Notes under the pieces: generated by a model
The model's input: the letters and a program-made list of their open reading frames with translations, nothing else
Databases searched by the model: none
Told to the model about the DNA's origin: nothing
Part shown: positions 1 through 64,000 of the stretch, piece by piece
Layout of the letters: every line of letters begins with the position of its first letter
Position numbering within the stretch: position 1 is the first letter of the stretch
Source of the DNA: Paenibacillaceae bacterium
GTDB lineage: Bacteria > Bacillota > Bacilli > Paenibacillales > Paenibacillaceae
Assembly (NCBI GenBank): GCA_004134985.1
Contig: REGQ01000065.1
Location: forward strand, 1-64,000
Length of the DNA: 64,000 nucleotides
Reading direction: 5' to 3'
Position numbers and translations under genes: made by a program

Positions 1-98
1 CCAACGTAGCACCTATAACATCTTATTTTCTTTGTCCCGATGGAAAATCTTACTTACACAAACTTCTTGACGCTACCGGTTTGGGGGGATTTTCGGGT

Positions 99-122
99 AA
101 ATAGCGGAACGTGTGGCCGCTC
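99..122 (+). repeat. Single copy of dispersed 50-bp module (GGAACGT family)
   Basis: Bases 99-120 read AATAGCGGAACGTGTGGCCG and continue GC. The same core recurs at 9991-10170, 26674-26856, 41796-41870 and, in altered form, 14776-14858. Here only one module lies between the window start and the stop codon of the UPF0158 gene. Nothing else is recognisable in bases 1-98. Confidence 0.7.
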
Positions 123-158
123 GCGGCAAAGCTAACTAGTAACTGGCTGGTAACTGGC

Positions 159-536
159 TTAGTGAACCCTCAATTGATGCTCATTCAGCCAAGCTTCAAG
201 CTGCTCCCGTTTTACACGATGCTTGAACGCCAACCATTCCTTCCACAGATTCAAATTGTAAAGCGCATCCTTAAACTCACGAACCGGACGGTCAGTGCCC
301 AGTTCATTCATTAGCAAATGTTGCGCGGAAGGTTCCAACGTTTCAGCGAATTGGTTCATTATTGACCGTACATTTTCATATGTCGACAGTCCTGGCAGCG
401 CCAACAATCCCTCTGCATCGTCATAAACTCCCCGCTCATACTTTGTTACCACTTCCCCTGTTGCGATTCGCACGCGGTATTCGGCTTCTGAATCATCAGC
501 GACAATATTATCAATCAGTTTATCTGTAATTTGCAC
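159..536 (-). CDS. UPF0158 family protein
   Basis: 125-aa acidic cytoplasmic protein of unknown function, resembling the UPF0158 family: an N-terminal 'IDNIVADDSEAEYRVRIATG' stretch, where family members describe a target with a strand and acidic loop, then a helical C-terminal half rich in Trp, Phe and Arg/Lys (LWKEWLAFKHRVKREQ). The start is a GTG at 536; an AAGGAAG ribosome-binding site lies about 12 nt upstream, slightly far. No signal peptide or membrane segment. It stands alone, with the pncA-pncB operon upstream on the same strand. The family assignment is from general resemblance and no function is proposed. Confidence 0.7.
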   Translation of the reverse strand: MQITDKLIDNIVADDSEAEYRVRIATGEVVTKYERGVYDDAEGLLALPGLSTYENVRSIMNQFAETLEPSAQHLLMNELGTDRPVREFKDALYNLNLWKEWLAFKHRVKREQLEAWLNEHQLRVH

Positions 537-641
537 GCGCTGCTCTCACTTCCTTTGGAATCAGATTATTCGTATTATAACCCACATGAATCGATCCAAC
601 CCGAGCAGGGCAGAAGCAGCGTATTATCCGCCACTGCCAAT

Positions 642-696
642 CTCCAAAACAAAAGCCACTTCCGTTGGCTCATTGTCTGAGATCCAACGAAGTGGC
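642..696 (-). terminator. Rho-independent terminator of pncA-pncB
   Basis: Arms GCCACTTCCGTTGG (655-668) and CCAACGAAGTGGC (684-696) pair, with one bulge, around a 15-nt loop. On the minus strand the hairpin is followed by TTTTGTTTTGG. It lies just past the pncB stop at 708. Confidence 0.8.
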
Positions 697-707
697 TGAG
701 CAGTCAA

Positions 708-2153
708 TCAGGCCTGTTGATGCTCCTTGATCAGCTTCATCTTTAATTCCCAAGCCGTTACGCTGAGATCGACCGGATATTTCTCCGGGTTCAACTTGCG
801 CAGATACTCTGGCCAAAACGGTTGGAATTGCTTCTTGTGATAGTCTCTGATTTCCGCCAGCGAAGGCAGCTTATACTGCTGCTCCCCATTGCGAAATATC
901 GTTTGCAGCAGTGGGATTGCTTCGTATTGCTCAATATCTTTGCGCATAAACGGGTGCACCGGATCAAAGAGCGTTATTTTGCCTCCGCGCCGTACATCCT
1001 CTTCATGCTGCAAAGCAATATAGTCCGCTTCTGCCTTGCCTGTCTGCTTATTTATAATTCGGTATACTTCCTTCACTCCCGGCGTTGTTACTTTTTCGGG
1101 ATTGCCCGAGATTTTAACTACCGGCACCAGTTCCCCGCCGCGCTCTCTGGCAACCAGCTTGTAAACACCGCCCAGTGCAGGCTGATCCGCAGCAGTAATC
1201 AATTGCGTGCCGACTCCCCAGCTGTCAATGCGCGCGCCTTCCCCTTTCAGATTGAAAATGATATTCTCATCCAAATCATTCGACGCAACGATTTTCACAT
1301 AAGGCAATCCTGCATCATCCAGCATCGCCCGGGCTGTCTTCGACAGGTATGAGAGGTCGCCGCTATCAAGCCGGATGGCTGTCATACGCTTCCCCTGGGT
1401 TTCCATGCGCTTCGCTGTCTTGATGGCATGCGGCACCCCGCTGCGAATCGTATCATACGTATCAACCAGCAAAGTTACCTGGCCGGGCAGCGCATCGGCA
1501 AACTTGTCAAAAGCCTGCTGCTCGCTGTCATGCCCTTGCACCCATGCATGAGCATGCGTCCCTTTCGTCGGAATGCCGAACATCATCCCGGCCCGCAGAT
1601 TGGAGGTGCTATGGAAGCCGGCAATGTAAGCTGCACGCGCTCCCCACACAGCGGCATCGGCTTCCTGCGCTCTGCGCGTTCCAAATTCCATCAAATTATC
1701 CTCGCCTGCCACCTGTTTGATACGGGAAGCTTTGGTCGCAACCAGCGTCTGATAATTCAAGAAGTTAAGGACAGCCGTCTCGATGAGTTGAGCCTCGAAC
1801 ACCCGCGCCTCTACTCGCAGCAGCGGCTCATTGGCGAAAACCAGCGTCCCTTCAGGGACAGCATGCAGATCACCTGTAAAACGAAAGTGACGCAACTCAT
1901 TCAGAAATGCCTCATCATATTCTTCCTCCTGCTCACGCAAATAGGAGATTTCCTGATCTGTAAACCGCAAATTGTTAATGTAGTGCACAATTCGTTCCAG
2001 ACCTGCAGCCACGGCATACCCATTCCCAAATGGCAGCTTGCGAAAATAAGCTTCGAATACGGCCCGCTCTTGCAGCGATCCTTGCTTCCAATGCGCATAC
2101 ATCATATTTATTTGATATTTATCGGTGTGAAGTGTCAAATTTCCATAGTTCAT
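708..2153 (-). CDS. pncB: Nicotinate phosphoribosyltransferase
   Basis: Cytoplasmic enzyme of NAD salvage: nicotinate plus PRPP (ATP-driven) gives nicotinate mononucleotide. The 481-aa length fits the Firmicutes form (about 490). Visible family features are the N-terminal LHTDKYQINMMYAHW, the FRKLPFGNGYAVAAGLE stretch, the central GTHAHAWVQ and LLVDTYDT motifs (about residues 200-235) and IRLDSGDL, which lines the phosphoribosyl site. ATG at 2153 is preferred over the TTG 15 nt upstream because GGGAGG sits 7 nt before it. It follows pncA by 48 nt on the same strand, so nicotinamide deamidation and nicotinate capture are co-transcribed. A terminator follows the stop. Confidence 0.95.
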   Translation of the reverse strand: MNYGNLTLHTDKYQINMMYAHWKQGSLQERAVFEAYFRKLPFGNGYAVAAGLERIVHYINNLRFTDQEISYLREQEEEYDEAFLNELRHFRFTGDLHAVPEGTLVFANEPLLRVEARVFEAQLIETAVLNFLNYQTLVATKASRIKQVAGEDNLMEFGTRRAQEADAAVWGARAAYIAGFHSTSNLRAGMMFGIPTKGTHAHAWVQGHDSEQQAFDKFADALPGQVTLLVDTYDTIRSGVPHAIKTAKRMETQGKRMTAIRLDSGDLSYLSKTARAMLDDAGLPYVKIVASNDLDENIIFNLKGEGARIDSWGVGTQLITAADQPALGGVYKLVARERGGELVPVVKISGNPEKVTTPGVKEVYRIINKQTGKAEADYIALQHEEDVRRGGKITLFDPVHPFMRKDIEQYEAIPLLQTIFRNGEQQYKLPSLAEIRDYHKKQFQPFWPEYLRKLNPEKYPVDLSVTAWELKMKLIKEHQQA

Positions 2154-2201
2154 GCCGATCCCTCCCAATCTGATGTCGATTATCTATGATCGATTTTTCT
2201 A

Positions 2202-2747
2202 TTATTCACCTACAACACTTGCTCCCAGTACACCTTTGAAATGCTGCAGCGCCCAGTCATGTCCCTGTTCATTAAAGCTTGCTACCGCATCTTTGTGCAC
2301 AACGATTTGAAATCCTTTATTGTAAGCATCAACTGCCGTATGAAGCACGCAAATATCGGTACATACGCCAACCAGATGCAGTTCGGCAATACCTCTTTCC
2401 CTAAGCTTCAATTCCAGATCTGTCCCGGCAAAGGCGCTGTATCTCGTTTTATCCATCCAGTATACGGCCGGATTGTTTTGCAAACCTTCGAAGGTTCCTT
2501 TAAGCTTCCCATAAAGCTCGCGTCCAGCCGTCCCGCGCAGGTTGTGCGGCGGAAACAAACGGTGTTCCGGATGATACGCATCCTCTTCATCATGAAGATC
2601 TACTGCCATAACTACAACCTCACCTTCATCGGCGAACTGCTGTGTCAACTCGCTGATTCGCTGCTCAATATCGATAGCCGGCTGACCGCAAGGCAGCTTC
2701 CCGACTACAAAGTCCACCGTGTAATCAATCACAATCAATGCTTTCAT
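2202..2747 (-). CDS. pncA: Nicotinamidase (isochorismatase fold)
   Basis: Hydrolyses nicotinamide to nicotinate and ammonia, feeding the PncB next to it. The 181-aa protein has the cysteine-hydrolase triad: Asp8 in ALIVIDYTVDF, a Lys in YWMDKTRYSAF, and the nucleophile Cys in GVCTDICVLHTA. The VDLHDEEDAYHPEH segment supplies the usual metal-binding Asp/His cluster. The ATG at 2747 is chosen because AAGGAG lies 8 nt upstream; the GTG 9 nt earlier would be too close to it. First gene of a two-gene operon with pncB. Related isochorismatases share the fold, but the pncB neighbour favours nicotinamidase. Confidence 0.93.
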   Translation of the reverse strand: MKALIVIDYTVDFVVGKLPCGQPAIDIEQRISELTQQFADEGEVVVMAVDLHDEEDAYHPEHRLFPPHNLRGTAGRELYGKLKGTFEGLQNNPAVYWMDKTRYSAFAGTDLELKLRERGIAELHLVGVCTDICVLHTAVDAYNKGFQIVVHKDAVASFNEQGHDWALQHFKGVLGASVVGE

Positions 2748-2951
2748 CACGATCACTCCTTATTCAATACTTTCTAATTGATAATATCATTATGACATTA
2801 TAAAATAATTTGTCAAGTGTTTTCTGATTGTTCTTTTACTTCAACGCTCATCCAATCCTTTACAGTAGAAATGATCTTTAGTATGATAGATTAAGAATAT
2901 ACGTTCTCATTGAAAAAGTCATTTGGGCGGAATACGAAGGGAGGCATGCGA

Positions 2952-4103
2952 TTGGCTGTCAAAACCAAAATATTCATCAGCTCTGTAGGACAAGATGAAT
3001 TTATTCGGACTCGCAGCAATGTTTTTGATGAGCTGACCGGGATGGGACATGAGCCGCTTATGTATGAACGCAACTTCGGGCCGTGGGATTCCATGCGTAC
3101 CGCCATTCGGCGCTGTCTGGACAAAGTCGATGAATCGGATATTTTTTTACTGTTTATTAACGACAAGGCCGGGTCTTTCTACGAAAGCGCCGACCGCACG
3201 ATCACTCACTTGGAATTTATGCAAGCGTTTCAACAAAATAAAACCATTCTGACTTTTGTCGCAAGCACCGTGAAGAACAGCTATTTTTCAAATATCAAAG
3301 CGCTTATTGATGAGTATATCCATCATTACAAACATGAAAACGGCAAATACCCCCGTGCGGCGGAAATCGTAGGCCGATTGCGCCATCATGAGCGGGTTCC
3401 GTCCCATATCGATCCTTACGTGTGGTTTTTCATTCATGATCTTGTGGAAAAAGGCATCTACTTTGAAGAGCTGTCGCTTGGCGTCCCTATCGACTGGAAA
3501 GCCTACTTCAGCGATCTTCTGCGCCGGGGCGTGCTGCTGCTCCCTCTGGAAAACTATTTCGAAGTGACGGCGAAATCGCTGAACCGGCATGAGCAATTCT
3601 ATGAATTTGTTATGAGCTGCCAACCCGCAATCTCCCTTTCAGAGCAGCATATTGAATCTTTTCTCACCATCATTATGAAAAGCATGGACGGTGGGACAAT
3701 CAGCCATCATTATGGCGAATACCTTGCCGAAGACATCGGCACCTATGGACCATGCTCGGCCGTCACCTTGTTCAAGCGGCTAGGTAGCCAGCTTGTCTTC
3801 GTCGCCAAATCCGGTGCAGCAGCGGGCAAACCCCGCTACCAGCTTGACGCTCCAGGGTCCTATGTTGCAATCACATACCGGACGCCGCATCCTGAGCAGG
3901 TTTTCTTCAAGGAAGACAACCTTACCTTCTATTTGTGCCTGAAGATCGGCAATTGCGTGCTGACAATGCATTTCCCCGGTGATGAAACATGGAATAATGA
4001 TCGGTTTATGGCTTTCCGAGACAGTATTTTATATGGTATAATTACAAAAAATCCATTAATGCTTGAGTATGTGCGTGGATTAATCGGAGGGATGCAGCTG
4101 TGA
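2952..4103 (+). CDS. DUF4062 domain-containing protein
   Basis: 383-aa protein. The first 100 residues match the DUF4062 pattern: KTKIFISSVGQDEFIRTRS, then GHEPLMYERNF, then DESDIFLLFINDKAG and THLEFMQAF. The domain has a TIR/STIR-like nucleotide-related fold and is often N-terminal in signalling or defence proteins. The remaining 280 residues are not recognised; they contain no ATPase or protease motif. A TTG at 2952 is the likely start, with GGGAGG 7 nt upstream; ATG 2946 is only 1 nt from that site. The last bases overlap the next small ORF (GTGA), so the two are probably translated together. A defence or stress role is only inference. Confidence 0.8.
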   Translation: MAVKTKIFISSVGQDEFIRTRSNVFDELTGMGHEPLMYERNFGPWDSMRTAIRRCLDKVDESDIFLLFINDKAGSFYESADRTITHLEFMQAFQQNKTILTFVASTVKNSYFSNIKALIDEYIHHYKHENGKYPRAAEIVGRLRHHERVPSHIDPYVWFFIHDLVEKGIYFEELSLGVPIDWKAYFSDLLRRGVLLLPLENYFEVTAKSLNRHEQFYEFVMSCQPAISLSEQHIESFLTIIMKSMDGGTISHHYGEYLAEDIGTYGPCSAVTLFKRLGSQLVFVAKSGAAAGKPRYQLDAPGSYVAITYRTPHPEQVFFKEDNLTFYLCLKIGNCVLTMHFPGDETWNNDRFMAFRDSILYGIITKNPLMLEYVRGLIGGMQL

Positions 4104-4300
4104 GTACAATCGTATTCGTATCCAAAAATGGTGAAATATCCGAGGCCGTTGGCGCGCAGCCCCGCGATGCTTTATTGTTCGCCGCCCTTCCCAAAAGCAG
4201 CGCCCAAATGCTCGCGGAGCAGCGTCTTGCCAGCAGGCAGGCAAGTCAGCTCATTAAAGCCAGATTTGCAATTGCGACCAAGCGTCACGCCCCGGTCTGA
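4100..4300 (+). CDS. Small hypothetical protein coupled to DUF4062 gene
   Basis: 66-aa ORF starting at GTG 4100, which overlaps the upstream TGA by four bases, with GGAGGG about 10 nt before it. The product (STIVFVSKNGEISEAVG, then an Ala/Ser/Gln-rich helical part ending KARFAIATKRHAPV) has no signal peptide or membrane segment and is not recognised. A strong terminator 30 nt past its stop shows that the transcript ends here, which supports a real two-gene unit. Confidence 0.6.
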   Translation: MSTIVFVSKNGEISEAVGAQPRDALLFAALPKSSAQMLAEQRLASRQASQLIKARFAIATKRHAPV

Positions 4301-4329
4301 TTTCACTCATAATTAACGTTAACTTATTG

Positions 4330-4368
4330 AAAATGCTGACCGGCAGTTTGCCGAGTCAGCATTTTTTC
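4330..4368 (+). terminator. Rho-independent terminator
   Basis: AAAATGCTGAC pairs with GTCAGCATTTT, with an inner CGGCA-GTT-TGCCG hairpin, followed by TTTTTT. It ends the DUF4062/small-ORF transcript; the A-rich left arm could also serve the convergent heparinase gene. Confidence 0.85.
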
Positions 4369-4466
4369 TATTAGCCTATTCACAAACAACATTGAAGTTG
4401 GCTGGTTACATGCACATCTTCGCCTTGCCCGGCCACATCCAACCACACTCAGTCTCATTCCCTTTA

Positions 4467-6662
4467 TCAGGCTTTATCTTCCCACATGCGCCACTTGTGA
4501 TCAGACTGCTTCCAGGTTCCTGTTTCAAATACGTACACCGACATCGGCGGAGCCTGGAACAACGTGCGGTTCCCATACATCAGACCGCTCCCGTTCAACA
4601 GCCCATAGCACACCTTGTCATCGCCCTCATTGTCCGATACAAAAGCAAAATCGGCATCGGTCGTTATTTTCTCGTAGCTGCGCTTGCCGTCCGCCCATGA
4701 ATATCGCGGGTAGACAGCATCTTCAAGCAAACCCGATTCCAGATTCAGCTTATAAGCGAAAGATATCGTTTTGCCCCCATTGCGATACTCCAGGGACAAC
4801 CGATTTCCCCGCCCATCCTGATCAGGAATGACAGTGACACGGCCGGTTAGGTCTGCTGGCGACTGCTGCCGTTCATGCGGCGTCAAGACAGTAACGAATA
4901 CCGAGCTGCTGCCTTCGGAAAACAGTCGCTCATCCCATTCATAGATCATTTCTCCCTGGCCGTAGCAGCGCTTGATCGTCTCGCTGCCGATGCTGCGGGT
5001 TGATCCGGGAAATTCGATCAGCAAGGCGAGATTGTCCTTGTTGCGGTATGGATGAAGGTCTCCTGGCCCCCGATGGATATGGGTAACACAAGTGTCCAAA
5101 TACGCTTCGCCACGCTCAAGCACCTCGCCGGTATGCCACAGATTGGCGGTACTTACGGTCTGCGTCACTTCCGATCGCGCCCAATCGACGATAATAAATA
5201 CATCATCCGACTTCAGATAGGTGATATGTCGCTCCCATGTCATCTGTCTGGCCGGTTCATAGAGCCGGGTTCGACTGTAGTCAAGCTGCTCAAATGTTTG
5301 AAAGTGCAGCTTTTCCGTAACGGCTTTCTTATAGGCTCCGCTGTCATGCAAGAAATGATAGGCAGACTCGCTCTTCCCTTTTCGCCCGTCACGAAAAACA
5401 AGCCGGTTATGGTAAATATCATTGCGGTATTTGCCGTTAGGCGCCTGCTCGCGATAGCCCCCGTCATGCAGCAAAATGCATTGATCCTTCACCAGAAGGG
5501 AAATCGCATTTTCATCGCTGTGGCCATGATGTGTTTTTTCTGCCGCCGCCGAAATCGTATGCTGCAAATAGGTGCGGGGAATCTTCGCATAATCCCCTTC
5601 ATCCCGGTAATTAAGCAGCAGATAGACAGCGCTTTCTTCCCAGCCGCTGCGCATTGCGATTTTTTTGCCAATGAGATCCTCAAGCAGTTCTTCGCTTCCC
5701 GAATCGGGCCGAACCGGCTGAATCCTGTCATCAGACCACGCATAAGCATAGGTGAAATAAGCAGCCAGATAAGGAGAGGCTTCCTCGCCTTCCTGCGCCA
5801 TTGCGAACCGCCATATTTGTTCCGCCGCATATTTCATCTGTCCAGAATGATACACGGCTGCCCCTTTCTCCAGACAGGCAAGCCACAAATACCAGAAAGA
5901 GTTGAAATGCGCATCGCCAAAATCCGGGATTTGACCATACGGCGTAATTAAGCGGGTCATATAGTCAAAGTAGTAACGGGTTTGCGGCAGTGCGAAATAG
6001 GCATCCTCCCTGCTTGCGGAACGGGCATATTCCAGACATGAAGCCAGCCACAGGGGCAAATACAATTGGGCATCCTCAATTGACCATTGTCCGATTGAGC
6101 CTTCAGCCAAGCTGTGACGCAATTTGTTCCAGCGGTCTGTCTCTTCGTTGACGCCCAGCGCCTCAATTGCCAGAGATAGCGTCCATACCCGCAGCATCGA
6201 TCGGTTATGTGCACCCCATTCTGGATAATGGAACAAGGCATTAATGCAGCTGCGAATCGCCGCCTCCACCTGCAGTTTTTCTTCCGGAGCGAATACGCCG
6301 CTATCCTTCACATCAAGATATCCGCCAATATAATGCTGTCCCTGAAACATCGGTTCCACAACGGGCACACCATTGGCATACTCAGGATGGCGTGCCTTTT
6401 CCTCCGAAGTAACAATCGACGTATAGCCGCACGCGTCCAGAAGCGCACGTTTGGCTTGCTCTGCATACGACATGTCTTTGGTCACTTGATACATAAACCC
6501 TTCCAGCTTGGCTTGCAAGGCAATATTTCCTGGCGCAGTATAAGTACCCAGAAACCGTTCCGGGTCATAAGCTGCCCGCCATGCTGCAATTTGCGTATCA
6601 TAGGAGGCACGGCCTGTATGGACAGCGCGCTCAATGTATTGCCGATAAATGGTTTTGTTCAT
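4467..6662 (-). CDS. Heparinase II/III-like polysaccharide lyase
   Basis: 731-aa protein with the two-domain layout of heparinase II/III-type lyases: an (alpha/alpha) barrel over about residues 1-350 (PEWGAHNRSMLRVW, NSFWYLWLACLEKGA) and a C-terminal beta-sandwich. The family hallmark HHGHSDENAISLLV, followed by LLHDGGYR, is at about residues 385-415. Lyases of this family eliminate at uronic-acid residues to leave unsaturated oligosaccharides. No signal peptide is visible, so it probably works on imported oligosaccharides. It lies 67 nt after a GH105 gene, whose product removes unsaturated uronyl ends, so the two act in sequence. The exact polymer cannot be read from sequence. Confidence 0.85.
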   Translation of the reverse strand: MNKTIYRQYIERAVHTGRASYDTQIAAWRAAYDPERFLGTYTAPGNIALQAKLEGFMYQVTKDMSYAEQAKRALLDACGYTSIVTSEEKARHPEYANGVPVVEPMFQGQHYIGGYLDVKDSGVFAPEEKLQVEAAIRSCINALFHYPEWGAHNRSMLRVWTLSLAIEALGVNEETDRWNKLRHSLAEGSIGQWSIEDAQLYLPLWLASCLEYARSASREDAYFALPQTRYYFDYMTRLITPYGQIPDFGDAHFNSFWYLWLACLEKGAAVYHSGQMKYAAEQIWRFAMAQEGEEASPYLAAYFTYAYAWSDDRIQPVRPDSGSEELLEDLIGKKIAMRSGWEESAVYLLLNYRDEGDYAKIPRTYLQHTISAAAEKTHHGHSDENAISLLVKDQCILLHDGGYREQAPNGKYRNDIYHNRLVFRDGRKGKSESAYHFLHDSGAYKKAVTEKLHFQTFEQLDYSRTRLYEPARQMTWERHITYLKSDDVFIIVDWARSEVTQTVSTANLWHTGEVLERGEAYLDTCVTHIHRGPGDLHPYRNKDNLALLIEFPGSTRSIGSETIKRCYGQGEMIYEWDERLFSEGSSSVFVTVLTPHERQQSPADLTGRVTVIPDQDGRGNRLSLEYRNGGKTISFAYKLNLESGLLEDAVYPRYSWADGKRSYEKITTDADFAFVSDNEGDDKVCYGLLNGSGLMYGNRTLFQAPPMSVYVFETGTWKQSDHKWRMWEDKA

Positions 6663-6729
6663 GGAATGTCACCTTTCCCACGCCGTTCTGCAGGCGGGAA
6701 GCTCTGGTTTTTGAGTACCCAATTATCAA

Positions 6730-7806
6730 CTATCCGTTGTCATAATGCTTCAAGCCCTCTACCAGCATCAGCAGCGCCATCGATTGCCCATACGGCATCG
6801 GACAAACAGCTATATCCTTATAAAATTGCAATGTATGCCCCATGCTGGTGCCATAGGAAACCCCTTGCACCGCTCCCTGCTCATCAATGCAGCCAATCAC
6901 CGCTTGCAGCGCTTTCATACCGCATTCGCGATATTGCTCACTTATATAGCCCATCCGGACCGCCTTCAAAATCCCGTAGGCGAAGCCTGCTGTCGCCGAT
7001 GTTTCCTCATATGAATCGGGATCATCGAGCAGCGTATGCCACATCCCGCTTGCAGCCTGAAGTTCTGCAAGCTTGCGTACTTGCCGCTCCAGCGAGGTAA
7101 GCATAAACTTTTTGACGCCATACGGCAGTTCGACGATTTCGAGATAATCGACCAATCCTGCAGTGTACCAGGAGTTTCCACGCCCCCAGAGCGCCCGCGC
7201 AAAGTTGTCATTGCGTTCAAATGACCAACCATGAAAAAACAGACCGGTTTCGGTATCTGTCAAATATTTCAGATGGACAAGGAACTGATGAATACTCTCC
7301 TGCACATAGTCGTCTTTGTCGAGCAGCACGCCCATTCTGCCTAGGAAAAGAACGGTCATATACAGCGTATCGTCCCAAAGCTCTCCTTCATTGTCGCCGT
7401 CAATCGTTACATGGGTAATGCCCGCCTCCGGGGTACGGGGCATCTCGTTGGCAGCATAGGCTGCCCATTCCCGGCAAATATCCATATAAACTTCGTTTGG
7501 CGTTTCTTCAATCAAGTAGCTGAGCGTCAGCAGCGGGCACATTGTATTGACATTTTTGCCCGGCAATCCTTCCCGAATCCGGCTATCGAACCAGTCGGTC
7601 AAGTAATTCAATATTGCCTTGTCGCCTGTTTCCTTGTAGTGCAAATAGAGTGAAAACAAGCCTACCCCTTGCGACCAATCCCAGTTATCCATACGGATAA
7701 GGCTAATTGACGGGCGTTCTGTAAAACCCGCCTCCAAGTTTTGCATCCCTGCTACAACCTTGCGGATCAACCCTTCCACTTGCTCACGCTGCACTGTAAT
7801 TTCCAT
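6730..7806 (-). CDS. GH105/GH88 unsaturated uronyl hydrolase (YteR/YesR-like)
   Basis: 358-aa (alpha/alpha)6-barrel protein that hydrates and releases 4,5-unsaturated uronic acid from lyase-generated oligosaccharides. Family signs are DNWDWSQGVGLFSLYLHY near residue 40, GELWDDTLYMTVLFLGR near 145 (catalytic Asp in WDDTLYM), ALWGRGNSWY near 210 and TSATAGFAYGILKAV. No signal peptide. The start has CTGGAGGTG 8 nt upstream. It sits between the AraC-type regulator and the lyase on one strand. About 18 nt before the start, AAAGCGCTTG resembles the core of a CcpA site, but the match is too weak to call. Confidence 0.9.
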   Translation of the reverse strand: MEITVQREQVEGLIRKVVAGMQNLEAGFTERPSISLIRMDNWDWSQGVGLFSLYLHYKETGDKAILNYLTDWFDSRIREGLPGKNVNTMCPLLTLSYLIEETPNEVYMDICREWAAYAANEMPRTPEAGITHVTIDGDNEGELWDDTLYMTVLFLGRMGVLLDKDDYVQESIHQFLVHLKYLTDTETGLFFHGWSFERNDNFARALWGRGNSWYTAGLVDYLEIVELPYGVKKFMLTSLERQVRKLAELQAASGMWHTLLDDPDSYEETSATAGFAYGILKAVRMGYISEQYRECGMKALQAVIGCIDEQGAVQGVSYGTSMGHTLQFYKDIAVCPMPYGQSMALLMLVEGLKHYDNG

Positions 7807-7979
7807 GCTTGCACCTCCAGTAGTAAAGCGCTTGTATCCGCTGTTTGAAGCTTGAGCGCAGCTCTCGCCTTTGATGATCGGGAGAGCAGCATTCGATTCG
7901 TGATCAGGGACAATTTTTACGCTATCTTCACTTTAAACGGGGATGTAAGCGGTTAAAATACCGAATTCTTATTATTTTA

Positions 7980-9599
7980 TTAGATTTCTTTACTTTGGTT
8001 TTTGAACTCCTTCGGGGAGATTCCTGTGACTTTCTTGAACACCTGATAAAAATAGGCGTATTCCTTATACCCGACCATCTCTCCGACTTCATTAACCTTG
8101 TTCTTCGGATCAAGCAGCAATCGTTTGGCCGCTTCGATGCGGGCGCGAGCGACGAAATCAACGAAGTTCGTCCCCGTTTCCGTACTTAGCAGCCTGCTGA
8201 GGTAGCTTGGACTAATGCCCAAATAATCAGCGACTGCGGTCAGATTGATATTATCAGTAAAATTCGCATTAATATAATCAAGCGCTTTGCGGACGACAAG
8301 GCTGTATTCTTTCTCCCCTCCGCTGATGCCGTTTCTGATCTTCGTAATGAACGCGGTCAAATAATCGGCCGCCTCCTTCAGACTGCCGAGCCGGTACACA
8401 TCCTCCAATGTCTGATCGACACTTTGACCGCTGCCGAACTCATTGCCCGTAACCCGGTAATAATAGCGCAAAGCCGCCAGGCAAACTTCGGATAGCAATC
8501 CTTTGACAACAAGGATATTTCCTTCGCTGTATCGTTTGATCTGCTCCAGCATAGACTCCATATGGGTGATGATATCTGTCTTCGTCCCGTGCTTGAGTGT
8601 TTCGTTAAATTTCTCCAGATCTTCGATAATTGAAAATTTATTTTTCTCTTTGCCCGTTTCTGCGCTGTCGGCAAGCAGCACTGCGTCGCTCGCGCCGAAG
8701 AAACGGCTTTCCATAAGCAGGCTGGCTTCCTGATAAGCTTCTCCAGCCTCATACAGCGATTTGCGGACTGCACTGACGGCGACTGTACAAACTGCATGGA
8801 GCGGGTTTTTCGTTTGACTGATCAATTCCCGCGAGAAGCTCTGCAGCTTCATCCTAAGCTCGCGCAAGCTGAGCGGTTTATCAAACAGACAAATAAAAAT
8901 AAAATGATCTTTTCGATACGCTTCGATCAAATTGAATTCTCGTTTAGCCGCTTCCTGCACTGCCACATCAATCAGCAGATCGGAGAAACGGGCACTGTGG
9001 CCTGCAGCCGGCTTGGCCCGGACGATCACGACCGCACACTGGGCGTATTGCAATCCAAGACGCGCCGCGGTTTCAGCAACTTTCTGCTCGTCGCCCGCTC
9101 CCCCTTCGATCAAGTCCGTTGCGAACTTGCTTCGCAGGGAAGTCAGAGAGTGCTGATGCTGCTCCGAGAGTGTCGCGAATGCCGCTTCAATCGCAGCAAG
9201 CTCATACTTGTCTTCTGCTTGCTGGTTTAGCTCCTCCACCGCCGAGCGAATCGTATTCTGCAGTTCATCGTTCTTCACCGGCTTGACGATGAAGTCGAAT
9301 ACGCCTAATCGAACCGCCCGCTGCGCATAGGCAAAATCCTGATAGCCAGTAATCAATATCGTCTTTGAGGTCGGCAAGTAAGCATGCATCCACTCTGCCA
9401 GATCAAGACCGCTTAACCCGGGCATCTTGATATCCGTAATTAAAATATCCGGACGCGTATCTGCAATGACTTGTTTTCCCTCAATTCCATCTTCTGCTTC
9501 CCCGACGATTTCGCAGCCGACTGCATGCCAGTCAACTGTTTGCACAATTGCTCTGCGAATCAGCGGTTTGTCATCAATGACAACCACTCGTCTAATCAT
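7980..9599 (-). CDS. AraC-type response regulator (YesN-like), no adjacent kinase
   Basis: 539-aa cytoplasmic transcription factor. A receiver domain occupies residues 1-120 (VVVIDDKPLIRR; phospho-acceptor Asp in ILITDIKMPGLSG; Lys in FIVKPVKND). The middle is a long linker typical of YesN proteins, and the last 100 residues are two AraC helix-turn-helix motifs (INLTAVADYLGISPSYLSRL and VNEVGEMVGYKEYAYFYQVF). ATG 9599 has AAGGGGG 6 nt upstream; an upstream ATG at 9626 lacks a site. It should activate the GH105 and heparinase genes that follow it. No histidine kinase is beside it: upstream are only repeats. Confidence 0.9.
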   Translation of the reverse strand: MIRRVVVIDDKPLIRRAIVQTVDWHAVGCEIVGEAEDGIEGKQVIADTRPDILITDIKMPGLSGLDLAEWMHAYLPTSKTILITGYQDFAYAQRAVRLGVFDFIVKPVKNDELQNTIRSAVEELNQQAEDKYELAAIEAAFATLSEQHQHSLTSLRSKFATDLIEGGAGDEQKVAETAARLGLQYAQCAVVIVRAKPAAGHSARFSDLLIDVAVQEAAKREFNLIEAYRKDHFIFICLFDKPLSLRELRMKLQSFSRELISQTKNPLHAVCTVAVSAVRKSLYEAGEAYQEASLLMESRFFGASDAVLLADSAETGKEKNKFSIIEDLEKFNETLKHGTKTDIITHMESMLEQIKRYSEGNILVVKGLLSEVCLAALRYYYRVTGNEFGSGQSVDQTLEDVYRLGSLKEAADYLTAFITKIRNGISGGEKEYSLVVRKALDYINANFTDNINLTAVADYLGISPSYLSRLLSTETGTNFVDFVARARIEAAKRLLLDPKNKVNEVGEMVGYKEYAYFYQVFKKVTGISPKEFKNQSKEI

Positions 9600-9784
9600 G
9601 GCTATCCCCCTTGTCCGCTCGCTCATGATGCCTAACCAATATTCTGCGTTAAACCGTGTATTTCTGTTTAATTATAACCGAAAGAACAGCGCTTGTGACA
9701 AGCGTAAGCGGCTTTGCCCGATCTCTGAACCGGCAAGAGCCGCGTCAACAGCCCGACGGCCCAACGGACCGGACGGCAATACCG

Positions 9785-9975
9785 CGGCGGCGCAGCCTTC
9801 GGCGCGGCGGGCGCAGCCTTCGGCGCGGCGGGCGCAGCCTTCGGCGCGGCGGGCGCAGCCTTCGGCGCGGCGGGCGCGGCGCGGCGGGCGCAGCCTTCGG
9901 CGCGGCGGGCGCAGCCTTCGGCGCGGCGGGCGCAGCCTTCGGCGCGGCGGGCGCAGCCTTCGGCGCGGCGGGCGC
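9785..9975. repeat. 21-bp GC-rich minisatellite, 8 copies
   Basis: Units beginning GCAGCCTTCGGCGCGGC start at 9792, 9813, 9834, 9855, 9890, 9911, 9932 and 9953. Spacing is exactly 21 bp except 9855-9890, where a 14-bp partial unit is inserted. Because 21 is divisible by three, all six frames stay open, giving false repetitive ORFs. It lies about 190 bp upstream of the YesN-like regulator gene. Confidence 0.95.
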
Positions 9976-9990
9976 TCAGTTCCTTGTTGA

Positions 9991-10170
9991 GCGGACACAC
10001 GTTCCGCTATTTGCCCGAAAAACCCCTAAACCCAACTTTCGCGGCCACACGTTCCGCTATTGCCTCGGAAACCCGCCTAAAACCATGCTTTTCACACAAA
10101 TAACGGATCTGGTGGCCGCCAAATCGTCATTTTGCACATTTTTAGCGAAATAGCGGAACCTCTGTCCTCC
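9991..10170. repeat. Four-module composite of the dispersed GGAACGT repeat
   Basis: Modules at 9991-10014 and 10041-10063 point left (ACACGTTCCGCTAT), and those at 10095-10120 (AATAACGGATCTGGTGG) and 10147-10170 (AATAGCGGAACCTCTG) point right. They are spaced about 50 bp apart. The same left-left-right-right order occurs at 26674-26856. It lies between the 21-bp minisatellite and the malic enzyme gene. Confidence 0.85.
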
Positions 10171-10373
10171 AAATTAGTCAACAGGACTGCTGTCCATCTA
10201 TCCGTAACAAACCATTGCAGCAATTCGTGCCAACAGACCACTGTTCCGCGTAAGAAATACACTTTCCTTCCTAGCAAAATAAAAAGCCAGTTTATGTACG
10301 CAATCTTTGGGAATAATACGCTTCAGTGGAAAGTTGAGCGCATACCAATCTGTCTGACAAAGGAGTGAATCTT

Positions 10374-11792
10374 ATGACAATACCGGCCTCGGCAAGCACA
10401 AATATCGTATTGCGGCTGGAGATCGGCAGGGAAGCATCCGCTTTTGGTCGCATCGCCACCGCGATCGGAGAAGCAGGCGGGGACATTGTCGCCGTTGACG
10501 TCAGCGGTTCCGGCAAAACCACCTCAATTCGTGATCTGACGATCAGCATCACCAAAACAGATCAGCAGCAGCTCATTGTGGATGCGATCAATAAACTTCA
10601 AAACGTGCAAATTCTTCAAGTGTCCGATCAGACCTTTCTGATGCATCTGGGCGGAAAAATTGAGGTCACGTCCAAAATGACAATCAAGACGCGGGATGAT
10701 TTATCTCGCGTTTACACGCCTGGGGTGGCAAACATATGCATGGCTATCAAAAATGATCCGAGCCGCGCCCACACACTCACAATCAAACGCAATATGATTG
10801 CCGTCGTTTCCGATGGAACCGCCGTTCTAGGGCTGGGAAACATCGGACCGCTGGCGGCAATGCCAGTTATGGAGGGCAAAGCGATGCTGTTCAAGCAGTT
10901 GGCCGGGGTCGATGCGTTCCCAATTTGTCTGAATACGCAGGATACTGAAGAAATTGTTGCCACAATCAAACGCATTGCACCGGCTTTTGGCGGCATTAAT
11001 CTGGAAGATATTTCTTCGCCGCGCTGTTTCGAGATTGAACGGCGGCTTATAGAAGAGCTGGATATTCCGGTTTTTCACGATGATCAGCATGGCACGGCCG
11101 TCGTCATGCTCGCCGGCATTCTGAATGCGATTAAGTTAACGGGCAAACGGCTGCAGGACAGCAAAATTGTCTTGTGCGGCATTGGAGCAGCCGGCATTGC
11201 CTGTACCAAAATATTGCTGGCGGCAGGGGCAACCCGAATTATCGGAGTGGATCGTGAAGGGGCGCTGGTGCGCGGACGTAGCTATGCGCATGATGCCTGG
11301 AATTGGTATGCGGAACATACAAATCCGGAACTGATGGAAGGACGGCTGTCTGAAGTTATTGAAGGCGCCGATATCTTCATCGGTGTTTCTGCGCCCGGCG
11401 TACTGCAGGCGGCGGATCTGCGCCGCATGGCTGCCGATCCGATCGTATTCGCAATGGCGAATCCGACACCGGAAATCACACCGGAGGAAGCCGAAGGGTT
11501 GGTGCGTGTCATGGCGACCGGACGCTCAGATTACCCGAACCAGATCAACAACGTGTTGTGCTTTCCAGGCTTGTTCCGCGGTGTGCTGGACTGTCGCGCA
11601 TCGAGAATTACCGAAGCAATGAAGCTCGCCGCAGCCCAGGCGATTGCTTCTGCCGTTGCTGACGACGAGCTTAATGAGCATTATGTCATCCCAAGCGTCT
11701 TTAACCCGCAGGTCGCCGACAGAGTTCGGGATGCCGTCATTCAGGCTGCCTACGCATCCGGCGTTGCCCGCCGCCGGGACCGCAGCTTGTAG
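10374..11792 (+). CDS. NAD-dependent malic enzyme with N-terminal ACT domain
   Basis: Oxidative decarboxylation of malate to pyruvate. The 472-aa protein begins with an ACT regulatory domain (residues 1-80), which is unusual among malic enzymes but common in one Firmicutes subgroup and suggests control by a small ligand. The catalytic part shows VYTPGVANICM, DGTAVLGLGNIGP, INLEDISSPRCFEIE (metal ligands), FHDDQHGTAVV, the Rossmann GIGAAGIACTKIL and NNVLCFPGLFRG. ATG 10374 is chosen since AGGAG is 8 nt upstream; GTG 10365 overlaps that site. It is monocistronic. The 3' end runs directly into a 50-bp minisatellite whose unit resembles the last codons. Confidence 0.93.
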   Translation: MTIPASASTNIVLRLEIGREASAFGRIATAIGEAGGDIVAVDVSGSGKTTSIRDLTISITKTDQQQLIVDAINKLQNVQILQVSDQTFLMHLGGKIEVTSKMTIKTRDDLSRVYTPGVANICMAIKNDPSRAHTLTIKRNMIAVVSDGTAVLGLGNIGPLAAMPVMEGKAMLFKQLAGVDAFPICLNTQDTEEIVATIKRIAPAFGGINLEDISSPRCFEIERRLIEELDIPVFHDDQHGTAVVMLAGILNAIKLTGKRLQDSKIVLCGIGAAGIACTKILLAAGATRIIGVDREGALVRGRSYAHDAWNWYAEHTNPELMEGRLSEVIEGADIFIGVSAPGVLQAADLRRMAADPIVFAMANPTPEITPEEAEGLVRVMATGRSDYPNQINNVLCFPGLFRGVLDCRASRITEAMKLAAAQAIASAVADDELNEHYVIPSVFNPQVADRVRDAVIQAAYASGVARRRDRSL

Positions 11793-11804
11793 CAAGCTGG
11801 GCCT

Positions 11805-12236
11805 GCGGCATGGCTACGACTGCAGCTTGCCGCGACTCGCTGCCTTGCTTTCCCTGCGGCATGGCTACGACTGCAGCTTGCCGCGACTCGCTGCCTGCCG
11901 TCCCTGCGGCATGGCTACTAATGCAGCTTGCCGCGACTTGCTGCCTGCCGTCCCTGCGGACTGGCTACGCCTGCAGCTTGTCGCGACTCGCTGCCTTGCT
12001 TACCCTGCGGCCTGGCTACGCTGCAGCTTGCCGCGACTCGCTGCCTTGCTTTCCCTGCGGCCTGGCTACGCCTGCTGCTTGCCGCGACTCGCTGCCTGCC
12101 GTCCCTGCGGCATGGCTACGACTGCAGCTTGCCGCGACTCGCTGCCTGCCGTCCCTGCGGTCTACCTACGCCTGCAGCTTGTCGCGACTCGCAACCTGCC
12201 AACCCTGCAGCCCTGCTACGCCAGCGGCCTGGCTAC
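11805..12236. repeat. 50-bp minisatellite between convergent genes, 8 full copies
   Basis: Units begin GCGGCATGGCTACG or close variants at 11805, 11856, 11906, 11956, 12007, 12057, 12107 and 12157, with a partial unit at 12207-12236. Unit length is 50 or 51 bp with scattered substitutions. The array fills the whole space between the malic enzyme stop and the convergent dehydrogenase; the dehydrogenase stop codon (CTA at 12233-12235 on the plus strand) lies in a GCCTGGCTAC piece of the repeat. Confidence 0.95.
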
Positions 12237-13204
12237 CTCAGCTCCTTAACCACATGACGCGGCTGCTCTCCGGTCAAGCCTCTGACTAGTTCCTGCGCAG
12301 CCAGCATCGCCATATTGTAGCGTGTTTCTGCTGTAGCGGAGCCAATATGGGGCAGCGCTACCACGTTGGGCATTTGCAAGAGCGGATTGTCAGAAGCGAC
12401 AGGCTCCTGCTCGTACACATCCAGCCCTGCCCCATAAATTTGGCCTGTCTGGAGCGCACGAATCAACGCCTGCTCGTCCACAGTCTGGCCGCGGGATGCA
12501 TTGATGAATATCGCTGTTTTCTTCATTAAAGCCAGCTCTGCCTCTCCGATAAAACCGACTGTCTCTTTCGTAAGCGGTGTCATCAATACGACAAAGTCCG
12601 CTTCCCCGAGCAATTGCTCCAACGAGCAATAGGTCGCTTCGAACTGCTGCTCGGCATCCGGCTTCCGGGAGCGATTGTAATACAGAATATCCATTCCGAA
12701 GCCGAACTTGCCGCGGCGGGCAATCGCTTCGCCAATTCTGCCCATTCCAATGATGCCCAGCTTTTTATGATGGACATCCAGACCGAATAATTCGCCGTCA
12801 TTCCCTTTTTTCCATTTGCCGTCTCTTACCAGATGATCCAGTTCGGCAATGCGCCGTGCTGAAGCGAGAATCAAGCCGAACACAAGATCAGCAACCGTCT
12901 CATCCAGCACTTCGGGCGTGTGTGTGCCAATAATGTTTCGCTGCTTCATCGCTGTCAAATCAAAGTTATTGTAGCCGACTGAAATGTTGCTCACTACCCG
13001 CAATTGCGGTGCTTGCTCCAGCAGCTCGGCATTAATCTCAAGACCGGATTGCAGCAGTCCATCCGCTTCCGCGGCTTCTTTCAGCAGCAGCTCACGGGGA
13101 ATCTTCTCCTGTGAATCCCACTTTCGATATTCACAATGCTGTGCAATATAGTTTTCTACATCCTCAGGAATGCGAGTTGCAATAAAAACGCGAGGCTTGC
13201 TCAT
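12233..13204 (-). CDS. D-2-hydroxyacid dehydrogenase (glyoxylate/D-glycerate type)
   Basis: 323-aa NAD(P)-dependent cytoplasmic enzyme that reduces 2-keto acids such as glyoxylate or hydroxypyruvate. It shows the N-terminal NISVGYNNFDL stretch, the Rossmann LGIIGMGRIGEAIARR near residue 150, the catalytic Arg in INASRGQTVDEQAL, Glu in LDVYEQEPV and His in ALPHIGSATAET. Closest in pattern to GyaR/YvcT-like enzymes rather than SerA, since no C-terminal ACT domain follows. Monocistronic. The stop codon lies inside the edge of the minisatellite. Substrate is not fixed by sequence. Confidence 0.9.
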   Translation of the reverse strand: MSKPRVFIATRIPEDVENYIAQHCEYRKWDSQEKIPRELLLKEAAEADGLLQSGLEINAELLEQAPQLRVVSNISVGYNNFDLTAMKQRNIIGTHTPEVLDETVADLVFGLILASARRIAELDHLVRDGKWKKGNDGELFGLDVHHKKLGIIGMGRIGEAIARRGKFGFGMDILYYNRSRKPDAEQQFEATYCSLEQLLGEADFVVLMTPLTKETVGFIGEAELALMKKTAIFINASRGQTVDEQALIRALQTGQIYGAGLDVYEQEPVASDNPLLQMPNVVALPHIGSATAETRYNMAMLAAQELVRGLTGEQPRHVVKELR

Positions 13205-13309
13205 AGATAGTCTCCGTCCTCTCCACTATTCTATTTTTCTACTTTTTTAGTATAGCACAACAGTAAGCGGTTTCGGGTTTCACATTAGGCAGTGTAAATC
13301 GTGCTTTAT

Positions 13310-13360
13310 TCATAATATAAAACGGCGGGGATGCTCGCTTAAATGCGAAATCCCCGCCGT
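13310..13360 (-). terminator. Rho-independent terminator after amidase gene
   Basis: ACGGCGGGGAT (13322-13332) pairs with ATCCCCGCCGT (13350-13360), an 11-bp perfect stem. On the minus strand it is followed by TTTTATATT. It lies about 75 nt past the amidase stop. Confidence 0.85.
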
Positions 13361-13433
13361 CTGGCTGGCTGCTACAGCATGCGCACTCAAAAGCTGCGTC
13401 GCCTGTGCTGTACCCTTTATTGCAATGCTATAG

Positions 13434-14585
13434 TTATGAAGCTCTGTTTTTGAAATAGTCTGCCAATCCTGAGGCAATAGCCGCGGCGGCTTTCTTCTGA
13501 TAGTCGGCGTTGCGGACAATGCCTTCATCTTTAGGATTGGATAGAAATCCAAGTTCAAGCAATACGGCGGGACGGTTGTTTTCACGCAGGACGTGGAAAT
13601 CCCCGTAAGCAATCCCGTTGCTCTTCAAGCCAATGCCGCCTCCGAGCCGTGTTTCAATACTTCTAGCAAGACGCTCGTCCTTTTTGGGAGAATAGAAATA
13701 AGTCAGCGTCCCTGATGTCTTCTTCGGCGACGAATTATAATGAATGCTGACGAAGGCATCCGCAGCTGCTTCATGGCTAATCGCCACACGGCTTGCCAGG
13801 GATGGTTTCGTATCATCAGTTCTTGTCATTCTCACTACTGCACCGCGCGCGCGCAAATAATCGGCCAAATAATTCGCTGTGCTCAAGTTTATCTTTTTTT
13901 CGAGCGTTTCATAAGCCGTTCCGACTTTACCTGGGTCATTGCCCCCATGTCCTGGATCAATTACAATTACTTTTCCCTTCAGATCACCTGAGGAAGATGA
14001 ATTGCCAACGCTTCCACCAAATTGGATATAAGTGCCGGATACCCAGCCCTTTGACCCCTTTGACGTTTTCACGTGATGCCAGCCATCCTTGGTTTCGGTA
14101 ACCGAAACTTCGGCGCCTTTGTACAATACGCCGCGGACTGCATGATCAACGCTTGGGCCTTCCCTCATCCGGAGCGCATCCACGCTCACCACAGCAAGCT
14201 TATTAGTGCTTTTGCCTACCGAGGCTGTCTGCACCGTGCTTGTTTTACCGGTATTCGTTGAGGTTGTGTTTGACACCGTCTTTACGTTTGCTTCACTGCC
14301 TGTTACTTTTTTAAGGTAATAACCTGCCACCCAGCCGGAAATGCCATCCGCCTGGATTTTCAGCCAGCCGTGGGCTTCATCAGTAACCGAAACGATTTGC
14401 CCGTTTTTGACTGAACCTTTAACACTACCATTGCTAGACGCTTCACTACGTACATTAAGAGAGTCGGCATACACCTTGGCATGGTAAACTTTGCTACTCC
14501 GGGCTTCTGCAACTTCAGTATTCAAGCCTGCGATACTGACAAACAGCATCCAAATCAACCCGGTAGCAATAATTCTTCGGATCAT
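13434..14585 (-). CDS. N-acetylmuramoyl-L-alanine amidase with two SH3 domains
   Basis: 383-aa secreted cell-wall hydrolase that cuts the amide between muramic acid and the peptide stem. A signal peptide covers about residues 1-28 (IRRIIATGLIWMLFVSIAGL). Two bacterial SH3 domains follow at about 36-95 (SLNVRSEASSNGSV) and 135-190 (ALRMREGPSVDHAV), then an Amidase_3 domain over about 205-380. Zinc ligands are His in VIDPGHGGNDPG, Glu in YETLEKKINL and His in FVSIHYNSS; the catalytic Glu is in VLLELGFLSN. The ATG at 14585 follows GAGGTGG. The low-complexity Ser/Thr/Asn linkers (about 100-125 and 190-200) are typical of wall proteins. Confidence 0.93.
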   Translation of the reverse strand: MIRRIIATGLIWMLFVSIAGLNTEVAEARSSKVYHAKVYADSLNVRSEASSNGSVKGSVKNGQIVSVTDEAHGWLKIQADGISGWVAGYYLKKVTGSEANVKTVSNTTSTNTGKTSTVQTASVGKSTNKLAVVSVDALRMREGPSVDHAVRGVLYKGAEVSVTETKDGWHHVKTSKGSKGWVSGTYIQFGGSVGNSSSSGDLKGKVIVIDPGHGGNDPGKVGTAYETLEKKINLSTANYLADYLRARGAVVRMTRTDDTKPSLASRVAISHEAAADAFVSIHYNSSPKKTSGTLTYFYSPKKDERLARSIETRLGGGIGLKSNGIAYGDFHVLRENNRPAVLLELGFLSNPKDEGIVRNADYQKKAAAAIASGLADYFKNRAS

Positions 14586-15099
14586 TATCCACCTCGCTGA
14601 CAATAGAATTAGTTATCCATTATATCAGTTTGGTGTACAAATGAATAGAATCAATAGTATGATTTTATCGTTCATTTAAGAGGGCTTTTCTCCTGTTTTT
14701 ACTTGTCACGCTAAAAAGCAGTACAGTCACCCGCTTCGTTGCACAATTCTATGAAGAAACATCATATGTAACTTACAGGACACGCGTTCCCTAATTTATT
14801 CGCAAATCTGCAAAAGAAATTCCATTTCGCACGAATAAGGGAACGGATGTCCGTCAAAGCTTCCATTCCCCTTATTGTGAGCAGAGAAAAGGAAGGTCTG
14901 TTAAGTTTACAACCTTATAGACGCTGGATCGATCTTGTAAATTGGAGATAAAGCATCCGGCAACACAGGAAGGAGGGCACAAACGGCTTTGCATCCTTTT
15001 GGATAGAAAACAGACCGTTCTACGGAGAATGACAGCTCAGCTAGGAATGTGAAAAGTTTCGGAAGAGAGAGATTGAAGCATTGGTGAAGCGATGCGGAA
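14586..15099. other. Intergenic stretch without a convincing gene
   Basis: 514 bp between the amidase and GNAT genes, both on the minus strand. It contains one pair of degenerate GGAACGT-type modules at 14776-14858. The remaining bases show no ORF with a ribosome-binding site; an 81-codon minus frame at 14907-15152 overlaps the GNAT gene out of frame and was not accepted. Confidence 0.5.
14776..14858. repeat. Inverted pair of degenerate GGAACGT modules
   Basis: 14778-14806 reads GGACACGCGTTCCCTAATTT and on; 14828-14856 reads CACGAATAAGGGAACGGATG followed by TCCGTC. The two face each other about 50 bp apart with GGGAA replacing the usual CGGAA. They could pair into a long hairpin. Confidence 0.6.
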
Positions 15100-15648
15100 T
15101 TACAGCCTTCCGTTGTTGTTAAACGTTTGGATCGGGCCATCCCACTCCTCATTGTTCACATTGACTTCTTTATATCCGCCGCTCGTATATTCGCCAACAA
15201 CTTTCCGCCAAAAATGCTGGGCGTTGACATTTTCACGTTCCTGTCTGATTTCCCAATGACCGGGGAACATTTCGAAAATTTCATTCGCAATGACTTTGCC
15301 AAACTTTCTTCTCCGCCACTTGCGCATAATGAAAAACTCCGCCAGGCTGCGCGTTGTTGGCGTTCTTGGCACAATCAGGCTGAAGTTGTTAATAAAAGCG
15401 AATCCGGCAAGCAGGTCATTGATTTGCACCAAAATCGCATGCCGTCCTTCTTCGTTCTGACCATGCTCTGTCCAGTAATGATCCAAATATTTATAATCAT
15501 AAATTCCGTGTCTGTCTGGATCTTTGCCATTGAACTCGCTCGTATCGTAACGGTACAGCTGCATGAGATTGCGAATGACAGGCTTATCTGACACCGTGCC
15601 TTCCAATAACTTGATTTGGTTGCCATCGTGATTTATTGATCTCAACAT
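15100..15648 (-). CDS. GNAT family N-acetyltransferase
   Basis: 182-aa cytoplasmic protein of the Gcn5-related acetyltransferase superfamily. N-terminal part IRNLMQLYRYDTSEFNG is the usual acceptor-side helix; the acetyl-CoA-binding segment is SLAEFFIMRKWRRRKFGKVI, followed by the NVNAQHFWRKVVGEYT strand-helix. The substrate is not predictable. The start at 15648 has GGAGGGATTAAT before the ATG. It is transcribed alone; the next minus-strand gene upstream ends or starts 67 nt away (PAP2). Confidence 0.85.
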   Translation of the reverse strand: MLRSINHDGNQIKLLEGTVSDKPVIRNLMQLYRYDTSEFNGKDPDRHGIYDYKYLDHYWTEHGQNEEGRHAILVQINDLLAGFAFINNFSLIVPRTPTTRSLAEFFIMRKWRRRKFGKVIANEIFEMFPGHWEIRQERENVNAQHFWRKVVGEYTSGGYKEVNVNNEEWDGPIQTFNNNGRL

Positions 15649-15714
15649 ATTAATCCCTCCTCGAAAAAGCCCTTCCCTTAAGTATACCTGTTAAGCGGAA
15701 TTTTGGAAATTATT

Positions 15715-16392
15715 TTAATTTTTCTGCTTGTATTTTTTTGTAAACAACCGTAGGCAAATGAGAAGCCATATGCCGCCAGCTGCGTATCCGCCAACGATAT
15801 CACTTGTAAAATGAACACCCAGATAAACCCGGCTCACCCCGATCATCACGATAAGCAGCAGCGTCACCGCTATCACAATCCCGTTCACGTACGGCCGCCT
15901 GCCCGTATTATGCCAAATTAACCAGCCTAGCATGCCATAGAAACAAATCGACACCATTGCATGCCCGCTGGGGAAGCTGTAGCCTGCTGCAGACACAAGA
16001 TGTTCCACTTCCGGACGCGCTCGCTTAAACAGTGTTTTCAGCACCGTGTTAAGCAGCCACGCGCCGGGAAGAGCAGCTGCAAGCATAGCAATCTGGACAC
16101 GCGACTTTGGCAAACGGGCGAGCAGCAGAACTGCCACCACGAAGAGCACCGCTTCTATTTTGGCAGAGCCCGCCTCCGTAACGAATACCATCAGCGGCAG
16201 CGCCGCCATCCCAAAAGCTTGGCGAACAGTCTCCCCCACCCAGCCGTCAATCTGCATTCTCACCTCGCTCCAATAATCTACCGCCATCCCCGCAAATAAG
16301 ATAAGAAGCACAATGATCGTCCAAGTGAATTTGCGACTGCTTCTTCCTTCGTTAGCGTTCTGACTGTTCCGTATCGCTTTTATTTGCTGCAT
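15715..16392 (-). CDS. PAP2 superfamily membrane phosphatase
   Basis: 225-aa integral membrane protein with about six hydrophobic segments (from IIVLLILFAGMAVDYW to IWLLICLRLF). The three acid-phosphatase signatures are present: KTLFKRARP (about residue 120), YSFPSGHAMVS (about 140) and SRVYLGVHFTSDIVGG (about 190), giving the Lys-Arg, His and Arg-His catalytic set. Such enzymes dephosphorylate undecaprenyl pyrophosphate or phosphatidic-type lipids at the outer face of the membrane. The interrupted small gene upstream on the same strand is 26 nt away and may share its transcript. Confidence 0.92.
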   Translation of the reverse strand: MQQIKAIRNSQNANEGRSSRKFTWTIIVLLILFAGMAVDYWSEVRMQIDGWVGETVRQAFGMAALPLMVFVTEAGSAKIEAVLFVVAVLLLARLPKSRVQIAMLAAALPGAWLLNTVLKTLFKRARPEVEHLVSAAGYSFPSGHAMVSICFYGMLGWLIWHNTGRRPYVNGIVIAVTLLLIVMIGVSRVYLGVHFTSDIVGGYAAGGIWLLICLRLFTKKYKQKN

Positions 16393-16418
16393 AGTACCCC
16401 TTACCCGCTTTTTTATTG

Positions 16419-16856
16419 TTAATCCGCAGTCAATGTCTCCACCTTGTCCGCAACCGGATCATTCTGATAAATGGCAGCCTGCCATGCCATTACCGCATAA
16501 TACAAGCTTGCCGCCATCCCAAAAGCGCATATTAATCCCGTCTGGCGCTTCGTCCTGTATTCGCGTGACAACTTCACTGGCCGCTGTCGGTTTATATCGT
16601 ATACTACCGTATCGTTGCCATCAATTTCAAGCGCAAGGAACCGCTGTGTTGGGTCAAGCAGCATCAAGTCCGTCTCCATTATCTGCTCAAGAACAGCAAC
16701 TTCTGTAACCTGCTGGAGCCCGGTATCCTATCACATGACAGCAACCTGTATATCATCTTTCCCTTTCTGCGGGACTGCAAACCAGACGCACTGCCCGGCA
16801 CGCTCATAAGCAATGATTAATAAATCACCGTTTCCCTCCCGCTCGCTTGATATCAT
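16419..16856 (-). pseudogene. Small gene interrupted by two in-frame stops
   Basis: An 86-codon ORF (16419-16679) starting METDLMLLDPTQRFLALEID ends with a hydrophobic stretch (TGLICAFGMAASLYYAVMAW) and looks coding. Its frame stays open and protein-like upstream of the ATG (DTGLQQVTEVAVLEQI) to adjacent TAG and TGA codons at 16728-16733. Beyond these, the same frame continues as a 41-codon ORF (16731-16856: GDLLIIAYERAGQCVWFAVP). The simplest reading is one ancestral gene broken by the stop pair. The alternative is a shorter real gene starting at ATG 16664, which has GGAG 9 nt upstream. No function is recognised. Confidence 0.45.
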
Positions 16857-16978
16857 AAAAATAGTCCATTATGCCAGAAAAACGTGCAGGACCCGCAACC
16901 TTTGCTTTCCTTTTTGCGTCAAGAACGACAAGAATATATTTCCAATTGAAACACAGAACAATAAAGGAGTAGATATCG

Positions 16979-19432
16979 ATGAAGCTGACACCTGCATTTG
17001 CATTTCTGCTAATTTTGACGCTGCTCGTCACGCCGGCTGCCGCAGCGCCTATGAAGAAAACAGCTGCCCAGCCACAGCAGAAGATTGATGTTGTAGTGCA
17101 TGATAAACCGCTGCAACTATCCTCGCCAGCCTATCTCGACAAGGGAACAGCCATGGTGCCGTTGCGGCAGATCGCAGAAGCGCTGGGCGCTCAAGTAACA
17201 GCTGGCAAAGATGCCGGCAAGCAGACCGTCACGATTAATGGCAGCGCCGGTCAAGCCGTCTTGACAATTGGGTCCGTCGAGATGGCGGCACAGGGACGAA
17301 CCGTGCAGCTTCCCGCCGCCCCTCAGAGAAACGGCAATGTGACGTTCGTTCCGGTGCGAGCGCTGTCCGAAGCGCTGGGCGCTGTCGTCATCTGGGATGC
17401 TCCCAAGCGGACGGTGCGGATCGCCAAACCGGTAGAACTGCCGACAGTCGATACGCCTGCCAAGCTCAGCAAGCTAATTGCCGAGCTGCCTGATGCCTAC
17501 AGATACAGTACAGCGATGAAAGTGGAGAACGCCGTTACAGCAGACGGTATGCAATTTGAATCGGTGCAAGCCGAAGCAAGCCCGGCAGCCGAGCCTGCAG
17601 GTCAGGGATACTCGCAGACGAATGTTCAGGTGAACGGGGTTGACGAGGCCGATTGGGCCAAAACGGATGGCAGCTACATTTACCAAATCAGCGGTTCCAA
17701 AGTGCGGATCACTTCAATTGCCGACCCGGAAGCTCCCAAGTTGACGGCAACACTTGAATATGCGGCTGAGCAGCAGTTTTATCCGCAAGAACTGTACGTG
17801 GACAGCGGGAAGCTGGTTGTCATCGGCCATCATAACGTTCCGTTGCGCACATTTGACAGCTCCGGCAAACCATTGGATCAAAAGGCGAGCAAGGGCGGGA
17901 AGGCTGCAGACAGCGACGCTGCTGCCTCATCTGGTCCGAGCAGCAATGTCGACGCGCAGGTCATGGAGGAAGCTGTCCCCGATATGTTCGTTGGAAAACG
18001 CGGTATTGGCATCTGGTACCCGATGGCGAACAATGCCAAAGCACTCATCTATAAGCTGAATGCGGGAGGGCAGCCGTTGCTGGAGCGCGAGCTGGAGCTG
18101 GAAGGCAGCTACATTTCCTCTCGCAAAATCGGCAGCGCGCTCTATCTGATCACTTCCAAATACAACGATGTCTATCCCATGATAAACAGCGAAGATCAGA
18201 GCAACAATAACGGCAGCCTATTCGAACCACTTTACCGTGACAGTGCGGTGTCCAAGAAGACGCAGGCCTTGCCGCTCGACAAGCTGCACTACTTCCCAAA
18301 ATCTCCGGAAACCAGCACGATGCTCATTGGGGCGGTCGACATCGATCAGCCTGATCAAGAGATGCAGGTGTCCGCTTATCTCGGTTCCGGGCAAACGATT
18401 TATGCATCGGCCCGACATTTGTATGTCGCGTTCACGGACTATTCCTCACTGGACGGCGACAACAATGCGGAACAGACGAAGGTTCACAAATTCCGCCTTG
18501 ATCACGGGCGCATCGTCTATATCGGAGAAGGCGCCGCTCCCGGTACGATATTGAATCAGTTTTCAATGGATGAGCATGAAGGGTACTTCCGGATTGCTAC
18601 AACAAAGGGCAATATGTTTGCCAGTGGAGAAGAAACTTCAAAAAACAATATATATGTGCTTGATGAGCAGTTGCAAATCGCAGGCAAGCTGGAAAACCTT
18701 GCGCCGGGCGAACGGATCTATTCCGCGCGTTTTATGGGGAAACGGGCCTACATGGTTACTTTCCGCAATGTCGATCCGCTATTCGCCATTGATTTGGCAA
18801 ACCCGGCGAAACCCGCTGTGCTAGGACAGCTTAAAATTCCAGGCTATAGCGATTACTTGCACCCTTATGATGAAAACCATCTTATCGGCTTCGGCAAAGA
18901 AACGATCGAGCTTCCTTCCAAGGGGCAAGGTCCAGACGAGACAATTGCCTACTATCAAGGGATGAAAATGGCGCTGTTCGACGTTTCCGACGTCAATCAT
19001 CCCAAAGAAAAATTCAAGGAAATTATTGGTGACCGCGACACGTACTCCGAGCTGCTGCAGAACCACAAAGCACTTTTGTTCTCACGGCAGCTTCAATTAC
19101 TCGCCTTTCCGGTCAACCTGATGGAGGTTAAGGACAAACGGCAGCAATCAGCCGAAGGCGGCCTCGCTTACGGCGAGTTCACTTACCAGGGCGCGTATAT
19201 CTATCGGATCGACCCGCTGAAAGGGTTCGAGCTTCGCGGACGCATCACGCATATTTCGGATGAGGAGATGATGAAAAGCGGCTATTATGGCGCTGATTAC
19301 GCTAAGTATGTGAAGCGGATAATGTACGCGGGCGATACGCTTTACACGTTGTCGGAAGGCATGCTCAAGGCCAATGATCTGCATTCGCTGACTGAGCGCG
19401 GCTCGGTGATCTATCCCGCGGCAGATCAGTAA
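16979..19432 (+). CDS. Secreted protein: copper-amine-oxidase-like N-terminus plus beta-propeller
   Basis: 817-aa exported protein. Signal peptide at residues 1-23 (LTPAFAFLLILTLLVTPAAA). Residues 35-150 contain the two repeats of the copper amine oxidase-like N-terminal domain common in Paenibacillus surface proteins (AMVPLRQIAEALGAQV and VTFVPVRALSEALGAVV). From about 195 onward is a C-terminal-type beta-propeller (Beta_propel/COG4880 style): NVQVNGVDEADWAKTDGSYI, then repeated blade motifs such as YLGSGQTIYASARHLYVAF and GKRAYMVTFRNVDPLFAIDL. The GVDEAD motif is typical of the propeller family. AAAGGAG lies 10 nt before the ATG. The role at the surface is unknown. Confidence 0.88.
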   Translation: MKLTPAFAFLLILTLLVTPAAAAPMKKTAAQPQQKIDVVVHDKPLQLSSPAYLDKGTAMVPLRQIAEALGAQVTAGKDAGKQTVTINGSAGQAVLTIGSVEMAAQGRTVQLPAAPQRNGNVTFVPVRALSEALGAVVIWDAPKRTVRIAKPVELPTVDTPAKLSKLIAELPDAYRYSTAMKVENAVTADGMQFESVQAEASPAAEPAGQGYSQTNVQVNGVDEADWAKTDGSYIYQISGSKVRITSIADPEAPKLTATLEYAAEQQFYPQELYVDSGKLVVIGHHNVPLRTFDSSGKPLDQKASKGGKAADSDAAASSGPSSNVDAQVMEEAVPDMFVGKRGIGIWYPMANNAKALIYKLNAGGQPLLERELELEGSYISSRKIGSALYLITSKYNDVYPMINSEDQSNNNGSLFEPLYRDSAVSKKTQALPLDKLHYFPKSPETSTMLIGAVDIDQPDQEMQVSAYLGSGQTIYASARHLYVAFTDYSSLDGDNNAEQTKVHKFRLDHGRIVYIGEGAAPGTILNQFSMDEHEGYFRIATTKGNMFASGEETSKNNIYVLDEQLQIAGKLENLAPGERIYSARFMGKRAYMVTFRNVDPLFAIDLANPAKPAVLGQLKIPGYSDYLHPYDENHLIGFGKETIELPSKGQGPDETIAYYQGMKMALFDVSDVNHPKEKFKEIIGDRDTYSELLQNHKALLFSRQLQLLAFPVNLMEVKDKRQQSAEGGLAYGEFTYQGAYIYRIDPLKGFELRGRITHISDEEMMKSGYYGADYAKYVKRIMYAGDTLYTLSEGMLKANDLHSLTERGSVIYPAADQ

Positions 19433-19928
19433 GCGCGAGCGGCAGGATGCCTGATGAGTGGAGAGAGAATACGTTATTCGGGCGGCGCGGCTGCAGCATC
19501 ACCATCGAGAATTGCTTGCCGCCCGACAGCTGCATGATAGGCGGCACGCTTGTGGCCGTTAAGCCACCCCGTTTGCTTGGCGTATGCTAATCGAGCTGCG
19601 TTGTCTGCCACACACCACGCACTTTCCAAGCAAAAAAGCTTCGCCTTCATGGCGAAGCTTTTTTGCTGATAACGTTTGGGAATGCATGAATTACTCTCGA
19701 AAAAACCTTCGGAATACAGTCTACATTTAACTTTTTATATAAATATAGTAAATTATTAAAAATATTTAGGACAATCCCCTGGCACCATAATTTTTTTTTA
19801 CCGACTATTCTAACAGGCGATTCAACGGTCAAATAATGCGAATACGCAGAAATGGAACCCGGGTTTTCAGCTACCTGCCTGAAATAAATATGTTATGATA
19901 CAATAAAACGCATTCATCAGGTGACATT
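19433..19928. other. Intergenic stretch between propeller and kinase genes
   Basis: 496 bp with no convincing gene. It contains the terminator at 19629-19667 and an A+T-rich segment. TATGAT at 19894-19899 is a possible -10 box for the kinase gene, but no good -35 box was found at the right spacing. The kinase ribosome-binding site is AGGTGA. Confidence 0.4.
19629..19667. terminator. Bidirectional rho-independent terminator
   Basis: AGCAAAAAAGCTTCGCC pairs perfectly with GGCGAAGCTTTTTTGCT around a TTCAT loop. The T-run sits within the right arm, and the A-run gives T's on the other strand, so either direction would terminate. It lies about 200 nt past the beta-propeller stop. Confidence 0.85.
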
Positions 19929-21623
19929 ATGAAATTATGGAAATCGGCACGGCTTGGACCAAAGACATTAAAGGGCAGACTTGCACTGACCCTGTTCATC
20001 GCTTCTGCTGTTCCAATCGTACTCGTTGGCTATGTATCCTACTATTGGATGTACATGGTTCAAATTGAGCGGAACCGTACAGATATTAACAATCAAGTAC
20101 AGAATGTATATCATGATCTGGAAAACAGGCTGGATGAACTGGGACGCGCTTCCCAACTGCTTGTTGTCGAGGGCGGGATAGGAAGAGAGCTAATTCATTA
20201 TGTAGAGAGCGGAAACAGTCTGAGCCGCTCCTTGATCTCCCGGGATCTTATTCAATCTACCGCAAATGTCAGCTTCGCCAACCCGGGACTGAATGTGCTG
20301 TTCTACTATGCGCCAGACTACAAAGAGCCCATTTTGTTCCCGAATGTGCCCATCGCTTCAACTTCCGTCGAAGATCAGCCATCGCTGTATATGAAGAAAC
20401 TGTTAGCTTACCGCGGCCCTCATGCTTCAATGAACGGCCAGCCGGATACGCTTGTCTTTTCCTTGCTGCGCAAGATGGAATATGCCGGAGATCTGTCTAT
20501 ATCGATTTATATCGAAAGAGATATTAAGGATGTTCTCCAAGGATCGTCCAATCAATGGCTTATTGTGAATGAACATGACCAAATCGTATACAGCAGCCTT
20601 GATGCATTCCCGACGGGAAGTGCCTTTGAACCCAATGCCCATCATTTTCAACTTTTCGGTGCCGAAGGTGCGCAGACATGGAAGCTGTACCGCGCCATTC
20701 CGGACAAAGAATATTTTCAGGTCATTAACAAATGGAAGTGGCAGTTTTTTATTATCGCGTTTGTCTCTTTGCAGGTTGGTGTGTTGCTCGCCTGGAGCAT
20801 CTGGAAAATGATTTATAGCCCCATTCGAACGATTAACCGGGAAATACGCAAGTATAGCTATGGTGAGGAAGGGATCAGTCCGGCATCAACGGGACTGCAG
20901 GAATTCGATCATGTTCTGAGCAGCTTCCAGCATATGAAGGAACGGATTGCCAAGCTCATCATGGCGATTGAAGAAAAAGAAAAGCGGCGCGGACAGCTTG
21001 AGGTTGAAAAATTGCTCGTGCAGATTAACCCGCACTTCCTGCACAATACGTTGAATACGATTCAATGGATTGCACGGATGAACGGGCAGCAGGAAATTGC
21101 CAGACTGGTATCCATCTTTACAAGAATATTGCATTATAATCTGGGCAAAAACAGTATTATTGTTACCGTAAGTGAAGAGGTGACCGCCATCAAAGACTAT
21201 ATTGAGCTGCAAAGCATCCGTTATGACTATCCGTTCCAGGTCGATGTCGCTGTGGACCCTGAGACATGGGATATTGAGATTCCCCGCTTTATTTTGCAGC
21301 CGCTTGTCGAGAATGCCATGTACCATGGAAGCAAGGATGAGGGCGGCTTTATCCGTGTCAGTATCGACAAACAGGAGGATGGCGTATTGCTTTCCGTTCA
21401 GGATAATGGCGACGGTATTCCTCCCGATCGTCTGGAAGCCTTGTTTCGACAGGATAACGATCTTCGCAAGAGCGGATTGGGTATTGGGCTTGGCTATGTC
21501 AAAAAAATGCTCGAAGTGTATTATGGCGAGGAAGCCGAATTGAAAATCATCAGTTCGCCTGGACAAGGGACGGAAATTTATATTCGTTTGCCCGCTCAGA
21601 TGAAGGAGGAACTGCAAGCATGA
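19929..21623 (+). CDS. YesM-like sensor histidine kinase
   Basis: 564-aa membrane kinase. One membrane segment at about residues 18-42, an extracellular sensor of about 230 residues, a second segment near 275-295 (FFIIAFVSLQVGVLLAW), a HAMP-like linker, then the His_kinase domain with QINPHFLHNTLNTIQ (phospho-His) and the ATP-binding domain (LQPLVENAMYHG, DNGDGIP, GIGLGYVKKML). This is the family that senses sugar or oligosaccharide ligands near an importer. Overlaps the regulator gene by four bases (ATGA), so they are co-translated; together they should activate the lplABCD-like genes that follow. Confidence 0.93.
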   Translation: MKLWKSARLGPKTLKGRLALTLFIASAVPIVLVGYVSYYWMYMVQIERNRTDINNQVQNVYHDLENRLDELGRASQLLVVEGGIGRELIHYVESGNSLSRSLISRDLIQSTANVSFANPGLNVLFYYAPDYKEPILFPNVPIASTSVEDQPSLYMKKLLAYRGPHASMNGQPDTLVFSLLRKMEYAGDLSISIYIERDIKDVLQGSSNQWLIVNEHDQIVYSSLDAFPTGSAFEPNAHHFQLFGAEGAQTWKLYRAIPDKEYFQVINKWKWQFFIIAFVSLQVGVLLAWSIWKMIYSPIRTINREIRKYSYGEEGISPASTGLQEFDHVLSSFQHMKERIAKLIMAIEEKEKRRGQLEVEKLLVQINPHFLHNTLNTIQWIARMNGQQEIARLVSIFTRILHYNLGKNSIIVTVSEEVTAIKDYIELQSIRYDYPFQVDVAVDPETWDIEIPRFILQPLVENAMYHGSKDEGGFIRVSIDKQEDGVLLSVQDNGDGIPPDRLEALFRQDNDLRKSGLGIGLGYVKKMLEVYYGEEAELKIISSPGQGTEIYIRLPAQMKEELQA

Positions 21624-22630
21624 TTAATGCACTGATTGTCGATGACGAAGGGCTGGCACGCAAAGGCCTGCAGATGATTTTCCCCTGGGAGCGACACGGA
21701 TTTCGAATTGTCGGGGAAGCCGCAAGCGGCGAGAAGGCGCTCGCTTTTATCCAGGAGACATCCGTGCAGCTGGTTATTACAGATATCACCATGCCGAAAA
21801 TGTCAGGCATTGAGCTGATGAGGGAACTTCAGCGCCTGCACCCTGCCATTAAGGTCGTCGTCGTTACCTGCCATCAGGATTTTGACTACATTCAGGATGC
21901 GCTCCGCCTGGGAGCCGTCGATTATATTGTAAAGACGCAGTTGGAAGATCAAAATCTGGATGAAATATTAATACGAATATCCAGTCGCCTGCAGCGAAGC
22001 CTGGCCGTTGAACAGGATAAACCGAGCGATGCCCTGCCGCCGAATCAGGACAAGGAGCAACTTTGGCACGGGCTGCTATGGGTCGTCGACGACAACAAAT
22101 TCAGCATGATGAGAAATGCGCTGGTTCAGGAACCGGCGGAGATTCAGCAGAAACTGCCCGAATACGTAAAGCTTTGGCAGCGATATTTGAGCAGCTACCC
22201 TAATTGGGGAGCTCATAGCAATACTCCAATGAATAGCTGCGACACCGCATGGCTGGAGGAAATCCGCCGGGGCATCCAGCAGTGGCTGCGCAAAACGACG
22301 TATTCTGAAGAAGTCATCTATGCGGTTGTCCGGTCGCTTGAGCTCATTCATCAGTCCCCGGTAGATGAACTGTCGCAAACGGATATTTGCGGCAAAGTGA
22401 ATTTAAGCAAAAGCTACTTTAGCAAAGTATTCAAGGAAATTGTCGGCATTTCATTCGTATACTACCTCCAGCGCATCTATATTGATTCGGCGAAACAATT
22501 GTTGCAAAATACGAACCATCCCGTCTATTGGATTGCCGAGCGCTGCGGATTTTCCGACACAAGATATTTCAGCAAAGTGTTCCGGGAGCTGACAGGGATG
22601 CTGCCAAGCGATTACAGGCATAGAGGGTGA
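21620..22630 (+). CDS. YesN-like AraC-type response regulator
   Basis: 336-aa partner of the preceding kinase. Receiver domain at residues 1-120 (ALIVDDEGLARKGLQMI; Asp in LVITDITMPKMSG; Lys in DYIVKTQLED). The C-terminal 100 residues hold two AraC helix-turn-helix motifs (ICGKVNLSKSYFSKVFKEI and AERCGFSDTRYFSKVFREL). The linker is shorter than in most YesN proteins (usually over 500 aa), so this is a compact version. Terminator follows immediately. The likely target is the solute-binding protein operon starting at 22875. Confidence 0.92.
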   Translation: MINALIVDDEGLARKGLQMIFPWERHGFRIVGEAASGEKALAFIQETSVQLVITDITMPKMSGIELMRELQRLHPAIKVVVVTCHQDFDYIQDALRLGAVDYIVKTQLEDQNLDEILIRISSRLQRSLAVEQDKPSDALPPNQDKEQLWHGLLWVVDDNKFSMMRNALVQEPAEIQQKLPEYVKLWQRYLSSYPNWGAHSNTPMNSCDTAWLEEIRRGIQQWLRKTTYSEEVIYAVVRSLELIHQSPVDELSQTDICGKVNLSKSYFSKVFKEIVGISFVYYLQRIYIDSAKQLLQNTNHPVYWIAERCGFSDTRYFSKVFRELTGMLPSDYRHRG

Positions 22631-22636
22631 AGCACG

Positions 22637-22665
22637 AACCGTTCTTGTAAAGAGCGGTTTTTTTG
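22637..22665 (+). terminator. Rho-independent terminator after yesN-like gene
   Basis: AACCGTTCTT pairs with AGAGCGGTT (one G-U pair) around GTAA, followed by seven T's. It separates the two-component pair from the transporter genes, which must then have their own promoter in 22666-22874. Confidence 0.85.
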
Positions 22666-22874
22666 TTAGAAAGGTAGGAATAATTTGAACTGGAGCATCA
22701 TCAGCAATTATTCTCCTACCAGCTGCGTTATTTCCTCGCTCTCTGCCTGCCGGCATGGATTGATATAATAGACCTAGCATACAAGGCTCAGCCTCAGCCA
22801 GCTTGTCAAACACAGATTTTGGTTTTGAGCCTCCTATTTAAGAAGCAAATTACGCTATAAAGGGGAAAGAGCCT

Positions 22875-24521
22875 GTGAAAAAACTAGCCATACTATGCTG
22901 CGCTTTTTTGGTAACGCTCTCCATCACGGCCTGCAGCACAGCCAAAAATCAGCAGAACGCAAATGAAGGGCAACAGAGCGAAACGCCCGCCGTCGTGTCC
23001 GGCCCGCTGGACAAATACGATCCGCCGATTGAAGTGACGGCCGTACGTCCGATTCCAGAGAGCATCACCTTCAAAGAAGGCGATAATCTGGAGAACAATA
23101 TCTGGTCGCAAACGTTGGAAGAAAGTTTGGGCATCAAAACATCGTACAAATGGATGGTCGCTCAATCACAGTATGGGCAAAAGCTGAACATCTCGATTGC
23201 CTCGGATGATCTGCCGGACATCTTCCAAGTGACTTCCGCCCAGCTCAAAAAGCTCGTGGAAGATGATCAGCTGCAGGATCTTAGCGAACTTTATGACACT
23301 TATGCGGCTCCGTTCACCAAAAAAATTCTTTCCGAAGATGGCGGAATTGCGCTCAAATCGACGCAGTTCGATGGCAAGATGATGGCGCTGCCGAAGATGG
23401 GATCAGGAATTGGTCAATCGCATCTCCTCTGGGTTCGCACGGATTGGCTGAACAAGCTCGACCTCCCGGAGCCCAAAACAATGGAGGATGTGCTGCAGAT
23501 TGCTGAAGCGTTCACCACACAGGACCCGGATGGCAACAACGTCGATGATACTTCCGGTCTTGCGCTCAACCGCGATCTTTGGGGCTTCTTCGCCGGATTG
23601 GAAGGGTTCTTTAACGGCTATCATGCCTACCCGAATATTTGGGTGAAAAATGATGCGAATGAACTTGTCTACGGCAGTACACAGCCCGAAATGAAACAAG
23701 CGCTGCAAAAGCTTCAGGAGATGTTCAAAGCGGGTCAAATTAGTACAGAATACGGTACACGCGATGCTACCAAGGTGAAGGAAGACGCCAACGCTGGCCA
23801 AGTCGGCATGCTGTACGGTTATTTCTGGAATAGCGGCTGGCTCCAGGATGGCAAGATCAGCGATCCCGAAGCGGAATGGGTGCCGTTCCCACTGCCTTCG
23901 ATCGATGGCAATACAGCCAAGTCGCAGGTGCCATTCGCAATTAATACGTATTTCGTCGTTAAGAAAGGCGCCAAACATCCCGAGGCAGCGATCAAAATGC
24001 TCAACCTCGTGCTTGAGAAAAGCTATGGCGAATCCGCGGAGCCTGGGAAATATAATGTGGATGAAGAAGGACATTCCATATTCGAATATCCCCTTATGTA
24101 TGGCGAAGCTCCCCGCAAAAACCTGGACGCTCACCTTCACGTCATTGAAGCGTTGCAAAACGGCGATACGTCCACTCTGAATGAAGAGGAAAAAGGTTAC
24201 TATGACGGGGTTACGGCTGCCGCTAGCGGAGATGTGAACTACTGGGGGTTGAACAAAATGTATGGCCCTGGCGGATCGCTTGGCATTCTGAATGATTATG
24301 CAACGAACGGCAACACGATGGACAATCAATTCTATGGTGCTCCGACGGATACGATGGTCGATAAAGATAGCACCCTGCAAAAAATGCAGCTGGAAGCCTT
24401 CACGAGCATCATTATGGGAGACCCGATTGATAAATTTGACGAATTCGTAGCAAGCTGGAAGAAGCAGGGCGGCGAAAAAATGACAAACGAAGTAAACGAG
24501 TGGTATAAAGCGCAGCAGTAA
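22875..24521 (+). CDS. LplA-like oligosaccharide-binding lipoprotein
   Basis: 548-aa lipoprotein of a CUT1 sugar importer. The start is GTG at 22875 with AAAGGGG about 9 nt before it. Lipobox TLSITACS places the lipidated Cys near residue 20, followed by an Asn/Gln/Glu-rich linker. The body is the large extracellular solute-binding type used with LplB/LplC permeases (about 500-560 aa), for example SDDLPDIFQVTSAQLKKLVE and MMALPKMGSGIGQSHLLWVR. The gene order kinase, regulator, LplA, LplB, LplC, GH4 points to a galacturonate- or other uronate-containing ligand. Confidence 0.92.
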   Translation: MKKLAILCCAFLVTLSITACSTAKNQQNANEGQQSETPAVVSGPLDKYDPPIEVTAVRPIPESITFKEGDNLENNIWSQTLEESLGIKTSYKWMVAQSQYGQKLNISIASDDLPDIFQVTSAQLKKLVEDDQLQDLSELYDTYAAPFTKKILSEDGGIALKSTQFDGKMMALPKMGSGIGQSHLLWVRTDWLNKLDLPEPKTMEDVLQIAEAFTTQDPDGNNVDDTSGLALNRDLWGFFAGLEGFFNGYHAYPNIWVKNDANELVYGSTQPEMKQALQKLQEMFKAGQISTEYGTRDATKVKEDANAGQVGMLYGYFWNSGWLQDGKISDPEAEWVPFPLPSIDGNTAKSQVPFAINTYFVVKKGAKHPEAAIKMLNLVLEKSYGESAEPGKYNVDEEGHSIFEYPLMYGEAPRKNLDAHLHVIEALQNGDTSTLNEEEKGYYDGVTAAASGDVNYWGLNKMYGPGGSLGILNDYATNGNTMDNQFYGAPTDTMVDKDSTLQKMQLEAFTSIIMGDPIDKFDEFVASWKKQGGEKMTNEVNEWYKAQQ

Positions 24522-24552
24522 AGAACGTCAAGCCACGGGCAGGAGCGATAGC

Positions 24553-24684
24553 ATGCGAGCGATTGCACATGATGTTTACTTATGGGTGATTGCATGCGAG
24601 CAATGCACATGAATGATTACCTATGAGTAATTGCATGCGAGCAATGCACATGAATGATTACCTATGGGCGATTGCATGCGAGCG
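24553..24684 (+). repeat. 41-bp tandem repeat, 3.2 copies, between binding-protein and permease genes
   Basis: Units start at 24553, 24594 and 24635, each 41 bp, with a partial copy at 24676-24684. Each unit boundary reads ATTGCATGCGAGCAAT, in which ATTGC and GCAAT can pair. The array fills most of the 190-nt gap between the lplA-like stop and the permease start. Confidence 0.9.
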
Positions 24685-24711
24685 CTTCTGCCTGCCACAT
24701 GGAGGTACCCG

Positions 24712-25611
24712 ATGATGAAGCGCAAGTTTAAAAATGAACATATTTTCCATTTAATGCTGCTGCCCAGTGTTGTGCTCGTCTTTATTTACAGCTATATCCC
24801 AATGGCTGGCATAGTGATGGCATTCAAGAAATTTTCGCCTTCCAAAGGAATGTTCGGTTCCCCCTGGATTGGCTGGGATCACTTTCAATACATGCTCAAC
24901 ATCCCTGATATTTATCAAGTGCTGTGGAATACAATTTTTATATCTGCTATGAAAATTATTGCGGGGGTCGTGTTTCCAGTCGCCTTCGCGTTGCTCTTGA
25001 ATGAAGTAAGAAATCGACTGTTCAAACGTTCCGTTCAGACGATCGTCTATTTCCCGCATTTTCTGTCCTGGATTATTCTCGGCGGTATTTTTATCGATAT
25101 CCTATCGCCTTCCAGCGGCATTGTGAACCAACTGCTTACTGCGATCGGGCTTGATCCCATTTATTTTATGGGCAGCAAAGGCTGGTTCCCCTTCACCCTC
25201 GTAGGCACAGAAGTCTGGAAGGAATTTGGTTACGGCGCGATCGTCTACCTGGCCGCTTTGACCAGCATCGACCCGACCCTCTATGAATCTGCAGTGATGG
25301 ATGGCGCCGGACGATGGAAGCAAACTTTCTATATCACCCTGCCTAACCTGGTGCCGATGATTATTCTGATGACGATTCTGAGCTTGGGGAATGTACTAAA
25401 TGCCGGGTTTGACCAGGTGTTCAACTTATATAGTCCCCAGGTATATTCCACCGGAGATATTATCGATACGCTCGTTTACCGGATTGGTGTGCTGGATGCG
25501 CAGTATGAAGTAGCTACCGCTGTCGGATTATTCAAGTCTCTTGTTTCTCTGCTGCTGGTCAGCGGCTCCTATGCTCTCGCTTATCGTTATACCGACTATC
25601 GGATTTTCTAA
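24712..25611 (+). CDS. LplB-like sugar ABC transporter permease
   Basis: 299-aa inner-membrane permease with six membrane segments (first one FHLMLLPSVVLVFIYSYIPM). The ATPase-contact EAA loop is present near residue 190: SIDPTLYESAVMDGAGRWKQ. ATG 24712 is the start because GGAGG sits 6 nt upstream; the longer frame to 24664 runs into the 41-bp repeat. It pairs with the LplC-like permease 9 nt downstream. No ATPase is encoded here; such importers usually share one MsmX-type ATPase coded elsewhere. Confidence 0.92.
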   Translation: MMKRKFKNEHIFHLMLLPSVVLVFIYSYIPMAGIVMAFKKFSPSKGMFGSPWIGWDHFQYMLNIPDIYQVLWNTIFISAMKIIAGVVFPVAFALLLNEVRNRLFKRSVQTIVYFPHFLSWIILGGIFIDILSPSSGIVNQLLTAIGLDPIYFMGSKGWFPFTLVGTEVWKEFGYGAIVYLAALTSIDPTLYESAVMDGAGRWKQTFYITLPNLVPMIILMTILSLGNVLNAGFDQVFNLYSPQVYSTGDIIDTLVYRIGVLDAQYEVATAVGLFKSLVSLLLVSGSYALAYRYTDYRIF

Positions 25612-25620
25612 AGGATCGTG

Positions 25621-26517
25621 ATGGAAATGAGCGTCTTCAAACATGCCTCACTTGGCAGAAAAACGTTTGTCATTGTTAACTATTTCATACTTTTTGGGGC
25701 GGCTGCCGTCTGTTTGCTCCCGATGATCCATGTGCTCGCCGTCTCCTTTAGCGCAAGCGCAGCCGTCAGCTCAGGACAAGTAAAGCTATGGCCCGTCGGC
25801 TTTAATGTCGATTCCTACAATTATGTGTTGCAGAAGCCGGAGTTTATGACCTCCTTTCTCATTTCATTGAAACGTGTGCTGGTTGGCGTGCCGCTGAATA
25901 TGCTGCTGACCATTCTGATCGCTTACCCGCTGTCCAAGGAGCGTTCCCAGTTCAAGTGGCGCAGCGTCTATGTCTGGTTCTTTGTTGTAACCATGCTCTT
26001 CAGCGGGGGATTAATCCCTTGGTATATGACCATTAAGGCCACCGGGCTGATCGACACATTCTGGGCGTTGATTATTCCAAGCGCTGTGCCAATCTTCAAC
26101 GTTATTTTGCTGCTTAACTTCTTTCGGTCCCTCCCTCAGGAAATTGAGGAGGCCGCATTGATCGACGGAGCCAATGTGTGGAAGATTTTGTGGAAAATTT
26201 ATGTTCCCCTTTCCGCGCCCGCCATTGCCACGCTTGTCCTGTTCTGTATTGTGACGCAATGGAACTCATGGTTTGAAGGGCTGATGCTATTGAATGACCC
26301 GCGGGGCTACCCGCTCCAGACTTATTTGCAAACCGTCATCGTCAACCGGGATTTAAGCTTGTCCATGTCGGCAGACTGGCGTTCAATGGTGAATGTGTCA
26401 GACCGAACAACCAAGGCAGCACAGATTTTTGTCGCAACCGTTCCTGTGCTGTGCGTCTACCCGTTTCTGCAGAAGTACTTCACTTCGGGAATCGTGCTCG
26501 GCAGTGTGAAGGGCTGA
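25621..26517 (+). CDS. LplC-like sugar ABC transporter permease
   Basis: 298-aa permease with six membrane segments (FVIVNYFILFGAAAVCLLPM first) and the EAA loop LPQEIEEAALIDGANVWKIL near residue 180. ATG 25621 follows AAGGA by 5 nt; ATG 25627 is a possible alternative. Partner of the preceding permease. The large extracytoplasmic loop near the C-terminus (LNDPRGYPLQTYLQTVIVNR) is typical of LplC/YtcP proteins. It ends the importer part of the locus, and a 500-bp repeat-rich gap separates it from the GH4 gene. Confidence 0.92.
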   Translation: MEMSVFKHASLGRKTFVIVNYFILFGAAAVCLLPMIHVLAVSFSASAAVSSGQVKLWPVGFNVDSYNYVLQKPEFMTSFLISLKRVLVGVPLNMLLTILIAYPLSKERSQFKWRSVYVWFFVVTMLFSGGLIPWYMTIKATGLIDTFWALIIPSAVPIFNVILLLNFFRSLPQEIEEAALIDGANVWKILWKIYVPLSAPAIATLVLFCIVTQWNSWFEGLMLLNDPRGYPLQTYLQTVIVNRDLSLSMSADWRSMVNVSDRTTKAAQIFVATVPVLCVYPFLQKYFTSGIVLGSVKG

Positions 26518-26673
26518 TGCGCAGCAAAACCCGTGGCATGCTGGCATCCTTTGGATGCTAGCGTTCGCGGAACGCCGAGAGACGGTCGCGCGAGCGCTCC
26601 ATTCGACCGGCGCGGGCGCTGTACTTGCCGCGATGCGTTCGGCAGACTGTTGCGAGGATAGCATTGCGCGCGA

Positions 26674-26856
26674 GCGGACACACGTTCCGCTATATCGCTC
26701 AAAATCAGCTTTTTGAGAATTTGGCGGCCACCAGATCCGTTATTTGCGTGAAAACCGGGCAATTGTGCTAGTTTTCGGAGCAATAACGGAACGTCTGGCC
26801 GCGAAAATCCAGTTTAGCGTTTTTTGAGGCAAATAGCGGAACGTCTGGCCGCGAAA
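26674..26856. repeat. Four-module composite of the dispersed GGAACGT repeat
   Basis: Modules at 26674-26694 (ACACGTTCCGCTAT) and 26722-26748 (CCACCAGATCCGTTATTTG) point left; those at 26780-26805 and 26829-26855 (GCAAATAGCGGAACGTCTGG) point right. Spacing is about 48-58 bp. The second module is an inverted near-identical copy (about 35 of 36 bases) of the third module at 10090-10125. The composite lies between the LplC-like permease and the GH4 gene. Confidence 0.88.
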
Positions 26857-27028
26857 AACCTGCGCCAGACATTTTCGACGCCTAGCGGGCAAGCGCAGAC
26901 GAGCAAAAAATCACAATCCACCCGCTGCAGTCCCTTTACACATTCCGAAAGCCCATTTAATGTTTATAGCCAACTAATTTGCGTTTGTTTAGACCGAAAT
27001 ATCATACCAATTGGAAGCGGTGAAGGTT

Positions 27029-28330
27029 ATGTCAGTTAAAAAAATAGTATTTATCGGTTCAGGAAGCATTATTTTCGTAAAAAATTTGATCGGGGATTGT
27101 TTGCTAACGCCCGGCTTGCATGACGCTCATATTGCACTGCTCGATATCGATAAGGAAAAGCTGCATTATTCCGAGCAAATGTTAAAGCAATTAAACAACA
27201 ATATTAATGAAGGCAGAGCCACAATTCAGGCATATGATGATCAGCGTGAAGCGCTGCGGGGTGCGGATTTTGTCATTAATGCGATTCATGTTGGCGGTTA
27301 TGATCCTTGCGTTATTAATGATTTTAAAATTCCGCTAAAATATGGACTGAAGCAGACCTATGCGGATACGCTGGGAATCGGCGGCATCTTCCGCGGCTTG
27401 CGTACCATTCCTGTCATGATGGGCATTGCCCGTGACATGGAGGACGTCTGCCCGGATGCTTGGCTGCTTAATTACACGAACCCGATGGCCATCGTTACCG
27501 GAGCAATTCAGCGAGCAACCTCCATCAAGACGGTGGGACTGTGCCACAGTGTGCAAATTTGCATCTCCGAGCTGTTCAGCGGATTGGGCATGGACCCGGA
27601 GGGTGTGCAGTCTAAAATCGCGGGCATCAATCACCAAGCCTGGCTGCTGGAGGCTCACCGCGACGGTGTCGATCTTTACCCTGAAATCAAGCGGAGAGCG
27701 CTTGCTCGAACAGAGCGGCATGATGATATGGTGCGCTATGAGGTAATGAAGCAATTTGGCTACTATGTTACGGAATCCTCCCAGCATACAGCGGAGTATT
27801 TGCCTTATTTTATCAAAAATGCTTACCCTGAACTGCTGGAGCGCTTCGGTATTCGGACACATATGTATTTGGACTGGAGAGAATCCCAGGTCAACCATTG
27901 GAATCAGGCAAAGGAAGAACTGGTGCACAACAACGGATTAAGCCATGAGCGCACACATGAGTATGCATCGCACATTATCGAATCCCTTATTTCCGGGAAG
28001 ACCGTCAAAATCGGCGCGAACGTCCTGAACAAAGGGCATATTTCCAACCTGCCGAATGATGTCTGTGTAGAAGTTCCTTGTCTCGTGGACGGCAGCGGCA
28101 TTACGCCTTGCTATGTGGGGGATTTGCCGCATCATCTGGCAGCGCTCAACCAAACGAACATTAATATGCAGCTGCTGACGATTGAAGCCGGCCTCAAGGG
28201 TGACCGTGAGAGCGTCTACCACGCGGCAATGTTGGACCCGCATACGTCCTCGGAGCTGTCCTTCGATGACATTCGGTCGATGATCAGCGAACTGCTGGAA
28301 GTGAACCGTCCTTATCTGCCCCAATTTTAA
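27029..28330 (+). CDS. GH4 family glycosidase, LplD-like (probable alpha-galacturonidase)
   Basis: 433-aa NAD- and metal-dependent family 4 glycosidase; these enzymes cleave by oxidation and elimination rather than acid-base hydrolysis. Seen: N-terminal Rossmann KKIVFIGSGSIIFVKNLIGD, the NPMAIV loop, the metal-ligand Cys in LCHSVQ near residue 175 and His in GINHQAWLL near 205. The CHS form separates it from phospho-glycosidases (CN). The order lplA-lplB-lplC-lplD matches the B. subtilis lpl operon, which supports uronate specificity. ATG 27029 has only a short GAAGG site nearby, so the exact start is slightly uncertain. A terminator lies 75 nt after the stop. Confidence 0.9.
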   Translation: MSVKKIVFIGSGSIIFVKNLIGDCLLTPGLHDAHIALLDIDKEKLHYSEQMLKQLNNNINEGRATIQAYDDQREALRGADFVINAIHVGGYDPCVINDFKIPLKYGLKQTYADTLGIGGIFRGLRTIPVMMGIARDMEDVCPDAWLLNYTNPMAIVTGAIQRATSIKTVGLCHSVQICISELFSGLGMDPEGVQSKIAGINHQAWLLEAHRDGVDLYPEIKRRALARTERHDDMVRYEVMKQFGYYVTESSQHTAEYLPYFIKNAYPELLERFGIRTHMYLDWRESQVNHWNQAKEELVHNNGLSHERTHEYASHIIESLISGKTVKIGANVLNKGHISNLPNDVCVEVPCLVDGSGITPCYVGDLPHHLAALNQTNINMQLLTIEAGLKGDRESVYHAAMLDPHTSSELSFDDIRSMISELLEVNRPYLPQF

Positions 28331-28403
28331 CATTGGGGATCGAGTGAGCTGACATGGATGGCACATACGACAACCAAGCACTTACTATATAGTGGATACA
28401 AAG

Positions 28404-28431
28404 CAGGCGGCCGTGGGCCGTCTGTTTTTTT
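28404..28431 (+). terminator. Rho-independent terminator after GH4 gene
   Basis: CAGGCGGCC pairs with GGCCGTCTG (one G-U pair) around GTG, followed by eight T's. Confidence 0.88.
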
Positions 28432-28544
28432 GTTTGTTAGGTTATGGCCAGCTTGGCTAATGCGGGTTTTGGACGTTTAGTGAAAAGATCGAATTCGATC
28501 GTACGATGATTAGGGCTACGTGAGACGATGTATGATAAAATGAG

Positions 28545-28556
28545 TGTAAGCGTTCA
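28545..28556 (+). promoter_or_regulatory. Possible CcpA (cre-like) site
   Basis: TGTAAGCGTTCA matches the central part of the catabolite-responsive element (TG-N2-ARCG) with two or three mismatches in the outer half. It lies about 280 nt before the AraC-type gene, upstream of the 65-bp repeats. Weak by sequence alone. Confidence 0.3.
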
Positions 28557-28607
28557 CGTGAGGACGGCTGTATCGTCCTTGGGGCGGTAAGCGATCGTTT
28601 CAAACAG

Positions 28608-28814
28608 GCTCCACAAAACAGGTGATGCTTCCGTAGCTAAGTTTTGTTGCGTTGTTGTTCAGAGATGTTTAGGCTCCACAAAACAGGTGATGCTTTCGTA
28701 GCTAAGTTTTGCTGCGTTGTTGTTCAGAGATGTTCAGGCTCCACAAAACAGGTGATGCTTTCGTAGCTAAGTTTTGTTGCGTTGTTGTTCAGAGATGTTT
28801 AGGCTCCACAAAAC
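28608..28814 (+). repeat. 65-bp tandem repeat, 3.2 copies, upstream of AraC gene
   Basis: Units begin GCTCCACAAAACAGGTGATG at 28608, 28673 and 28738, with a truncated unit at 28803-28814. Copies differ at only a few positions. Each contains CAAAAC and GTTTTG about 25 nt apart, so it can fold. The last partial copy ends 6 nt before the ribosome-binding site of the AraC gene, so the array is probably in its leader. Confidence 0.95.
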
Positions 28815-28831
28815 TTTTAGGAGGGGCTATT

Positions 28832-29611
28832 ATGTCCATCCCCTTTATCAGGGCGGGGTTCTCCACGCATGAATCCGGATGGGATATGGGAGAGCATGTC
28901 CACGATTTGCTTGAGGTGTCGGTTGTGCTGGATGGGAAAGGTGTCTTCGAGTGCCTGGGGCGCGCTCGCACCATTGGACCCGGACATGTGATCATTGTAC
29001 CTTCAGGGCTGCCGCATAATTATCGGGCTGAGCAAGCCATCCGCTTTAGTGTGCTGGAAGCTGGTAATTTGCCCCCGGCGACGATGGAGCTGTTTCATCA
29101 ATTAGCCCCCTATTCTACTGCCAAGTTGCAATTTCTATCGCCTATGACAGCAGAGCAATACGAAGCGCTCTTCGGAAAATTTCTCCGCATCCTCTCGCAG
29201 CCACTGCGTCAGGAAGCGCGTCAGTTAACCGCGTGGATGGAAGTTCTTCTGCTCTTTTTGCTGCAGCATGAAAATGAAGAAGCGCATGCATCTGTTGCGG
29301 TCTGCGCCGATTATATTCGCACCAATCTTCAGAGCAAGCTGTCGATTGCTGATCTTGCCAAACAATGCGGACAATCTGAAACAGCTTTTCGTTCCATCTT
29401 TAAACAAACGTTCGGTGTCTCCCCCAAGCAGTTTCAGCAGGCCTGCCGACTTGAGGAGTCCCGCTGGCTGCTGCGCTCTACGGCACGATCGGTTAAGCAA
29501 ATTGCCGAAATGGTCGGATTTGAAAGCATCCATGCCTTTAGCGCGTGGTTTCAGAGCAGCGAATGTCTGTCTCCGACGGATTGGCGCAAACTGCAGCATG
29601 GCAAGCGCTGA
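28832..29611 (+). CDS. AraC family transcriptional regulator with cupin sensor
   Basis: 259-aa regulator. The N-terminal 120 residues form an AraC-type cupin (EHVHDLLEVSVVLDGKGVFE, PGHVIIVPSGLPHNYRAEQ), and the last 100 residues hold two helix-turn-helix motifs (LSIADLAKQCGQSETAFRSI; KQIAEMVGFESIHAFSAWFQ). ATG 28832 follows AGGAGGGG; the longer open frame to 28709 is only the 65-bp repeat being read through. It probably senses a sugar and may control the GH4/lpl genes or the convergent amino-sugar operon. The ligand is unknown. Confidence 0.9.
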   Translation: MSIPFIRAGFSTHESGWDMGEHVHDLLEVSVVLDGKGVFECLGRARTIGPGHVIIVPSGLPHNYRAEQAIRFSVLEAGNLPPATMELFHQLAPYSTAKLQFLSPMTAEQYEALFGKFLRILSQPLRQEARQLTAWMEVLLLFLLQHENEEAHASVAVCADYIRTNLQSKLSIADLAKQCGQSETAFRSIFKQTFGVSPKQFQQACRLEESRWLLRSTARSVKQIAEMVGFESIHAFSAWFQSSECLSPTDWRKLQHGKR

Positions 29612-29641
29612 CGGCTGTCCGGGCGCAATTTTATTGCTAAG

Positions 29642-29683
29642 GAAAGAAGACTCCACGGCATCCATGCCGCAGAATCTTCTTTC
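29642..29683. terminator. Inverted repeat between convergent genes
   Basis: GAAAGAAGA pairs with TCTTCTTTC, with an inner CGGCAT-CC-ATGCCG hairpin, between the AraC and nagA-like stops. No clear T-run follows on either strand, so it may be a weak bidirectional terminator or a stabilising hairpin. Confidence 0.5.
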
Positions 29684-29740
29684 TTGTAACTTTGCTTTCC
29701 TGCCTGCTCCCAATGACGGCACAAGCTGCATACAATTGAA

Positions 29741-30895
29741 TCAAGCTTGTGAATAAACCGTCTCACCCGCCACAATCGTGTCCAGCACCGTGATTTGACC
29801 GTCTTGCCCGCTATAATTAAACCGCGTGAATGTAGCTGCCCCGTCCACGGCAAGTCGGCCGATCGACGGATCATTCATCACTTGGGACGGCCTCAGCGTG
29901 CTCGCCTCCACCGCTTCTGCCAGCGTCATATCGGTATAACGCACCGCATTGGCGATGCCCAGATCAAGCGCTGCCGCCGATCCGGCCAAAATGTTCGGGT
30001 TGTTCACCGTATGCAGGTGCCCATCAGCCGTCAGCTCCACCTTGCCGCCGATCAAGCTGTCGTATACGCCCGGCGCCATGCCGCCGAACTGGGTGCAGTC
30101 GCTTACCAGAATCGATCGCTTCCCCTTGGCACGCAGCATCGCCTTCAATACTGGCGGCGCCAAGTGATGGCCATCCGGGATAAAGGTGGCCCATAATCTG
30201 TCTTCGGCAAGCTGATGCCAAATATAATTCGGATGCCGCGGCAGCATCGGTTGCGAGCCGTTGCCCAGATGGGTGCAGAGCGTTGCGCCTGCATCCACTG
30301 CCTGCGCGATTTGCTCCCCGGTCGCCATCGTATGGCCAATCGCAACCACGATGCCTTCACTTGCCAATTTTCTGATGAAAGGTACGGCACCTTCGCGTTC
30401 CGGGGCGAGCGTCATCATTGTGATGAGTCCGCCCGCAGCTTCCTGAAGCTTCTGAAACTCTTCCCAGTCGGGATTGCGAATATGCTCTCGCGGATGCGCG
30501 CCCCTGCTGCCGTCCTCTCCTGACAAATACGGCCCTTCCATATGAATGCCCGCAATCGACTTGCTGCCTTTGCGTCCAGCGCTTCTATACGCCTCAATCA
30601 CTGCGAACGCCTGTTGCATCCGATCGAAATGTCCAGTAATCACCGTCGGCAAATACGTTGTCACTCCATGCTTGTGCAGCGCTTCGGTTACACCCTCCAC
30701 GTCACTCACAGTCGTCGTTTCACCATTAAGATCATAGCCGCCAAACCCGTTTACCTGGAGGTCGACCCAACCAGGGGAAAGCCATGGCAAATGCTCATTC
30801 TCCCCGGCAATTGCCGCAAGCTCGGTAATGACTCCATGAGCAGCCGTAATTGCAACAGCTTCTCCCGTCTCCACCAATCTGCCCTTGATGATCAT
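29741..30895 (-). CDS. nagA: N-acetylglucosamine-6-phosphate deacetylase family protein
   Basis: 384-aa amidohydrolase. NagA removes acetate from GlcNAc-6-phosphate to give glucosamine-6-phosphate. Metal and catalytic residues are in place: GIHMEGPYLSGEDG (Glu ligand) near residue 125, AIGHTMATGEQ (His) near 190, TLCTHLGNGSQPM (His) near 210 and the catalytic Asp in VSDCTQFGGMAPG near 270. The usual TDAM motif is replaced by SDCT, so the acyl substrate could differ. It is the last gene of a long minus-strand run and lies 101 nt after the NagB-like gene. Confidence 0.85.
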   Translation of the reverse strand: MIIKGRLVETGEAVAITAAHGVITELAAIAGENEHLPWLSPGWVDLQVNGFGGYDLNGETTTVSDVEGVTEALHKHGVTTYLPTVITGHFDRMQQAFAVIEAYRSAGRKGSKSIAGIHMEGPYLSGEDGSRGAHPREHIRNPDWEEFQKLQEAAGGLITMMTLAPEREGAVPFIRKLASEGIVVAIGHTMATGEQIAQAVDAGATLCTHLGNGSQPMLPRHPNYIWHQLAEDRLWATFIPDGHHLAPPVLKAMLRAKGKRSILVSDCTQFGGMAPGVYDSLIGGKVELTADGHLHTVNNPNILAGSAAALDLGIANAVRYTDMTLAEAVEASTLRPSQVMNDPSIGRLAVDGAATFTRFNYSGQDGQITVLDTIVAGETVYSQA

Positions 30896-30996
30896 CAGAG
30901 AGCGCCTCCTTGTCCTCGTTAATCTATTCCAGCTTTCATACGCTAGTTCATCACTTGTCTCTCTCTATTATATCCTTCATCGGACAGAATTCTCTA

Positions 30997-31734
30997 TTAG
31001 ACCCAGTTGTAGAAATGCGCTGCCGACTTCTTGTCGAGGAACAGCTTCCAATTCGGATGGGTTTTGAGTTTGGTCGCCGGAACGTTTACGTTCACGTCCT
31101 GCTTGACCGTATTGCCGATCGCTTCCGCCTTGGACGCATGCGGCACGACAGAAATGACGACATTGCTCTTCATAATTTGCGGTACAGCCATCGTAATCGC
31201 CTGCTTCGGCACATCATCATTGCTCGGGAACCATCCTTCACGGACCTGCTGTGCTTTGCAAGTATCGCTCAAGTTAACCACTTTGTAAGGAGCCGGCTCA
31301 TCGAAGTCTGCTGGCGGATCATTAAAAGCAATATGCGCATTTTCACCAATGCCGATCAATGCCAGATCAATCTCAGCTTTGTTGATTTCTTCATTGAGTC
31401 GGGCAACGACCGCTTGCGGATCGTCCTCGCCGTCAACGAGCCAGGCTTTGCCAATATTCACATGCTGCAGGAAGCGCTCCTTCAAATATTTGCGGAAGCT
31501 GGCCGGATGCGATTCAGGCAAGGCGATATATTCGTCCAAATGGAACATTTCCACTTTGTCCCATTCAATATCCATTTTTATAAAATGCTCAAGGAATTCA
31601 AACTGGGATGCGCCTGTGGACAACACAATTCTTGCGCTCCCCTTTTCTTTAATGGCAGCATTAATAATTTGGCTGCTTACGATTGCCGATTCCAAACCCA
31701 TCTGATTCGGATTTTCAAAAATATTGATTTGCAT
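30997..31734 (-). CDS. Glucosamine-6-phosphate deaminase-like protein
   Basis: 245-aa protein of the NagB/6-phosphogluconolactonase fold. NagB isomerises and deaminates glucosamine-6-phosphate to fructose-6-phosphate. The sugar-phosphate loop (IVLSTGASQFEFLEHF) and FHLDEYIALP Asp are present. The active-site segment reads GIGENAHIAFNDPPADFD, where classical NagB has NDGHIAFNEP: the catalytic Asp is Asn and the Glu is Asp, while the His stays. It may therefore be a divergent isomerase or act on another amino sugar phosphate. ATG 31734 has GAAGGAGG 10 nt upstream. It lies 57 nt downstream of the Gfo/Idh/MocA gene. Confidence 0.8.
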   Translation of the reverse strand: MQINIFENPNQMGLESAIVSSQIINAAIKEKGSARIVLSTGASQFEFLEHFIKMDIEWDKVEMFHLDEYIALPESHPASFRKYLKERFLQHVNIGKAWLVDGEDDPQAVVARLNEEINKAEIDLALIGIGENAHIAFNDPPADFDEPAPYKVVNLSDTCKAQQVREGWFPSNDDVPKQAITMAVPQIMKSNVVISVVPHASKAEAIGNTVKQDVNVNVPATKLKTHPNWKLFLDKKSAAHFYNWV

Positions 31735-31791
31735 AATAGTGAATCCTCCTTCTGTACTTGCACAATGCTGGCTTATACGAGCCAATATGAA

Positions 31792-33063
31792 TTATTGATG
31801 CTGCAATTCCTTGCTATGATAGTCTTCTAACCGCACCATACGTTTTTCAACTCGGGATTGCTCTGCCGCAAATGCCATCAAGTGGCTCTGGAGCGACGCG
31901 CGCGCCGATGTGCTGCTGCTGTGCGTCCCCTGTGAGCGGATCGACTTGGCAAAGTCAAACACCAGACGATTGTCGCCTCCGCCATGACCGACATGGCCCT
32001 CAGGATCAACAAGCTTGATTTGCTCCAGCTCCCCGCTGCCGAATCGACGAATTTCAATTTCATTGGTTTCCATCGTCGCCCGGATTTCCCCTTCGGTGCC
32101 CATCAGCTTCAGCGTCCGGTTGCACTTCTCGGTAAATGCGCTCAACGTGAACACAGCAGTTATCTCATTTTCAAATTCCATGCTGACGACCTGATGATCG
32201 ACCACATCGTTGTCGCAATGATACACACAACGACCGAATGGCCCTTCAACCATCGCCTTGTACAGCGCTTCATAACTCTGATCGTTGCTCGCCGCCTCCG
32301 CTTTCCAACCGCCATTTTCGATCAGATACGTATCGGGTGCGTAATAAACACAGGTGTCGGATACCGGACAGCCTTCAATACAGCGCTTGGGTGCTCCAGG
32401 TGGCGCATTCTCCGGGCGAAAATGCGACAGATGCCCATAAGAGGCAACACTTAGACAATCCCCGCCTGCAAACCACGATAAAATATCCATATCATGACAG
32501 GATTTCGCCAGTATAATGGGACTTGCCACATCGGAACGGCCAAAATAACCGCGCACATAACTGTGCGCCTGATGCCAGTAGCCAATATTCTCATTATGCT
32601 GAATGGTCATCAGCCGGCCAATCCGGCCGCCATCAAGCAGTTCTTTGATTTTTTGAAAAAATGGCGCGTAGCGCAGCACATGGCAAATGGTCAAAATGCG
32701 GTCATATTTCTCCGCCTGCTCTACCATCGCAACGCATTCCTCCCAGCTCGGAGAAATCGGCTTCTCCAGCAGCACGTGATAACCTGCCGCCAGCGCCTTC
32801 ATCGTCGGCTCGAAATGATCCTGATCTCGGGTACAAATGAAGACGGCATCCGACTGCCTCGGCTGTGCAAACAGTTCATCCCAGTTCGTGAAGCTTTTCT
32901 CGTCCGGAATATCGAATTTTTGCTGAAACCTCGTGCGTCTTACCTCATCGGGATCAGCCACAGCCACCATCTTCATCTCACCCGGACGCTTCAGCGTAGC
33001 CTTGCTATAGATCATGCCCCGCAAACCGGCGCCGATCATCGTAATTGTCAACGGCTTCGTCAT
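31792..33063 (-). CDS. Gfo/Idh/MocA family oxidoreductase
   Basis: 423-aa NAD(P)-dependent sugar dehydrogenase-like protein. N-terminal Rossmann ITMIGAGLRGMIYSKATL, the EKP motif in LLEKPISPSWEECVAM near residue 100 and a C-terminal beta-sheet domain (VVSMEFENEITAVFTLSAF). A Cys cluster RCIEGCPVSDTCVYYAP near residue 200 marks a subfamily common in Paenibacillus and is shared in altered form by the paralogue at 35063. Likely oxidises or epimerises a sugar or cyclitol. Overlaps the hydrolase gene by four bases (ATGA), so they are co-translated. Confidence 0.88.
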   Translation of the reverse strand: MTKPLTITMIGAGLRGMIYSKATLKRPGEMKMVAVADPDEVRRTRFQQKFDIPDEKSFTNWDELFAQPRQSDAVFICTRDQDHFEPTMKALAAGYHVLLEKPISPSWEECVAMVEQAEKYDRILTICHVLRYAPFFQKIKELLDGGRIGRLMTIQHNENIGYWHQAHSYVRGYFGRSDVASPIILAKSCHDMDILSWFAGGDCLSVASYGHLSHFRPENAPPGAPKRCIEGCPVSDTCVYYAPDTYLIENGGWKAEAASNDQSYEALYKAMVEGPFGRCVYHCDNDVVDHQVVSMEFENEITAVFTLSAFTEKCNRTLKLMGTEGEIRATMETNEIEIRRFGSGELEQIKLVDPEGHVGHGGGDNRLVFDFAKSIRSQGTHSSSTSARASLQSHLMAFAAEQSRVEKRMVRLEDYHSKELQHQ

Positions 33064-35066
33064 CGTCGTTCCACTCCTTTCCCTGGCGGTGTCTGTCCAG
33101 GAAATGACGCCGTAAGCTCCGGCAGTCCAAAATAACGGAATAACCCCGGCAGAACCGCGCTCATCGCTTCCTCTTCTTCTTCCATTTTGCCGCCGTCCAC
33201 CCAGTTCATTGAGCGAGGCAGACTATCATCTCCGCTAATCGCGGCTACCCGGCGATCCAGCAAGCCTGCCAGTTGAACATACAGACGATGCTGTCCCTCA
33301 GTATAAAAATCCACTTCGCTGCTCTGCCATTCCCCCCAATGCTCCAGCGCGTCGAGACAGCGCAGCACATCATAGGTCCGCAGGGCAGCGAGACTGTCGC
33401 CCAGCCAAAGCAATTCATCAGCAAGCTTGTGCAGCACTCCGAAAAACCGGCTGGCAGGCTTGCCATAGATCGGATAGGGCTCATGCGGCCCCATGCCCGA
33501 ACAGTTCAGAACGAGCACCGTTCGACCCTTGGCGCATTCGCCCTTAATCCAGGACCAGCGGCTGGCTAACTGCCTTGTGCCGCCAGGCCACAGCCCAACT
33601 GTAACCGGCTGTCGGCTCACGTCTGCGCCAGCGACAGCAGCAAAGAAATAACCGCTGTTCATCACACCCGCCTGCGACCACCACAGCCTGTACTCCACCT
33701 GCAGGCCCTCCGCCTCACCCAGCTTGACGCAGCGGGAATTGAAAGCGACCAGCTCGCGACTGGCATGTACTTTGCCGCGCAGCCAGGCCTCTGCCTGCTC
33801 CGCCTGCGCTTGCTGCTTCTCCGGCGGCAAAGCCTGCCGCAGCTGCTGCAACTCGGCATAGCGTGCTGCATTAACATGCTGCACACTCTGCGCATCCGGC
33901 AGCTCAAGCATGGCCTGCCCGCTTGTCGTACACCAGAGCTGCTTGGCCGCAAGCGGCTGAAGCGGCGGTGAGTCTGCCGTCGAGGCAGCTCCGCGCCCGG
34001 CAAGCTGCTTTGCAAAGAATGCTGCTGCTGCAAGTGCCATTTTGTCCGTGTAGTAATGGGTCGAACGGTCCTCGATCAACTGCAGCTCGTCTGAGCGGCC
34101 ATGCATTTCCCAAAAACGGCGGCAACGGGTTACGGTGCGTCTTGTGGCTTCAATTGGGAAGAAATCATATTCCACTGCGAGCACCATCAACGGCTTGGGC
34201 GCAAAGGATAACAGCAGGTCTTCATGATCAAACCCCGCAGCTGTCAGTCCCGGCCATACTTGCTCCGCATCCTGCACCCCGCCCGCATGCATGTAAGACT
34301 GGCGGTTCATAATGAACGTGGCTGGAGCTGCCGCCGCGATCCGCTCATCGCATACCATCAGCATCGCCGTCTGCGTGCCCCCGCCTGAATTGCCAGTAAC
34401 CCCGATCCGCGCAGGATCGACTTCCTGCCTGCTGCACAAGTAATCGATCGCACGGATCGAGTCGTGGACAAAGTAGCGCGCCACGCTATCGCCAAGACTA
34501 TAGCATTGGATGCCTAGCAATTGATGCTCCTGCGTTCCCCATACGGGAGCAGCGCCATCTGCCGACTGTGACTCGCAGAAGCTGAGCCGTTCACCCTGCC
34601 CGACCGGATCGATCGCCAGCACGATCAGTCCTGCCTGCACAAAGCGCAGACATACCTGATGATAATAAGCACTGTGCTTGCCCTCATACTCATGTCCGCT
34701 ATGGAACAGTACCGCAGCGCCAGGCTCTCCGCAGCCGTCAGGCAAATATAAATTTGCCGTCACATAATGTCCGGGCCGCGCTTGAAAAATAACGTTTTCC
34801 ACCCGATAGCCGCTGCCCTGCACCGTGTTAACCGTACGCGCATGCAAGGGCGGGTTCGTCTCCGGCAGTCCGCCAATGGCCGCGGCAAACGCTTCTTTCA
34901 TCTGCGCCTGCCGCGCTCTGAGCTGATGAAGATCGCGTATGCTGTCACGATCGCTGTCGCCCTTGGCAAAAGCAGCATCCGCACGGCTGTAAATATGACG
35001 TGTCAACTGATCGCGCGTATCATATAGCGTGCAGACGTAGTTTTCCAGCTCGGCTACCCGGCTCAT
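33060..35066 (-). CDS. Large alpha/beta hydrolase (acetyl xylan esterase-like), possible tandem fold
   Basis: 668-aa cytoplasmic protein. The N-terminal 370 residues form an alpha/beta hydrolase with the AXE/CE7-like features GAAVLFHSGHEYEGK, LAIDPVGQGERLSF and the nucleophile elbow IGVTGNSGGGTQTAM; a His follows in IEDRSTHYYTDKMAL. The C-terminal half (about 410-668) repeats hydrolase-like features (VTVGLWPGGTRQL, TVLVLNCSGMGPHEP, LRTYDVLRCLDAL) but has CSGMG in place of a GxSxG elbow and is probably non-catalytic. A deacylase for the imported sugar is the best guess. Overlaps both neighbours by four bases. Confidence 0.8.
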   Translation of the reverse strand: MSRVAELENYVCTLYDTRDQLTRHIYSRADAAFAKGDSDRDSIRDLHQLRARQAQMKEAFAAAIGGLPETNPPLHARTVNTVQGSGYRVENVIFQARPGHYVTANLYLPDGCGEPGAAVLFHSGHEYEGKHSAYYHQVCLRFVQAGLIVLAIDPVGQGERLSFCESQSADGAAPVWGTQEHQLLGIQCYSLGDSVARYFVHDSIRAIDYLCSRQEVDPARIGVTGNSGGGTQTAMLMVCDERIAAAAPATFIMNRQSYMHAGGVQDAEQVWPGLTAAGFDHEDLLLSFAPKPLMVLAVEYDFFPIEATRRTVTRCRRFWEMHGRSDELQLIEDRSTHYYTDKMALAAAAFFAKQLAGRGAASTADSPPLQPLAAKQLWCTTSGQAMLELPDAQSVQHVNAARYAELQQLRQALPPEKQQAQAEQAEAWLRGKVHASRELVAFNSRCVKLGEAEGLQVEYRLWWSQAGVMNSGYFFAAVAGADVSRQPVTVGLWPGGTRQLASRWSWIKGECAKGRTVLVLNCSGMGPHEPYPIYGKPASRFFGVLHKLADELLWLGDSLAALRTYDVLRCLDALEHWGEWQSSEVDFYTEGQHRLYVQLAGLLDRRVAAISGDDSLPRSMNWVDGGKMEEEEEAMSAVLPGLFRYFGLPELTASFPGQTPPGKGVERR

Positions 35067-36349
35067 TGTGAACGTGCCCCCGCCTGCTCAACAGCTGCCG
35101 CGCCTTTTCCGGCTGTGCCGTTCGCGGTATTCGCCGATGGCGATACATCCGGCAGCCGGAGCGCTCTGCCTTCGGCAATCGAACGGTTGGCTGTCGCGCC
35201 AATCAGCAATGAAGTCGCGCCAACGCCGCTGTCCGCCTGCTGCCCGAGCCGATCCTCTACACCGCCTTCAAACAACACCTTCCTGAGCTTCGCATCGCCG
35301 CCGCCATGTCCGGCAGCCGATGTATTGACTTCCACATGCTCTGTCGAACCGTCCGGCCGATGGATTGTAATCAGGCTCGTATCGCTCTGTTTCATATCCC
35401 AGCTCGTATATACATTCGTTACTTCCATTCGGCCCTTGGAGCCATTGATGACGCCGCGCCAGCCTTCATACGGACTGTACGCCACCAGAGAATACGTGAG
35501 CATTGCATCATTTTCATAGCGCACATTGACGGACATCGTATCATAGATATCAATTCGGTCATCGAACAGACAGCGGTCACGGATATAACCGTCTTCCTCT
35601 TCAGCCTGATGGTAATATTTTTCAATAAATGCGTCGCTCTCAATATCCAGATAAAACTCGCAAGTTGTCTTGTAGTCACAGGTCAGACAGCGCTCGCCCT
35701 TTTCCTTGCGGTTGTCGCCGTATACCCGAAGTTTGCCGAAGGCATGCACTTCTTCCGGATTGCTGTCCATCCACCAGTTGATAATGTCAAAGTGATGCGT
35801 TGATTTATGAACGAGCAGACCGCCGCTATTTTTCATCTCGGCATGCCATCTGCGGAAATAATCCGCACCGTGCCTGCGGTCCAGGAACCATTCCAGATCG
35901 ATATGGAAAACTTCCCCGATCGCACCATCCATCAGCAGTTCCTTAACTTTGGCAAAGTAAGGGGCAAACCGCAGGTTGAACGTTACCGTAACCTTCTTGC
36001 CGCTTGCTTGCTCCGCTTCCAAAATTTCGCGGCATTTGTCCGCGTCAATGGTCATCGGTTTCTCCGATATGACATCACAGCCTGCCTTCAGCGATTCGAT
36101 GATGTAAGTGTGATGTGTATTATCGGTGCTTGCCACCACGACGACATCCGGCTTCACCTCTGCAAGCATCCGGTGGAAGTCGTCGTAGACCGGCACATTC
36201 TCGCACTCTTCGCTCAGAAATCTGGCGCGTGCCGGGTTGATGTCATAGACGCCTTTGAAGGCAACATGCTCTTTAAAATCCAGCGCCATCGGCTTGGCGA
36301 ACATAAATAATGCTCTTGAGCCGGCTCCTACCAATACATATGTTTTCAT
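35063..36349 (-). CDS. Gfo/Idh/MocA family oxidoreductase (second paralogue)
   Basis: 428-aa paralogue of the protein at 31792. Rossmann YVLVGAGSRALFMFAKPM, VVASTDNTHHTYIIESLKAG, the EKP motif in ISEKPMTIDADKC near residue 95 and LVHKSTHHFDIINWWMDSN near 175. A Cys cluster CLTCDYKTTCEFY lies near residue 225. The C-terminal 30 residues are Ala/Gly/Gln-rich and look like a disordered tail. The gene is 21 nt after the permease gene and overlaps the hydrolase by four bases. Both oxidoreductases may act on the two sugars of one imported disaccharide. Confidence 0.88.
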   Translation of the reverse strand: MKTYVLVGAGSRALFMFAKPMALDFKEHVAFKGVYDINPARARFLSEECENVPVYDDFHRMLAEVKPDVVVVASTDNTHHTYIIESLKAGCDVISEKPMTIDADKCREILEAEQASGKKVTVTFNLRFAPYFAKVKELLMDGAIGEVFHIDLEWFLDRRHGADYFRRWHAEMKNSGGLLVHKSTHHFDIINWWMDSNPEEVHAFGKLRVYGDNRKEKGERCLTCDYKTTCEFYLDIESDAFIEKYYHQAEEEDGYIRDRCLFDDRIDIYDTMSVNVRYENDAMLTYSLVAYSPYEGWRGVINGSKGRMEVTNVYTSWDMKQSDTSLITIHRPDGSTEHVEVNTSAAGHGGGDAKLRKVLFEGGVEDRLGQQADSGVGATSLLIGATANRSIAEGRALRLPDVSPSANTANGTAGKGAAAVEQAGARSQ

Positions 36350-36370
36350 CTGTTATGCATCTCCCCATCT

Positions 36371-37201
36371 TCAACCTTTCATCCCTGTTGAAGCGATCCC
36401 CTGCACAAACTGCTTTTGTGCAACCAAGTAGACGATCACGACAGGAAGGGTCGTAATTGCCGCACCAGCCATCAGCAATGCCTGATTCACGTTTTCCGAT
36501 TTCAAATAAAGCAAAGCGAGCGGCAGCGTGTACAGCGCCTTGTCTTGCAAGTAAATCAACGGACCCAGCGTGTTATTCCAAGCTCCCATAAAGGTAAATA
36601 CGCCAAGCGCAGCCAATGCCGGACGGCATAAAGGCAAATATATTTTAAAGAAGATGCCTGGCGGCGAGCTGCCGTCAATTGTTGCGGCCTCATAAATTTC
36701 CTTCGGTAGTGTCTTAATAAATTGATGCATCAGGAAAATTCCAAACGCCCCGCCGAGAAAGCTCGGAATGATCAGCGGCGCATACGTATCCAAAGCATTA
36801 AACTGCTTCCAAATGAAATACGTCGGCACCATCGTCACCTGTGAAGGAATCATCAGCGTGGCCAGCATAATCATATAGAGAAAGCCTCTTAGCTTGAATT
36901 TGAACATCGCCAACCCGAATGCGATAAACGCACAGGACAGCAATGAGCCGATCATGTCAAAGGTAACAAGGAAAAAGCTGTTTACCGTGTAACGCCCAAA
37001 ATCAACCTTATTCCAAATGGTCGCATAGTTTTCCCAATTAAACGGATCCGGAATGAGTTGAGGCGGCATTTGCGATATAGCCCCTACCGTTTTGAGCGAT
37101 GTCGACAGCATCCAGATGAACGGAAACACCATAAACACCGCGCCTGCGATCAAAAACAGGTATATGGCCAGTTTCAAGAGAGGATGAGTGGTTTTATTCA
37201 T
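36371..37201 (-). CDS. Carbohydrate ABC transporter permease (MalG type)
   Basis: 276-aa permease with six membrane segments (LAIYLFLIAGAVFMVFPFIW first) and the EAA loop LPKEIYEAATIDGSSPPGIF near residue 180. Its ATG at 37201 overlaps the upstream permease stop by eight bases (ATGAATAA), showing translational coupling; the longer frame to 37222 lies inside that gene. Together with the gene at 37194 and the binding protein at 38143 it makes a CUT1 importer without its own ATPase. Confidence 0.92.
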   Translation of the reverse strand: MNKTTHPLLKLAIYLFLIAGAVFMVFPFIWMLSTSLKTVGAISQMPPQLIPDPFNWENYATIWNKVDFGRYTVNSFFLVTFDMIGSLLSCAFIAFGLAMFKFKLRGFLYMIMLATLMIPSQVTMVPTYFIWKQFNALDTYAPLIIPSFLGGAFGIFLMHQFIKTLPKEIYEAATIDGSSPPGIFFKIYLPLCRPALAALGVFTFMGAWNNTLGPLIYLQDKALYTLPLALLYLKSENVNQALLMAGAAITTLPVVIVYLVAQKQFVQGIASTGMKG

Positions 37202-38075
37202 AGTGCACCCACTTTCTCTCAAAGTACTTTTGGAACAAGGTGAAAGCTAAAATGATGATGAACAAGATCCATGCTGTCGCAGAGGCAGGACCCATCTTGA
37301 ACAATAGGAAGGCATCGCGATATATAAGCAGATTCGGAACCATATTGCGTTCCGGAATTCCGGTTGTAATCGAGCCGAACAGTCCAAGGAACACATCAAA
37401 CGCCTGAAATGCCGCAATTGTCGATAAAATCATGACCAGGAACACCATTGGCGTAACGAGCGGGAACACGATGCTCCGCAATTTATCCCAACTGGTGGCG
37501 CCATCCATTTCCGCCGACTCCAGCACTTCTTTCGGCACATTCTGCATGCCGGCAAGCAGCAAAATCATCGACTGCCCCATGCCTTTCCAGACGTTGACGA
37601 CGGCGATACTGGCAATAACCATCAGCCAATTGCTGCTGTCGATCCATTTGACCGGATTGATGTTGATTGTGCCAAGCAGCCAGTTAATGACCCCGTACTG
37701 ATAGTTGAACATCCAGACCCACACTACGCCGCCTGCCATCCAGGGGGTAACGACCGGTAGAAAGTAGAACAATCGGAACATCGCTTTCGCCCGAATGGCC
37801 TGATTTAATAAAAACGCAATGAGAAACGCCGCGATGGTCTGCAATGGTACGAATAGCAGCGCAAATACAAATACATTTCGGATCGAAATCCAGAACTCAT
37901 GTTTATTGATGACACTAATCCAGTTGCTTAGTCCTACCCATTTCGGCGCATTGAACAGATCCCACTGCGTAAAGGAAATGTAGGTAGAAAAAATAACAGG
38001 AAACAAGAGGAATACCAAAACATTAATAATGAATGGCAGTGTGAAGAGGTAACCCCAATACCCCTGTTTTCTCAT
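37194..38075 (-). CDS. Carbohydrate ABC transporter permease (MalF type)
   Basis: 293-aa permease, six membrane segments (LFTLPFIINVLVFLLFPVIF first) and the EAA loop VPKEVLESAEMDGATSWDKL near residue 195. It is 67 nt downstream of the binding-protein gene on the same strand and overlaps the next permease by eight bases. Confidence 0.92.
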   Translation of the reverse strand: MRKQGYWGYLFTLPFIINVLVFLLFPVIFSTYISFTQWDLFNAPKWVGLSNWISVINKHEFWISIRNVFVFALLFVPLQTIAAFLIAFLLNQAIRAKAMFRLFYFLPVVTPWMAGGVVWVWMFNYQYGVINWLLGTININPVKWIDSSNWLMVIASIAVVNVWKGMGQSMILLLAGMQNVPKEVLESAEMDGATSWDKLRSIVFPLVTPMVFLVMILSTIAAFQAFDVFLGLFGSITTGIPERNMVPNLLIYRDAFLLFKMGPASATAWILFIIILAFTLFQKYFERKWVHYE

Positions 38076-38142
38076 AAAACCCCAGCCTTTCTATAACCCC
38101 GGTGCGTTCTTGCGAACGCACCACAGGCTGCTTCATCAACTG

Positions 38143-39468
38143 CTAGTTTGCGTCCAGCACTTCCTGGACTTTCTTGTGGATATCTACCGCGCCTTTTTCA
38201 ACATCGACATTGCCAACCATCATTTCATTGACAACCTGCTGAACAAGGATACGCCACTCACTCCAGGTAGCATTCTCATCCAGCGTTACGCCGCCTTCTT
38301 CAATTCCTTCCGTAAATGCCTGTTTGTTAAGGGGCTTGGTTGTGCTATCGTTCAGCAATGCCAACGCGTCTTTCTTGACAGGCAGCGCAGAACCGCTGTT
38401 CGCGACAATCGCTTGCGCCTCTTCACCCAAGTAATACTTCAGGAACTGCCATGCCGCATCTTTCGCTTCGTCCTTCGCTCTGGACGAAATCAGCCATGAG
38501 TTGGCAACAGTAGGTACGTAGCGATTGCCGTCTACTGCTTTTGGAATTTTTACTGTATCCCAGTCTACATCCGGGAAGCTGTCATTCATCGATACTTGCA
38601 AGCTGTATTGCATAAAGTACATCGCCGCTTTGCCGCTGGCGAATACTTCAAGCTCGCCGCCATTTGCTTTCAAGAAGTCAATGTCGGCAAAATAGCCATT
38701 CAGGTTGCCGTCAACCAACTGTTGCAAGCCTGCAATCGTTTGCGGATTGTCGAAATTGGCTTTTGTCTTAGTTTCGTCAAGCGCTGAACCGCCCGCTTGC
38801 TTGATCCATGGGAACCAGCCGTTCGTAATCGAGAAGGAACCGATAAATCCGAATTGCGTCGGCTTTGCATCGCCTTCCTTGACGGTCAGCTGCTTGGATG
38901 CTTCAATCAGGTCATTGAACGTCCAGTCATCTGTAGGTACTGGCAAGCCTGCCGCTTCGAATACATCTTTGTTGTAAGCAAGCGCCACGGGATTGATTCC
39001 GTGCGGAACACCCCATACCTGTCCATCAGGCGTTTTCGCTGAAAATAACGAATCAATATAGTCATCCGCTTTCAAATCTTGTTCAATGTACTTGGTCAGG
39101 TCCTCGGCAACGCCGCGTTCCCCGTAGCTAAGGATCGTCGCATTTTCTTGAAACCATACGTCCGGCATTGTATTGCCGGCAATTTGCGTTGCAATTTTGG
39201 AAGTGAAGTCCCCCCAAGGCGCTTCCTGAATGACAACATCGATGTTCGGATGCGAAGCAATAAATCCATCGATGATTTCTTTGCTTGTCACTTCATAGCT
39301 GCCTGGCAAACCAATTTTCAGTGTTACTTTCTTTTCATTGTCGGTATTGCTTGGATTGTTGTTGTTTCCCGGATCACTTGTTCCTTCCTTGGAATTACCG
39401 GATGAACAAGCTGCAACTACCATAATTACTGCTAACAAAAGGGTAAACAAACTTATCTTTTTCTTCAA
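38143..39468 (-). CDS. Sugar-binding lipoprotein of a CUT1 ABC importer
   Basis: 441-aa extracellular lipoprotein of the MalE-like family 1 solute-binding proteins. It starts at TTG 39468, with AAGGAGGG 6 nt upstream. The lipobox is VVAACS, giving Cys near residue 21, followed by a Gly/Ser/Asn linker. The body shows IGLPGSYEVTSKEIIDGFI, NTMPDVWFQENATILSYGE and YNKDVFEAAGLPVPTDDWTF. It is the first gene of an eight-gene minus-strand run to nagA. Operator-like sites (39491, 39555) and a TATAAT box lie just upstream, so LacI-type repression is expected. Confidence 0.92.
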   Translation of the reverse strand: MKKKISLFTLLLAVIMVVAACSSGNSKEGTSDPGNNNNPSNTDNEKKVTLKIGLPGSYEVTSKEIIDGFIASHPNIDVVIQEAPWGDFTSKIATQIAGNTMPDVWFQENATILSYGERGVAEDLTKYIEQDLKADDYIDSLFSAKTPDGQVWGVPHGINPVALAYNKDVFEAAGLPVPTDDWTFNDLIEASKQLTVKEGDAKPTQFGFIGSFSITNGWFPWIKQAGGSALDETKTKANFDNPQTIAGLQQLVDGNLNGYFADIDFLKANGGELEVFASGKAAMYFMQYSLQVSMNDSFPDVDWDTVKIPKAVDGNRYVPTVANSWLISSRAKDEAKDAAWQFLKYYLGEEAQAIVANSGSALPVKKDALALLNDSTTKPLNKQAFTEGIEEGGVTLDENATWSEWRILVQQVVNEMMVGNVDVEKGAVDIHKKVQEVLDAN

Positions 39469-39490
39469 AGCAAACCCTCCTTTTTGTTTA

Positions 39491-39504
39491 GAAATCGATT
39501 ACTT
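39491..39504 (-). promoter_or_regulatory. LacI-type operator copy 1
   Basis: GAAATCGATTACTT, 23 nt before the start of the binding-protein gene. Same motif as at 39555, 39720 and 40833. Probable site for the LacI-family regulator coded at 39773. Confidence 0.6.
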
Positions 39505-39554
39505 AGAGTGGCAGTTTAACTTAGAGCAAACTAATTTTCCTAACCAAGTTGTTC

Positions 39555-39568
39555 AAGTAATCGATATC
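39555..39568 (-). promoter_or_regulatory. LacI-type operator copy 2 (inverted)
   Basis: AAGTAATCGATATC, the reverse complement of copy 1 with one change. It lies about 10 nt downstream of the -10 box at 39578-39583, at or just after the predicted transcription start, so a bound repressor would block initiation. Confidence 0.6.
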
Positions 39569-39577
39569 TATAGATGG

Positions 39578-39606
39578 ATTATAGCACGTAACCGCTTGCT
39601 TTAAAA
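39578..39606 (-). promoter_or_regulatory. Promoter of the sugar importer operon, with overlapping cre-like site
   Basis: On the minus strand a perfect TATAAT (39583-39578) lies 17 nt after TTTTAA, a weak -35 box. A sequence with 14 of 16 matches to the CcpA consensus (AAGCAAGCGGTTACGT, 39601-39586) overlaps the -35 region. Regulation by both LacI-type repressor and carbon catabolite repression is inferred. Confidence 0.5.
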
Positions 39607-39719
39607 CATATTTATTTATTTTTAAGCTATTTCAGACTTAAATTACCCTGCTTCGCCTTATTTTAAACATTAATTTTCATTTCAGCTTAGGAATTCGGCT
39701 GTTTCTAATTGATAATAGA

Positions 39720-39732
39720 AATCGATTACTGT
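39720..39732 (-). promoter_or_regulatory. LacI-type operator copy 3
   Basis: AAATCGATTACTG, about 155 nt upstream of copy 2 and 250 nt before the importer operon start. Could bring the repressor into a loop with copies 1 and 2. Confidence 0.5.
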
Positions 39733-39741
39733 ATCAAATGC

Positions 39742-39770
39742 CAAAAAAAAGCCGGAGCAGCGCTCGCTTC
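39742..39770 (-). terminator. Terminator of lacI-type gene
   Basis: On the minus strand AGCGAGC-GCT-GCTC with CGGCT forms a short bulged hairpin followed by eight T's, 5-10 nt past the regulator stop. Modest stem strength. Confidence 0.55.
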
Positions 39771-39772
39771 AT

Positions 39773-40813
39773 CTACTGATGAACCGAGTTCGTCTCCCTA
39801 ATTGAACTGCGCTCAAGCAATCTCGGCTGCAGCATGACGTCAAACATCGGGATATCTTCGCCCTGCATCATGTCCAGCAGCATTTTACAAGCCATTTTGC
39901 CCATCTCATAATCAGGCTGTTTGATCGTCGTAAGCGGGGGGTGCATCAGTTGGCCAAGATCGATCCCGTCAAACCCCATTACCGAAACATCCTCCGGCAC
40001 CTTGTACGCCCTGAGTGACAGCTCGTTCATTACCCCGAAGGCCATCATATCATTGCACGCAAAAATAGCCGTAGGCGGGTTGGCATGCGCAAGCAGTCGC
40101 TGTGTCAAATGCCGGCCCGTGTCGAAAATATGCACCGCATTATACAATTCCTCCGTGTCCGCTTCCTCAACAATCGGCTCCAGCCCGGCATCCTTCATCG
40201 CTTCCAGGTAGCCTCCGCAAATGCTTTTGCGGCTTGGACGGTCCATCTGGGACGTTACATAGCCAATCCGGGTATGGCCTTTCGCCTGCAAGTAGCGGGT
40301 AGCCAAATATCCGCCCTTATGGTAATCAAATTCGATTTGGCAGATGCCTTCTTCTTCTATTTTTTGGTCGATTGCTACGACCTTGATGCCGTAGTTTTTC
40401 AAATTTTTTATCAGTTTCTTGTTTTGTGAAATCGACGAAATGACAAGCCCCTTCACCTGTTTTTCCATCATCGTCTGGATATATTTCTCTTCCAGCGCCG
40501 GGTCTTCCAGTGAATTGCAGCCGATCACGACAAAATCGTTTTGTCTGGCGACCTCTTCGATCCCGAACATTACGGAAGAATAGAAAGGATTTACTATCGA
40601 AGGAATGATGACACCGATCGTCATCGTGCTGTTCATTTTCAATTGCTTGCCCAGCATGTTGGGAATGTAGTTTGATTCGGCGGCAATGCGCTGAATTCGC
40701 TCTTTCAATTCTTTACTGACCGGATAGCCGCTGTTGCTCAATACGCGTGATACTGTAGCTGAAGAAACCTTCGCCATTTTGGCGATATCATGAATTGTTG
40801 TTGGCTTGTTCAT
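39773..40813 (-). CDS. LacI family transcriptional regulator
   Basis: 346-aa repressor. The N-terminal helix-turn-helix TIHDIAKMAKVSSATVSRVL includes the hinge-helix region ending NYIPNMLGKQL; the periplasmic-binding-protein-like sensor follows (IGVIIPSIVNPFYSSVMFGI near 60, FACNDMMAFGVMNELSLRA near 225, SVMGFDGIDLGQLMHPPLTT near 260). ATG 40813 is preferred over the frame start at 40882, where no ribosome-binding site is seen; AGAGGTAAT precedes it. An operator-like GGAAATCGTTTACT lies 20 nt upstream, suggesting autorepression. It should control the importer operon downstream on the same strand. Confidence 0.92.
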   Translation of the reverse strand: MNKPTTIHDIAKMAKVSSATVSRVLSNSGYPVSKELKERIQRIAAESNYIPNMLGKQLKMNSTMTIGVIIPSIVNPFYSSVMFGIEEVARQNDFVVIGCNSLEDPALEEKYIQTMMEKQVKGLVISSISQNKKLIKNLKNYGIKVVAIDQKIEEEGICQIEFDYHKGGYLATRYLQAKGHTRIGYVTSQMDRPSRKSICGGYLEAMKDAGLEPIVEEADTEELYNAVHIFDTGRHLTQRLLAHANPPTAIFACNDMMAFGVMNELSLRAYKVPEDVSVMGFDGIDLGQLMHPPLTTIKQPDYEMGKMACKMLLDMMQGEDIPMFDVMLQPRLLERSSIRETNSVHQ

Positions 40814-40832
40814 AATTACCTCTTCCTCTGAT

Positions 40833-40846
40833 GGAAATCGTTTACT
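40833..40846 (-). promoter_or_regulatory. LacI-type operator copy 4 (autoregulatory)
   Basis: GGAAATCGTTTACT, 20 nt before the regulator gene start; matches the importer-side sites at GAAATCG and TTACT. Confidence 0.5.
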
Positions 40847-40878
40847 ACGCTCCAGTATACAAACCATCCTCGTAAAAA

Positions 40879-41574
40879 TCAATCCAATGAAGCAAAAGAC
40901 GACGGCCGCAAAACGCTTCTTACTTTATAGAGCATCCATGTTTTGGCCAGCGATTCTTCCGCCCGATGCTTCGCAACTTTATTCAAAAAATAAAAATCTG
41001 CCGGAGATACCGCCAGTTTAAACAATGGCGCGACTGGTTCGTCGCATGTCCATTCATCAAACTGAATCATGCCTGCGTCAGATTGAATAAATCCTTCGCT
41101 CGGCAGCACATAAATGACGCCGTTAGTCCACGGATTGTTGTTGAAGGTCGGTGTACTTAAAGAATAATAATGATATTTGTTGCTGTCTCCTGCACGAAGA
41201 CAACCGTTGCGAAAATTGCCGACAACCTGTTCGCGGCGCAAAACCGCGTAAAAAATCGGCCAGATCGCATCTTTGCTAGCAAACACGGAAGTCGTCATCT
41301 TCCCATCAAACAACGTCTGCTGACGCGGTTCAAATTGCTCGATGCCAGGGCGATTTGATCCATGGAGCACAACCGGTTTGCTGCGCAGCAAATATTCCAG
41401 AAATTTATATTTAGGCGCTTTCAAGCGATAATCAACACTATTCTGGCCGCTTGAACAGACCTCGTCATAAAGCGTTTCAAAGTCCGCTTCCTCCTCTTTC
41501 GAAATGTAGATCGAAGGGGCAGGATAGAACAGCGCACGCAACACAGCAGATTTCCAGACGGATTGCAGATTCAT
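40879..41574 (-). CDS. Conserved-looking hypothetical protein
   Basis: 231-aa cytoplasmic protein, not recognised. It has a segment VVLHGSNRPGIEQFEPRQQ near residue 72, then VFASKDAIWPIFYAVLRR near 95 and GVIYVLPSEGFIQ near 150. The HGS...F.P...VFAS.D...FYA pattern is reminiscent of proteins with an ADP-ribosyltransferase-like fold, but no catalytic set can be named. No membrane segment. The gene is 66 nt upstream of the LacI gene on the same strand. Upstream lies a repeat-rich intergenic region and the CRISPR array. Confidence 0.75.
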   Translation of the reverse strand: MNLQSVWKSAVLRALFYPAPSIYISKEEEADFETLYDEVCSSGQNSVDYRLKAPKYKFLEYLLRSKPVVLHGSNRPGIEQFEPRQQTLFDGKMTTSVFASKDAIWPIFYAVLRREQVVGNFRNGCLRAGDSNKYHYYSLSTPTFNNNPWTNGVIYVLPSEGFIQSDAGMIQFDEWTCDEPVAPLFKLAVSPADFYFLNKVAKHRAEESLAKTWMLYKVRSVLRPSSFASLD

Positions 41575-41795
41575 TCAAGGATCATCCTTTGCAGAACAGT
41601 AGAGTAGTTCGCGTGCTTGTGGTCCATAGTTTCGTAATTCGTGGCAAGTAATAGTGGTTACATGGTTACGATGTATGACAATGGTCTACGTTAGGGCAAG
41701 CGGTTCCACTTTTGGCGTTCACATTGGCGCGAGAGCATATCCGACTGACCGGACAGGTGTTCCAGACACTCCACTATCCAATCCAACATTTGCGT

Positions 41796-41870
41796 GGGCG
41801 GACAGACGTTCCGCTATTTGCCCCCTAACCATCATAACCGAATTTTCACGGACACACGTTCACTAGCGTT
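41796..41870. repeat. Two left-pointing GGAACGT modules
   Basis: 41799-41822 reads GCGGACAGACGTTCCGCTAT then TTGC; 41849-41868 reads ACGGACACACGTTCACTAGC, 50 bp later. A further degenerate piece CCGGACAGGTGTTCC lies near 41751. Same family as at 99, 9991, 14776 and 26674. Confidence 0.75.
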
Positions 41871-42009
41871 TCATCAACACTGGCATTTGAGTGCAATTCC
41901 AATTTATAGGCAATGTCCCCATACCTATCCATGAAGTTGCATCTGGAGTCATTACGATGATGGCTATCAAACCGCCACGTCCCCTTTGTTGAGGGGCTTT
42001 CTATTTCGC

Positions 42010-42048
42010 AAGTGTTCGTGTGAGCGTTCGTGTGGGTGTTCGTGTGGG
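42010..42048 (+). repeat. 12-bp short tandem repeat
   Basis: Three consecutive GTTCGTGTGRGY units just before the 205-bp element copy A. Confidence 0.7.
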
Positions 42049-42252
42049 TCTTGCGCTAACGCTTGCCACAGCTCTTAAATGGTCTCAAATGACCCATTTT
42101 CAACTCTAACGCTTACCACAGCGCTTATTCACCCCTTGGACGGCTAAAATCGTACGATTTTCAATAAATAAGGTGTCTCAGTTTCCTTACAATATTTATG
42201 GGGCTGAATTTCCCTAAATAGCGCCGCTCATCAGCGTTAGAATTTCACATGG
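42049..42252 (+). repeat. Dispersed 205-bp intergenic element, copy A
   Basis: Highly similar over its whole length to 58325-58530 in the same orientation; for example TCTTGCGCTAACGCTTGCCA at the left and CCCTAAATAGCGCCGCTCAT near the right are shared. The left end CTAACGCT and right end AGCGTTAG are inverted repeats. Inside are two copies of a CTAACGCTTGCCACAGCGCT-like motif and a 16-bp perfect palindrome AAAATCGTACGATTTT (42146-42161). No ORF. Confidence 0.9.
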
Positions 42253-42549
42253 CCCGAATTCCACATACTCCCCTTGGTTTGGTCGCGGATCATGGCAACC
42301 ACTAATTTTTAGACGGAGCCAGTTTATCTCTATACACAAAGTTCCTGCAGCAGGGTAATATATTGAATTTCATTATACATTTATTTGGAAAAAAGCGGTA
42401 GTTAGTTGTATAAATTTGTGTGTTAAGGAGCTCTGGAGCTTCAGAGGTGGATATTGTTGGATCGCGCAAACTGAAAGGTCACAGATATAGTAGGGGTTAG
42501 TTCATACCAACACCAATCGCGGATTTTCAATAGTTTCATTGTTAAGATT

Positions 42550-43318
42550 GTCGCGAGCCACACATCCCGTACGGGATATGACCCCGCAAATTAAGACAAG
42601 TACGCAAAAATTCCGAAATTCCAATCCACACATCTCGCACGGGATGTGACTTTGACCAATTTGGAGATGCAATATACACAATTATTTCAATCCACACATC
42701 CCGTACGGGATGTGACGGTTCATGAAGAACACGATGGCCTCCATCCAGAAAATTCAATCCACACATCCCGTACGGGATGTGACTGGGTCGAGCCGGACGC
42801 GTTAAAAAGAAAGAAGCCATTTCAATCCACACATCCCGTACGGGATGTGACCATATCCCCCAAATTGACCTTGTGGCTATCGTTATTTCAATCCACACAT
42901 CCCGTACGGGATGTGACTGGAGGTGGCAGCGCGTCCCGGATCGCATTTGTCATTTCAATCCACACATCCCGTACGGGATGTGACAGCGGTTAAACCGTCG
43001 CTGCCGCCAGATAGTCCGATTTCAATCCACACATCCCGTACGGGATGTGACTAACACTTCGACAGGGTACGACCGATAGTTGGAAATTTCAATCCACACA
43101 TCCCGTACGGGATGTGACCCTTCCTTGTCCATCTTTTACTAAGTCTAACGAATTTCAATCCACACATCCCGTACGGGATGTGACTGGGTGGGGTGAGGCA
43201 CTGGACAGCTGGTACAACATTTCAATCCACACATCCCGTACGGGATGTGACTTTATGTTTATTTAATGTGGCATGAACTACGGTAATTTCAATCCACACA
43301 TCCCGTACGGGATGTGAC
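42550..43318 (-). CRISPR. CRISPR array, 12 repeats and 11 spacers, type I-C-like
   Basis: 33-bp repeats with a central palindrome CATCCCGTACGGGATG and, in the minus direction, the start GTCACATCCCG and end GTGGATTGAAAT typical of type I-C. Repeats end at 42582, 42650, 42716, 42783, 42851, 42917, 42984, 43051, 43118, 43184, 43251 and 43318. Spacers are 33-35 bp. The repeat at 42550-42582 is badly degenerate and the one at 42618-42650 has three changes, which marks the old distal end; the 43318 end is leader-proximal, so transcription is on the minus strand. No cas gene lies in this window. Confidence 0.97.
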
Positions 43319-43490
43319 AGCGATTTTTCGTAAAAAATGCTCGCAAATAGCTAGATCAGCGTGAGAAACTATTTCATTATCTAAATATTGTAAATAAATT
43401 AAAGATATCACTCTTTCGTTTTACATTATAAGGAATTTATTCAGTGCGAATCCCCCGGGGTTTTCATGTGCACTATACATTCGCACCAGC
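43319..43490 (-). promoter_or_regulatory. CRISPR leader with conserved-looking hairpin
   Basis: A+T-rich segment directly before the first (newest) repeat on the minus strand. At its far end GTGCGAAT (43444-43451) and ATTCGCAC (43478-43485) form an inverted repeat enclosing CATGAAAACCCCGGGG in minus orientation. I recall similar GTGCGAA...TTCGCAC hairpins in leaders next to cas2 of type I-C loci, but this is from memory. Confidence 0.65.
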
Positions 43491-43500
43491 CATTTGCAAC

Positions 43501-43536
43501 TTAAATATAAATTCAAAATCCTTCCAAGTCAACAAA
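43501..43536 (-). pseudogene. Possible remnant of the cas2 3' end
   Basis: The minus frame here reads FVDLEGF, stop, IYI, stop. Type I-C Cas2 proteins end in a D-x-E-G-x-L-type tail, so one base change would restore an LEGFLIYI end. It sits exactly where cas2 normally ends, just upstream of the leader hairpin. Only about 11 codons support this, so it is speculative. Confidence 0.25.
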
Positions 43537-43559
43537 ACTAGTGAATACTCACTCGTTAA

Positions 43560-43588
43560 AACAAAAAAGACGAGGGAACCCGCCCTCG
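43560..43588 (-). terminator. Terminator of the ABC/racemase-like operon
   Basis: On the minus strand CGAGGG-CGGGTT-CCCTCG is followed by TCTTTTTTGTTTT. Lies about 60 nt past the stop at 43650 and insulates the CRISPR leader from that operon. Confidence 0.8.
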
Positions 43589-43649
43589 CCTCGCCTCGCC
43601 TTTCCTTTTCTTTCCTTTCCTCGCCTTGCCTTGTTTGCTTACTTGCCGC

Positions 43650-44372
43650 TCAGTATTCCCTATCGAAAAGCCTTCCCCAACCCGTAACGGCTGTCGGTGA
43701 AATATCCAGCATTTTCAGGCATTGCCATACGACAACAGATATCGTGTCTAAAATTAGAATATCCAGTTCCCGCTCCAGTTCCTCCACCAAATGCGCCGCC
43801 CACAAGTTCGTCCCGAAGGTAGTAATCGCCTCAACGCCGGGAACCGCGATCTCACGCACCATCCGCTTGACTGCCGCTTCATCAATAAGCGCGCAGGCAT
43901 AGTTATCTGTCACGCCCAGACATACCGAAGCCTCGCATTGCAGGTCGAGCTTGGCATAGTTGCCGATAATGCGCTCAACGATTTGCTTCTCAGCCGGTGA
44001 GACAATCCCGAATTTCTTCACATTGTAGGCTTTGAATCGCTCATTCAGCGCCAGTACGGAGGTCGTCGCAGGTATCCCCGTTTCTTCCTTGATCTTCTCG
44101 CAGAGCCGGATATCATTTTCAAAACCGACCCAGCCGCCAGATGTTCCATTATAAGCAATGACATCTACCTTGGCATCCGCAAGCTCATAAGCTGCCTCCA
44201 GCATCGGCTCAATGGCAAATTGCGAGGCAGCCTTGGAAGTTAACGTCAGCTCAGTCACCTTGAACCGGGAAAAGTGTGCCGAAACATCAGCGATGCCATG
44301 CAACATCGCGCTGGTAACCGGCTCCAATACGGTATTCGATGAAGGGGTTAGCATGCCGATCCTTTTCTTCAT
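43650..44372 (-). CDS. Maleate isomerase/Asp-Glu racemase superfamily protein lacking both catalytic Cys
   Basis: 240-aa cytoplasmic protein. Fold signs are KRIGMLTPSSNTVLEPVTSA at the start, PATTSVLALNERFKAYNVKK near residue 105 and GIVSPAEKQIVERI near 125. Members normally use two Cys, one in a (G)CTSG loop and one in a SCTN loop. Here the loops read AYNGTSGGWVG (about residue 77) and TTFGTNLWA (about 187), so both are Gly. Arylmalonate decarboxylase lacks only the first. Racemase or isomerase chemistry is therefore unlikely in the usual form. It overlaps the ATPase gene by four bases and belongs to the ureide-region transporter operon. Confidence 0.8.
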   Translation of the reverse strand: MKKRIGMLTPSSNTVLEPVTSAMLHGIADVSAHFSRFKVTELTLTSKAASQFAIEPMLEAAYELADAKVDVIAYNGTSGGWVGFENDIRLCEKIKEETGIPATTSVLALNERFKAYNVKKFGIVSPAEKQIVERIIGNYAKLDLQCEASVCLGVTDNYACALIDEAAVKRMVREIAVPGVEAITTFGTNLWAAHLVEELERELDILILDTISVVVWQCLKMLDISPTAVTGWGRLFDREY

Positions 44373-45163
44373 GATCCTGCCTGACGCCCGGCCGACAGCT
44401 TGGCGAGCTCTCCTTCTTCTTTGAGCAGATCGAGAATCTGACGTTTGTACTGGTTGAATGCATCCGAGGTAATATCGCGCGGACGCGGCAGATCGATTGG
44501 AATCTCCTCCCGTATTTTTCCCGGTCTGCGTGTCATTACGACCACTTTCGTGCCCAAAATTAACGCTTCATCGATGCTGTGCGTAATGAAAATGATCGTA
44601 ATCTTCTGCTTCTCCCAAATTTTCACTAGCTCTTCCTGCATATCCATTTTGGTCTGTGCATCGATCGAGGCGAACGGCTCATCCATCAGAATGACCGAAG
44701 GATTCAGCATCAAGGCGCGGGCGATGCCGACCCGCTGATTCATTCCGCCCGACAGCTCGTACGGATAATGATTTTCAAAGCCCTTCAGCCCAACCATTTC
44801 AATGTATTCCTGCGCTTTCTGTTTGCGTGCCGAGGAGGACACACCGTTAATTTTCAAATGAAAGGAGACGTTCTCCCATACGGGCAGCCAAGGCATCAAT
44901 GTCGGCTGCTGGAAGACGACTCCGCGATCAACGCCCGGCGCATCAATTCGCCTGCCATTCATTTCAACAGTGCCGGAAGTTTGATTCTCGAAACCGGCAA
45001 TCATATTCATCAACGTCGATTTTCCGCACCCGCTCGGCCCGAGAATACATAGAAACTCATTTTGCTCCACCGCAAGATCAACATTGTCTACAGCAACCAG
45101 ACTTGTTTTGCGCTTCGGATCATGGAACGATTTTATAATATTTTTCATCTCGATAAGCGCCAT
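44369..45163 (-). CDS. ABC transporter ATP-binding protein (SsuB/TauB type)
   Basis: 264-aa ATPase of a nitrate/sulfonate/taurine-family importer. Walker A ILGPSGCGKSTLMNMIAG near residue 42, Q-loop GVVFQQPTLMPWLPVWENV, signature LSGGMNQRVGIARAL near 138, Walker B SVILMDEPFASIDAQTK and the H-loop IIFITHSIDEALILGTKV. It is 100 nt after the permease gene and overlaps the racemase-like gene by four bases. The purine-region context suggests that the substrate is a ureide such as allantoin, but sulfonate or pyrimidine-type substrates remain possible. Confidence 0.92.
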   Translation of the reverse strand: MALIEMKNIIKSFHDPKRKTSLVAVDNVDLAVEQNEFLCILGPSGCGKSTLMNMIAGFENQTSGTVEMNGRRIDAPGVDRGVVFQQPTLMPWLPVWENVSFHLKINGVSSSARKQKAQEYIEMVGLKGFENHYPYELSGGMNQRVGIARALMLNPSVILMDEPFASIDAQTKMDMQEELVKIWEKQKITIIFITHSIDEALILGTKVVVMTRRPGKIREEIPIDLPRPRDITSDAFNQYKRQILDLLKEEGELAKLSAGRQAGS

Positions 45164-45263
45164 ATTCCAGTCTCCCTCCCAATAAAACCTCTTGTTCTAT
45201 ATTTCGCATGTCCACACATTATTTCTTTCCGTCATCCTGTCTCTTCGCTCAACTTCACCCGTG

Positions 45264-46070
45264 TTATTTCATGCCTTGCACGGATGTGTTGCGCTGCCAA
45301 TGGAGCACCTTGTCCATCCATTTCTTGATCAGAAAATCCATCAGAAAGCCCATCAGACCGATGCTGGCCATACTTGCCATGACCAAATCATAGCGCAGGA
45401 AGTAATACGAATCCCACAGCACATACCCGAGGCCGCTTTTGACCGCTACCATCTCAGCGGTTACCGTCAACGCCCAGGCAATGCCGATTCCCAGACGCAA
45501 ACCGGTAAAGATCGTCGGCAGCGCCGCAGGCATTATGACATGCCGGATCAGTTTCCAGCCGTTCGCACCCATCATCGAAGCCGCGCGGATTAACGTTTTG
45601 TCCGTTGTTTTGACACCTTGAATCGTGTTCACGACGATCGGGAAGAACGAGCCAAGGAAAACAAGGAAAATTGCTGGCTTGTTCGCAATTCCGAACCAGA
45701 TGATCGCCAGTGGAATCCAGGATACCGGCGGAATGGGCCGCAGCATTTGAATCGTCGGTTCCAGCATCTTCTCCGCAATTCTGGACCAGCCGATTGCCAC
45801 CCCCAACGTAATGCCTGCCACAACGGCAATGGCAAAGCCGAGCATAACGCGCATTCCACTATTCAGCACATCTCTGATCCAAAAACCGCTGTTCACTTCC
45901 GCACTGCCGTTCGTCCCAAAGATCCAGTCCACCATGACCGCAATCACTTTGGTCGGCGCCGGGAACAGTGCTGAAGGAAACAGCCCTGACCGCGAAATGA
46001 TTTCCCATACGATAAAGACCGCAACCGGTACGATGAATCGGAATTTGTTCCGATTCCATAGATTAGTCAT
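45264..46070 (-). CDS. ABC transporter permease (SsuC/TauC type)
   Basis: 268-aa inner-membrane permease with six hydrophobic segments, starting IVPVAVFIVWEIISRSG. The EAA-like loop is KTLIRAASMMGANGWKLIRH near residue 165. The ATG at 46070 overlaps the binding-protein stop by eight bases (ATGACTAA), so translation is coupled; the frame that begins at 46127 lies within that gene. Works with the ATPase at 44369 and the binding protein at 46063. Confidence 0.92.
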   Translation of the reverse strand: MTNLWNRNKFRFIVPVAVFIVWEIISRSGLFPSALFPAPTKVIAVMVDWIFGTNGSAEVNSGFWIRDVLNSGMRVMLGFAIAVVAGITLGVAIGWSRIAEKMLEPTIQMLRPIPPVSWIPLAIIWFGIANKPAIFLVFLGSFFPIVVNTIQGVKTTDKTLIRAASMMGANGWKLIRHVIMPAALPTIFTGLRLGIGIAWALTVTAEMVAVKSGLGYVLWDSYYFLRYDLVMASMASIGLMGFLMDFLIKKWMDKVLHWQRNTSVQGMK

Positions 46071-47133
46071 TGTAACCGAGCTCTTCCTTGGTTTTTCCAG
46101 TGACTTTGGATAAGAAAGTATAGTCAATGTTGTTCCCCACCTTTTCGGATACGTCGGATTGAATATAATTGAGCTCTTTCATCATCGCTACGATCGCTAA
46201 CGCAGACTCCCGATGAATTTTATAATCCGGATATGCATTTTTCAATGCCTCCTTGCCAGTCTCTTCATCCAGCGGAGTGTATTTGTTCACAACATTGATC
46301 CATTCCTCTTTATCGGTATCCAGCTTATCCAGCAGAGCGACTACCCCGCCAACAAATGAAGTCAAATCCTCGGGACGATCCTTGATGACATCCGAACGGG
46401 TAACGATCAGATTGGTCAGCTTGCCGGCTGCCTGATTATAAGGATAAGTGAAATGCACCGCTTGTCCGCTTAATCTTGCTTGTGTAGCGATCGGCTCAAC
46501 CGTCGTGACCATTTCAACCTCGCCTTTTTCAATGGCGACAATATGATCGGCAAAGTTCGGGATGTTCACAATTTGAACGTCGGTTAATGGATCAATGCCA
46601 TTCTTTTTGAACTCACCGCGCATTTGAATATCCTGTGCGCTTCCGCGGGATGCTCCAATACGAAATGGTTTGCCGTTATTTTTGAAGTCCTGAATGATCT
46701 TTTTGAATCCTTCCCAATCATCCGTCTCCAATCCCAGACTTTTATGAGCCAACAAATCCGTACCGCCGTTCACCTGTCCCGAGATCGGCACAATATCCAG
46801 ATCCTTGCCTACTGCGGTTATATAGTGCAGATACGTAATTTGTGCGGCATCAATGCTTTTGGACACAAGCGCCGTCAATACATCATTGCCGGAAGCGAAG
46901 CTGGACAGCTCCACATTCAGATCGTCCGTCAATTCCGGCAGCAAAGTCATCGGGTAGGACATGACGCTTTTGGCGTATCCCACTTTAAGAATCGGATTTG
47001 CTTTTGGAGGCGCGGCCTTATCCCCCTCGCCTGCTGCGGCTGGCTTACTCGAATCCGTTGCATTTCCACATGCAGCCAGCAAAACCATGATTAATGCCAA
47101 CGCTGCGATTGTCCCTCGTTTTAATACTTTCAT
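46063..47133 (-). CDS. ABC substrate-binding lipoprotein (SsuA/NMT1-like)
   Basis: 356-aa lipoprotein; lipobox LLAACG puts the Cys near residue 22, followed by a Ser/Ala/Lys-rich linker. The body is an NMT1/OpuAC-like binding protein (ILKVGYAKSVMSYPMTLLPE, IDAAQITYLHYITAVGKDLD, IGASRGSAQDIQMRGEF). The ATG at 47133 follows GGGGTAGG. First gene of the four-gene transporter operon; a TGTTA-N7-TGACA dyad at 47316 lies 180 nt upstream. The family binds nitrate, sulfonates, thiamine precursors and similar small molecules. Ureide transport here is inference from context. Confidence 0.9.
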   Translation of the reverse strand: MKVLKRGTIAALALIMVLLAACGNATDSSKPAAAGEGDKAAPPKANPILKVGYAKSVMSYPMTLLPELTDDLNVELSSFASGNDVLTALVSKSIDAAQITYLHYITAVGKDLDIVPISGQVNGGTDLLAHKSLGLETDDWEGFKKIIQDFKNNGKPFRIGASRGSAQDIQMRGEFKKNGIDPLTDVQIVNIPNFADHIVAIEKGEVEMVTTVEPIATQARLSGQAVHFTYPYNQAAGKLTNLIVTRSDVIKDRPEDLTSFVGGVVALLDKLDTDKEEWINVVNKYTPLDEETGKEALKNAYPDYKIHRESALAIVAMMKELNYIQSDVSEKVGNNIDYTFLSKVTGKTKEELGYND

Positions 47134-47312
47134 TGTTGACCTACCCCTTTTCATCATGTTAGTTATAATAACATATTCGTGCTATACCTAACATTATGAA
47201 CATGATCGCGCTATTTGTCATTAGCAACATTCAACAAAATAACCTGAATCGTTTAGGCCAAACGCACAATAGTAATACTAAAATGCACCTGCACACGATT
47301 CCAACTCAGGAT

Positions 47313-47335
47313 TAATGTTATATTACATGACATTA
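47313..47335. promoter_or_regulatory. Dyad operator in front of the ABC operon
   Basis: TTAATGTTA and TGACATTAA separated by seven bases. Same core (TGTTA-N7-TRACA) and similar TTAA flanks as at 51537-51559 before pucR, and a shorter copy at 51382-51398 before allantoinase. Confidence 0.6.
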
Positions 47336-47343
47336 ACCCTATC

Positions 47344-47395
47344 AAAAAAAGCCGAGCACCTCTCTCTCGAATGAACAAGAAAGAAGCTGCCCAGC
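47344..47395 (-). terminator. Terminator of the allantoin operon
   Basis: On the minus strand GCTGGGCAGCTT pairs with GAGGTGCTCGGC (with G-U pairs) and is followed by seven T's. About 17 nt past the aminotransferase stop. Confidence 0.75.
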
Positions 47396-47411
47396 AAACA
47401 AAAAACCTGAT

Positions 47412-48662
47412 CTAAACGTAAATCATGGACGATCTCGCTTCCACATAGACATCCAGCGCAGCTTGCAGCGCGCGTCCCGCATCAACCTTGGCTTTGTGTC
47501 GGATGAGAACCGCCTCCAACGCACCTAACACCGTCAACACATTTTTTTGGCTGCAGCTGTATCCCATCGTACCTATTCGCCATATTTTTCCTTTCAGGGG
47601 GCCAAAGGAAGTAGCGATTTCAACCTTGAACTCCTGCAGCAGCATACGAATGACAGCGTCCCCGTCAATCCCTTCGGGAATCTGAACACAGGTGACCACC
47701 GGCAGCTTGCATCCAGCATCGCCAAACAACTTCAACCCCATCGCCTCCAGTCCGGCGAGCAGCGCCCGCTCGTGAAGCTTGTGACGGCCAAAACGTTCCT
47801 GAAGACCTTCCTCCAGCGTAATCCGCAACCCTTCCCGCAGCGCATACAGCATGGATGTCGCTTCCGTATGATGATTTAATCTGCGGGGACCCCAATAATC
47901 CATCAATTGGCTCAAGTCAAAATAATTGCTGCGAATAATTACGCCTGAACCATTCCTGTCCACCGACGCATCGCGAATGCCCCGCTCTACATTTTTGCGC
48001 CTGTGGATCTTTTCCTCTGCCCGCTCATTGAACGTAATTGGCGCCATTCCTGCAGGAACTGACAAGCATTTCTGCGTGCCGCCGATGACAGCATCAAACA
48101 TCCATTCATCCACACGCACATCAGCCCCGCCTATCGTAGCTACAGCATCGACAACGAACAGGCTGCCAAGCTCCCGGCATGCCCGGCCAATATCCCGCAG
48201 CGGCTGCATTCGTCCGGTAGAGGTTTCACCATGAACCAGCGCAACAATATCCGGACGCTCCAGCTTCATCTTCTCAATAACTTGTTCCGGATCAAATACC
48301 TTCCCCCATTCCTGCTCCATCACCACGACGTTCGCACCGCAGCGCTCCGATATTTCCGCCAGCAGATGGCCAAATCGTCCGTATATCGGCACCAGCACCT
48401 TGTCTCCCGGCTCAATTAAACTGACCAAGACCGCTTCAATGCCAGAGCGCGACGTTCCGTCAACAGGAAAGGCCTGATGATTGGCAGTCTGGAACAACTC
48501 CCGCAGCATCGCCATCGTTTCATTCATCATCTCAGTAAATTCCGGATCAAACTGTCCCAGGATCGGGGAAGCCATCGCCCGCAGCACACGCGGATCAACC
48601 TCCACAGGTCCGGGGGTCATAATGGTGCGCGCAGTCGGCGCCAATTCTCGATACCGTCTCAT
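47412..48662 (-). CDS. pucG: Aminotransferase class V, PucG-like (ureidoglycine-glyoxylate type)
   Basis: 416-aa PLP enzyme of the alanine-glyoxylate family. PucG moves the amino group of ureidoglycine to glyoxylate, giving glycine, late in purine breakdown. Seen: TARTIMTPGPVEVDPRVLRA at the N-terminus, SRSGIEAVLVSLIEPGDKV, HGETSTGRMQPLRD, VDAVATIGGADV and the PLP-Lys in VIGGTQKCLSVPAGMAP near residue 195. ATG 48662 overlaps the amidohydrolase stop (TGATG). Its place after allantoinase and allantoate amidohydrolase favours PucG over a plain serine- or alanine-glyoxylate enzyme. Confidence 0.9.
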   Translation of the reverse strand: MRRYRELAPTARTIMTPGPVEVDPRVLRAMASPILGQFDPEFTEMMNETMAMLRELFQTANHQAFPVDGTSRSGIEAVLVSLIEPGDKVLVPIYGRFGHLLAEISERCGANVVVMEQEWGKVFDPEQVIEKMKLERPDIVALVHGETSTGRMQPLRDIGRACRELGSLFVVDAVATIGGADVRVDEWMFDAVIGGTQKCLSVPAGMAPITFNERAEEKIHRRKNVERGIRDASVDRNGSGVIIRSNYFDLSQLMDYWGPRRLNHHTEATSMLYALREGLRITLEEGLQERFGRHKLHERALLAGLEAMGLKLFGDAGCKLPVVTCVQIPEGIDGDAVIRMLLQEFKVEIATSFGPLKGKIWRIGTMGYSCSQKNVLTVLGALEAVLIRHKAKVDAGRALQAALDVYVEARSSMIYV

Positions 48663-49945
48663 CAATTTCCCTCCTTATAGCCATAAAAGTACAGCCATTC
48701 CGCCAACGCCGCCGCACCATTGGCAAGATGCAGCGGATCACTGTATTCCAGCGGCGAATGGCTGATGCCGTCTTTGCTCGGGACGAACAGCATTGTCGTC
48801 GGACAGATGGAGCTGAGCATTTGCGCATCATGCCCGGCACCGCTGAACATCGTCCGGCAGGAGAGTCCACGTGCCGCGCAAATCGAAGCCAGCGTCCCAT
48901 TCATCTCCCGATCCATGCGGACCGGCTGACTGCTCACCCACTCATCAATGTCCGCGATCAGACCTCTGCGCGCTGCGATCTCGAAGAAAGCAAGCTTCAT
49001 CCGTTCCGAGAAACGTCCCAACACATGGGCATCACTATCACGAATATCAACCTTGAAGTGCACCTCGCCGGAAATCACATTGGACATGTTCGGCACAGCT
49101 GTCAGCTGGCCAGTCGTAGCGACGAAGGGCTCCGCTTCCTGAAAAGCCGCCGTCTCAAGCCAACTGATCATTTCACAAGCGCCAGCCAGCGCGTCCCTTC
49201 GCAATCTCATAGGCGTCGTACCCGCATGGTTCGTCGCACCCTTCAACCGAACGGCAAAACGTTTTTGCCCAACAATGCCTTCCACGATGCCAACCGACTT
49301 CTGTTCCCGTTCCAGAATAATGCCCTGTTCGATGTGCAATTCAATGAACCCCGCAAGATCTTTCCGAAGCGGAGAACGGTACCGGTTCATGCCAAATCCG
49401 GCAAGATGCATCGCATCCGAAAGGGGAATATCATCGTTATCCCGCACGGATGGGACATTATTCTTATCGAAGCGTCCGGTGATGTTGCCCGATCCCCAAT
49501 AAGTGAGCGGAAACCGGCTGCCCTCTTCTTCACACAGCGAGACGACCTCGATCGTCCTTGCCGGAGGGCCGAACCGCTTGCGCAAATATTGTAAAGCGAT
49601 CACCCCGGCCAAAATGCCGTAAGCACCGTCATACTTACCGCCGCAGACTACCGTATCGAGATGAGAACCCGTCAGCAGTGTGCCTCGCTGCGAACCGTCC
49701 CCTTCCAGTCTGCCGAACAAATTGCCGCAATCATCATAGTACGTTTGAAGTCCGGCCGCTCCCATCCTTCCGGCGAGCGCTTGCTGCGCGGCAACCCACG
49801 CATCGCTGTACAGCAGCCGTGTAACGCCTCCCTGATCATCCTTGCCATATGACGCCAACCATTCAACCGCTTGTTCAATCTCTTCAGCAAACTGCAGGCG
49901 ATCCTCCTCTGACACTTGCAGTTCGTTTGTATATTCACCCGCCAT
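48662..49945 (-). CDS. allC: Allantoate amidohydrolase (M20 family Zn hydrolase)
   Basis: 427-aa metal enzyme that hydrolyses allantoate to ureidoglycine, CO2 and ammonia. Metal ligands: His and Asp in TGSHLDTVVCGGKYDGAYGI near residue 95, Glu in SLCEEEGSRFPLTYWGSG near 140, His in IELHIEQGIILERE near 205 and His in SGAGHDAQMLSSI near 390. The dimerisation insert GATNHAGTTPMRLRRDAL is also typical. Hydantoinase-type carbamoylases are close relatives, but the allantoinase before it and PucG after it fix the pathway. AGGGTG-type site before the ATG. B. subtilis names it pucF. Confidence 0.9.
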   Translation of the reverse strand: MAGEYTNELQVSEEDRLQFAEEIEQAVEWLASYGKDDQGGVTRLLYSDAWVAAQQALAGRMGAAGLQTYYDDCGNLFGRLEGDGSQRGTLLTGSHLDTVVCGGKYDGAYGILAGVIALQYLRKRFGPPARTIEVVSLCEEEGSRFPLTYWGSGNITGRFDKNNVPSVRDNDDIPLSDAMHLAGFGMNRYRSPLRKDLAGFIELHIEQGIILEREQKSVGIVEGIVGQKRFAVRLKGATNHAGTTPMRLRRDALAGACEMISWLETAAFQEAEPFVATTGQLTAVPNMSNVISGEVHFKVDIRDSDAHVLGRFSERMKLAFFEIAARRGLIADIDEWVSSQPVRMDREMNGTLASICAARGLSCRTMFSGAGHDAQMLSSICPTTMLFVPSKDGISHSPLEYSDPLHLANGAAALAEWLYFYGYKEGN

Positions 49946-49987
49946 CGTGAAGCACCCTTTCGCAAAATGACCTTTCCCGAACCTTTC

Positions 49988-51358
49988 TTAACAACCAGGC
50001 AGGATGAATCGACCGCTTTGTCCGTTCAGGATTCCCTTCTCCCAATCGTAAACCATTTGCCCCCGCACCAGTGTTTGTCTGATTCGGCAATGCATCATTT
50101 GGCCTGCATACGGATTTTGCTTGTGGCGATCCAGCAAGTGCTCCTTGCGCAGCTCATAAGGCGAAGCAAAATCAATCAGCACCACGTCCGCATCTTTGCC
50201 CGGCGCAATCTCTCCTTTACGGGATGCCATGCCAAATCGCTGAGCCGGGTTCGCAGCAAGCATCCGGCATAGCAGGGGAAGCGGCAGCTTCCGAACCGCG
50301 CTGCCTTCCCCAAGAAACAGTTCCACCGAGCTTTGTGCGCCTGATATGCCTCCCCAAATTTCAAACCAGTTCTCCGAAACTTTAAGTTCCGGAGGACAGG
50401 GCGAATGATCTGAACTGATGATGTCAACTTCCCCCCTGGCGATGGCCTGCCACATCTCTTCCACGAGTTCAACGGTGCGAAGCGGCGGTGCACACTTGGC
50501 CAACGCCCCAATTTCATGCATAGCTTCACTTGTCAGCACCAGATAATGAGGGCAGGTTTCCAGCGTAACATCCATCCCACTCCGCTTGGCCTTGACGATC
50601 TCCATGACAGCCTCCGGACTGCTGATATGGACAAAATGCAAGGCGCAGCCTGTCAGTTCCGCATAGAACAAGGCACGCCGCACTGCTTCAACCTCTGCGT
50701 ACACCGGTCTTGATGCCGCATAATCCGCCGCAGAAGTCCGGCCGCCGCTAAGCTGTGCTCTGGTCAAAGCAGCGATAAGCGGCTCGCTTTCTGCATGGAG
50801 AGCAAGGATTCGGCCGAGCTCGGCAATCCGCTTCATCCCTTCATAGAGTGTCGCATCATCGGATTCGCGGAATGCCCCCGGCTGCTTCCCTCCCGCCGCT
50901 GACATGAAGGCTTTATATCCAATCACCCCGGCTTCGCTGAGCGGAGCAAGCTGTTCGAGATTGCCTGGCACAAGACCGCCCCAGAACGCGTAATCAACGG
51001 CGGATCGCCCCGTTGCAAGCCTGCGCTTCTCTTCCAGCGCAGCAATGCTGATCGTTGGCGGGAGCCCGTTAAGCGGCATATCGAAATAAGTTGTGCAACC
51101 TCCGGCAGCCAGAGCGCTGGAGCCACTAGGAATCCCTTCCCACTCCGCTAGCCCAGGCTCATTCAAATGCACATGGATATCGATCATGCCTGGGGCTACG
51201 AATAAGCCATCCGCATCAATTACGTTGCCATTATGATGCTCAATATGAGGCTCCATTGAATGAATGACGCCATCGACAATTTTAATATCCAAATGCTCAA
51301 CCCGATCTTGTAAAACAACCTGTCCGCCTTTGATCACAACTTCATCGAAAATCCTCAT
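49988..51358 (-). CDS. allB: Allantoinase
   Basis: 456-aa cyclic amidohydrolase that opens allantoin to allantoate. All metal ligands are visible: HxH in IDIHVHLNEPGLAEWEG near residue 62, the carboxylated Lys in VIGYKAFMSAAGG near 150, His in LALHAESEPL near 190, His in LHFVHISSPEAV near 245 and Asp in ISSDHSPCPPEL near 320. ATG 51358 is chosen, just after a TTG; GGGGGTG is upstream. First gene of the allB-allC-pucG operon, divergent from pucR, with TGTTA-N7-TAACA at 51382 just before the start. Confidence 0.93.
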   Translation of the reverse strand: MRIFDEVVIKGGQVVLQDRVEHLDIKIVDGVIHSMEPHIEHHNGNVIDADGLFVAPGMIDIHVHLNEPGLAEWEGIPSGSSALAAGGCTTYFDMPLNGLPPTISIAALEEKRRLATGRSAVDYAFWGGLVPGNLEQLAPLSEAGVIGYKAFMSAAGGKQPGAFRESDDATLYEGMKRIAELGRILALHAESEPLIAALTRAQLSGGRTSAADYAASRPVYAEVEAVRRALFYAELTGCALHFVHISSPEAVMEIVKAKRSGMDVTLETCPHYLVLTSEAMHEIGALAKCAPPLRTVELVEEMWQAIARGEVDIISSDHSPCPPELKVSENWFEIWGGISGAQSSVELFLGEGSAVRKLPLPLLCRMLAANPAQRFGMASRKGEIAPGKDADVVLIDFASPYELRKEHLLDRHKQNPYAGQMMHCRIRQTLVRGQMVYDWEKGILNGQSGRFILPGC

Positions 51359-51381
51359 CAAGCACCCCCACTCTATCTTAT

Positions 51382-51398
51382 TGTTAGTTTATATAACA
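51382..51398. promoter_or_regulatory. Dyad operator at the allantoinase promoter
   Basis: TGTTAGTTTATATAACA, a TGTTA-N7-TAACA dyad centred about 32 nt before the allB start. Same core as 47316 and 51540. Confidence 0.55.
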
Positions 51399-51536
51399 CA
51401 AATTGCGATTATTGATTTTATATTAGCATATCCACCTTTCATTTCAATATAAATTGTAAACAATCATCTCACAACTTTTTGTTCAACTTGCACATTTAGC
51501 CCAATTACAGTACATTTATAATCAACAAAACAAGAT

Positions 51537-51559
51537 TAATGTTATTATATATAACATTA
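51537..51559. promoter_or_regulatory. Dyad operator at the pucR promoter
   Basis: TTAATGTTA and TAACATTAA separated by seven bases, a perfect inverted repeat ending 8 nt before the AGGGGTGAG ribosome-binding site of pucR. Its place over the translation start region suits autoregulation. Confidence 0.65.
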
Positions 51560-51582
51560 AATGAAGTAGGGGTGAGATGGAA

Positions 51583-53223
51583 ATGAAACTACAGGATTTA
51601 TTTCAACTTCCCATATATCAAAATGCCCGTGTGATAGCCGGGCGCAGCGGACTGAACCGCCTCGTCAAATCGGTGAACATGATGGATGCGCCGGATATTG
51701 CCGATTATTTAAAAGCCGATGTGCTGCTCTTGACAACCGGTTATGCAATTCGCGATCATCCGGATGAACTGTACAGGCTTGTACAGCATATGACCCAATC
51801 GGGCTGCGCAGGATTAGGAATTAAGACCAAGCGCTTCCTGAACGAGATTCCCCAGCAGGTGCTTGACCTGGCTGATGCGAATCACTTCCCCGTTATTGAG
51901 CTTTCACTCGACTACTCGCTGGGCGAATTGCTGCATGAATCATTGAGCTATATGGTAGAAAGACATAACGAACATCTCCGTTACGCCTTGAAAACGCATC
52001 GCGACTTTTCCCAAATGGTCATTCAGGGACAAAATATCGCTTCCATCATCAATGCATTATCTCCACTGGTCGGAGGCACCGTTCTGCTAATTGACGGCCG
52101 CTTGCAGACGATCGCCAGCTCAGGCGCAATCGCCCCATTGCTGGAAGTCCAACTGCAGCGGGTCGCACAGCATCTGCTGACACTGAAAGGAGAGTACAGC
52201 TCCCCATTTATCCGGTTATGTCCGTTATCCGGCGACCCGTCGCACTATGCGGAGGCATTATTTTATCGCATTGGACTGCCCCAACAAACCTGCTTTCTCA
52301 TTGTCGTTGCCGCACAGCTTGATGATGACGCCTCACTTCCCAAGCTCGCTTTGGAGCAGGCGGCGAATGTCATTGGGTTCGAATTGATGAAGCAACAGGC
52401 AGTCAAGGAAAAGTCACGCCGCTACAAAAATGAATTTTGCGAGGATTTGGTGGAAGGACGTTTTCACTCTGCCGCTGAAATGATTCACCAAGGGAAACGG
52501 TACGGACTTCAGGAACCCTATCCTTGCCTTGGCATCGTGTGCAAAGTCGACGACGCGGCCGACACAGCCGGTGACCATGTATACAGCAAGCGAGATCATA
52601 TCTATGGCCATATCAAAAGGATGCTGGTTCAATTCCAGCAGCCCTACATCCTCTTTAATAAAAAAGATCTGTTCGTTATTTTGCTCAAATGGGAACAGAA
52701 CCTGCCGATGCAGGAATACCAGCTTTCAGAGCGGCTGCTTCAATTCCAGGAAAAGCTTTATCAAGCGGACCGGATTTCCATGTCGTTTGGCATCGGCAAC
52801 CCGGTTGAGCATTTAACCCTCATTCCCAATACGTATAACGAGGCGCTGGGTGCGCTTACGATGGGATATAAATCACGCCAAACCCGATTTATCCAATCCT
52901 ACCGCGCCAAAGAAGCTGTCGAACTACTGAAGATGATCCCCCGGGAAGCGCTGCAAGACTTCTATGAGGAATCGTTCCATCTGTTGGCTGATCTGGAGAC
53001 ACGGGAGCGAGAAGAGCTGATGAATACCGTACTTGTCTACTTGGAAACCCATGGGCAAATTGCCGAGACATCCAAGCGGCTGTTCGTCCACCGGAATACA
53101 GTCGCCTATCGGATCAACAAATTTGAACAACTCACCCATCGCAACCTTCGCGATGCCAACGATTCCATGCGCTTCCGACTCGCCTTCCTGACCGATAAAA
53201 TATTGCGGGATATCCCGCAGTAG
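51583..53223 (+). CDS. pucR: PucR family transcriptional regulator
   Basis: 546-aa regulator of purine degradation. The N-terminal PucR domain covers about residues 1-125 (MKLQDLFQLPIYQNARVIAG, LKADVLLLTTGYAIRDHPDE), a GAF-like/GGDEF-like middle follows, and the C-terminal helix-turn-helix is in HGQIAETSKRLFVHRNTVAY near 495. ATG 51583 is chosen because AGGGGTGAG ends 6 nt before it; ATG 51577 is directly adjacent. In B. subtilis PucR responds to ureides and switches on the puc genes. Here it is divergent from allB and likely binds the TGTTA-N7-TAACA dyads. Confidence 0.93.
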   Translation: MKLQDLFQLPIYQNARVIAGRSGLNRLVKSVNMMDAPDIADYLKADVLLLTTGYAIRDHPDELYRLVQHMTQSGCAGLGIKTKRFLNEIPQQVLDLADANHFPVIELSLDYSLGELLHESLSYMVERHNEHLRYALKTHRDFSQMVIQGQNIASIINALSPLVGGTVLLIDGRLQTIASSGAIAPLLEVQLQRVAQHLLTLKGEYSSPFIRLCPLSGDPSHYAEALFYRIGLPQQTCFLIVVAAQLDDDASLPKLALEQAANVIGFELMKQQAVKEKSRRYKNEFCEDLVEGRFHSAAEMIHQGKRYGLQEPYPCLGIVCKVDDAADTAGDHVYSKRDHIYGHIKRMLVQFQQPYILFNKKDLFVILLKWEQNLPMQEYQLSERLLQFQEKLYQADRISMSFGIGNPVEHLTLIPNTYNEALGALTMGYKSRQTRFIQSYRAKEAVELLKMIPREALQDFYEESFHLLADLETREREELMNTVLVYLETHGQIAETSKRLFVHRNTVAYRINKFEQLTHRNLRDANDSMRFRLAFLTDKILRDIPQ

Positions 53224-53349
53224 GCTTGTATTCTTTAATCTATCCGGCAATCAGCGGCACGTTTGTCACCATTACATTTGTAACTATTAAACCCGTTGGA
53301 GGGTTGGCATACTGGAATTAAGCAAATGGACGAAATGGAGGCCAACGCA

Positions 53350-54294
53350 ATGACGATTGTCTCAATGAACAATATTGTGAAACGTTACGGGAACCATCTT
53401 GCGCTTGACCATATTGATTTGGAGATCAGAGCCGGAGAAGTATTAGGGTTGCTCGGCCCAAACGGCGCAGGCAAAACGACGCTCATCCATGCGCTCGCTG
53501 GGCTCATCGGAACTGATTTCGGGAGCATCCAACTGTTCGGTCAGCGCCACGGGCGCAATAATCTTGCGATCAAACGCAGACTTGGGCTGGTTACGCAGGA
53601 GGTTACGATCTTCGATGACCTGACTGCGCAAGAGAATCTGGCTTTCTTTGGCGGCATTTATGGGCTCAAGGGCGCTGATCTTAAACAACGTATCCACGAA
53701 ACCCTTGCGTTTGTCGGTTTAACTGACCGGGCAAGCAAACGACCCACGAAATTTTCTGGGGGGATGAAGCGGCGCTTGAATATTGCCTGCTCCATTATCC
53801 ATCAGCCTGAGCTGCTTATTATGGATGAGCCTACCGTAGGCATCGACCCTCAATCTCGCAATCACATTTTGGAATCGGTGCGTGAACTGCAGCGAAGAGG
53901 CACTACGATCCTGTATACGACCCACTACATGGAGGAGATTCAAAACCTTGCCTCCCGAGTGGTCATTCTGGATCAAGGACATGTTATTGCACAGGGCACA
54001 ATTGCGGATTTAGTCAACAATATTAAGCACGAAGAAAAGATCAAACTGGAAGTCTCGGAGTTGTCAGAGGAGCTGATTGCGAAGATCAGGCAGCTTGACG
54101 GCGTGAAGATGGTCGTGCAGGAAGGCACAGCGCTTCATATTATTTCACGCTCCGGGGCAGGCAATCTGGACCGCGTGCTCTCCTTCGCAAGGCAGGCGGG
54201 CGGCGTAAGAGCGATTCATGCCGAAAAACCATCACTAGAAGACGTATTCCTTACACTGACCGGGAAACAATTGCGCGACAGTGAGGGGGAGTAA
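53350..54294 (+). CDS. ABC exporter ATPase, LnrL/YfiL-like
   Basis: 314-aa ATPase of an ABC-2 exporter. Walker A LLGPNGAGKTTLIHALAG near residue 38, Q-loop GLVTQEVTIFDDLTAQEN, signature FSGGMKRRLNIACSI near 140, Walker B LLIMDEPTVGIDPQSR near 158 and TTHYMEEIQNLASRVVILD; a C-terminal domain of about 80 residues follows. ATG 53350 has GGAGG 8 nt upstream. With the two permeases and the kinase-regulator pair downstream it matches the yfiJKLMN (lnr) set that in B. subtilis gives resistance to linearmycin polyenes. Confidence 0.9.
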   Translation: MTIVSMNNIVKRYGNHLALDHIDLEIRAGEVLGLLGPNGAGKTTLIHALAGLIGTDFGSIQLFGQRHGRNNLAIKRRLGLVTQEVTIFDDLTAQENLAFFGGIYGLKGADLKQRIHETLAFVGLTDRASKRPTKFSGGMKRRLNIACSIIHQPELLIMDEPTVGIDPQSRNHILESVRELQRRGTTILYTTHYMEEIQNLASRVVILDQGHVIAQGTIADLVNNIKHEEKIKLEVSELSEELIAKIRQLDGVKMVVQEGTALHIISRSGAGNLDRVLSFARQAGGVRAIHAEKPSLEDVFLTLTGKQLRDSEGE

Positions 54295-54296
54295 TC

Positions 54297-55034
54297 ATGT
54301 TTATGCTTAAAATGAGTTACTATTCCTTGCTGCGCATGCTGCGCGAGCCCATCGGGCCGCTGCTCCTCGTCGTCCTGCCATTAGTTATTATCTCCATACT
54401 CGGCATCGTATTGACCGGACAACTGTCCGAGCTTGAAGGCGTCCCCCGATTCGATTGGACGGCGATTACGACCATAATTGCTGTTCAGTTTTTTGGCGGC
54501 AGTTACTTAATGAGCTACTTAAACGATGATCTGCTGCAAACGCGGAAATGGCGAATTCGCACGCTCCCTTTAAATATCGCAGTCTATTCCAGTTCCCTTG
54601 TGCTGGCCTGCACATTGTTCAGCACGCTGCAGGGAGCCGTCATGGTACTGTTTACGAAATGGGTATTCGGCGTACAATGGGGAAATTTGGGATGGGTATT
54701 GCTTGTTCTGCTTATTTTCTCGCTTCTGTCGCAATTTGCCCACCTCATTCTTGTTTTGTCCGTAAAAAGCGCAAAACTGGCCGAGCGGTTGTCTGAAGTA
54801 ATCGGACTGGGCTTTCTTGCTTTAACGGGAATTATGTTCCCTCTTCCTAATAACGGTTTCTTTCATTTCATGGCTACGTATGGAAATCCGGTGGGACTGG
54901 GGCAAATGGCTATTCTCGAAAAATTTGACGGCGGCAAGCAAAGCGAGGCCCATCTCGCGATCCTGTTGCTGCTAGCCGTGACAGCCCTCTTGATCATCAT
55001 CAGCGCTGGGCTCGGGAGGAGGAAGCTGGTATGA
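54297..55034 (+). CDS. ABC-2 type permease, LnrM/YfiM-like
   Basis: 245-aa membrane protein with six hydrophobic segments (PLLLVVLPLVIISILGIVLT first; LLLLAVTALLIIISAGLG last). Starts 2 nt after the ATPase stop and overlaps the next permease by four bases (ATGA). Forms the membrane pore with the next gene's product. The order matches yfiM. Confidence 0.87.
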   Translation: MFMLKMSYYSLLRMLREPIGPLLLVVLPLVIISILGIVLTGQLSELEGVPRFDWTAITTIIAVQFFGGSYLMSYLNDDLLQTRKWRIRTLPLNIAVYSSSLVLACTLFSTLQGAVMVLFTKWVFGVQWGNLGWVLLVLLIFSLLSQFAHLILVLSVKSAKLAERLSEVIGLGFLALTGIMFPLPNNGFFHFMATYGNPVGLGQMAILEKFDGGKQSEAHLAILLLLAVTALLIIISAGLGRRKLV

Positions 55035-55717
55035 CGCTATTTGCCTTCGCTTTAATCCGAAGCGTCCGCAGCGTGGCGAATCTCATCTTGCTAGCCGTTT
55101 TTCCATTGGCTGTTATTTTTCTACCTAAGGCGGAATGGGATATTTTCCCCAAGGGATACCAGTATTACGGCATGCTGCTGTTATTTTCAGCTTCCAAGTT
55201 GGTTCATCTGATTATGGAAGACAGGAAGAAGAAAATATTAACCCGCATCGGGGCGGCACCTGTTACCCATTTTCAATATTTATTGCAGAACCTGCTCGCC
55301 TTCTCCCTGCTGCTTATCGTTCAGTGCGCCGTTGTAACCGGGGGCGGTCTGCTTGTGCATGGGAGCCTGCTCGGAAACCCTCTCCAGCTGTTTCTGGTAT
55401 TCAGTTGTTTCTCCCTGACGGCAATCAGCTTTTCCTTGGCCTGGTGCTCCCTGTTCCGTCACCCCGAGTCTTCCATGGCCGTTATGTTCGGGTTCATTAT
55501 GATTATGGCGATGCTTGGCGGAACCTTCGTACCACTTGCCTTCATGCCGGAATTTCTGCAGCGAATCGCAATGTTTGTTCCAACTTACTGGCTGACCACG
55601 GGCATGGAAATGGCCGCAGCAAATGCGTTATTTTCAGAGCTGCTCACTCCCCTGAGTGTGATGCTGCTGTTTTCGATCCTCTTTGTGCTGATTGGCAGCA
55701 GACGAAAACTTGCCTGA
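55031..55717 (+). CDS. ABC-2 type permease, LnrN/YfiN-like
   Basis: 228-aa permease with six hydrophobic segments (LILLAVFPLAVIFLP; FSLLLIVQCAVVTGGGLLV; MFGFIMIMAMLGGTFVPLAF). The ABC-2 signature region FMPEFLQRIAMFVPTYWLTT is visible near residue 175. Translationally coupled to the preceding permease. About 110 nt separate it from the kinase gene. Confidence 0.87.
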   Translation: MTLFAFALIRSVRSVANLILLAVFPLAVIFLPKAEWDIFPKGYQYYGMLLLFSASKLVHLIMEDRKKKILTRIGAAPVTHFQYLLQNLLAFSLLLIVQCAVVTGGGLLVHGSLLGNPLQLFLVFSCFSLTAISFSLAWCSLFRHPESSMAVMFGFIMIMAMLGGTFVPLAFMPEFLQRIAMFVPTYWLTTGMEMAAANALFSELLTPLSVMLLFSILFVLIGSRRKLA

Positions 55718-55829
55718 GCTTCGGGTTTCAGGACGGAGCTCTTTCGCGGCCAGGAGCTCGAAAATATGTTACGATAAAATAGGTTAGGTTACGATAATGG
55801 AAGATGCGCGGTTCGGGAGGATGATGCCC

Positions 55830-56939
55830 ATGATAAGCTATTCCGATCTGTGGACACCCAAATTAGCTACCATATTATGGAGAGGCTTGGCTATGCTTCT
55901 CCTTACTTTGCTTTGGTTTAACGGAATTAATGGTGTGGAGAGCTTTATCGCGCTGCTGCTGCTCGCGATTGTCTCGCTCGCAAGATGGCGGTTTGCGCTG
56001 CCTAGCTGGGCCATCCTGCTGGATCAATTCATATGCGTGATTGCTTATCCTTTCTGGCCGGATGTTTGGTATGCGATGGCGCTGCCGTTGTTTGAAAGCA
56101 CCCGTGCAGGAAAAATCATCTACGCACTCCCCATACCATTTATCCTTATCGGTTACGCGCAAAGCGAGCTGACCCCGACGATGATTGTCCTTTACCTGCT
56201 AGCTCTCTTCGTAGGATGGGTCATCCGCAGCTGGTCCAGGCAGACAGAGCGCTTGCAGAAGCAAGCCGATCAGGAACGGCGCGACCGCTATGAATTGGAA
56301 GCGTTAAAAACCGAGCTCTTAACAGCTCATGTCCACACAGCCCACATGGCAGAATTGACAGAACGCTACCGAATTTCTCAAAAGCTGCATGATGATGTAG
56401 GGCATGAACTGACCGCTGCCCTGTTGGCCCTGCAAGCTTTCGAACAGCTCTGGAAAGAGGATGATCCTCTCGCCGGAGAGATGTTTGATCAGGCTCAGCA
56501 GCGGCTTTCCAACAGCGCAAGTCAACTGCGGGAAACAGTTCACAATATGATTCCTGTGCAGCCGGTCGGGATCCATCGTTTGGAAGAAATATGCCGCTCT
56601 TTCACAGCCTTCCCCATTCATCTGCAAGTTTACGGGGATACTTCTGCCGTTCCGGCTTACCATTGGAACATTCTTGAACCCTGTCTGAAAGAGGCGTTGA
56701 CCAATGCTGCGCGCCACGCTAATGCAACCCATGCGGAAGCTGCACTGGATGTCAGCAGCCACATTGTCCGGTTGAGCGTATACAATGACGGCGTTGACGC
56801 TTCACATCATGGTGAAGGCGTAGGATTGCGAAACCTTCGCCAGCGGGCGCGCGCGGCAGGCGGAAGCGTTACGACCGATGGGTCGAGGGGATTTCGTATT
56901 GTATGTGTGCTGCCGCTCGGAAAGGAGCTGTTCCCTTGA
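55830..56939 (+). CDS. NarL-type sensor histidine kinase, LnrJ/YfiJ-like
   Basis: 369-aa membrane kinase. About five to six hydrophobic segments in the first 130 residues with almost no extracellular loop, as in kinases that sense membrane-active compounds. The HisKA_3 motif RISQKLHDDVGHELTAALLA (phospho-His) is near residue 185 and the ATP-binding domain has LKEALTNAARHANATHAEAA and GVGLRNLRQRARAAGG. ATG 55830 has GGGAGG 9 nt before it; the ATG at 55797 has no such site. Stop overlaps the regulator's TTG start. It probably induces the lnrLMN-like exporter upstream. Confidence 0.9.
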   Translation: MISYSDLWTPKLATILWRGLAMLLLTLLWFNGINGVESFIALLLLAIVSLARWRFALPSWAILLDQFICVIAYPFWPDVWYAMALPLFESTRAGKIIYALPIPFILIGYAQSELTPTMIVLYLLALFVGWVIRSWSRQTERLQKQADQERRDRYELEALKTELLTAHVHTAHMAELTERYRISQKLHDDVGHELTAALLALQAFEQLWKEDDPLAGEMFDQAQQRLSNSASQLRETVHNMIPVQPVGIHRLEEICRSFTAFPIHLQVYGDTSAVPAYHWNILEPCLKEALTNAARHANATHAEAALDVSSHIVRLSVYNDGVDASHHGEGVGLRNLRQRARAAGGSVTTDGSRGFRIVCVLPLGKELFP

Positions 56940-57550
56940 AAATACTCATTGTAGACGACGACCCTCTGGTCTGCCAAAGCTTGCAATTGCTTCTCTCCCG
57001 CGAGGCGGACATGGAAGTGATCGGAACAGCCCATGACGGTGCTGCGGCGATTGCCCGTTGCAAAGCGCAATTGCCTGACATCGTGCTGATGGATATCCGT
57101 ATGCCCGGGATGGACGGCATTCAGGCGACACGACAAATCAAGCAGACTTGGCCAGAGGCCGCTGTCATGATGCTGACTACGTTCCAGGATGAACTGAGCA
57201 TTCGTCAGGCAATAATGGCCGGAGCAGCGGGATATTTGCTTAAATCCACCAAAGTATCGAGCATGGCTCAGCAGCTGCGTACATTGATGTCAGGCTCCTC
57301 TGTATTGGATGCCGCTGTGCTGAAGAAGATCATGGAGCCTGAGAAAGAAGCCAAGGAAGCGATCGCGGAATTAACGCCGCGCGAGAATGATATTCTCGAA
57401 CTGGTGGCACAAGGCTGCTCCAACCGCGAAATTGCCGAACAGCTCTATATCGGCGAAGGCACGGTGCGCAATACACTCTCGATCATCCTGGACAAACTGC
57501 AGGTCAGGGACCGGACACAGCTGGCGATCTATTACTGGAAGCGATTATAA
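56936..57550 (+). CDS. NarL/LuxR-type response regulator, LnrK/YfiK-like
   Basis: 204-aa regulator. Receiver at residues 1-115 (ILIVDDDPLVCQSLQLLL; Asp in IVLMDIRMPGMDGIQATR; Lys in YLLKSTKVSSM) and a LuxR helix-turn-helix over the last 65 residues (LTPRENDILELVAQGCSNRE; GEGTVRNTLSIILDKLQVRD). It starts at TTG 56936, overlapping the kinase stop by four bases, with AAGGAG about 9 nt before. Pairs with the preceding kinase. Confidence 0.92.
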   Translation: MKILIVDDDPLVCQSLQLLLSREADMEVIGTAHDGAAAIARCKAQLPDIVLMDIRMPGMDGIQATRQIKQTWPEAAVMMLTTFQDELSIRQAIMAGAAGYLLKSTKVSSMAQQLRTLMSGSSVLDAAVLKKIMEPEKEAKEAIAELTPRENDILELVAQGCSNREIAEQLYIGEGTVRNTLSIILDKLQVRDRTQLAIYYWKRL

Positions 57551-57729
57551 ATTTTCATATGGCGTATGTTATGCTTCAGCTATGTCAAAGATAGGCAGGT
57601 GCTAAAGCTGGGCGATTCACCCTTGAGTGTGCCATCCGTGAGTGAGTCACCCTTGAGTGAGTATCGCTTGTGGCCTCCCGCTGCTCCGACTGAGCATGCA
57701 ACAAAAAAATGACTTAACAAGGAGAACTA

Positions 57730-58143
57730 ATGATGGGACAAGCAAATCAGAAAATTACTACGTTTTTAACCTTTGAAGGAAATGCTGAAGCGGCAATGAA
57801 CATGTATATGGCTTTGTTCGACGATTCCGAGATCATCAGTATCGTTCGTTATGGAGCGAATGAAACTGGCGTAGAAGGAAGTGTGCAGTTTGCTACCTTT
57901 TCCCTAAACGGTCAACAGTTTATGTGCATCGACAGCAGCGTTAAGCATAAATGGACCTTTACTCCCGCAGTGTCATTGTATGTTGCCTGTCAAACCGAAG
58001 AGGAGATCGATCGGCTCTTTGAAAAGCTATCGCAGGACGGTGCCGTCCTCATGCCGTTAGGTGACTATGGCTTTAGCAAAAAGTTTGGTTGGGTTAACGA
58101 TAAATACGGTGTGTCCTGGCAATTAAATCTTGCAAATCATTAG
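57730..58143 (+). CDS. VOC family protein, PhnB-like
   Basis: 137-aa protein of the glyoxalase/VOC superfamily (PhnB or '3-demethylubiquinone methyltransferase' type). Pattern ITTFLTFEGNAEAAMNMYMA, then VQFATFSLNGQQFMCIDSS and the C-terminal SKKFGWVNDKYGVSWQLNL. AAGGAG lies 8 nt before the ATG. Monocistronic, about 180 nt after the regulator gene. The biochemical role of these small proteins is unknown. Confidence 0.88.
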   Translation: MMGQANQKITTFLTFEGNAEAAMNMYMALFDDSEIISIVRYGANETGVEGSVQFATFSLNGQQFMCIDSSVKHKWTFTPAVSLYVACQTEEEIDRLFEKLSQDGAVLMPLGDYGFSKKFGWVNDKYGVSWQLNLANH

Positions 58144-58169
58144 CTCGTACTGGACGGTATTCCGTCTGA

Positions 58170-58238
58170 CAGCCAGACATTCGGACATTCGAGTATCAGG
58201 CAGAAAGCCAACTCGGGTATTTGGAAGTCAGGCTGTCA
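58170..58238. repeat. Inverted repeat after VOC gene
   Basis: CTGACAGCC near 58168-58176 pairs with GGCTGTCAG near 58230-58238 across about 55 nt. No T-run, so termination is uncertain. The rest of 58144-58324 holds no recognisable gene. Confidence 0.4.
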
Positions 58239-58324
58239 GGCACTCAGATAACGCAGGTCATCTTCATCCATTTCATGACGGCTCAAAACCACAATTAGCG
58301 GTTGACGAATGCGAGCGTGCGGGG

Positions 58325-58530
58325 GATCTTGCGCTAACGCTTGCCACAGCGCTTAATTGGCCTCAAATGACCCTTTTGCAACGCTAACGCTCGCCACAGC
58401 GCTTATTCCCCCATGAACGGGTAAAATCGTGCGATTTTCTAGAAATAAGGTGGCTCAGTTTCCTTACAATATTTATGGGGCTGGATTTCCCTAAATAGCG
58501 CCGCTCATCAGCGTTACAATTCCATGCCCC
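58325..58530 (+). repeat. Dispersed 205-bp intergenic element, copy B
   Basis: Second copy of the element at 42049-42252, same orientation. Ends TAACGCT and AGCGTTA are inverted. The palindrome reads AAAATCGTGCGATTTT here (58423-58438), so the inverted arms are kept while the centre differs. It lies between the VOC gene and the 3' end of the A+T-rich ABC exporter gene. Confidence 0.9.
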
Positions 58531-58601
58531 CCTTTTTCTTCGATGGGTTAGTTGTCATACTAGCACGCATCTGTCATTACGACCAAGCTTGAGCCTTTTC
58601 A

Positions 58602-60257
58602 TTAACCGACCCCTTCATTATATGTCTCATATAGACCATTGTAATAGCGGGAATCCAGCAGTTTTTGGTGGGTACCCTGCTCCTGAATTTCTCCATTCTC
58701 CATGATCATAATCCAATCCGAATCTTTAACTGTATGAATTCTATGCGTTACGAAAATTGTTGTTTTCCCCTTCCTGAGACGCTTAATATATTCCATCACT
58801 TCTTTTTCAGTAGCGAGATCCAAAGCAGAAGTTACCTCGTCCAAGAGTAGAATGGGAGTCTCTTTAAGTACCGCTCTAATGATAGCCAATCGCTGTTTTT
58901 GTCCGCCTGATAACGTATTGGCATCCTCTCCGAGCTGGCTGTTCGTTTGTTCAACCCGCTCATTGACAACATCGGATAAACCAACTTGGTGTATAGCCTC
59001 CTTTATTTCGTCTATGCCATATTCTCCGCCGAGCATCAGATTTTCACTAATCGACCCTTTAAAAAAATAGCTGTCCTGCGTAACGATACAAACATTTGAA
59101 TAAAAGCTATTATTATCTATAGAGTGAATATCCCTATCCTGAAAGGTGATTTTCCCTTCGTCCGGCTCTATCAGCTTGCATATTATTTTCAATAAACTGG
59201 ACTTTCCTGAACCACTTTTTCCGATAATTCCTACAAACTCCCCTTGTTTAACTGTGAAGCTGACATTCTTGAGGATCGATTTCCCTTCCACGATGTAGTA
59301 CAGGTTGCTAACTTCAATGGGAATTTCTTTGCTTTCCAGCCGCTCGGTTCCGTTCCCTCTGTCTTCCAATTGAAACAAATGGTCAAGACGCCCAACAGCA
59401 CCTTTTACAGTTTGAATTTTCGAATAATTATTGATGATAGAATGTACCGGCTCATTTACAAATCCAAGATAATTAATCAGAGCGATCAAAAAACCAGCAC
59501 TAACCGATCCCTCTATAACCATCCTTCCTCCGAAATACATAATTATGCATATAATAATCCAGTAAAAAAGTTGGTTGAACGACATTAATGCATTCCACAT
59601 TTGCAGTACGATTTTAGGTTTAATAATGCTTTTGAAAATTCCAGCGATTGATTTGAAATCCCAATCCTCTTTGTGAAACACTCTGATTTCTGTTGACAAG
59701 CGCAGACTGTCTGTTAAACCGGACATCACTTTCTGCTCAGACTCTTGTACAATAATCGATTTTTTATGTATCCCCTTCCCGACGATCCGCGGCCAAATGC
59801 TGAATATTGGAATAAGCAGCAACATAATCAGACTAAAACGCCAATCAATTGTCAATATGATGAAAAATATCATAATGATTTGAATAACCCCTAGTAACAG
59901 ACCCAATATGGCCCGATAAGATTCCTTCAACAGGTTGGCATCATTCGTATAATAGGACATTTTTTCCCCGAGATCATGCTTGTGAACATCTTTCAAGTTT
60001 CTAAACTTGCTATGAATATCCAGTTTTATCTTCAATAAGATGCTTTCTTCTACTTTCGTGAATAAAATATTATGAGTTTGAGAGAAGATCAAATATCCTA
60101 CTGCAGATAGACCAAATAAAAATACAGAAAGCCACAAATATTGCATGCTGCCTTCGATCAGTACCCCATCAACTAAAACCTTATTCGAATAAGGAATAAG
60201 CAGTTGGGAAATTAGCGCCAATACGCTTAACAGGCCACAAATGAGCAAGAATATCAT
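58602..60257 (-). CDS. ABC exporter, fused membrane and ATPase domains
   Basis: 551-aa half-transporter of the type I exporter family. Membrane domain over about residues 1-300 with six hydrophobic segments, ATPase over about 320-551: Walker A GIIGKSGSGKSSLLKIICKL, Q-loop CIVTQDSYFFKGS, signature LSGGQKQRLAIIRAVL, Walker B ILLLDEVTSALD and H-loop IFVTHRI. Codon use is clearly more A+T-rich than in the neighbours, suggesting acquisition. The frame stays open upstream of ATG 60257 (LRLLYKYSRGS), where AAGGAGG (60306-60300) sits 6 nt before an ATA codon at 60293, so the true start may be there. AAGGGG before 60257 is an alternative. Substrate unknown. Confidence 0.87.
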   Translation of the reverse strand: MIFLLICGLLSVLALISQLLIPYSNKVLVDGVLIEGSMQYLWLSVFLFGLSAVGYLIFSQTHNILFTKVEESILLKIKLDIHSKFRNLKDVHKHDLGEKMSYYTNDANLLKESYRAILGLLLGVIQIIMIFFIILTIDWRFSLIMLLLIPIFSIWPRIVGKGIHKKSIIVQESEQKVMSGLTDSLRLSTEIRVFHKEDWDFKSIAGIFKSIIKPKIVLQMWNALMSFNQLFYWIIICIIMYFGGRMVIEGSVSAGFLIALINYLGFVNEPVHSIINNYSKIQTVKGAVGRLDHLFQLEDRGNGTERLESKEIPIEVSNLYYIVEGKSILKNVSFTVKQGEFVGIIGKSGSGKSSLLKIICKLIEPDEGKITFQDRDIHSIDNNSFYSNVCIVTQDSYFFKGSISENLMLGGEYGIDEIKEAIHQVGLSDVVNERVEQTNSQLGEDANTLSGGQKQRLAIIRAVLKETPILLLDEVTSALDLATEKEVMEYIKRLRKGKTTIFVTHRIHTVKDSDWIMIMENGEIQEQGTHQKLLDSRYYNGLYETYNEGVG

Positions 60258-60551
60258 AGAGCCCCTTGAGTATTTATAAAGTAATCTGAGTATAGCAATC
60301 CTCTCCTTAATTGTTCACGAATTTGCTCGGAAAGCGATCCAGAAAAATATCAACAAGAACTTTAGCTCTCCCATTACATTTTATTGTCTTTAATACAGGG
60401 AAATTTTCCCATGAGGAAAACATAAACTTTCCATTGCATTCCTATACAATCAAACGTGATGACGGACCGATAATCAGAAGATAAGAAAGACCGTAGAGAA
60501 TTCAGGTAAATAGTGTATAATTATGTAATACATAAATGGGAGGAAGATGGA

Positions 60552-61607
60552 ATGGGTTTATTGTCAAAGCCGATGAGCATTGCTGAACTATTGGATCGAA
60601 GCTTCCAATTATATCGCAAGCACTTTTTGGCCGTGTTTCTACTGACCTTGATTCTTATGGGGCCGGTATATTTTATCCAGCAATTATTACTGTTTAGCTT
60701 CAATGATCTTCCATTCTTGCCACAAAGCGACCTTACTATTGAAGACTCTCTCAGCTACTGGGCTGGTAGCTCTGCTGAATACAATCCTGGGTTCATTGTA
60801 TTTACGCTGCTCTTTATACCGCTCTACATGGTATTTTTGTTTCCAATCGCTGCTGCCTCACACCTTCATCTGGTACAATCAGCTGTTGATGGAAAGCCGC
60901 TTCATCTCGGCGGGCTGCTGCGTAAAGCATTTTCTCCTTACTGGAGATTGGTAGGAAACAGTACGCTATTCGGATTGATGATGATCGGCATTTACTTCGC
61001 CTTGATCATTGCCGTTGTGGTGGTCATGCTTCTGTTTGGCACCATTACCTCTCTGATCGGGGTTGGCCTGATGGAAATTTCCTCTGATCCGTTCAGCAGC
61101 GGAGTTACAATCGTCGTCTTGATTGCATTGCTGTATGTTGCTGCTGTGCTGGCAGTTGTTTCCTTGTACAGTTTCTTTATTATACGATTCGGTTTTTTCT
61201 TGCCCATCGTTGCGTTGGACAGCGGCGCCCAAGATGGTACGATCAGCAGAAGCTGGAGAATGACCAAAGGAAGCTTTTGGCGGTTGTTTGTCGTGCTTGC
61301 GGTTTTGCTTGCTATCGTCACCGTGCTGATGCTCAGCATACAAGCACTTGTTATTACCGTCTTCAAAATGTCGTTGCTTGGTCAGATTATTCAAATTCTC
61401 ATTGGCCTGGCCATTTCTCCGATACTCACCATTACGTTTGCCCTGATCTACCTGGATTTGCGCGTTCGCAGCGAAGGGAGCGACTTGGAGCAAGTTCTGC
61501 AGGCACGGCTGGCTAACATAACAGGTTCAAATCACGCTTCATCAGCGGAAGGGAATGTTCCCGGACACAACGGGACAGCTTACAATCCCTATGGATATGA
61601 GAGCTGA
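60552..61607 (+). CDS. Multi-pass membrane protein (GPDPase_memb-like)
   Basis: 351-aa integral membrane protein with about seven hydrophobic segments (FLAVFLLTLILMGPVYFIQQ; LIIAVVVVMLLFGTITSLIG; WRLFVVLAVLLAIVTVLMLS) and a hydrophilic C-tail rich in Asn, Gly and Ser. The N-terminal PMSIAELLDRSFQLYRKHF and RSWRMTKGSFWRLF motifs match the membrane domain found in glycerophosphodiester phosphodiesterases and in stand-alone Firmicutes proteins. ATG 60552 follows GGGAGG by 8 nt. First gene of a cluster with DUF4129, DUF4350 and MoxR; overlaps the next gene by one base. Confidence 0.85.
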   Translation: MGLLSKPMSIAELLDRSFQLYRKHFLAVFLLTLILMGPVYFIQQLLLFSFNDLPFLPQSDLTIEDSLSYWAGSSAEYNPGFIVFTLLFIPLYMVFLFPIAAASHLHLVQSAVDGKPLHLGGLLRKAFSPYWRLVGNSTLFGLMMIGIYFALIIAVVVVMLLFGTITSLIGVGLMEISSDPFSSGVTIVVLIALLYVAAVLAVVSLYSFFIIRFGFFLPIVALDSGAQDGTISRSWRMTKGSFWRLFVVLAVLLAIVTVLMLSIQALVITVFKMSLLGQIIQILIGLAISPILTITFALIYLDLRVRSEGSDLEQVLQARLANITGSNHASSAEGNVPGHNGTAYNPYGYES

Positions 61608-62242
61608 TGATGAACCAGGATCAATTGCAGACCGATAAAGAACAGTTGGAAAATATTTTGTCACGTGTTGAATATACAGCCTATCTAAAAGAAAACAGCC
61701 GTAATCCATTAGCTGAATGGCTCAGCAAGCTGTGGCAAAAATTGATGGGCTTGTTCTCTGACACGCCCGTCCCGGCGGGCGCCTCCAAACTTGTCGCTTA
61801 CATTGTCGTAAGTGTGCTGCTCGCCGCGCTGGTTGCAGCCATCGTATGGCTTGTGCGAAGCATGCTGCTCGTCCGTTTTGACAAGAAACGCGGGTTATTC
61901 CGCAGCGAGGATGAGCTTGGCCAAACCTCGGAAGCATTGTTGCTTGAAGCCGACAGGCATGCCTCCGCCGATAATTATGCAGAAGCTGTTCGTTTCAGCT
62001 TTCTTGGGATGCTGCTGTTGCTTGATGAACAAGGTTGGGTAAGAACCGAGAAGTGGAAAACCAACCTGGAGTACGCTGAGGAATTGATAGATAGCCAGCC
62101 TTCGGCGCTCCCTTCGTTTACAGTAGCAGCGCGCTTGTTTGAGCAAGTATATTACGGTCGCCGCAATGCAGAGGCAGCGGATTACAATCATATGCTGACA
62201 TTGCTCACTCCTTACAGGGGGGAGGTTGCTGCCCATGATTAA
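61607..62242 (+). CDS. DUF4129 domain-containing membrane protein
   Basis: 211-aa protein with one membrane segment near residues 63-88 (VAYIVVSVLLAALVAAIVWL) and a cytoplasmic C-terminal DUF4129 domain (NYAEAVRFSFLGMLLLLDEQ, then AARLFEQVYYGRRNAEAADY). Starts at 61607 overlapping the previous stop and overlaps the next gene's ATG by eight bases. DUF4129 genes usually travel with MoxR, DUF58 and transglutaminase genes, as here. Function unknown. Confidence 0.88.
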   Translation: MMNQDQLQTDKEQLENILSRVEYTAYLKENSRNPLAEWLSKLWQKLMGLFSDTPVPAGASKLVAYIVVSVLLAALVAAIVWLVRSMLLVRFDKKRGLFRSEDELGQTSEALLLEADRHASADNYAEAVRFSFLGMLLLLDEQGWVRTEKWKTNLEYAEELIDSQPSALPSFTVAARLFEQVYYGRRNAEAADYNHMLTLLTPYRGEVAAHD

Positions 62243-63458
62243 AACGCAGAAACAACTGCTGGCCCTGCTCAGTGCAATTGCAGCATTTATTGTGGTCGGC
62301 CTTCTTCTGACACAACCTTCTACACCTGCGCACCCGCCTTATGTGTCCTCGTCAGCGGCACCCGATGGGGTCAAGGCGCTTTATACACTGCTGCAGGAGA
62401 AGAAGCTGCCAGCAAGTCAATGGAAGAAACCTTGGCGGGCACTGCCAGGGACGGCGAATCAGACGATGGTCGTCATAGAGCCGCACAATGTAAGTGACCA
62501 GGAAATGGAAGAGATGGATGCATGGGTGAAACGCGGCAACCATCTGCTTTTGTTCAGTTCAAACCCTTACTACTGGGATCATGTTTTGCTGGAATATCGG
62601 GAAAAACCGTCTCGCGACAATTCAACAGTCAAGGCAGATGACGGAACACAGCCCGAAGACATGGGAAATGAACAGATCGGCGAACCTGAACCTGTTCGGG
62701 TTCCTGCACCGGTAGCTGTCACCGATTTGCTGCGGCCTGATAACGATGCGCCACTGAGCGCGCTGGTTGAGACCCGCATTCGGATTAAGGAAGAACATGG
62801 CATCGAGCCGCTGCTGACCGATGAGCTTGGTATTATCGCCGCTCAGTTTGCAGCAGGCGACGGCAGCATAAGCGTGTTCCTGACCCCGGAATGGACGCGC
62901 AATGATCAGATTGCGCAGCATGCTCATTTCGAGCTGATCTGGCCCTATCTCCAGCAAAACAACGGTGGCGCACTCTGGTTTGACGAATATCATCATGGCT
63001 TTCAAGATAAGCCAGGCGCACTCGCCATCTACCCGGACTGGCTGCTCGCACTGCTGCTGCAGGTCGTCATTGGGGCAATGCTGTGGCTCTGGTATAAAGC
63101 CGTCCGGTTCGGGCCGGCATACACGCCTCGCTCGTGGGTCACGCGGAGCGGTGATGAGACACTGCTTGCTGCAGCCGGGTGGTATGAGCGCAGCCGGCTT
63201 GCGCGCGAAGCGCTTTCTCACCAGAAAAACTATATCCGCAGCCTTATGCGTACCAATTGGGGCGTACGTACAGACGCCAATGACCGGCAAGTAATCGCCG
63301 CAGCCAAGCGTCACTGGGACAAAGAGGATATTGAACAATTATCCCATTTGCTTGACTGTTGGCGGGCGGCAGAGCAAACACCGCGCTATTCGACGAAACA
63401 GTTCGTCTTTGACAGCCGCAAAGCGGATCTGATTATACAGAAACTTTCGAAGGAGTGA
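62235..63458 (+). CDS. DUF4350 domain-containing membrane protein
   Basis: 407-aa protein anchored by an N-terminal segment (LLALLSAIAAFIVVGLLLTQ) and a second one near residue 275 (LLALLLQVVIGAMLWLWYKA). The outside part matches DUF4350 (SSSAAPDGVKALYTLLQEKK, VVIEPHNVSDQEMEEMDAWV, LWFDEYHHGF), a GATase-like fold. The cytoplasmic C-terminal part carries conserved Arg/Trp segments. ATG 62235 is preferred over TTG 62226 since GGGAGG lies 10 nt upstream. It is followed 6 nt later by the MoxR gene. Confidence 0.88.
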   Translation: MIKTQKQLLALLSAIAAFIVVGLLLTQPSTPAHPPYVSSSAAPDGVKALYTLLQEKKLPASQWKKPWRALPGTANQTMVVIEPHNVSDQEMEEMDAWVKRGNHLLLFSSNPYYWDHVLLEYREKPSRDNSTVKADDGTQPEDMGNEQIGEPEPVRVPAPVAVTDLLRPDNDAPLSALVETRIRIKEEHGIEPLLTDELGIIAAQFAAGDGSISVFLTPEWTRNDQIAQHAHFELIWPYLQQNNGGALWFDEYHHGFQDKPGALAIYPDWLLALLLQVVIGAMLWLWYKAVRFGPAYTPRSWVTRSGDETLLAAAGWYERSRLAREALSHQKNYIRSLMRTNWGVRTDANDRQVIAAAKRHWDKEDIEQLSHLLDCWRAAEQTPRYSTKQFVFDSRKADLIIQKLSKE

Positions 63459-63464
63459 ACCGAT

Positions 63465-64000
63465 TTGCAGCAGTTGCTACAACAGATGGAATCGATCGTT
63501 ATCGGCCAGCAGCGCAATCTGCGCTTGCTGCTGACCGCATTTTTATCCGGGGGACATGTCCTTCTTGAAGGCGTGCCCGGCATTGGCAAGACAAAAATCG
63601 TTCGCACCTTGGCGGAGTTGACCGACGGAGAATTCAGACGTGTGCAGTTCACCCCTGATATGATGCCAAGCGATATTACGGGAAATGTCATTTTCAACAA
63701 TAAGGAAAATGCTTTCCAGATGGTGAAGGGTCCGGTTTTCACCAATCTGCTGCTCGCTGATGAAATCAATCGCACCCCGCCCAAAACACAGGCTTCCCTG
63801 CTGGAAGCGATGGAGGAAGGGCAAGTGACGGTTCAGGGCGAAACCTACCGGCTTCCTGATCCTTTCTTTGTTGTCGCCACTCAAAACCCGGTAGAGTATG
63901 AAGGCACCTACCCGCTGCCGGAGGCGCAGCTTGACCGCTTTCTCTTTAAATTGACCGTTGCCTATCCTTCTCCCGAAGCGGAGCTTGATATTTTAAAAGG
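63465..64000 (+). CDS. MoxR family AAA ATPase (partial, runs off window)
   Basis: 178 codons of a MoxR-type AAA+ ATPase are present; the 3' part lies outside the window. It starts at TTG 63465 with AAGGAG 9 nt upstream. Walker [21 protein letters not shown], the [12 protein letters not shown] loop, Walker [21 protein letters not shown] and sensor 1 [20 protein letters not shown] are all intact. MoxR proteins act as chaperones for metal loading or complex assembly, usually with a VWA-domain partner such as the DUF58 gene expected just downstream. Fourth gene of the DUF4129/DUF4350 cluster. Confidence 0.95.

What the first reader, a model, noticed from the sequence alone, without database searches (positions are those of the whole stretch)
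42049..58530. Duplicated 205-bp element with inverted ends and a variable-centre hairpin
42049-42252 and 58325-58530 are similar along their full length, 16 kb apart and in the same orientation. Both end in CTAACGCT/AGCGTTAG-type inverted repeats. Both keep AAAATCG...CGATTTT arms although the centre differs (TA versus TG), and both contain an internal duplicated CGCTTGCCACAGCGCT-like motif. This fits a MITE or a structured RNA element. One copy is near the CRISPR array, the other beside the A+T-rich exporter.
Basis: seen in the sequence. Interest (0 to 1): 0.72.

Follow-up and report, generated by a model that had tools for sequence, protein, structure and literature searches.

The report
Four-site DNA repeat targeted by transposons
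The two similar 205-base stretches are two of roughly ninety copies of a non-coding mobile DNA element of Paenibacillus bacteria, built from four copies of one short motif at rigid 50-base spacings, and every located copy of two unrelated transposons in this genome sits inside that motif.

Summary
In detail: the copies are 90% identical. They are two of about 90 intergenic copies in a 7.7-Mb Paenibacillus genome. The conserved unit is 183 bp (42057-42239; 58335-58516). It holds four copies of TAACG[C/G]TTGCCACAG..TTA at 0 and +50 (forward) and +132 and +182 (inverted). The same geometry (+-1-2 bp) occurs in 18 other genomes of five genera, although non-motif sequence has drifted to 30-60% identity. 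A/T content follows one 10-bp lattice through the whole unit.

The RNA reading fails: the two halves do not coevolve, the central hairpin has no compensatory change in 38 copies and is broken in 9, folding energy here is ordinary, and Rfam has no match. The only strong covariation is one motif base shared by all four sites, as expected of a cognate DNA-binding protein.

Mobility is supported by patchy copy number and by sister-species sites that lack the element. No transposase partner or target duplication was found. All 7 located copies of a Tn5-like IS sit in the motif's loop, and all 9 of an IS110 sit at TAA^CG.

Best reading: a non-autonomous, protein-bound mobile DNA repeat that serves as an IS landing pad; its binding protein is unknown.

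The parts
42057..42239 (+). Copy 1: 183-bp four-motif core (TAACG...CGTTA)
   Evidence: Geometry scan and coordinates; 90.5% identical to copy 2
42057..42080 (+). Copy 1 motif M1 (TAACGCTTGCCACAGCTCTTAAAT)
42107..42130 (+). Copy 1 motif M2, exactly +50
42166..42189 (-). Copy 1 motif M3 (inverted, degenerate in this genome), 5' base at +132
42216..42239 (-). Copy 1 motif M4 (inverted), 5' base at +182
42146..42161 (.). Copy 1 central inverted arms AAAATCGTACGATTTT; not conserved as a base-paired structure
   Evidence: 0 two-sided changes in 38 copies, pair 7 A-C in 9
41950..42020 (+). Copy 1 left flanking module 'A' shared with many copies in this genome
42256..42334 (+). Copy 1 right flanking module 'R' (contains ..TTTTTAGACGGAGCC)
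41850..41877 (+). Copy 1 outer end GGACACACGTTCACTAGCGTTTCATCAA, matching the outer inverted end of the longest composite copies
58335..58516 (+). Copy 2: 182-bp four-motif core (1-bp deletion in the centre)
58335..58358 (+). Copy 2 motif M1
58385..58408 (+). Copy 2 motif M2
58443..58466 (-). Copy 2 motif M3 (inverted, degenerate)
58493..58516 (-). Copy 2 motif M4 (inverted)
58423..58438 (.). Copy 2 central inverted arms AAAATCGTGCGATTTT
58254..58324 (+). Copy 2 left flanking module 'B' (..GACGGCTCAAAACCACAATTAGCGGTTGACGAATGCGAGCG)

Best explanation
The element is a non-coding, non-autonomous mobile DNA repeat of Paenibacillus and its relatives, and it works as double-stranded DNA bound by a protein, not as RNA. 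Shown: it has four copies of one 24-bp motif at 0, +50, and inverted at +132 and +182; one 10-bp A/T lattice runs through all 183 bp; copies are intergenic and number about 90 here; congeners lack it at orthologous sites. Inferred: a trans-acting protein, most likely a transposase with two binding sites per end, assembles all four sites into one wrapped complex, which is why spacing is kept while sequence drifts. Shown, as a second and independent role: the motif is the landing site of insertion sequences. In this genome a Tn5-like IS4-family element inserts into the motif's loop (TTGCCACAG) and an IS110-family element inserts at TAA^CG. In a relative, three copies of a different IS110-family element abut the same motif.
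For: Copy number: 40 scored matches at 90% identity or more among 129 candidates; 14 full copies in 1.24 Mb, or about 87 per genome by scaling. Geometry: M2 at exactly +50 in 50 of 50 scorable non-own elements within a +-12 search; M3 mostly at 132/131 and M4 at 182/181. In G086, 30 single-motif seeds give further motif hits only at the predicted offsets, and all 23 distinct elements are complete. Protein-site covariation: motif base 6 (G or C) is the same in all four motifs of an element, including the two in direct orientation that cannot pair. Lattice: A/T power at 10.0 bp averages 13.8 (minimum 9.6) in 23 elements, against 1.13 (maximum 4.4) in flanking windows; seen in seven genomes. Mobility: 29 of 199 family genomes positive, from 77 motif copies to 0 within one genus; orthologous sites without the element. 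IS targeting: 7 of 7 IS4-family ends, 9 of 9 IS110 ends, 3 IS110 copies in G086; families by Pfam.
Against: No autonomous partner was found. Y1_Tnp is absent from this genome, and the Tn5-type dimerisation domain is present only here and as a fragment in G006, not in element-rich G086 or G070. Motif resemblance to the IS4-family end is weak (p about 0.02). Exact target-site duplications were not resolved, because in the genomes examined closely the core lies inside a larger genome-specific repeat and the empty sites are too diverged for base-exact junctions. A transposase would not obviously require the fixed 82-bp centre.
Confidence: 0.55

Rival explanations
1. Architectural site: the element is a wrapping site for a host chromosome protein (gyrase, HU or another nucleoid protein), as BIMEs are for gyrase in E. 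coli. It spread as a repeat because it is tolerated or useful, and the protein is cellular rather than a transposase.
For: 10-bp A/T phasing in register across the dyad; exact total length including the centre; intergenic placement and completeness of all 23 copies examined in G086. The published E. coli gyrase motif also shows periodic GC changes, and gyrase cuts BIMEs (PMC6379681).
Against: The gyrase period is 10.75 bp in two flanks of a 130-bp motif, against 10.0-10.1 bp over 183 bp here. Distribution is very patchy: several congeners have none, so it is not a general housekeeping site. Motif base 6 switches between genomes, which fits a lineage-specific protein better than gyrase.
Confidence: 0.22
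2. Relic ends of a Tn5-like (IS4-family) transposon: the four motifs are old transposase-binding ends, and the resident IS4-family element is a cousin that recognises them both as end-like and as target. This is one specific version of the transposase reading.
For: The element begins with CTAACG and ends with CGTTAG; the resident IS end shares GCTTGC-ACA with the motif; the IS duplicates TTGCCACAG.
Against: Similarity p is about 0.02 for the C-type motif and 0.13 for the G-type. The Tn5-type domain is absent from most element-rich genomes.
Confidence: 0.13
3. Structured RNA: the element is transcribed and folds through its central hairpin or through pairing of its two halves.
For: Inverted-repeat anatomy; low folding energy in the near-palindromic copies of G086 (z about -8) and G006 (z about -5).
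Against: Those low energies follow from the inverted motifs. Within-element complementarity of the halves does not exceed between-element complementarity overall in any of seven genomes. No two-sided change in the central arms in 38 copies, and pair 7 is A-C in 9. Folding z of -0.2 and -1.1 in this genome. No Rfam hit. The strongest covariation includes pairs in direct orientation that cannot base-pair.
Confidence: 0.06
4. REP/REPIN: pairs of short palindromes moved by a RAYT (Y1 tyrosine) transposase.
For: High copy number, palindromic motif, intergenic, targeted by IS4 and IS110 elements as REPs are (PMC1525189).
Against: No Y1_Tnp domain protein in the genome, while the same search detects it in E. 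coli and other controls. Unit of 183 bp with four sites at fixed spacing rather than 20-40 bp.
Confidence: 0.04

Closest known systems
Bacterial MITEs (bcr1, RUP, NEMIS/Correia, ERIC, YPAL)
   Same: 70-300 bp, non-coding, inverted ends, high copy, intergenic, patchy between relatives (class described in PMC3733652)
   Different: Two direct-repeat sites in each half at exact 50-bp spacing, a fixed centre, and a 10-bp A/T lattice kept across genera; no identified transposase or target-site duplication
REP sequences / BIMEs as targets of insertion sequences (Tobes and Pareja 2006, PMC1525189)
   Same: IS4-family and IS110-family elements inserted only in the repeat (ISRm22 10/10; ISPpu9 and ISPpu10 7/7 each), as here 7/7 and 9/9
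   Different: The repeat is not a REP: 183-bp four-site unit, no RAYT in the genome, in the Paenibacillus lineage
IS110/IS1111 elements with RNA-guided target choice (IS621 in REPs; PMC11208160, PMC11187229, listed)
   Same: A DEDD transposase (PF01548) with base-exact insertion into a repeated palindromic motif
   Different: The guide RNA of this IS was not examined; the target is the TAA^CG of this repeat
E. coli gyrase motif and BIME gyrase sites (PMC6379681)
   Same: Long DNA site with periodic GC/AT content; intergenic repeats bound by a wrapping protein
   Different: Period 10.75 bp over 130 bp against about 10.0 bp over 183 bp; no cleavage or binding data here

Membership tests
MITE | Short, non-coding, terminal inverted repeats | tested here: met
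   183 bp, TAACG..CGTTA ends; 0 of 23 G086 copies and 2 of 38 own copies overlap an ORF call of 90 aa or more
MITE | High copy number and dispersed | tested here: met
   About 87 copies by scaling; at least 40 matches of 90% identity or more
MITE | Presence/absence at orthologous sites | tested here: met
   Sites of G086 elements without the element in G077, G205, G215 and others
MITE | Target-site duplication | tested here: inconclusive
   Core lies inside genome-specific larger repeats; 8-bp near-duplications seen by eye at two outer ends only; empty sites too diverged
MITE | Autonomous element with the same ends | tested here: inconclusive
   None in 1.24 Mb of this genome or in the loci read; about 84% of this genome was not read through
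REP/REPIN | RAYT (Y1_Tnp, PF01797) in the genome | tested here: not met
   0 matches, controls positive
Structured RNA family | Covariation supporting a helix | tested here: not met
Structured RNA family | Match to a known family | tested here: not met
   Rfam
Gyrase strong site | About 10.75-bp GC periodicity around a central cleavage region | tested here: not met
   Periodicity present but at 10.0-10.1 bp; reference value from PMC6379681
Gyrase strong site | Gyrase binding or cleavage | not testable with these tools
   Needs Topo-Seq or ChIP
IS landing pad (as REPs) | Most copies of an IS inserted at one fixed position of the repeat | tested here: met
   7/7 and 9/9

The most novel reading that the evidence does not exclude
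A class of bacterial DNA element in which a 183-bp, four-site, 10-bp-phased sequence is kept as a wrapped nucleoprotein site by a dedicated, lineage-specific protein. The motif variant and the protein coevolve, and the element doubles as a genome-wide 'safe harbour' that several unrelated insertion sequences have independently come to target.
Probability: 0.25. Interest if true: 0.8.

Novelty: new variant of a known kind. Interest (0 to 1): 0.6.

Why it matters
Small mobile repeats are common in bacteria. One whose main conserved properties are a binding-site geometry and a DNA-helix lattice, kept across genera while sequence is lost, points to an unidentified DNA-wrapping or transposition protein in Paenibacillus. 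The observed IS preference (16 of 16 located ends) gives two natural targeting systems with base-exact targets, one of them an IS110-type enzyme, that can be read directly from genomes. It also warns that contig breaks in such assemblies sit at these repeats.

Tried and rejected
Structured RNA (Rfam, mutual information with APC, within/between-element pairing, folding z-scores, arm counts): rejected. REP/REPIN: rejected, no Y1_Tnp. Segmental duplication: rejected by copy number. Replichore strand bias in G086: the first positions listed looked one-sided; the full list is mixed. Tn5-like mobiliser: weak end similarity and patchy PF02281, kept as a rival. A Lachnospiraceae MAG hit to the paired motif (L216) is an unrelated tandem repeat without the geometry. 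The guide RNA of the IS110 was not examined because the interior copies tried gave no right-hand junction.
Full report
WHAT IS THERE. The two stretches are real and alike: 42049-42247 aligns to 58325-58530 at 90.5% over 199 bp, nearly gap-free, with similarity ending sharply near both boundaries. Copy 2 lies between convergent ORFs (57730-58143 + and 58602-60257 -); copy 1 lies beside a real CRISPR array at 42547-43325.

A FAMILY, NOT A PAIR. The 206-bp query has 40 scored matches at 90% identity or more, out of 129 first-look candidates. In 1.24 Mb read continuously a profile finds 14 full copies and several partial or interrupted ones, so about 87 full copies per genome by scaling. Copies are 90.5% identical on average (85.8-98.9%). 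Around the core, genome-specific modules recur in different combinations: left A or B, right R, and an outer end GGACAGACGTTCACTAGCGTTGCATAAA in the longest copies. One coreless B+R miniature with about 25-bp inverted ends was also seen. The full composite is therefore longer and mosaic; the core is the constant part.

ANATOMY OF THE CORE. Relatives made the plan clear. In P. sabuli and in other genera the core carries four copies of TAACG[C/G]TTGCCACAG followed by ..GCTTATTT: two forward, two inverted. Such elements were read in 18 genomes besides this one, in five genera of the order (kinship). A scan allowing +-12 bp puts M2 at exactly +50 in 50 of 50 scorable non-own elements, M3 at 132 (33), 131 (14) or 130 (1), and M4 at 182 (34), 181 (14), 183 (3) or 180 (1). 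That scan started from a summed motif score, which favours the geometry. The less biased check is G086, a complete genome: around 30 exact single-motif hits, further motif hits within 260 bp occur only at the predicted offsets, and all 23 distinct elements are complete. In one copy (C6 about 69.2 kb) the 50-bp unit is repeated further, always at 50.

RIGID GEOMETRY DESPITE SEQUENCE DRIFT. Outside the motifs, elements of one genome are on average only 49-69% identical in G006, G086, G070, G024, G003 and G161 (lowest pairs 27-49%), with 0-0.4 gap columns per pair. Over 23 G086 elements the overall identity is 0.77 (0.55-0.89), and the length is 183 in most. A/T content follows a 10.0-10.1-bp period through the whole element in seven genomes: mean power 13.8, minimum 9.6 in G086 elements, against 1.13, maximum 4.4, in 92 flanking windows. 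Spacers alone also exceed shuffled controls at 10.0 bp. The A/T peaks keep the same phase through the dyad (profile), which would explain why the centre length is also fixed (inference). Selection at the moment of transposition could produce the same pattern, so it does not prove that each resident copy is useful to the host.

RNA OR DNA? In 38 sequences below 85% identity the top covariation is motif position 6: G or C, the same in all four motifs of one element (pairs 6-56, 6-178, 56-128, 128-178). Pairs 6-56 and 128-178 are in direct orientation and cannot base-pair, so a shared recognition base explains them and an RNA helix does not. Shared ancestry also contributes, since the base is mostly fixed per genome. 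Left and right halves of the same element are no more complementary overall than halves taken from different elements of the same genome. In 38 own copies the central arms show no two-sided change, and pair 7 is A-C in 9. Folding energy in this genome is ordinary (z -0.2 and -1.1); it is low in G086 and G006 because their inverted motifs are nearly perfect. Rfam has no match. I conclude that the conserved entity is duplex DNA with four protein sites.

MOBILITY. The motif occurs in 29 of 199 sampled genomes of the family, from 77 (here), 69 (G086) and 58 (G006) occurrences down to none in close relatives, and in 0 of 248 other genomes sampled across the phylum. The paired motif in named genomes hits P. 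sabuli, P. harenae and P. montanisoli, plus one unrelated tandem repeat in a Lachnospiraceae MAG. Joined flanks of G086 elements match congeners across the junction: for L176, G077 aligns over query 1707-2066 without the element, as do G205, G105 and G215. Further orthologous stretches contain no motif array. This shows lineage-specific gain (or repeated loss, less likely). Base-exact ends and target duplications could not be resolved. No cognate transposase is known: Y1_Tnp is absent, and the Tn5-type domain occurs here and as a fragment in G006 only.

LANDING PAD. A search with the end of a 1527-bp IS4-family element (Tn5 dimerisation domain) finds 7 end copies genome-wide, and all 7 sit in the motif, in both orientations. 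The copy with both ends visible (C6:69302-70828) shows a 9-bp duplication TTGCCACAG. A search with the end of an IS110-family element finds 9 copies, all directly after CTAA of a motif. In G086 three copies of a different IS110-family element abut the first base of the motif (Pfam). The two searches in this genome used IS ends only, so they did not select for the repeat. Several copies lie at contig ends, where only one junction is visible. The phenomenon is known for REPs: ISRm22 (IS4) 10/10 and ISPpu9 and ISPpu10 (IS110) 7/7 each (PMC1525189).

HOW IT PROBABLY WORKS. Shown: geometry, lattice, shared recognition base, mobility at the species level, IS targeting. Inferred: a protein binds the four motifs and wraps or bends the 183 bp into one complex, and this requirement preserves spacing. 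The simplest protein is a transposase acting in trans, which makes the element MITE-like. A cellular wrapping protein (gyrase-like or nucleoid protein) is the main rival; the published gyrase motif has a 10.75-bp period over 130 bp (PMC6379681), which differs from 10.0. The IS elements are probably secondary users of an abundant, harmless target (inference).

NOVELTY. Searches of the held literature for Paenibacillus repeats, MITEs or REPs found no description of this element; most subscription papers are not held. Mobile intergenic repeats and IS-targeted repeats are known kinds; the four-site, 10-bp-phased architecture is, as far as I could find, new. I rate it a new variant of a known kind.

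Noticed in passing
G000:C6:69302-70828 (about 5.3 kb right of the window end, contig coordinates): IS4-family (Tn5-like) insertion sequence inside a further copy of the element, with 9-bp duplication TTGCCACAG; all 7 located ends of this IS lie in the same motif loop.
   Followed up: yes
L181-L189 (G000): IS110-family element with 9 of 9 located ends inserted exactly after CTAA of the motif; its guide RNA should carry a match to this target.
   Followed up: partly
window 42547-43325: CRISPR array, 12 repeats of about 33 nt (ATTTCAATCCACACATCCCGTACGGGATGTGAC), spacing 66-68; the 134-aa ORF at 42542-42946 overlapping it is probably spurious.
   Followed up: partly
G000:C6:82220-82470: Coreless miniature with about 25-bp inverted ends (GGCACAAAACCAAAATCAGTG..CACTGATTTTTAGGCAGAGCC), flanked by AATTTTAC and AATTCCAC: possibly a separate MITE whose ends frame the B-R composite.
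   Followed up: partly
window 41850-41877; G000:C33:195340; G000:C42:167416: Outer end GGACAGACGTTCACTAGCGTTGCATAAA of the longest composite copies; partner transposase not found.
   Followed up: partly
L020, L003, L009 (G000) left flank: Variable tandem arrays of a unit of about 39 bp (GATCCGGCAAGTTCATCTGGGGCATTACTGGTGGTGGC) next to the core.
   Followed up: no
window 11802-12221: Tandem array of a 50-bp unit, 8.3 copies, G+C-rich (CCTGCGGCCTGGCTACGACTGCAGC...), overlapping several short ORFs.
   Followed up: no
window 28606-28814: Tandem array of a 65-bp unit, 3.2 copies at 96% match.
   Followed up: no

Follow-up and report, generated by a model that had tools for sequence, protein, structure and literature searches.

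Enzymes of this superfamily are usually recognised by one or two fixed cysteines that transfer protons, and this feature has served as a handle for the engineering of arylmalonate decarboxylase (AMDase). What can a protein of the same fold do when it has neither cysteine? The question is raised by an ORF in a 64,000-nucleotide stretch of DNA from a Paenibacillaceae bacterium (contig REGQ01000065.1; the whole stretch is called the window below), whose two catalytic loops read AYNGTSGG and TTFGTNLW. The ORF and the codons discussed here are listed below, where 'one-Cys' denotes relatives with a single catalytic Cys and 'Cys-less' denotes proteins with none at either site.

43650..44372, minus strand: AMDase-like ORF, 240 aa, Cys absent from both catalytic loops
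44145..44147, minus strand: G76 codon, GGA, aligned with AMDase Gly74 (Cys in racemases)
43812..43814, minus strand: G187 codon, GGG, counterpart of AMDase Cys188 (Cys in 36 of 36 one-Cys relatives)
44151..44153, minus strand: Y74 codon (Tyr in 8 of 8 Cys-less, Trp in 36 of 36 one-Cys proteins)
43992..43994, minus strand: A127 codon, counterpart of AMDase Tyr126 in the dioxyanion hole (Tyr in 36 of 36 one-Cys; Ala, Ser or Leu in 7 of 8 Cys-less proteins)
43893..43895, minus strand: C160 codon, aligned with AMDase Met159 of the small hydrophobic pocket; candidate relocated thiol

We found that the protein, the sole family member in its genome (search at E 0.001), matched the Pfam Amdase family PF17645 at 43.5 bits, above the gathering cut-off of 25.9. 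It scored below the thresholds of PF01177 (Asp/Glu/hydantoin racemase; 29.1 bits, gathering score 31) and of the NCBIfam AMDase enzyme family NF052327 (46.8 bits, cut-off 225). With EutA (TIGR02990) it had a family resemblance at 63.5 bits, far under the cut-off of 318, and no ectoine genes were seen among the annotated window neighbours. An AlphaFold2 model, for which the window protein and one Nocardia relative served as input, had a mean pLDDT of 77.7 and a pTM of 0.80; pLDDT was below 50 in region 41-52 and at residues 155-159, and the block 151-160, with a mean of 51, was the worst part of the model. The best structural matches of the model were maleate cis-trans isomerases (2xed, 4fq5; Z 26-27, about 23% identity to the window protein), followed by AMDases (Z 25-26), with allantoin/hydantoin racemases (3qvj, 5lg5, 2eq5) in the same superfamily fold and clearly more distant (Z about 17). 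The match to 4fq5_A (Z 27.0, rmsd 2.2, 232 aligned residues) places the model within the maleate isomerase fold. Maleate isomerase has two Cys at the catalytic positions, and the matched structure entries include C194S and C200A mutants, consistent with two catalytic Cys; allantoin/hydantoin racemase likewise needs two. The cysteine pair of Asp/Glu and hydantoin racemases and of maleate isomerase is absent from the window protein, which has G76 and G187 in its place. The protein thus belongs to the AMDase/maleate isomerase branch and not to the hydantoin-racemase branch, and its Cys content, together with the ranking of the structural matches, led us to reject a hydantoin or allantoin racemase identity. 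The initial annotation had called the fold well kept, which the structural matches (Z 25-27) bear out. It had also measured the protein against the two-Cys racemase motif, a comparison that does not suit a member of the AMDase branch (43.5 bits; Z 25-27 versus about 17) with one-Cys relatives. Such genes should not be annotated as racemases.

The resemblance to AMDase (EC 4.1.1.76; PF17645) extends from the fold (Z 25-26) to the Gly at the first Cys position, the Thr-Ser pair of the dioxyanion hole and, according to PMC4996985, a transporter-rich gene neighbourhood. Table 4 of that source lists Gly74, Cys188, Thr75-Ser76, Tyr126, Gly189 and a pocket including Met159. The hydrophobic pocket of AMDase also contains Leu40, Val43 and Tyr48, whose alignment with the low-confidence region 41-52 of the model is unreliable. 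Mapped onto this table by alignment, the window counterparts are G76, G187, T77-S78, A127, T188 and C160. Gly74 and Thr75-Ser76 are therefore kept as G76, T77 and S78, whereas the proton donor Cys188 is replaced by G187, Tyr126 by A127, Gly189 by T188 and Met159 by C160. Codon 187 (GGG) is two bases away from either Cys codon, so a single sequencing error does not explain the Gly, and the identical double Gly occurs in an independent genome, in the protein L084 (68% identity), a true ortholog from another bacterial family. These results uphold the claim of Gly at both catalytic positions. The further idea that two Cys had been lost needs revision, since the first loop has Gly in all 36 sampled CTN relatives, as in AMDase; neither loop has a Cys, but relative to its own subfamily the protein has lost one and not two. 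Whether another Cys occupies the active site had also been raised: no Cys fills either loop, but C160, kept in L084, aligns with Met159.

To compare the two kinds of protein we aligned 53 distinct sequences. They are segments as aligned by tblastn and not full ORFs, and we excluded those shorter than 180 aa as well as repeats of one locus. The one-Cys type accounts for 36 of them, with GTS, GTA or GAS in the first loop and CTN in the second. Eight lack Cys at both sites: the window protein; L084; the Ala/Gly set of L083, L009, L045, L046 and L047; and L048. The others are eight distant sequences and L070, which lacks Cys in another way and was kept out of the eight because its loops are quite different. 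This L070 gene (8001-8708, Ensifer adhaerens plasmid) has ALVAPGG in loop 1 and NTN in loop 2 and adjoins a tripartite tricarboxylate transporter gene set, and thus represents another kind of Cys loss. The one-Cys group is itself unnamed (GTS...CTN, beside hydantoinase/dihydropyrimidinase genes). It shares 37-56% identity and the same conserved frame with the window protein, and includes Cupriavidus L016, Leptolyngbya L015 and L020 of a Klebsiella plasmid; L020, L071 and L073 have the same ABC transporter as the window. In a Nocardia genome (G473), the frames of two one-Cys members (L002, 9998-11149; L053, 3916-5088) extend about 130-150 aa beyond the AMDase-like domain, and the extra part of L002 gives the impression of a regulatory sensor domain.

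All 36 one-Cys proteins have Cys187, Trp74 and Tyr127, unlike the Cys-less proteins, where position 74 is Tyr in all eight and position 127 is Tyr in one and Ala, Ser or Leu in seven. Position 160 is Phe in 35 one-Cys proteins and Ile in one, versus Cys in two, Ser in five and Leu in one of the Cys-less proteins; C160 is found in the window protein and L084 and in none of the 36. Only 6 of 240 positions (Y74, C160, K169, G187, W191 and L206) are specific to the window protein and L084 relative to the 36, and the mapping to Table 4 of PMC4996985 puts three of these, 74, 160 and 187, within or next to active-site elements of AMDase. Twenty positions are invariant in the eight Cys-less proteins and in at least 35 of the 36 one-Cys proteins, including P10, S11, S12, N13, T14, T77, N157, T188, N189 and D209. 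By analogy with AMDase, PSSNT, T77, N157, T188-N189 and D209 are probably anion-binding. No new polar catalytic residue common to all eight Cys-less proteins was seen among the aligned positions. Within this alignment, then, loss of the Cys is accompanied by coordinated replacements in the active site. We found no description of Cys-less superfamily members in the open-licence PMC literature.

The initial annotation had proposed a phylogeny to find a double-Gly clade. Cys-less relatives do exist, but of the proteins sampled only two, from the window genome and G1267, have the strict double Gly, and the larger Ala/Gly set seems, from the trees, to have arisen separately. A first tree was built without positions 74, 76, 127, 160 and 187 and excluded six distant rows (L014, L043, L087, L044, L040 and L086); a second also excluded the rows L056, L059, L048 and L070. 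In the first tree the window protein and L084 fell among one-Cys proteins of proteobacteria and cyanobacteria, the Ala/Gly set formed another group and L048 a long separate branch. A single clade of all Cys-less proteins is disfavoured: the best tree splits them, and AU tests gave p = 0.0853 for all eight, p = 0.0047 when the long row L048 was left out of them, and p = 0.0357 for the seven after removal of four long or odd rows, with groups named after the data had been seen and long branches in the tree. Two or more origins are thus likely, with moderate support from the phylogeny. A sign test for linked changes had one independent pair on the starred branches and three in all, too few for significance. 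Such proteins are rare: of 394 genomes in the bacterial family of the window, 18 had a member (E 1e-15, own included), as did 4 of 104 genomes in a second family (E 1e-20); relatives of the protein were not found in viral contigs.

The AMDase-like gene lies at the end of a minus-strand run that begins with purine genes and continues through an ABC transporter (order pucH, pucF, pucG, SBP, permease, ATPase, AMDase-like). The transporter genes and the sequence beyond the run are as follows.

46063..47157, minus strand: ABC substrate-binding protein (SBP), NMT1/SsuA type, PF13379 (73% identity in L084)
45264..46127, minus strand: ABC transporter permease, PF00528 (79% identity in L084)
44369..45163, minus strand: ABC transporter ATPase, Ssu/Tau/nitrate type, PF00005 (83% identity in L084)
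43567..43592, minus strand: terminator-like hairpin 3' of the AMDase-like gene, from a pattern scan only, with matches in the region no more numerous than in shuffles

Directly downstream of the AMDase-like gene we also observed a CRISPR array (42547-43325) of 12 near-identical repeats with the core ATTTCAATCCACACATCCCGTACGGGATGTGAC and a spacing of 66-68 bp.

The start codon of the AMDase-like gene overlaps the end of the ATPase gene by 4 bp, so the coupling to a transporter noted at the outset holds. The same partnership was found elsewhere. The L084 locus reads GntR, SBP (73%), permease (79%), ATPase (83%) and AMDase-like gene (68%). In plasmids, where 197 records matched and 18 loci were examined, SBP coverage reached at least 80% in 12 of 50 SBP-matching records (49-56% identity), and in all 12 the AMDase-like gene lay 1,969-3,537 bp from the SBP gene; these records are not independent, because 8 of the 12 are from Azospirillum. 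At E 1e-60 the SBP was present in 2 of 197 relatives, the own genome and G166, where it lies about 9.5 kb from the AMDase-like gene. Given this linkage in L084, plasmids and G166, the conserved partner of the AMDase-like gene is the ABC transporter and not the purine genes. A sequence search found no solved relative of the SBP.

The purine genes that adjoin the transporter in the window are these.

47412..48665, minus strand: PucG-like class V aminotransferase, upstream neighbour, PF00266 (64-72% identity to relatives' puc-cluster genes)
48662..49945, minus strand: allantoate amidohydrolase-like (PucF), NCBIfam NF006768/TIGR01879
49988..51361, minus strand: allantoinase (PucH), TIGR03178, 552.8 bits versus a cut-off of 357.85
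51577..53223, plus strand: PucR-like regulator ORF, divergent, its name given by similarity to puc loci (the regulator adjoining pucF in L103/L105 is 35% identical)

The proposed co-occurrence with purine genes did not survive comparison with the double-Gly ortholog L084, which stands beside the same ABC transporter: no puc genes were seen at its locus, and the pucG of its genome lies on another contig, within a separate purine cluster (L102). Of the two orthologs only that in the window is linked to a puc operon, and purine-pathway membership by linkage was rejected, as the linkage is not conserved at L084. OHCU decarboxylase (PF09349) was not found in the window genome (G000), despite its allantoin-degrading genes (47412-51361), and is present in G088 and G1267. 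Since PF09349 occurs in two of the four Cys-less genomes searched, there is no complementary pattern, and a role as stand-in for this decarboxylase was rejected.

In the wider family, amidohydrolases are frequent neighbours. One-Cys genes lie near hydantoinase, dihydropyrimidinase or allantoinase-type amidohydrolases in 30 of the 34 loci with context (L016 and L032 of the 36 gave none), and Cys-less genes lie near allantoinase/hydantoinase-type enzymes in 7 of 8 cases, with neighbour labels taken from best BLAST matches, some as low as 23% identity; the L084 locus has no such neighbours. These amidohydrolase neighbours suggest N-heterocycle or ureide-type substrates for the family. Some one-Cys clusters in the Paenibacillus order also hold a Rieske oxygenase, an alpha/beta hydrolase and a protein with three RidA-type stretches, a combination reminiscent of uracil breakdown. 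Within the order to which the window belongs, loci such as L011 and L085 unite all of these with amidohydrolases and the one-Cys AMDase-like gene, and may represent an undescribed ring-degradation pathway.

AMDase holds one carboxylate of its substrate in the dioxyanion hole and expels the other in the hydrophobic pocket, and Cys188 protonates the enediolate; the enzyme normally has Gly at the first catalytic site and draws its proton from Cys188 alone. With the Cys on the other face (G74C/C188S), activity dropped 20,000-fold before pocket repair (PMC12576825), so that a Cys-free site should, on this account, be very poor at AMDase chemistry. Because the window protein has neither this donor nor the dioxyanion-hole Tyr, it may carry out other chemistry on an imported acid, possibly via C160, or binding only. 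With a confidence slightly short of even, we propose that it is a cofactor-free enzyme acting on an imported nitrogen-containing carboxylate by chemistry that does without the Cys188 proton. On this reading it is an intact soluble protein descended from one-Cys (AMDase-type) ancestors. The proton donor Cys188, Tyr126 of the dioxyanion hole and the small-pocket Phe have gone, while the putative anion-binding loops (PSSNT, T77-S78, T188-N189, N157 and D209) are kept. The ABC transporter of the same unit would import a carboxylate-bearing, nitrogen-containing compound as substrate, perhaps ureide-like in view of the hydantoinase/allantoinase neighbours, and the reaction may be a decarboxylation, a tautomerisation or a lyase/hydrolytic step independent of the Cys188 proton.

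The kept pocket and the purifying selection fit a putative ligand-binding pseudoenzyme equally well. Such a catalytically dead protein would bind the imported acid as a chaperone, buffer or regulator of the transporter or pathway. We regard this as possible, if rather unlikely: the Cys188 and Tyr126 equivalents are gone while the anion loops stay, the gene is translationally coupled to the ATPase, and in the L084 unit it is, regulators aside, the one gene for a soluble protein that accompanies the ABC genes. However, the amidohydrolase neighbours of seven of the eight Cys-less genes, as in the one-Cys group, look more like a pathway step, and position 160 is potentially reactive (Cys or Ser) in seven of eight. 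That residue might instead do the work: in the double-Gly pair C160 would transfer the proton or act as nucleophile, and in the Ala/Gly group Ser160 would have a related task. Both double-Gly orthologs have C160, which none of the 36 one-Cys proteins shares, Ser160 is present in five of the six other Cys-less proteins, and C160 aligns with the hydrophobic-pocket residue Met159 (Table 4 of PMC4996985). The idea is nonetheless unlikely, as the alignment at 160 lies beside a loop that the model renders with low confidence, Leu stands there in the third type, L048, Ser is a poor acid/base substitute for Cys and C160 is carried by two sequences only. Its fuller version, in which the double-Gly proteins would be active enzymes with the thiol moved from Cys188 to 160, and in which Cys188 loss, Trp74 to Tyr, loss of Tyr126 and Phe160 to Cys or Ser would have been concerted more than once, appears marginally less probable again; if true, it would be a catalytic geometry that we have not found described for the Asp/Glu racemase fold.

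An ordinary racemase or decarboxylase of the allantoin/hydantoin pathway that belongs with the adjoining puc genes, such as one replacing OHCU decarboxylase or allantoin racemase, seems very improbable. Directly upstream are pucH, pucF and pucG, the window genome has no PF09349 match, and L103 and L105 have permease-like genes after pucG where the window has ABC genes. But the protein has no Cys for racemisation, the L084 locus has no puc genes, and the distribution of PF09349 is not complementary. A decaying gene or sequencing artefact, already disfavoured, is scarcely credible. The loss of a catalytic residue and an assembly contamination estimate of 4.9% would speak for it, but the ORF is full-length, the codon change involves two bases, the same state recurs in an independent genome, and pN lies well under pS between the window gene and L084 (pS 0.74, pN 0.188), indicating purifying selection. 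The L009/L045 pair is likewise mostly synonymous (pS 0.655, pN 0.110). Because divergence from L084 is mostly synonymous, the substitution pattern indicates that the AMDase-like protein is a working protein with an altered active site, and not a product of decay.

Collectively, these proteins form a small variant within the AMDase branch that lacks the Cys, is tied to one type of transporter and has apparently arisen repeatedly. They provide a natural, selected and probably repeated Cys-less group, so that the comparison of 8 with 36 proteins may reveal what else the fold can do, and the role of the catalytic Cys in the fold becomes directly testable by comparing Cys-less and one-Cys proteins. 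The tight link to one type of ABC transporter offers a practical route to the substrate.
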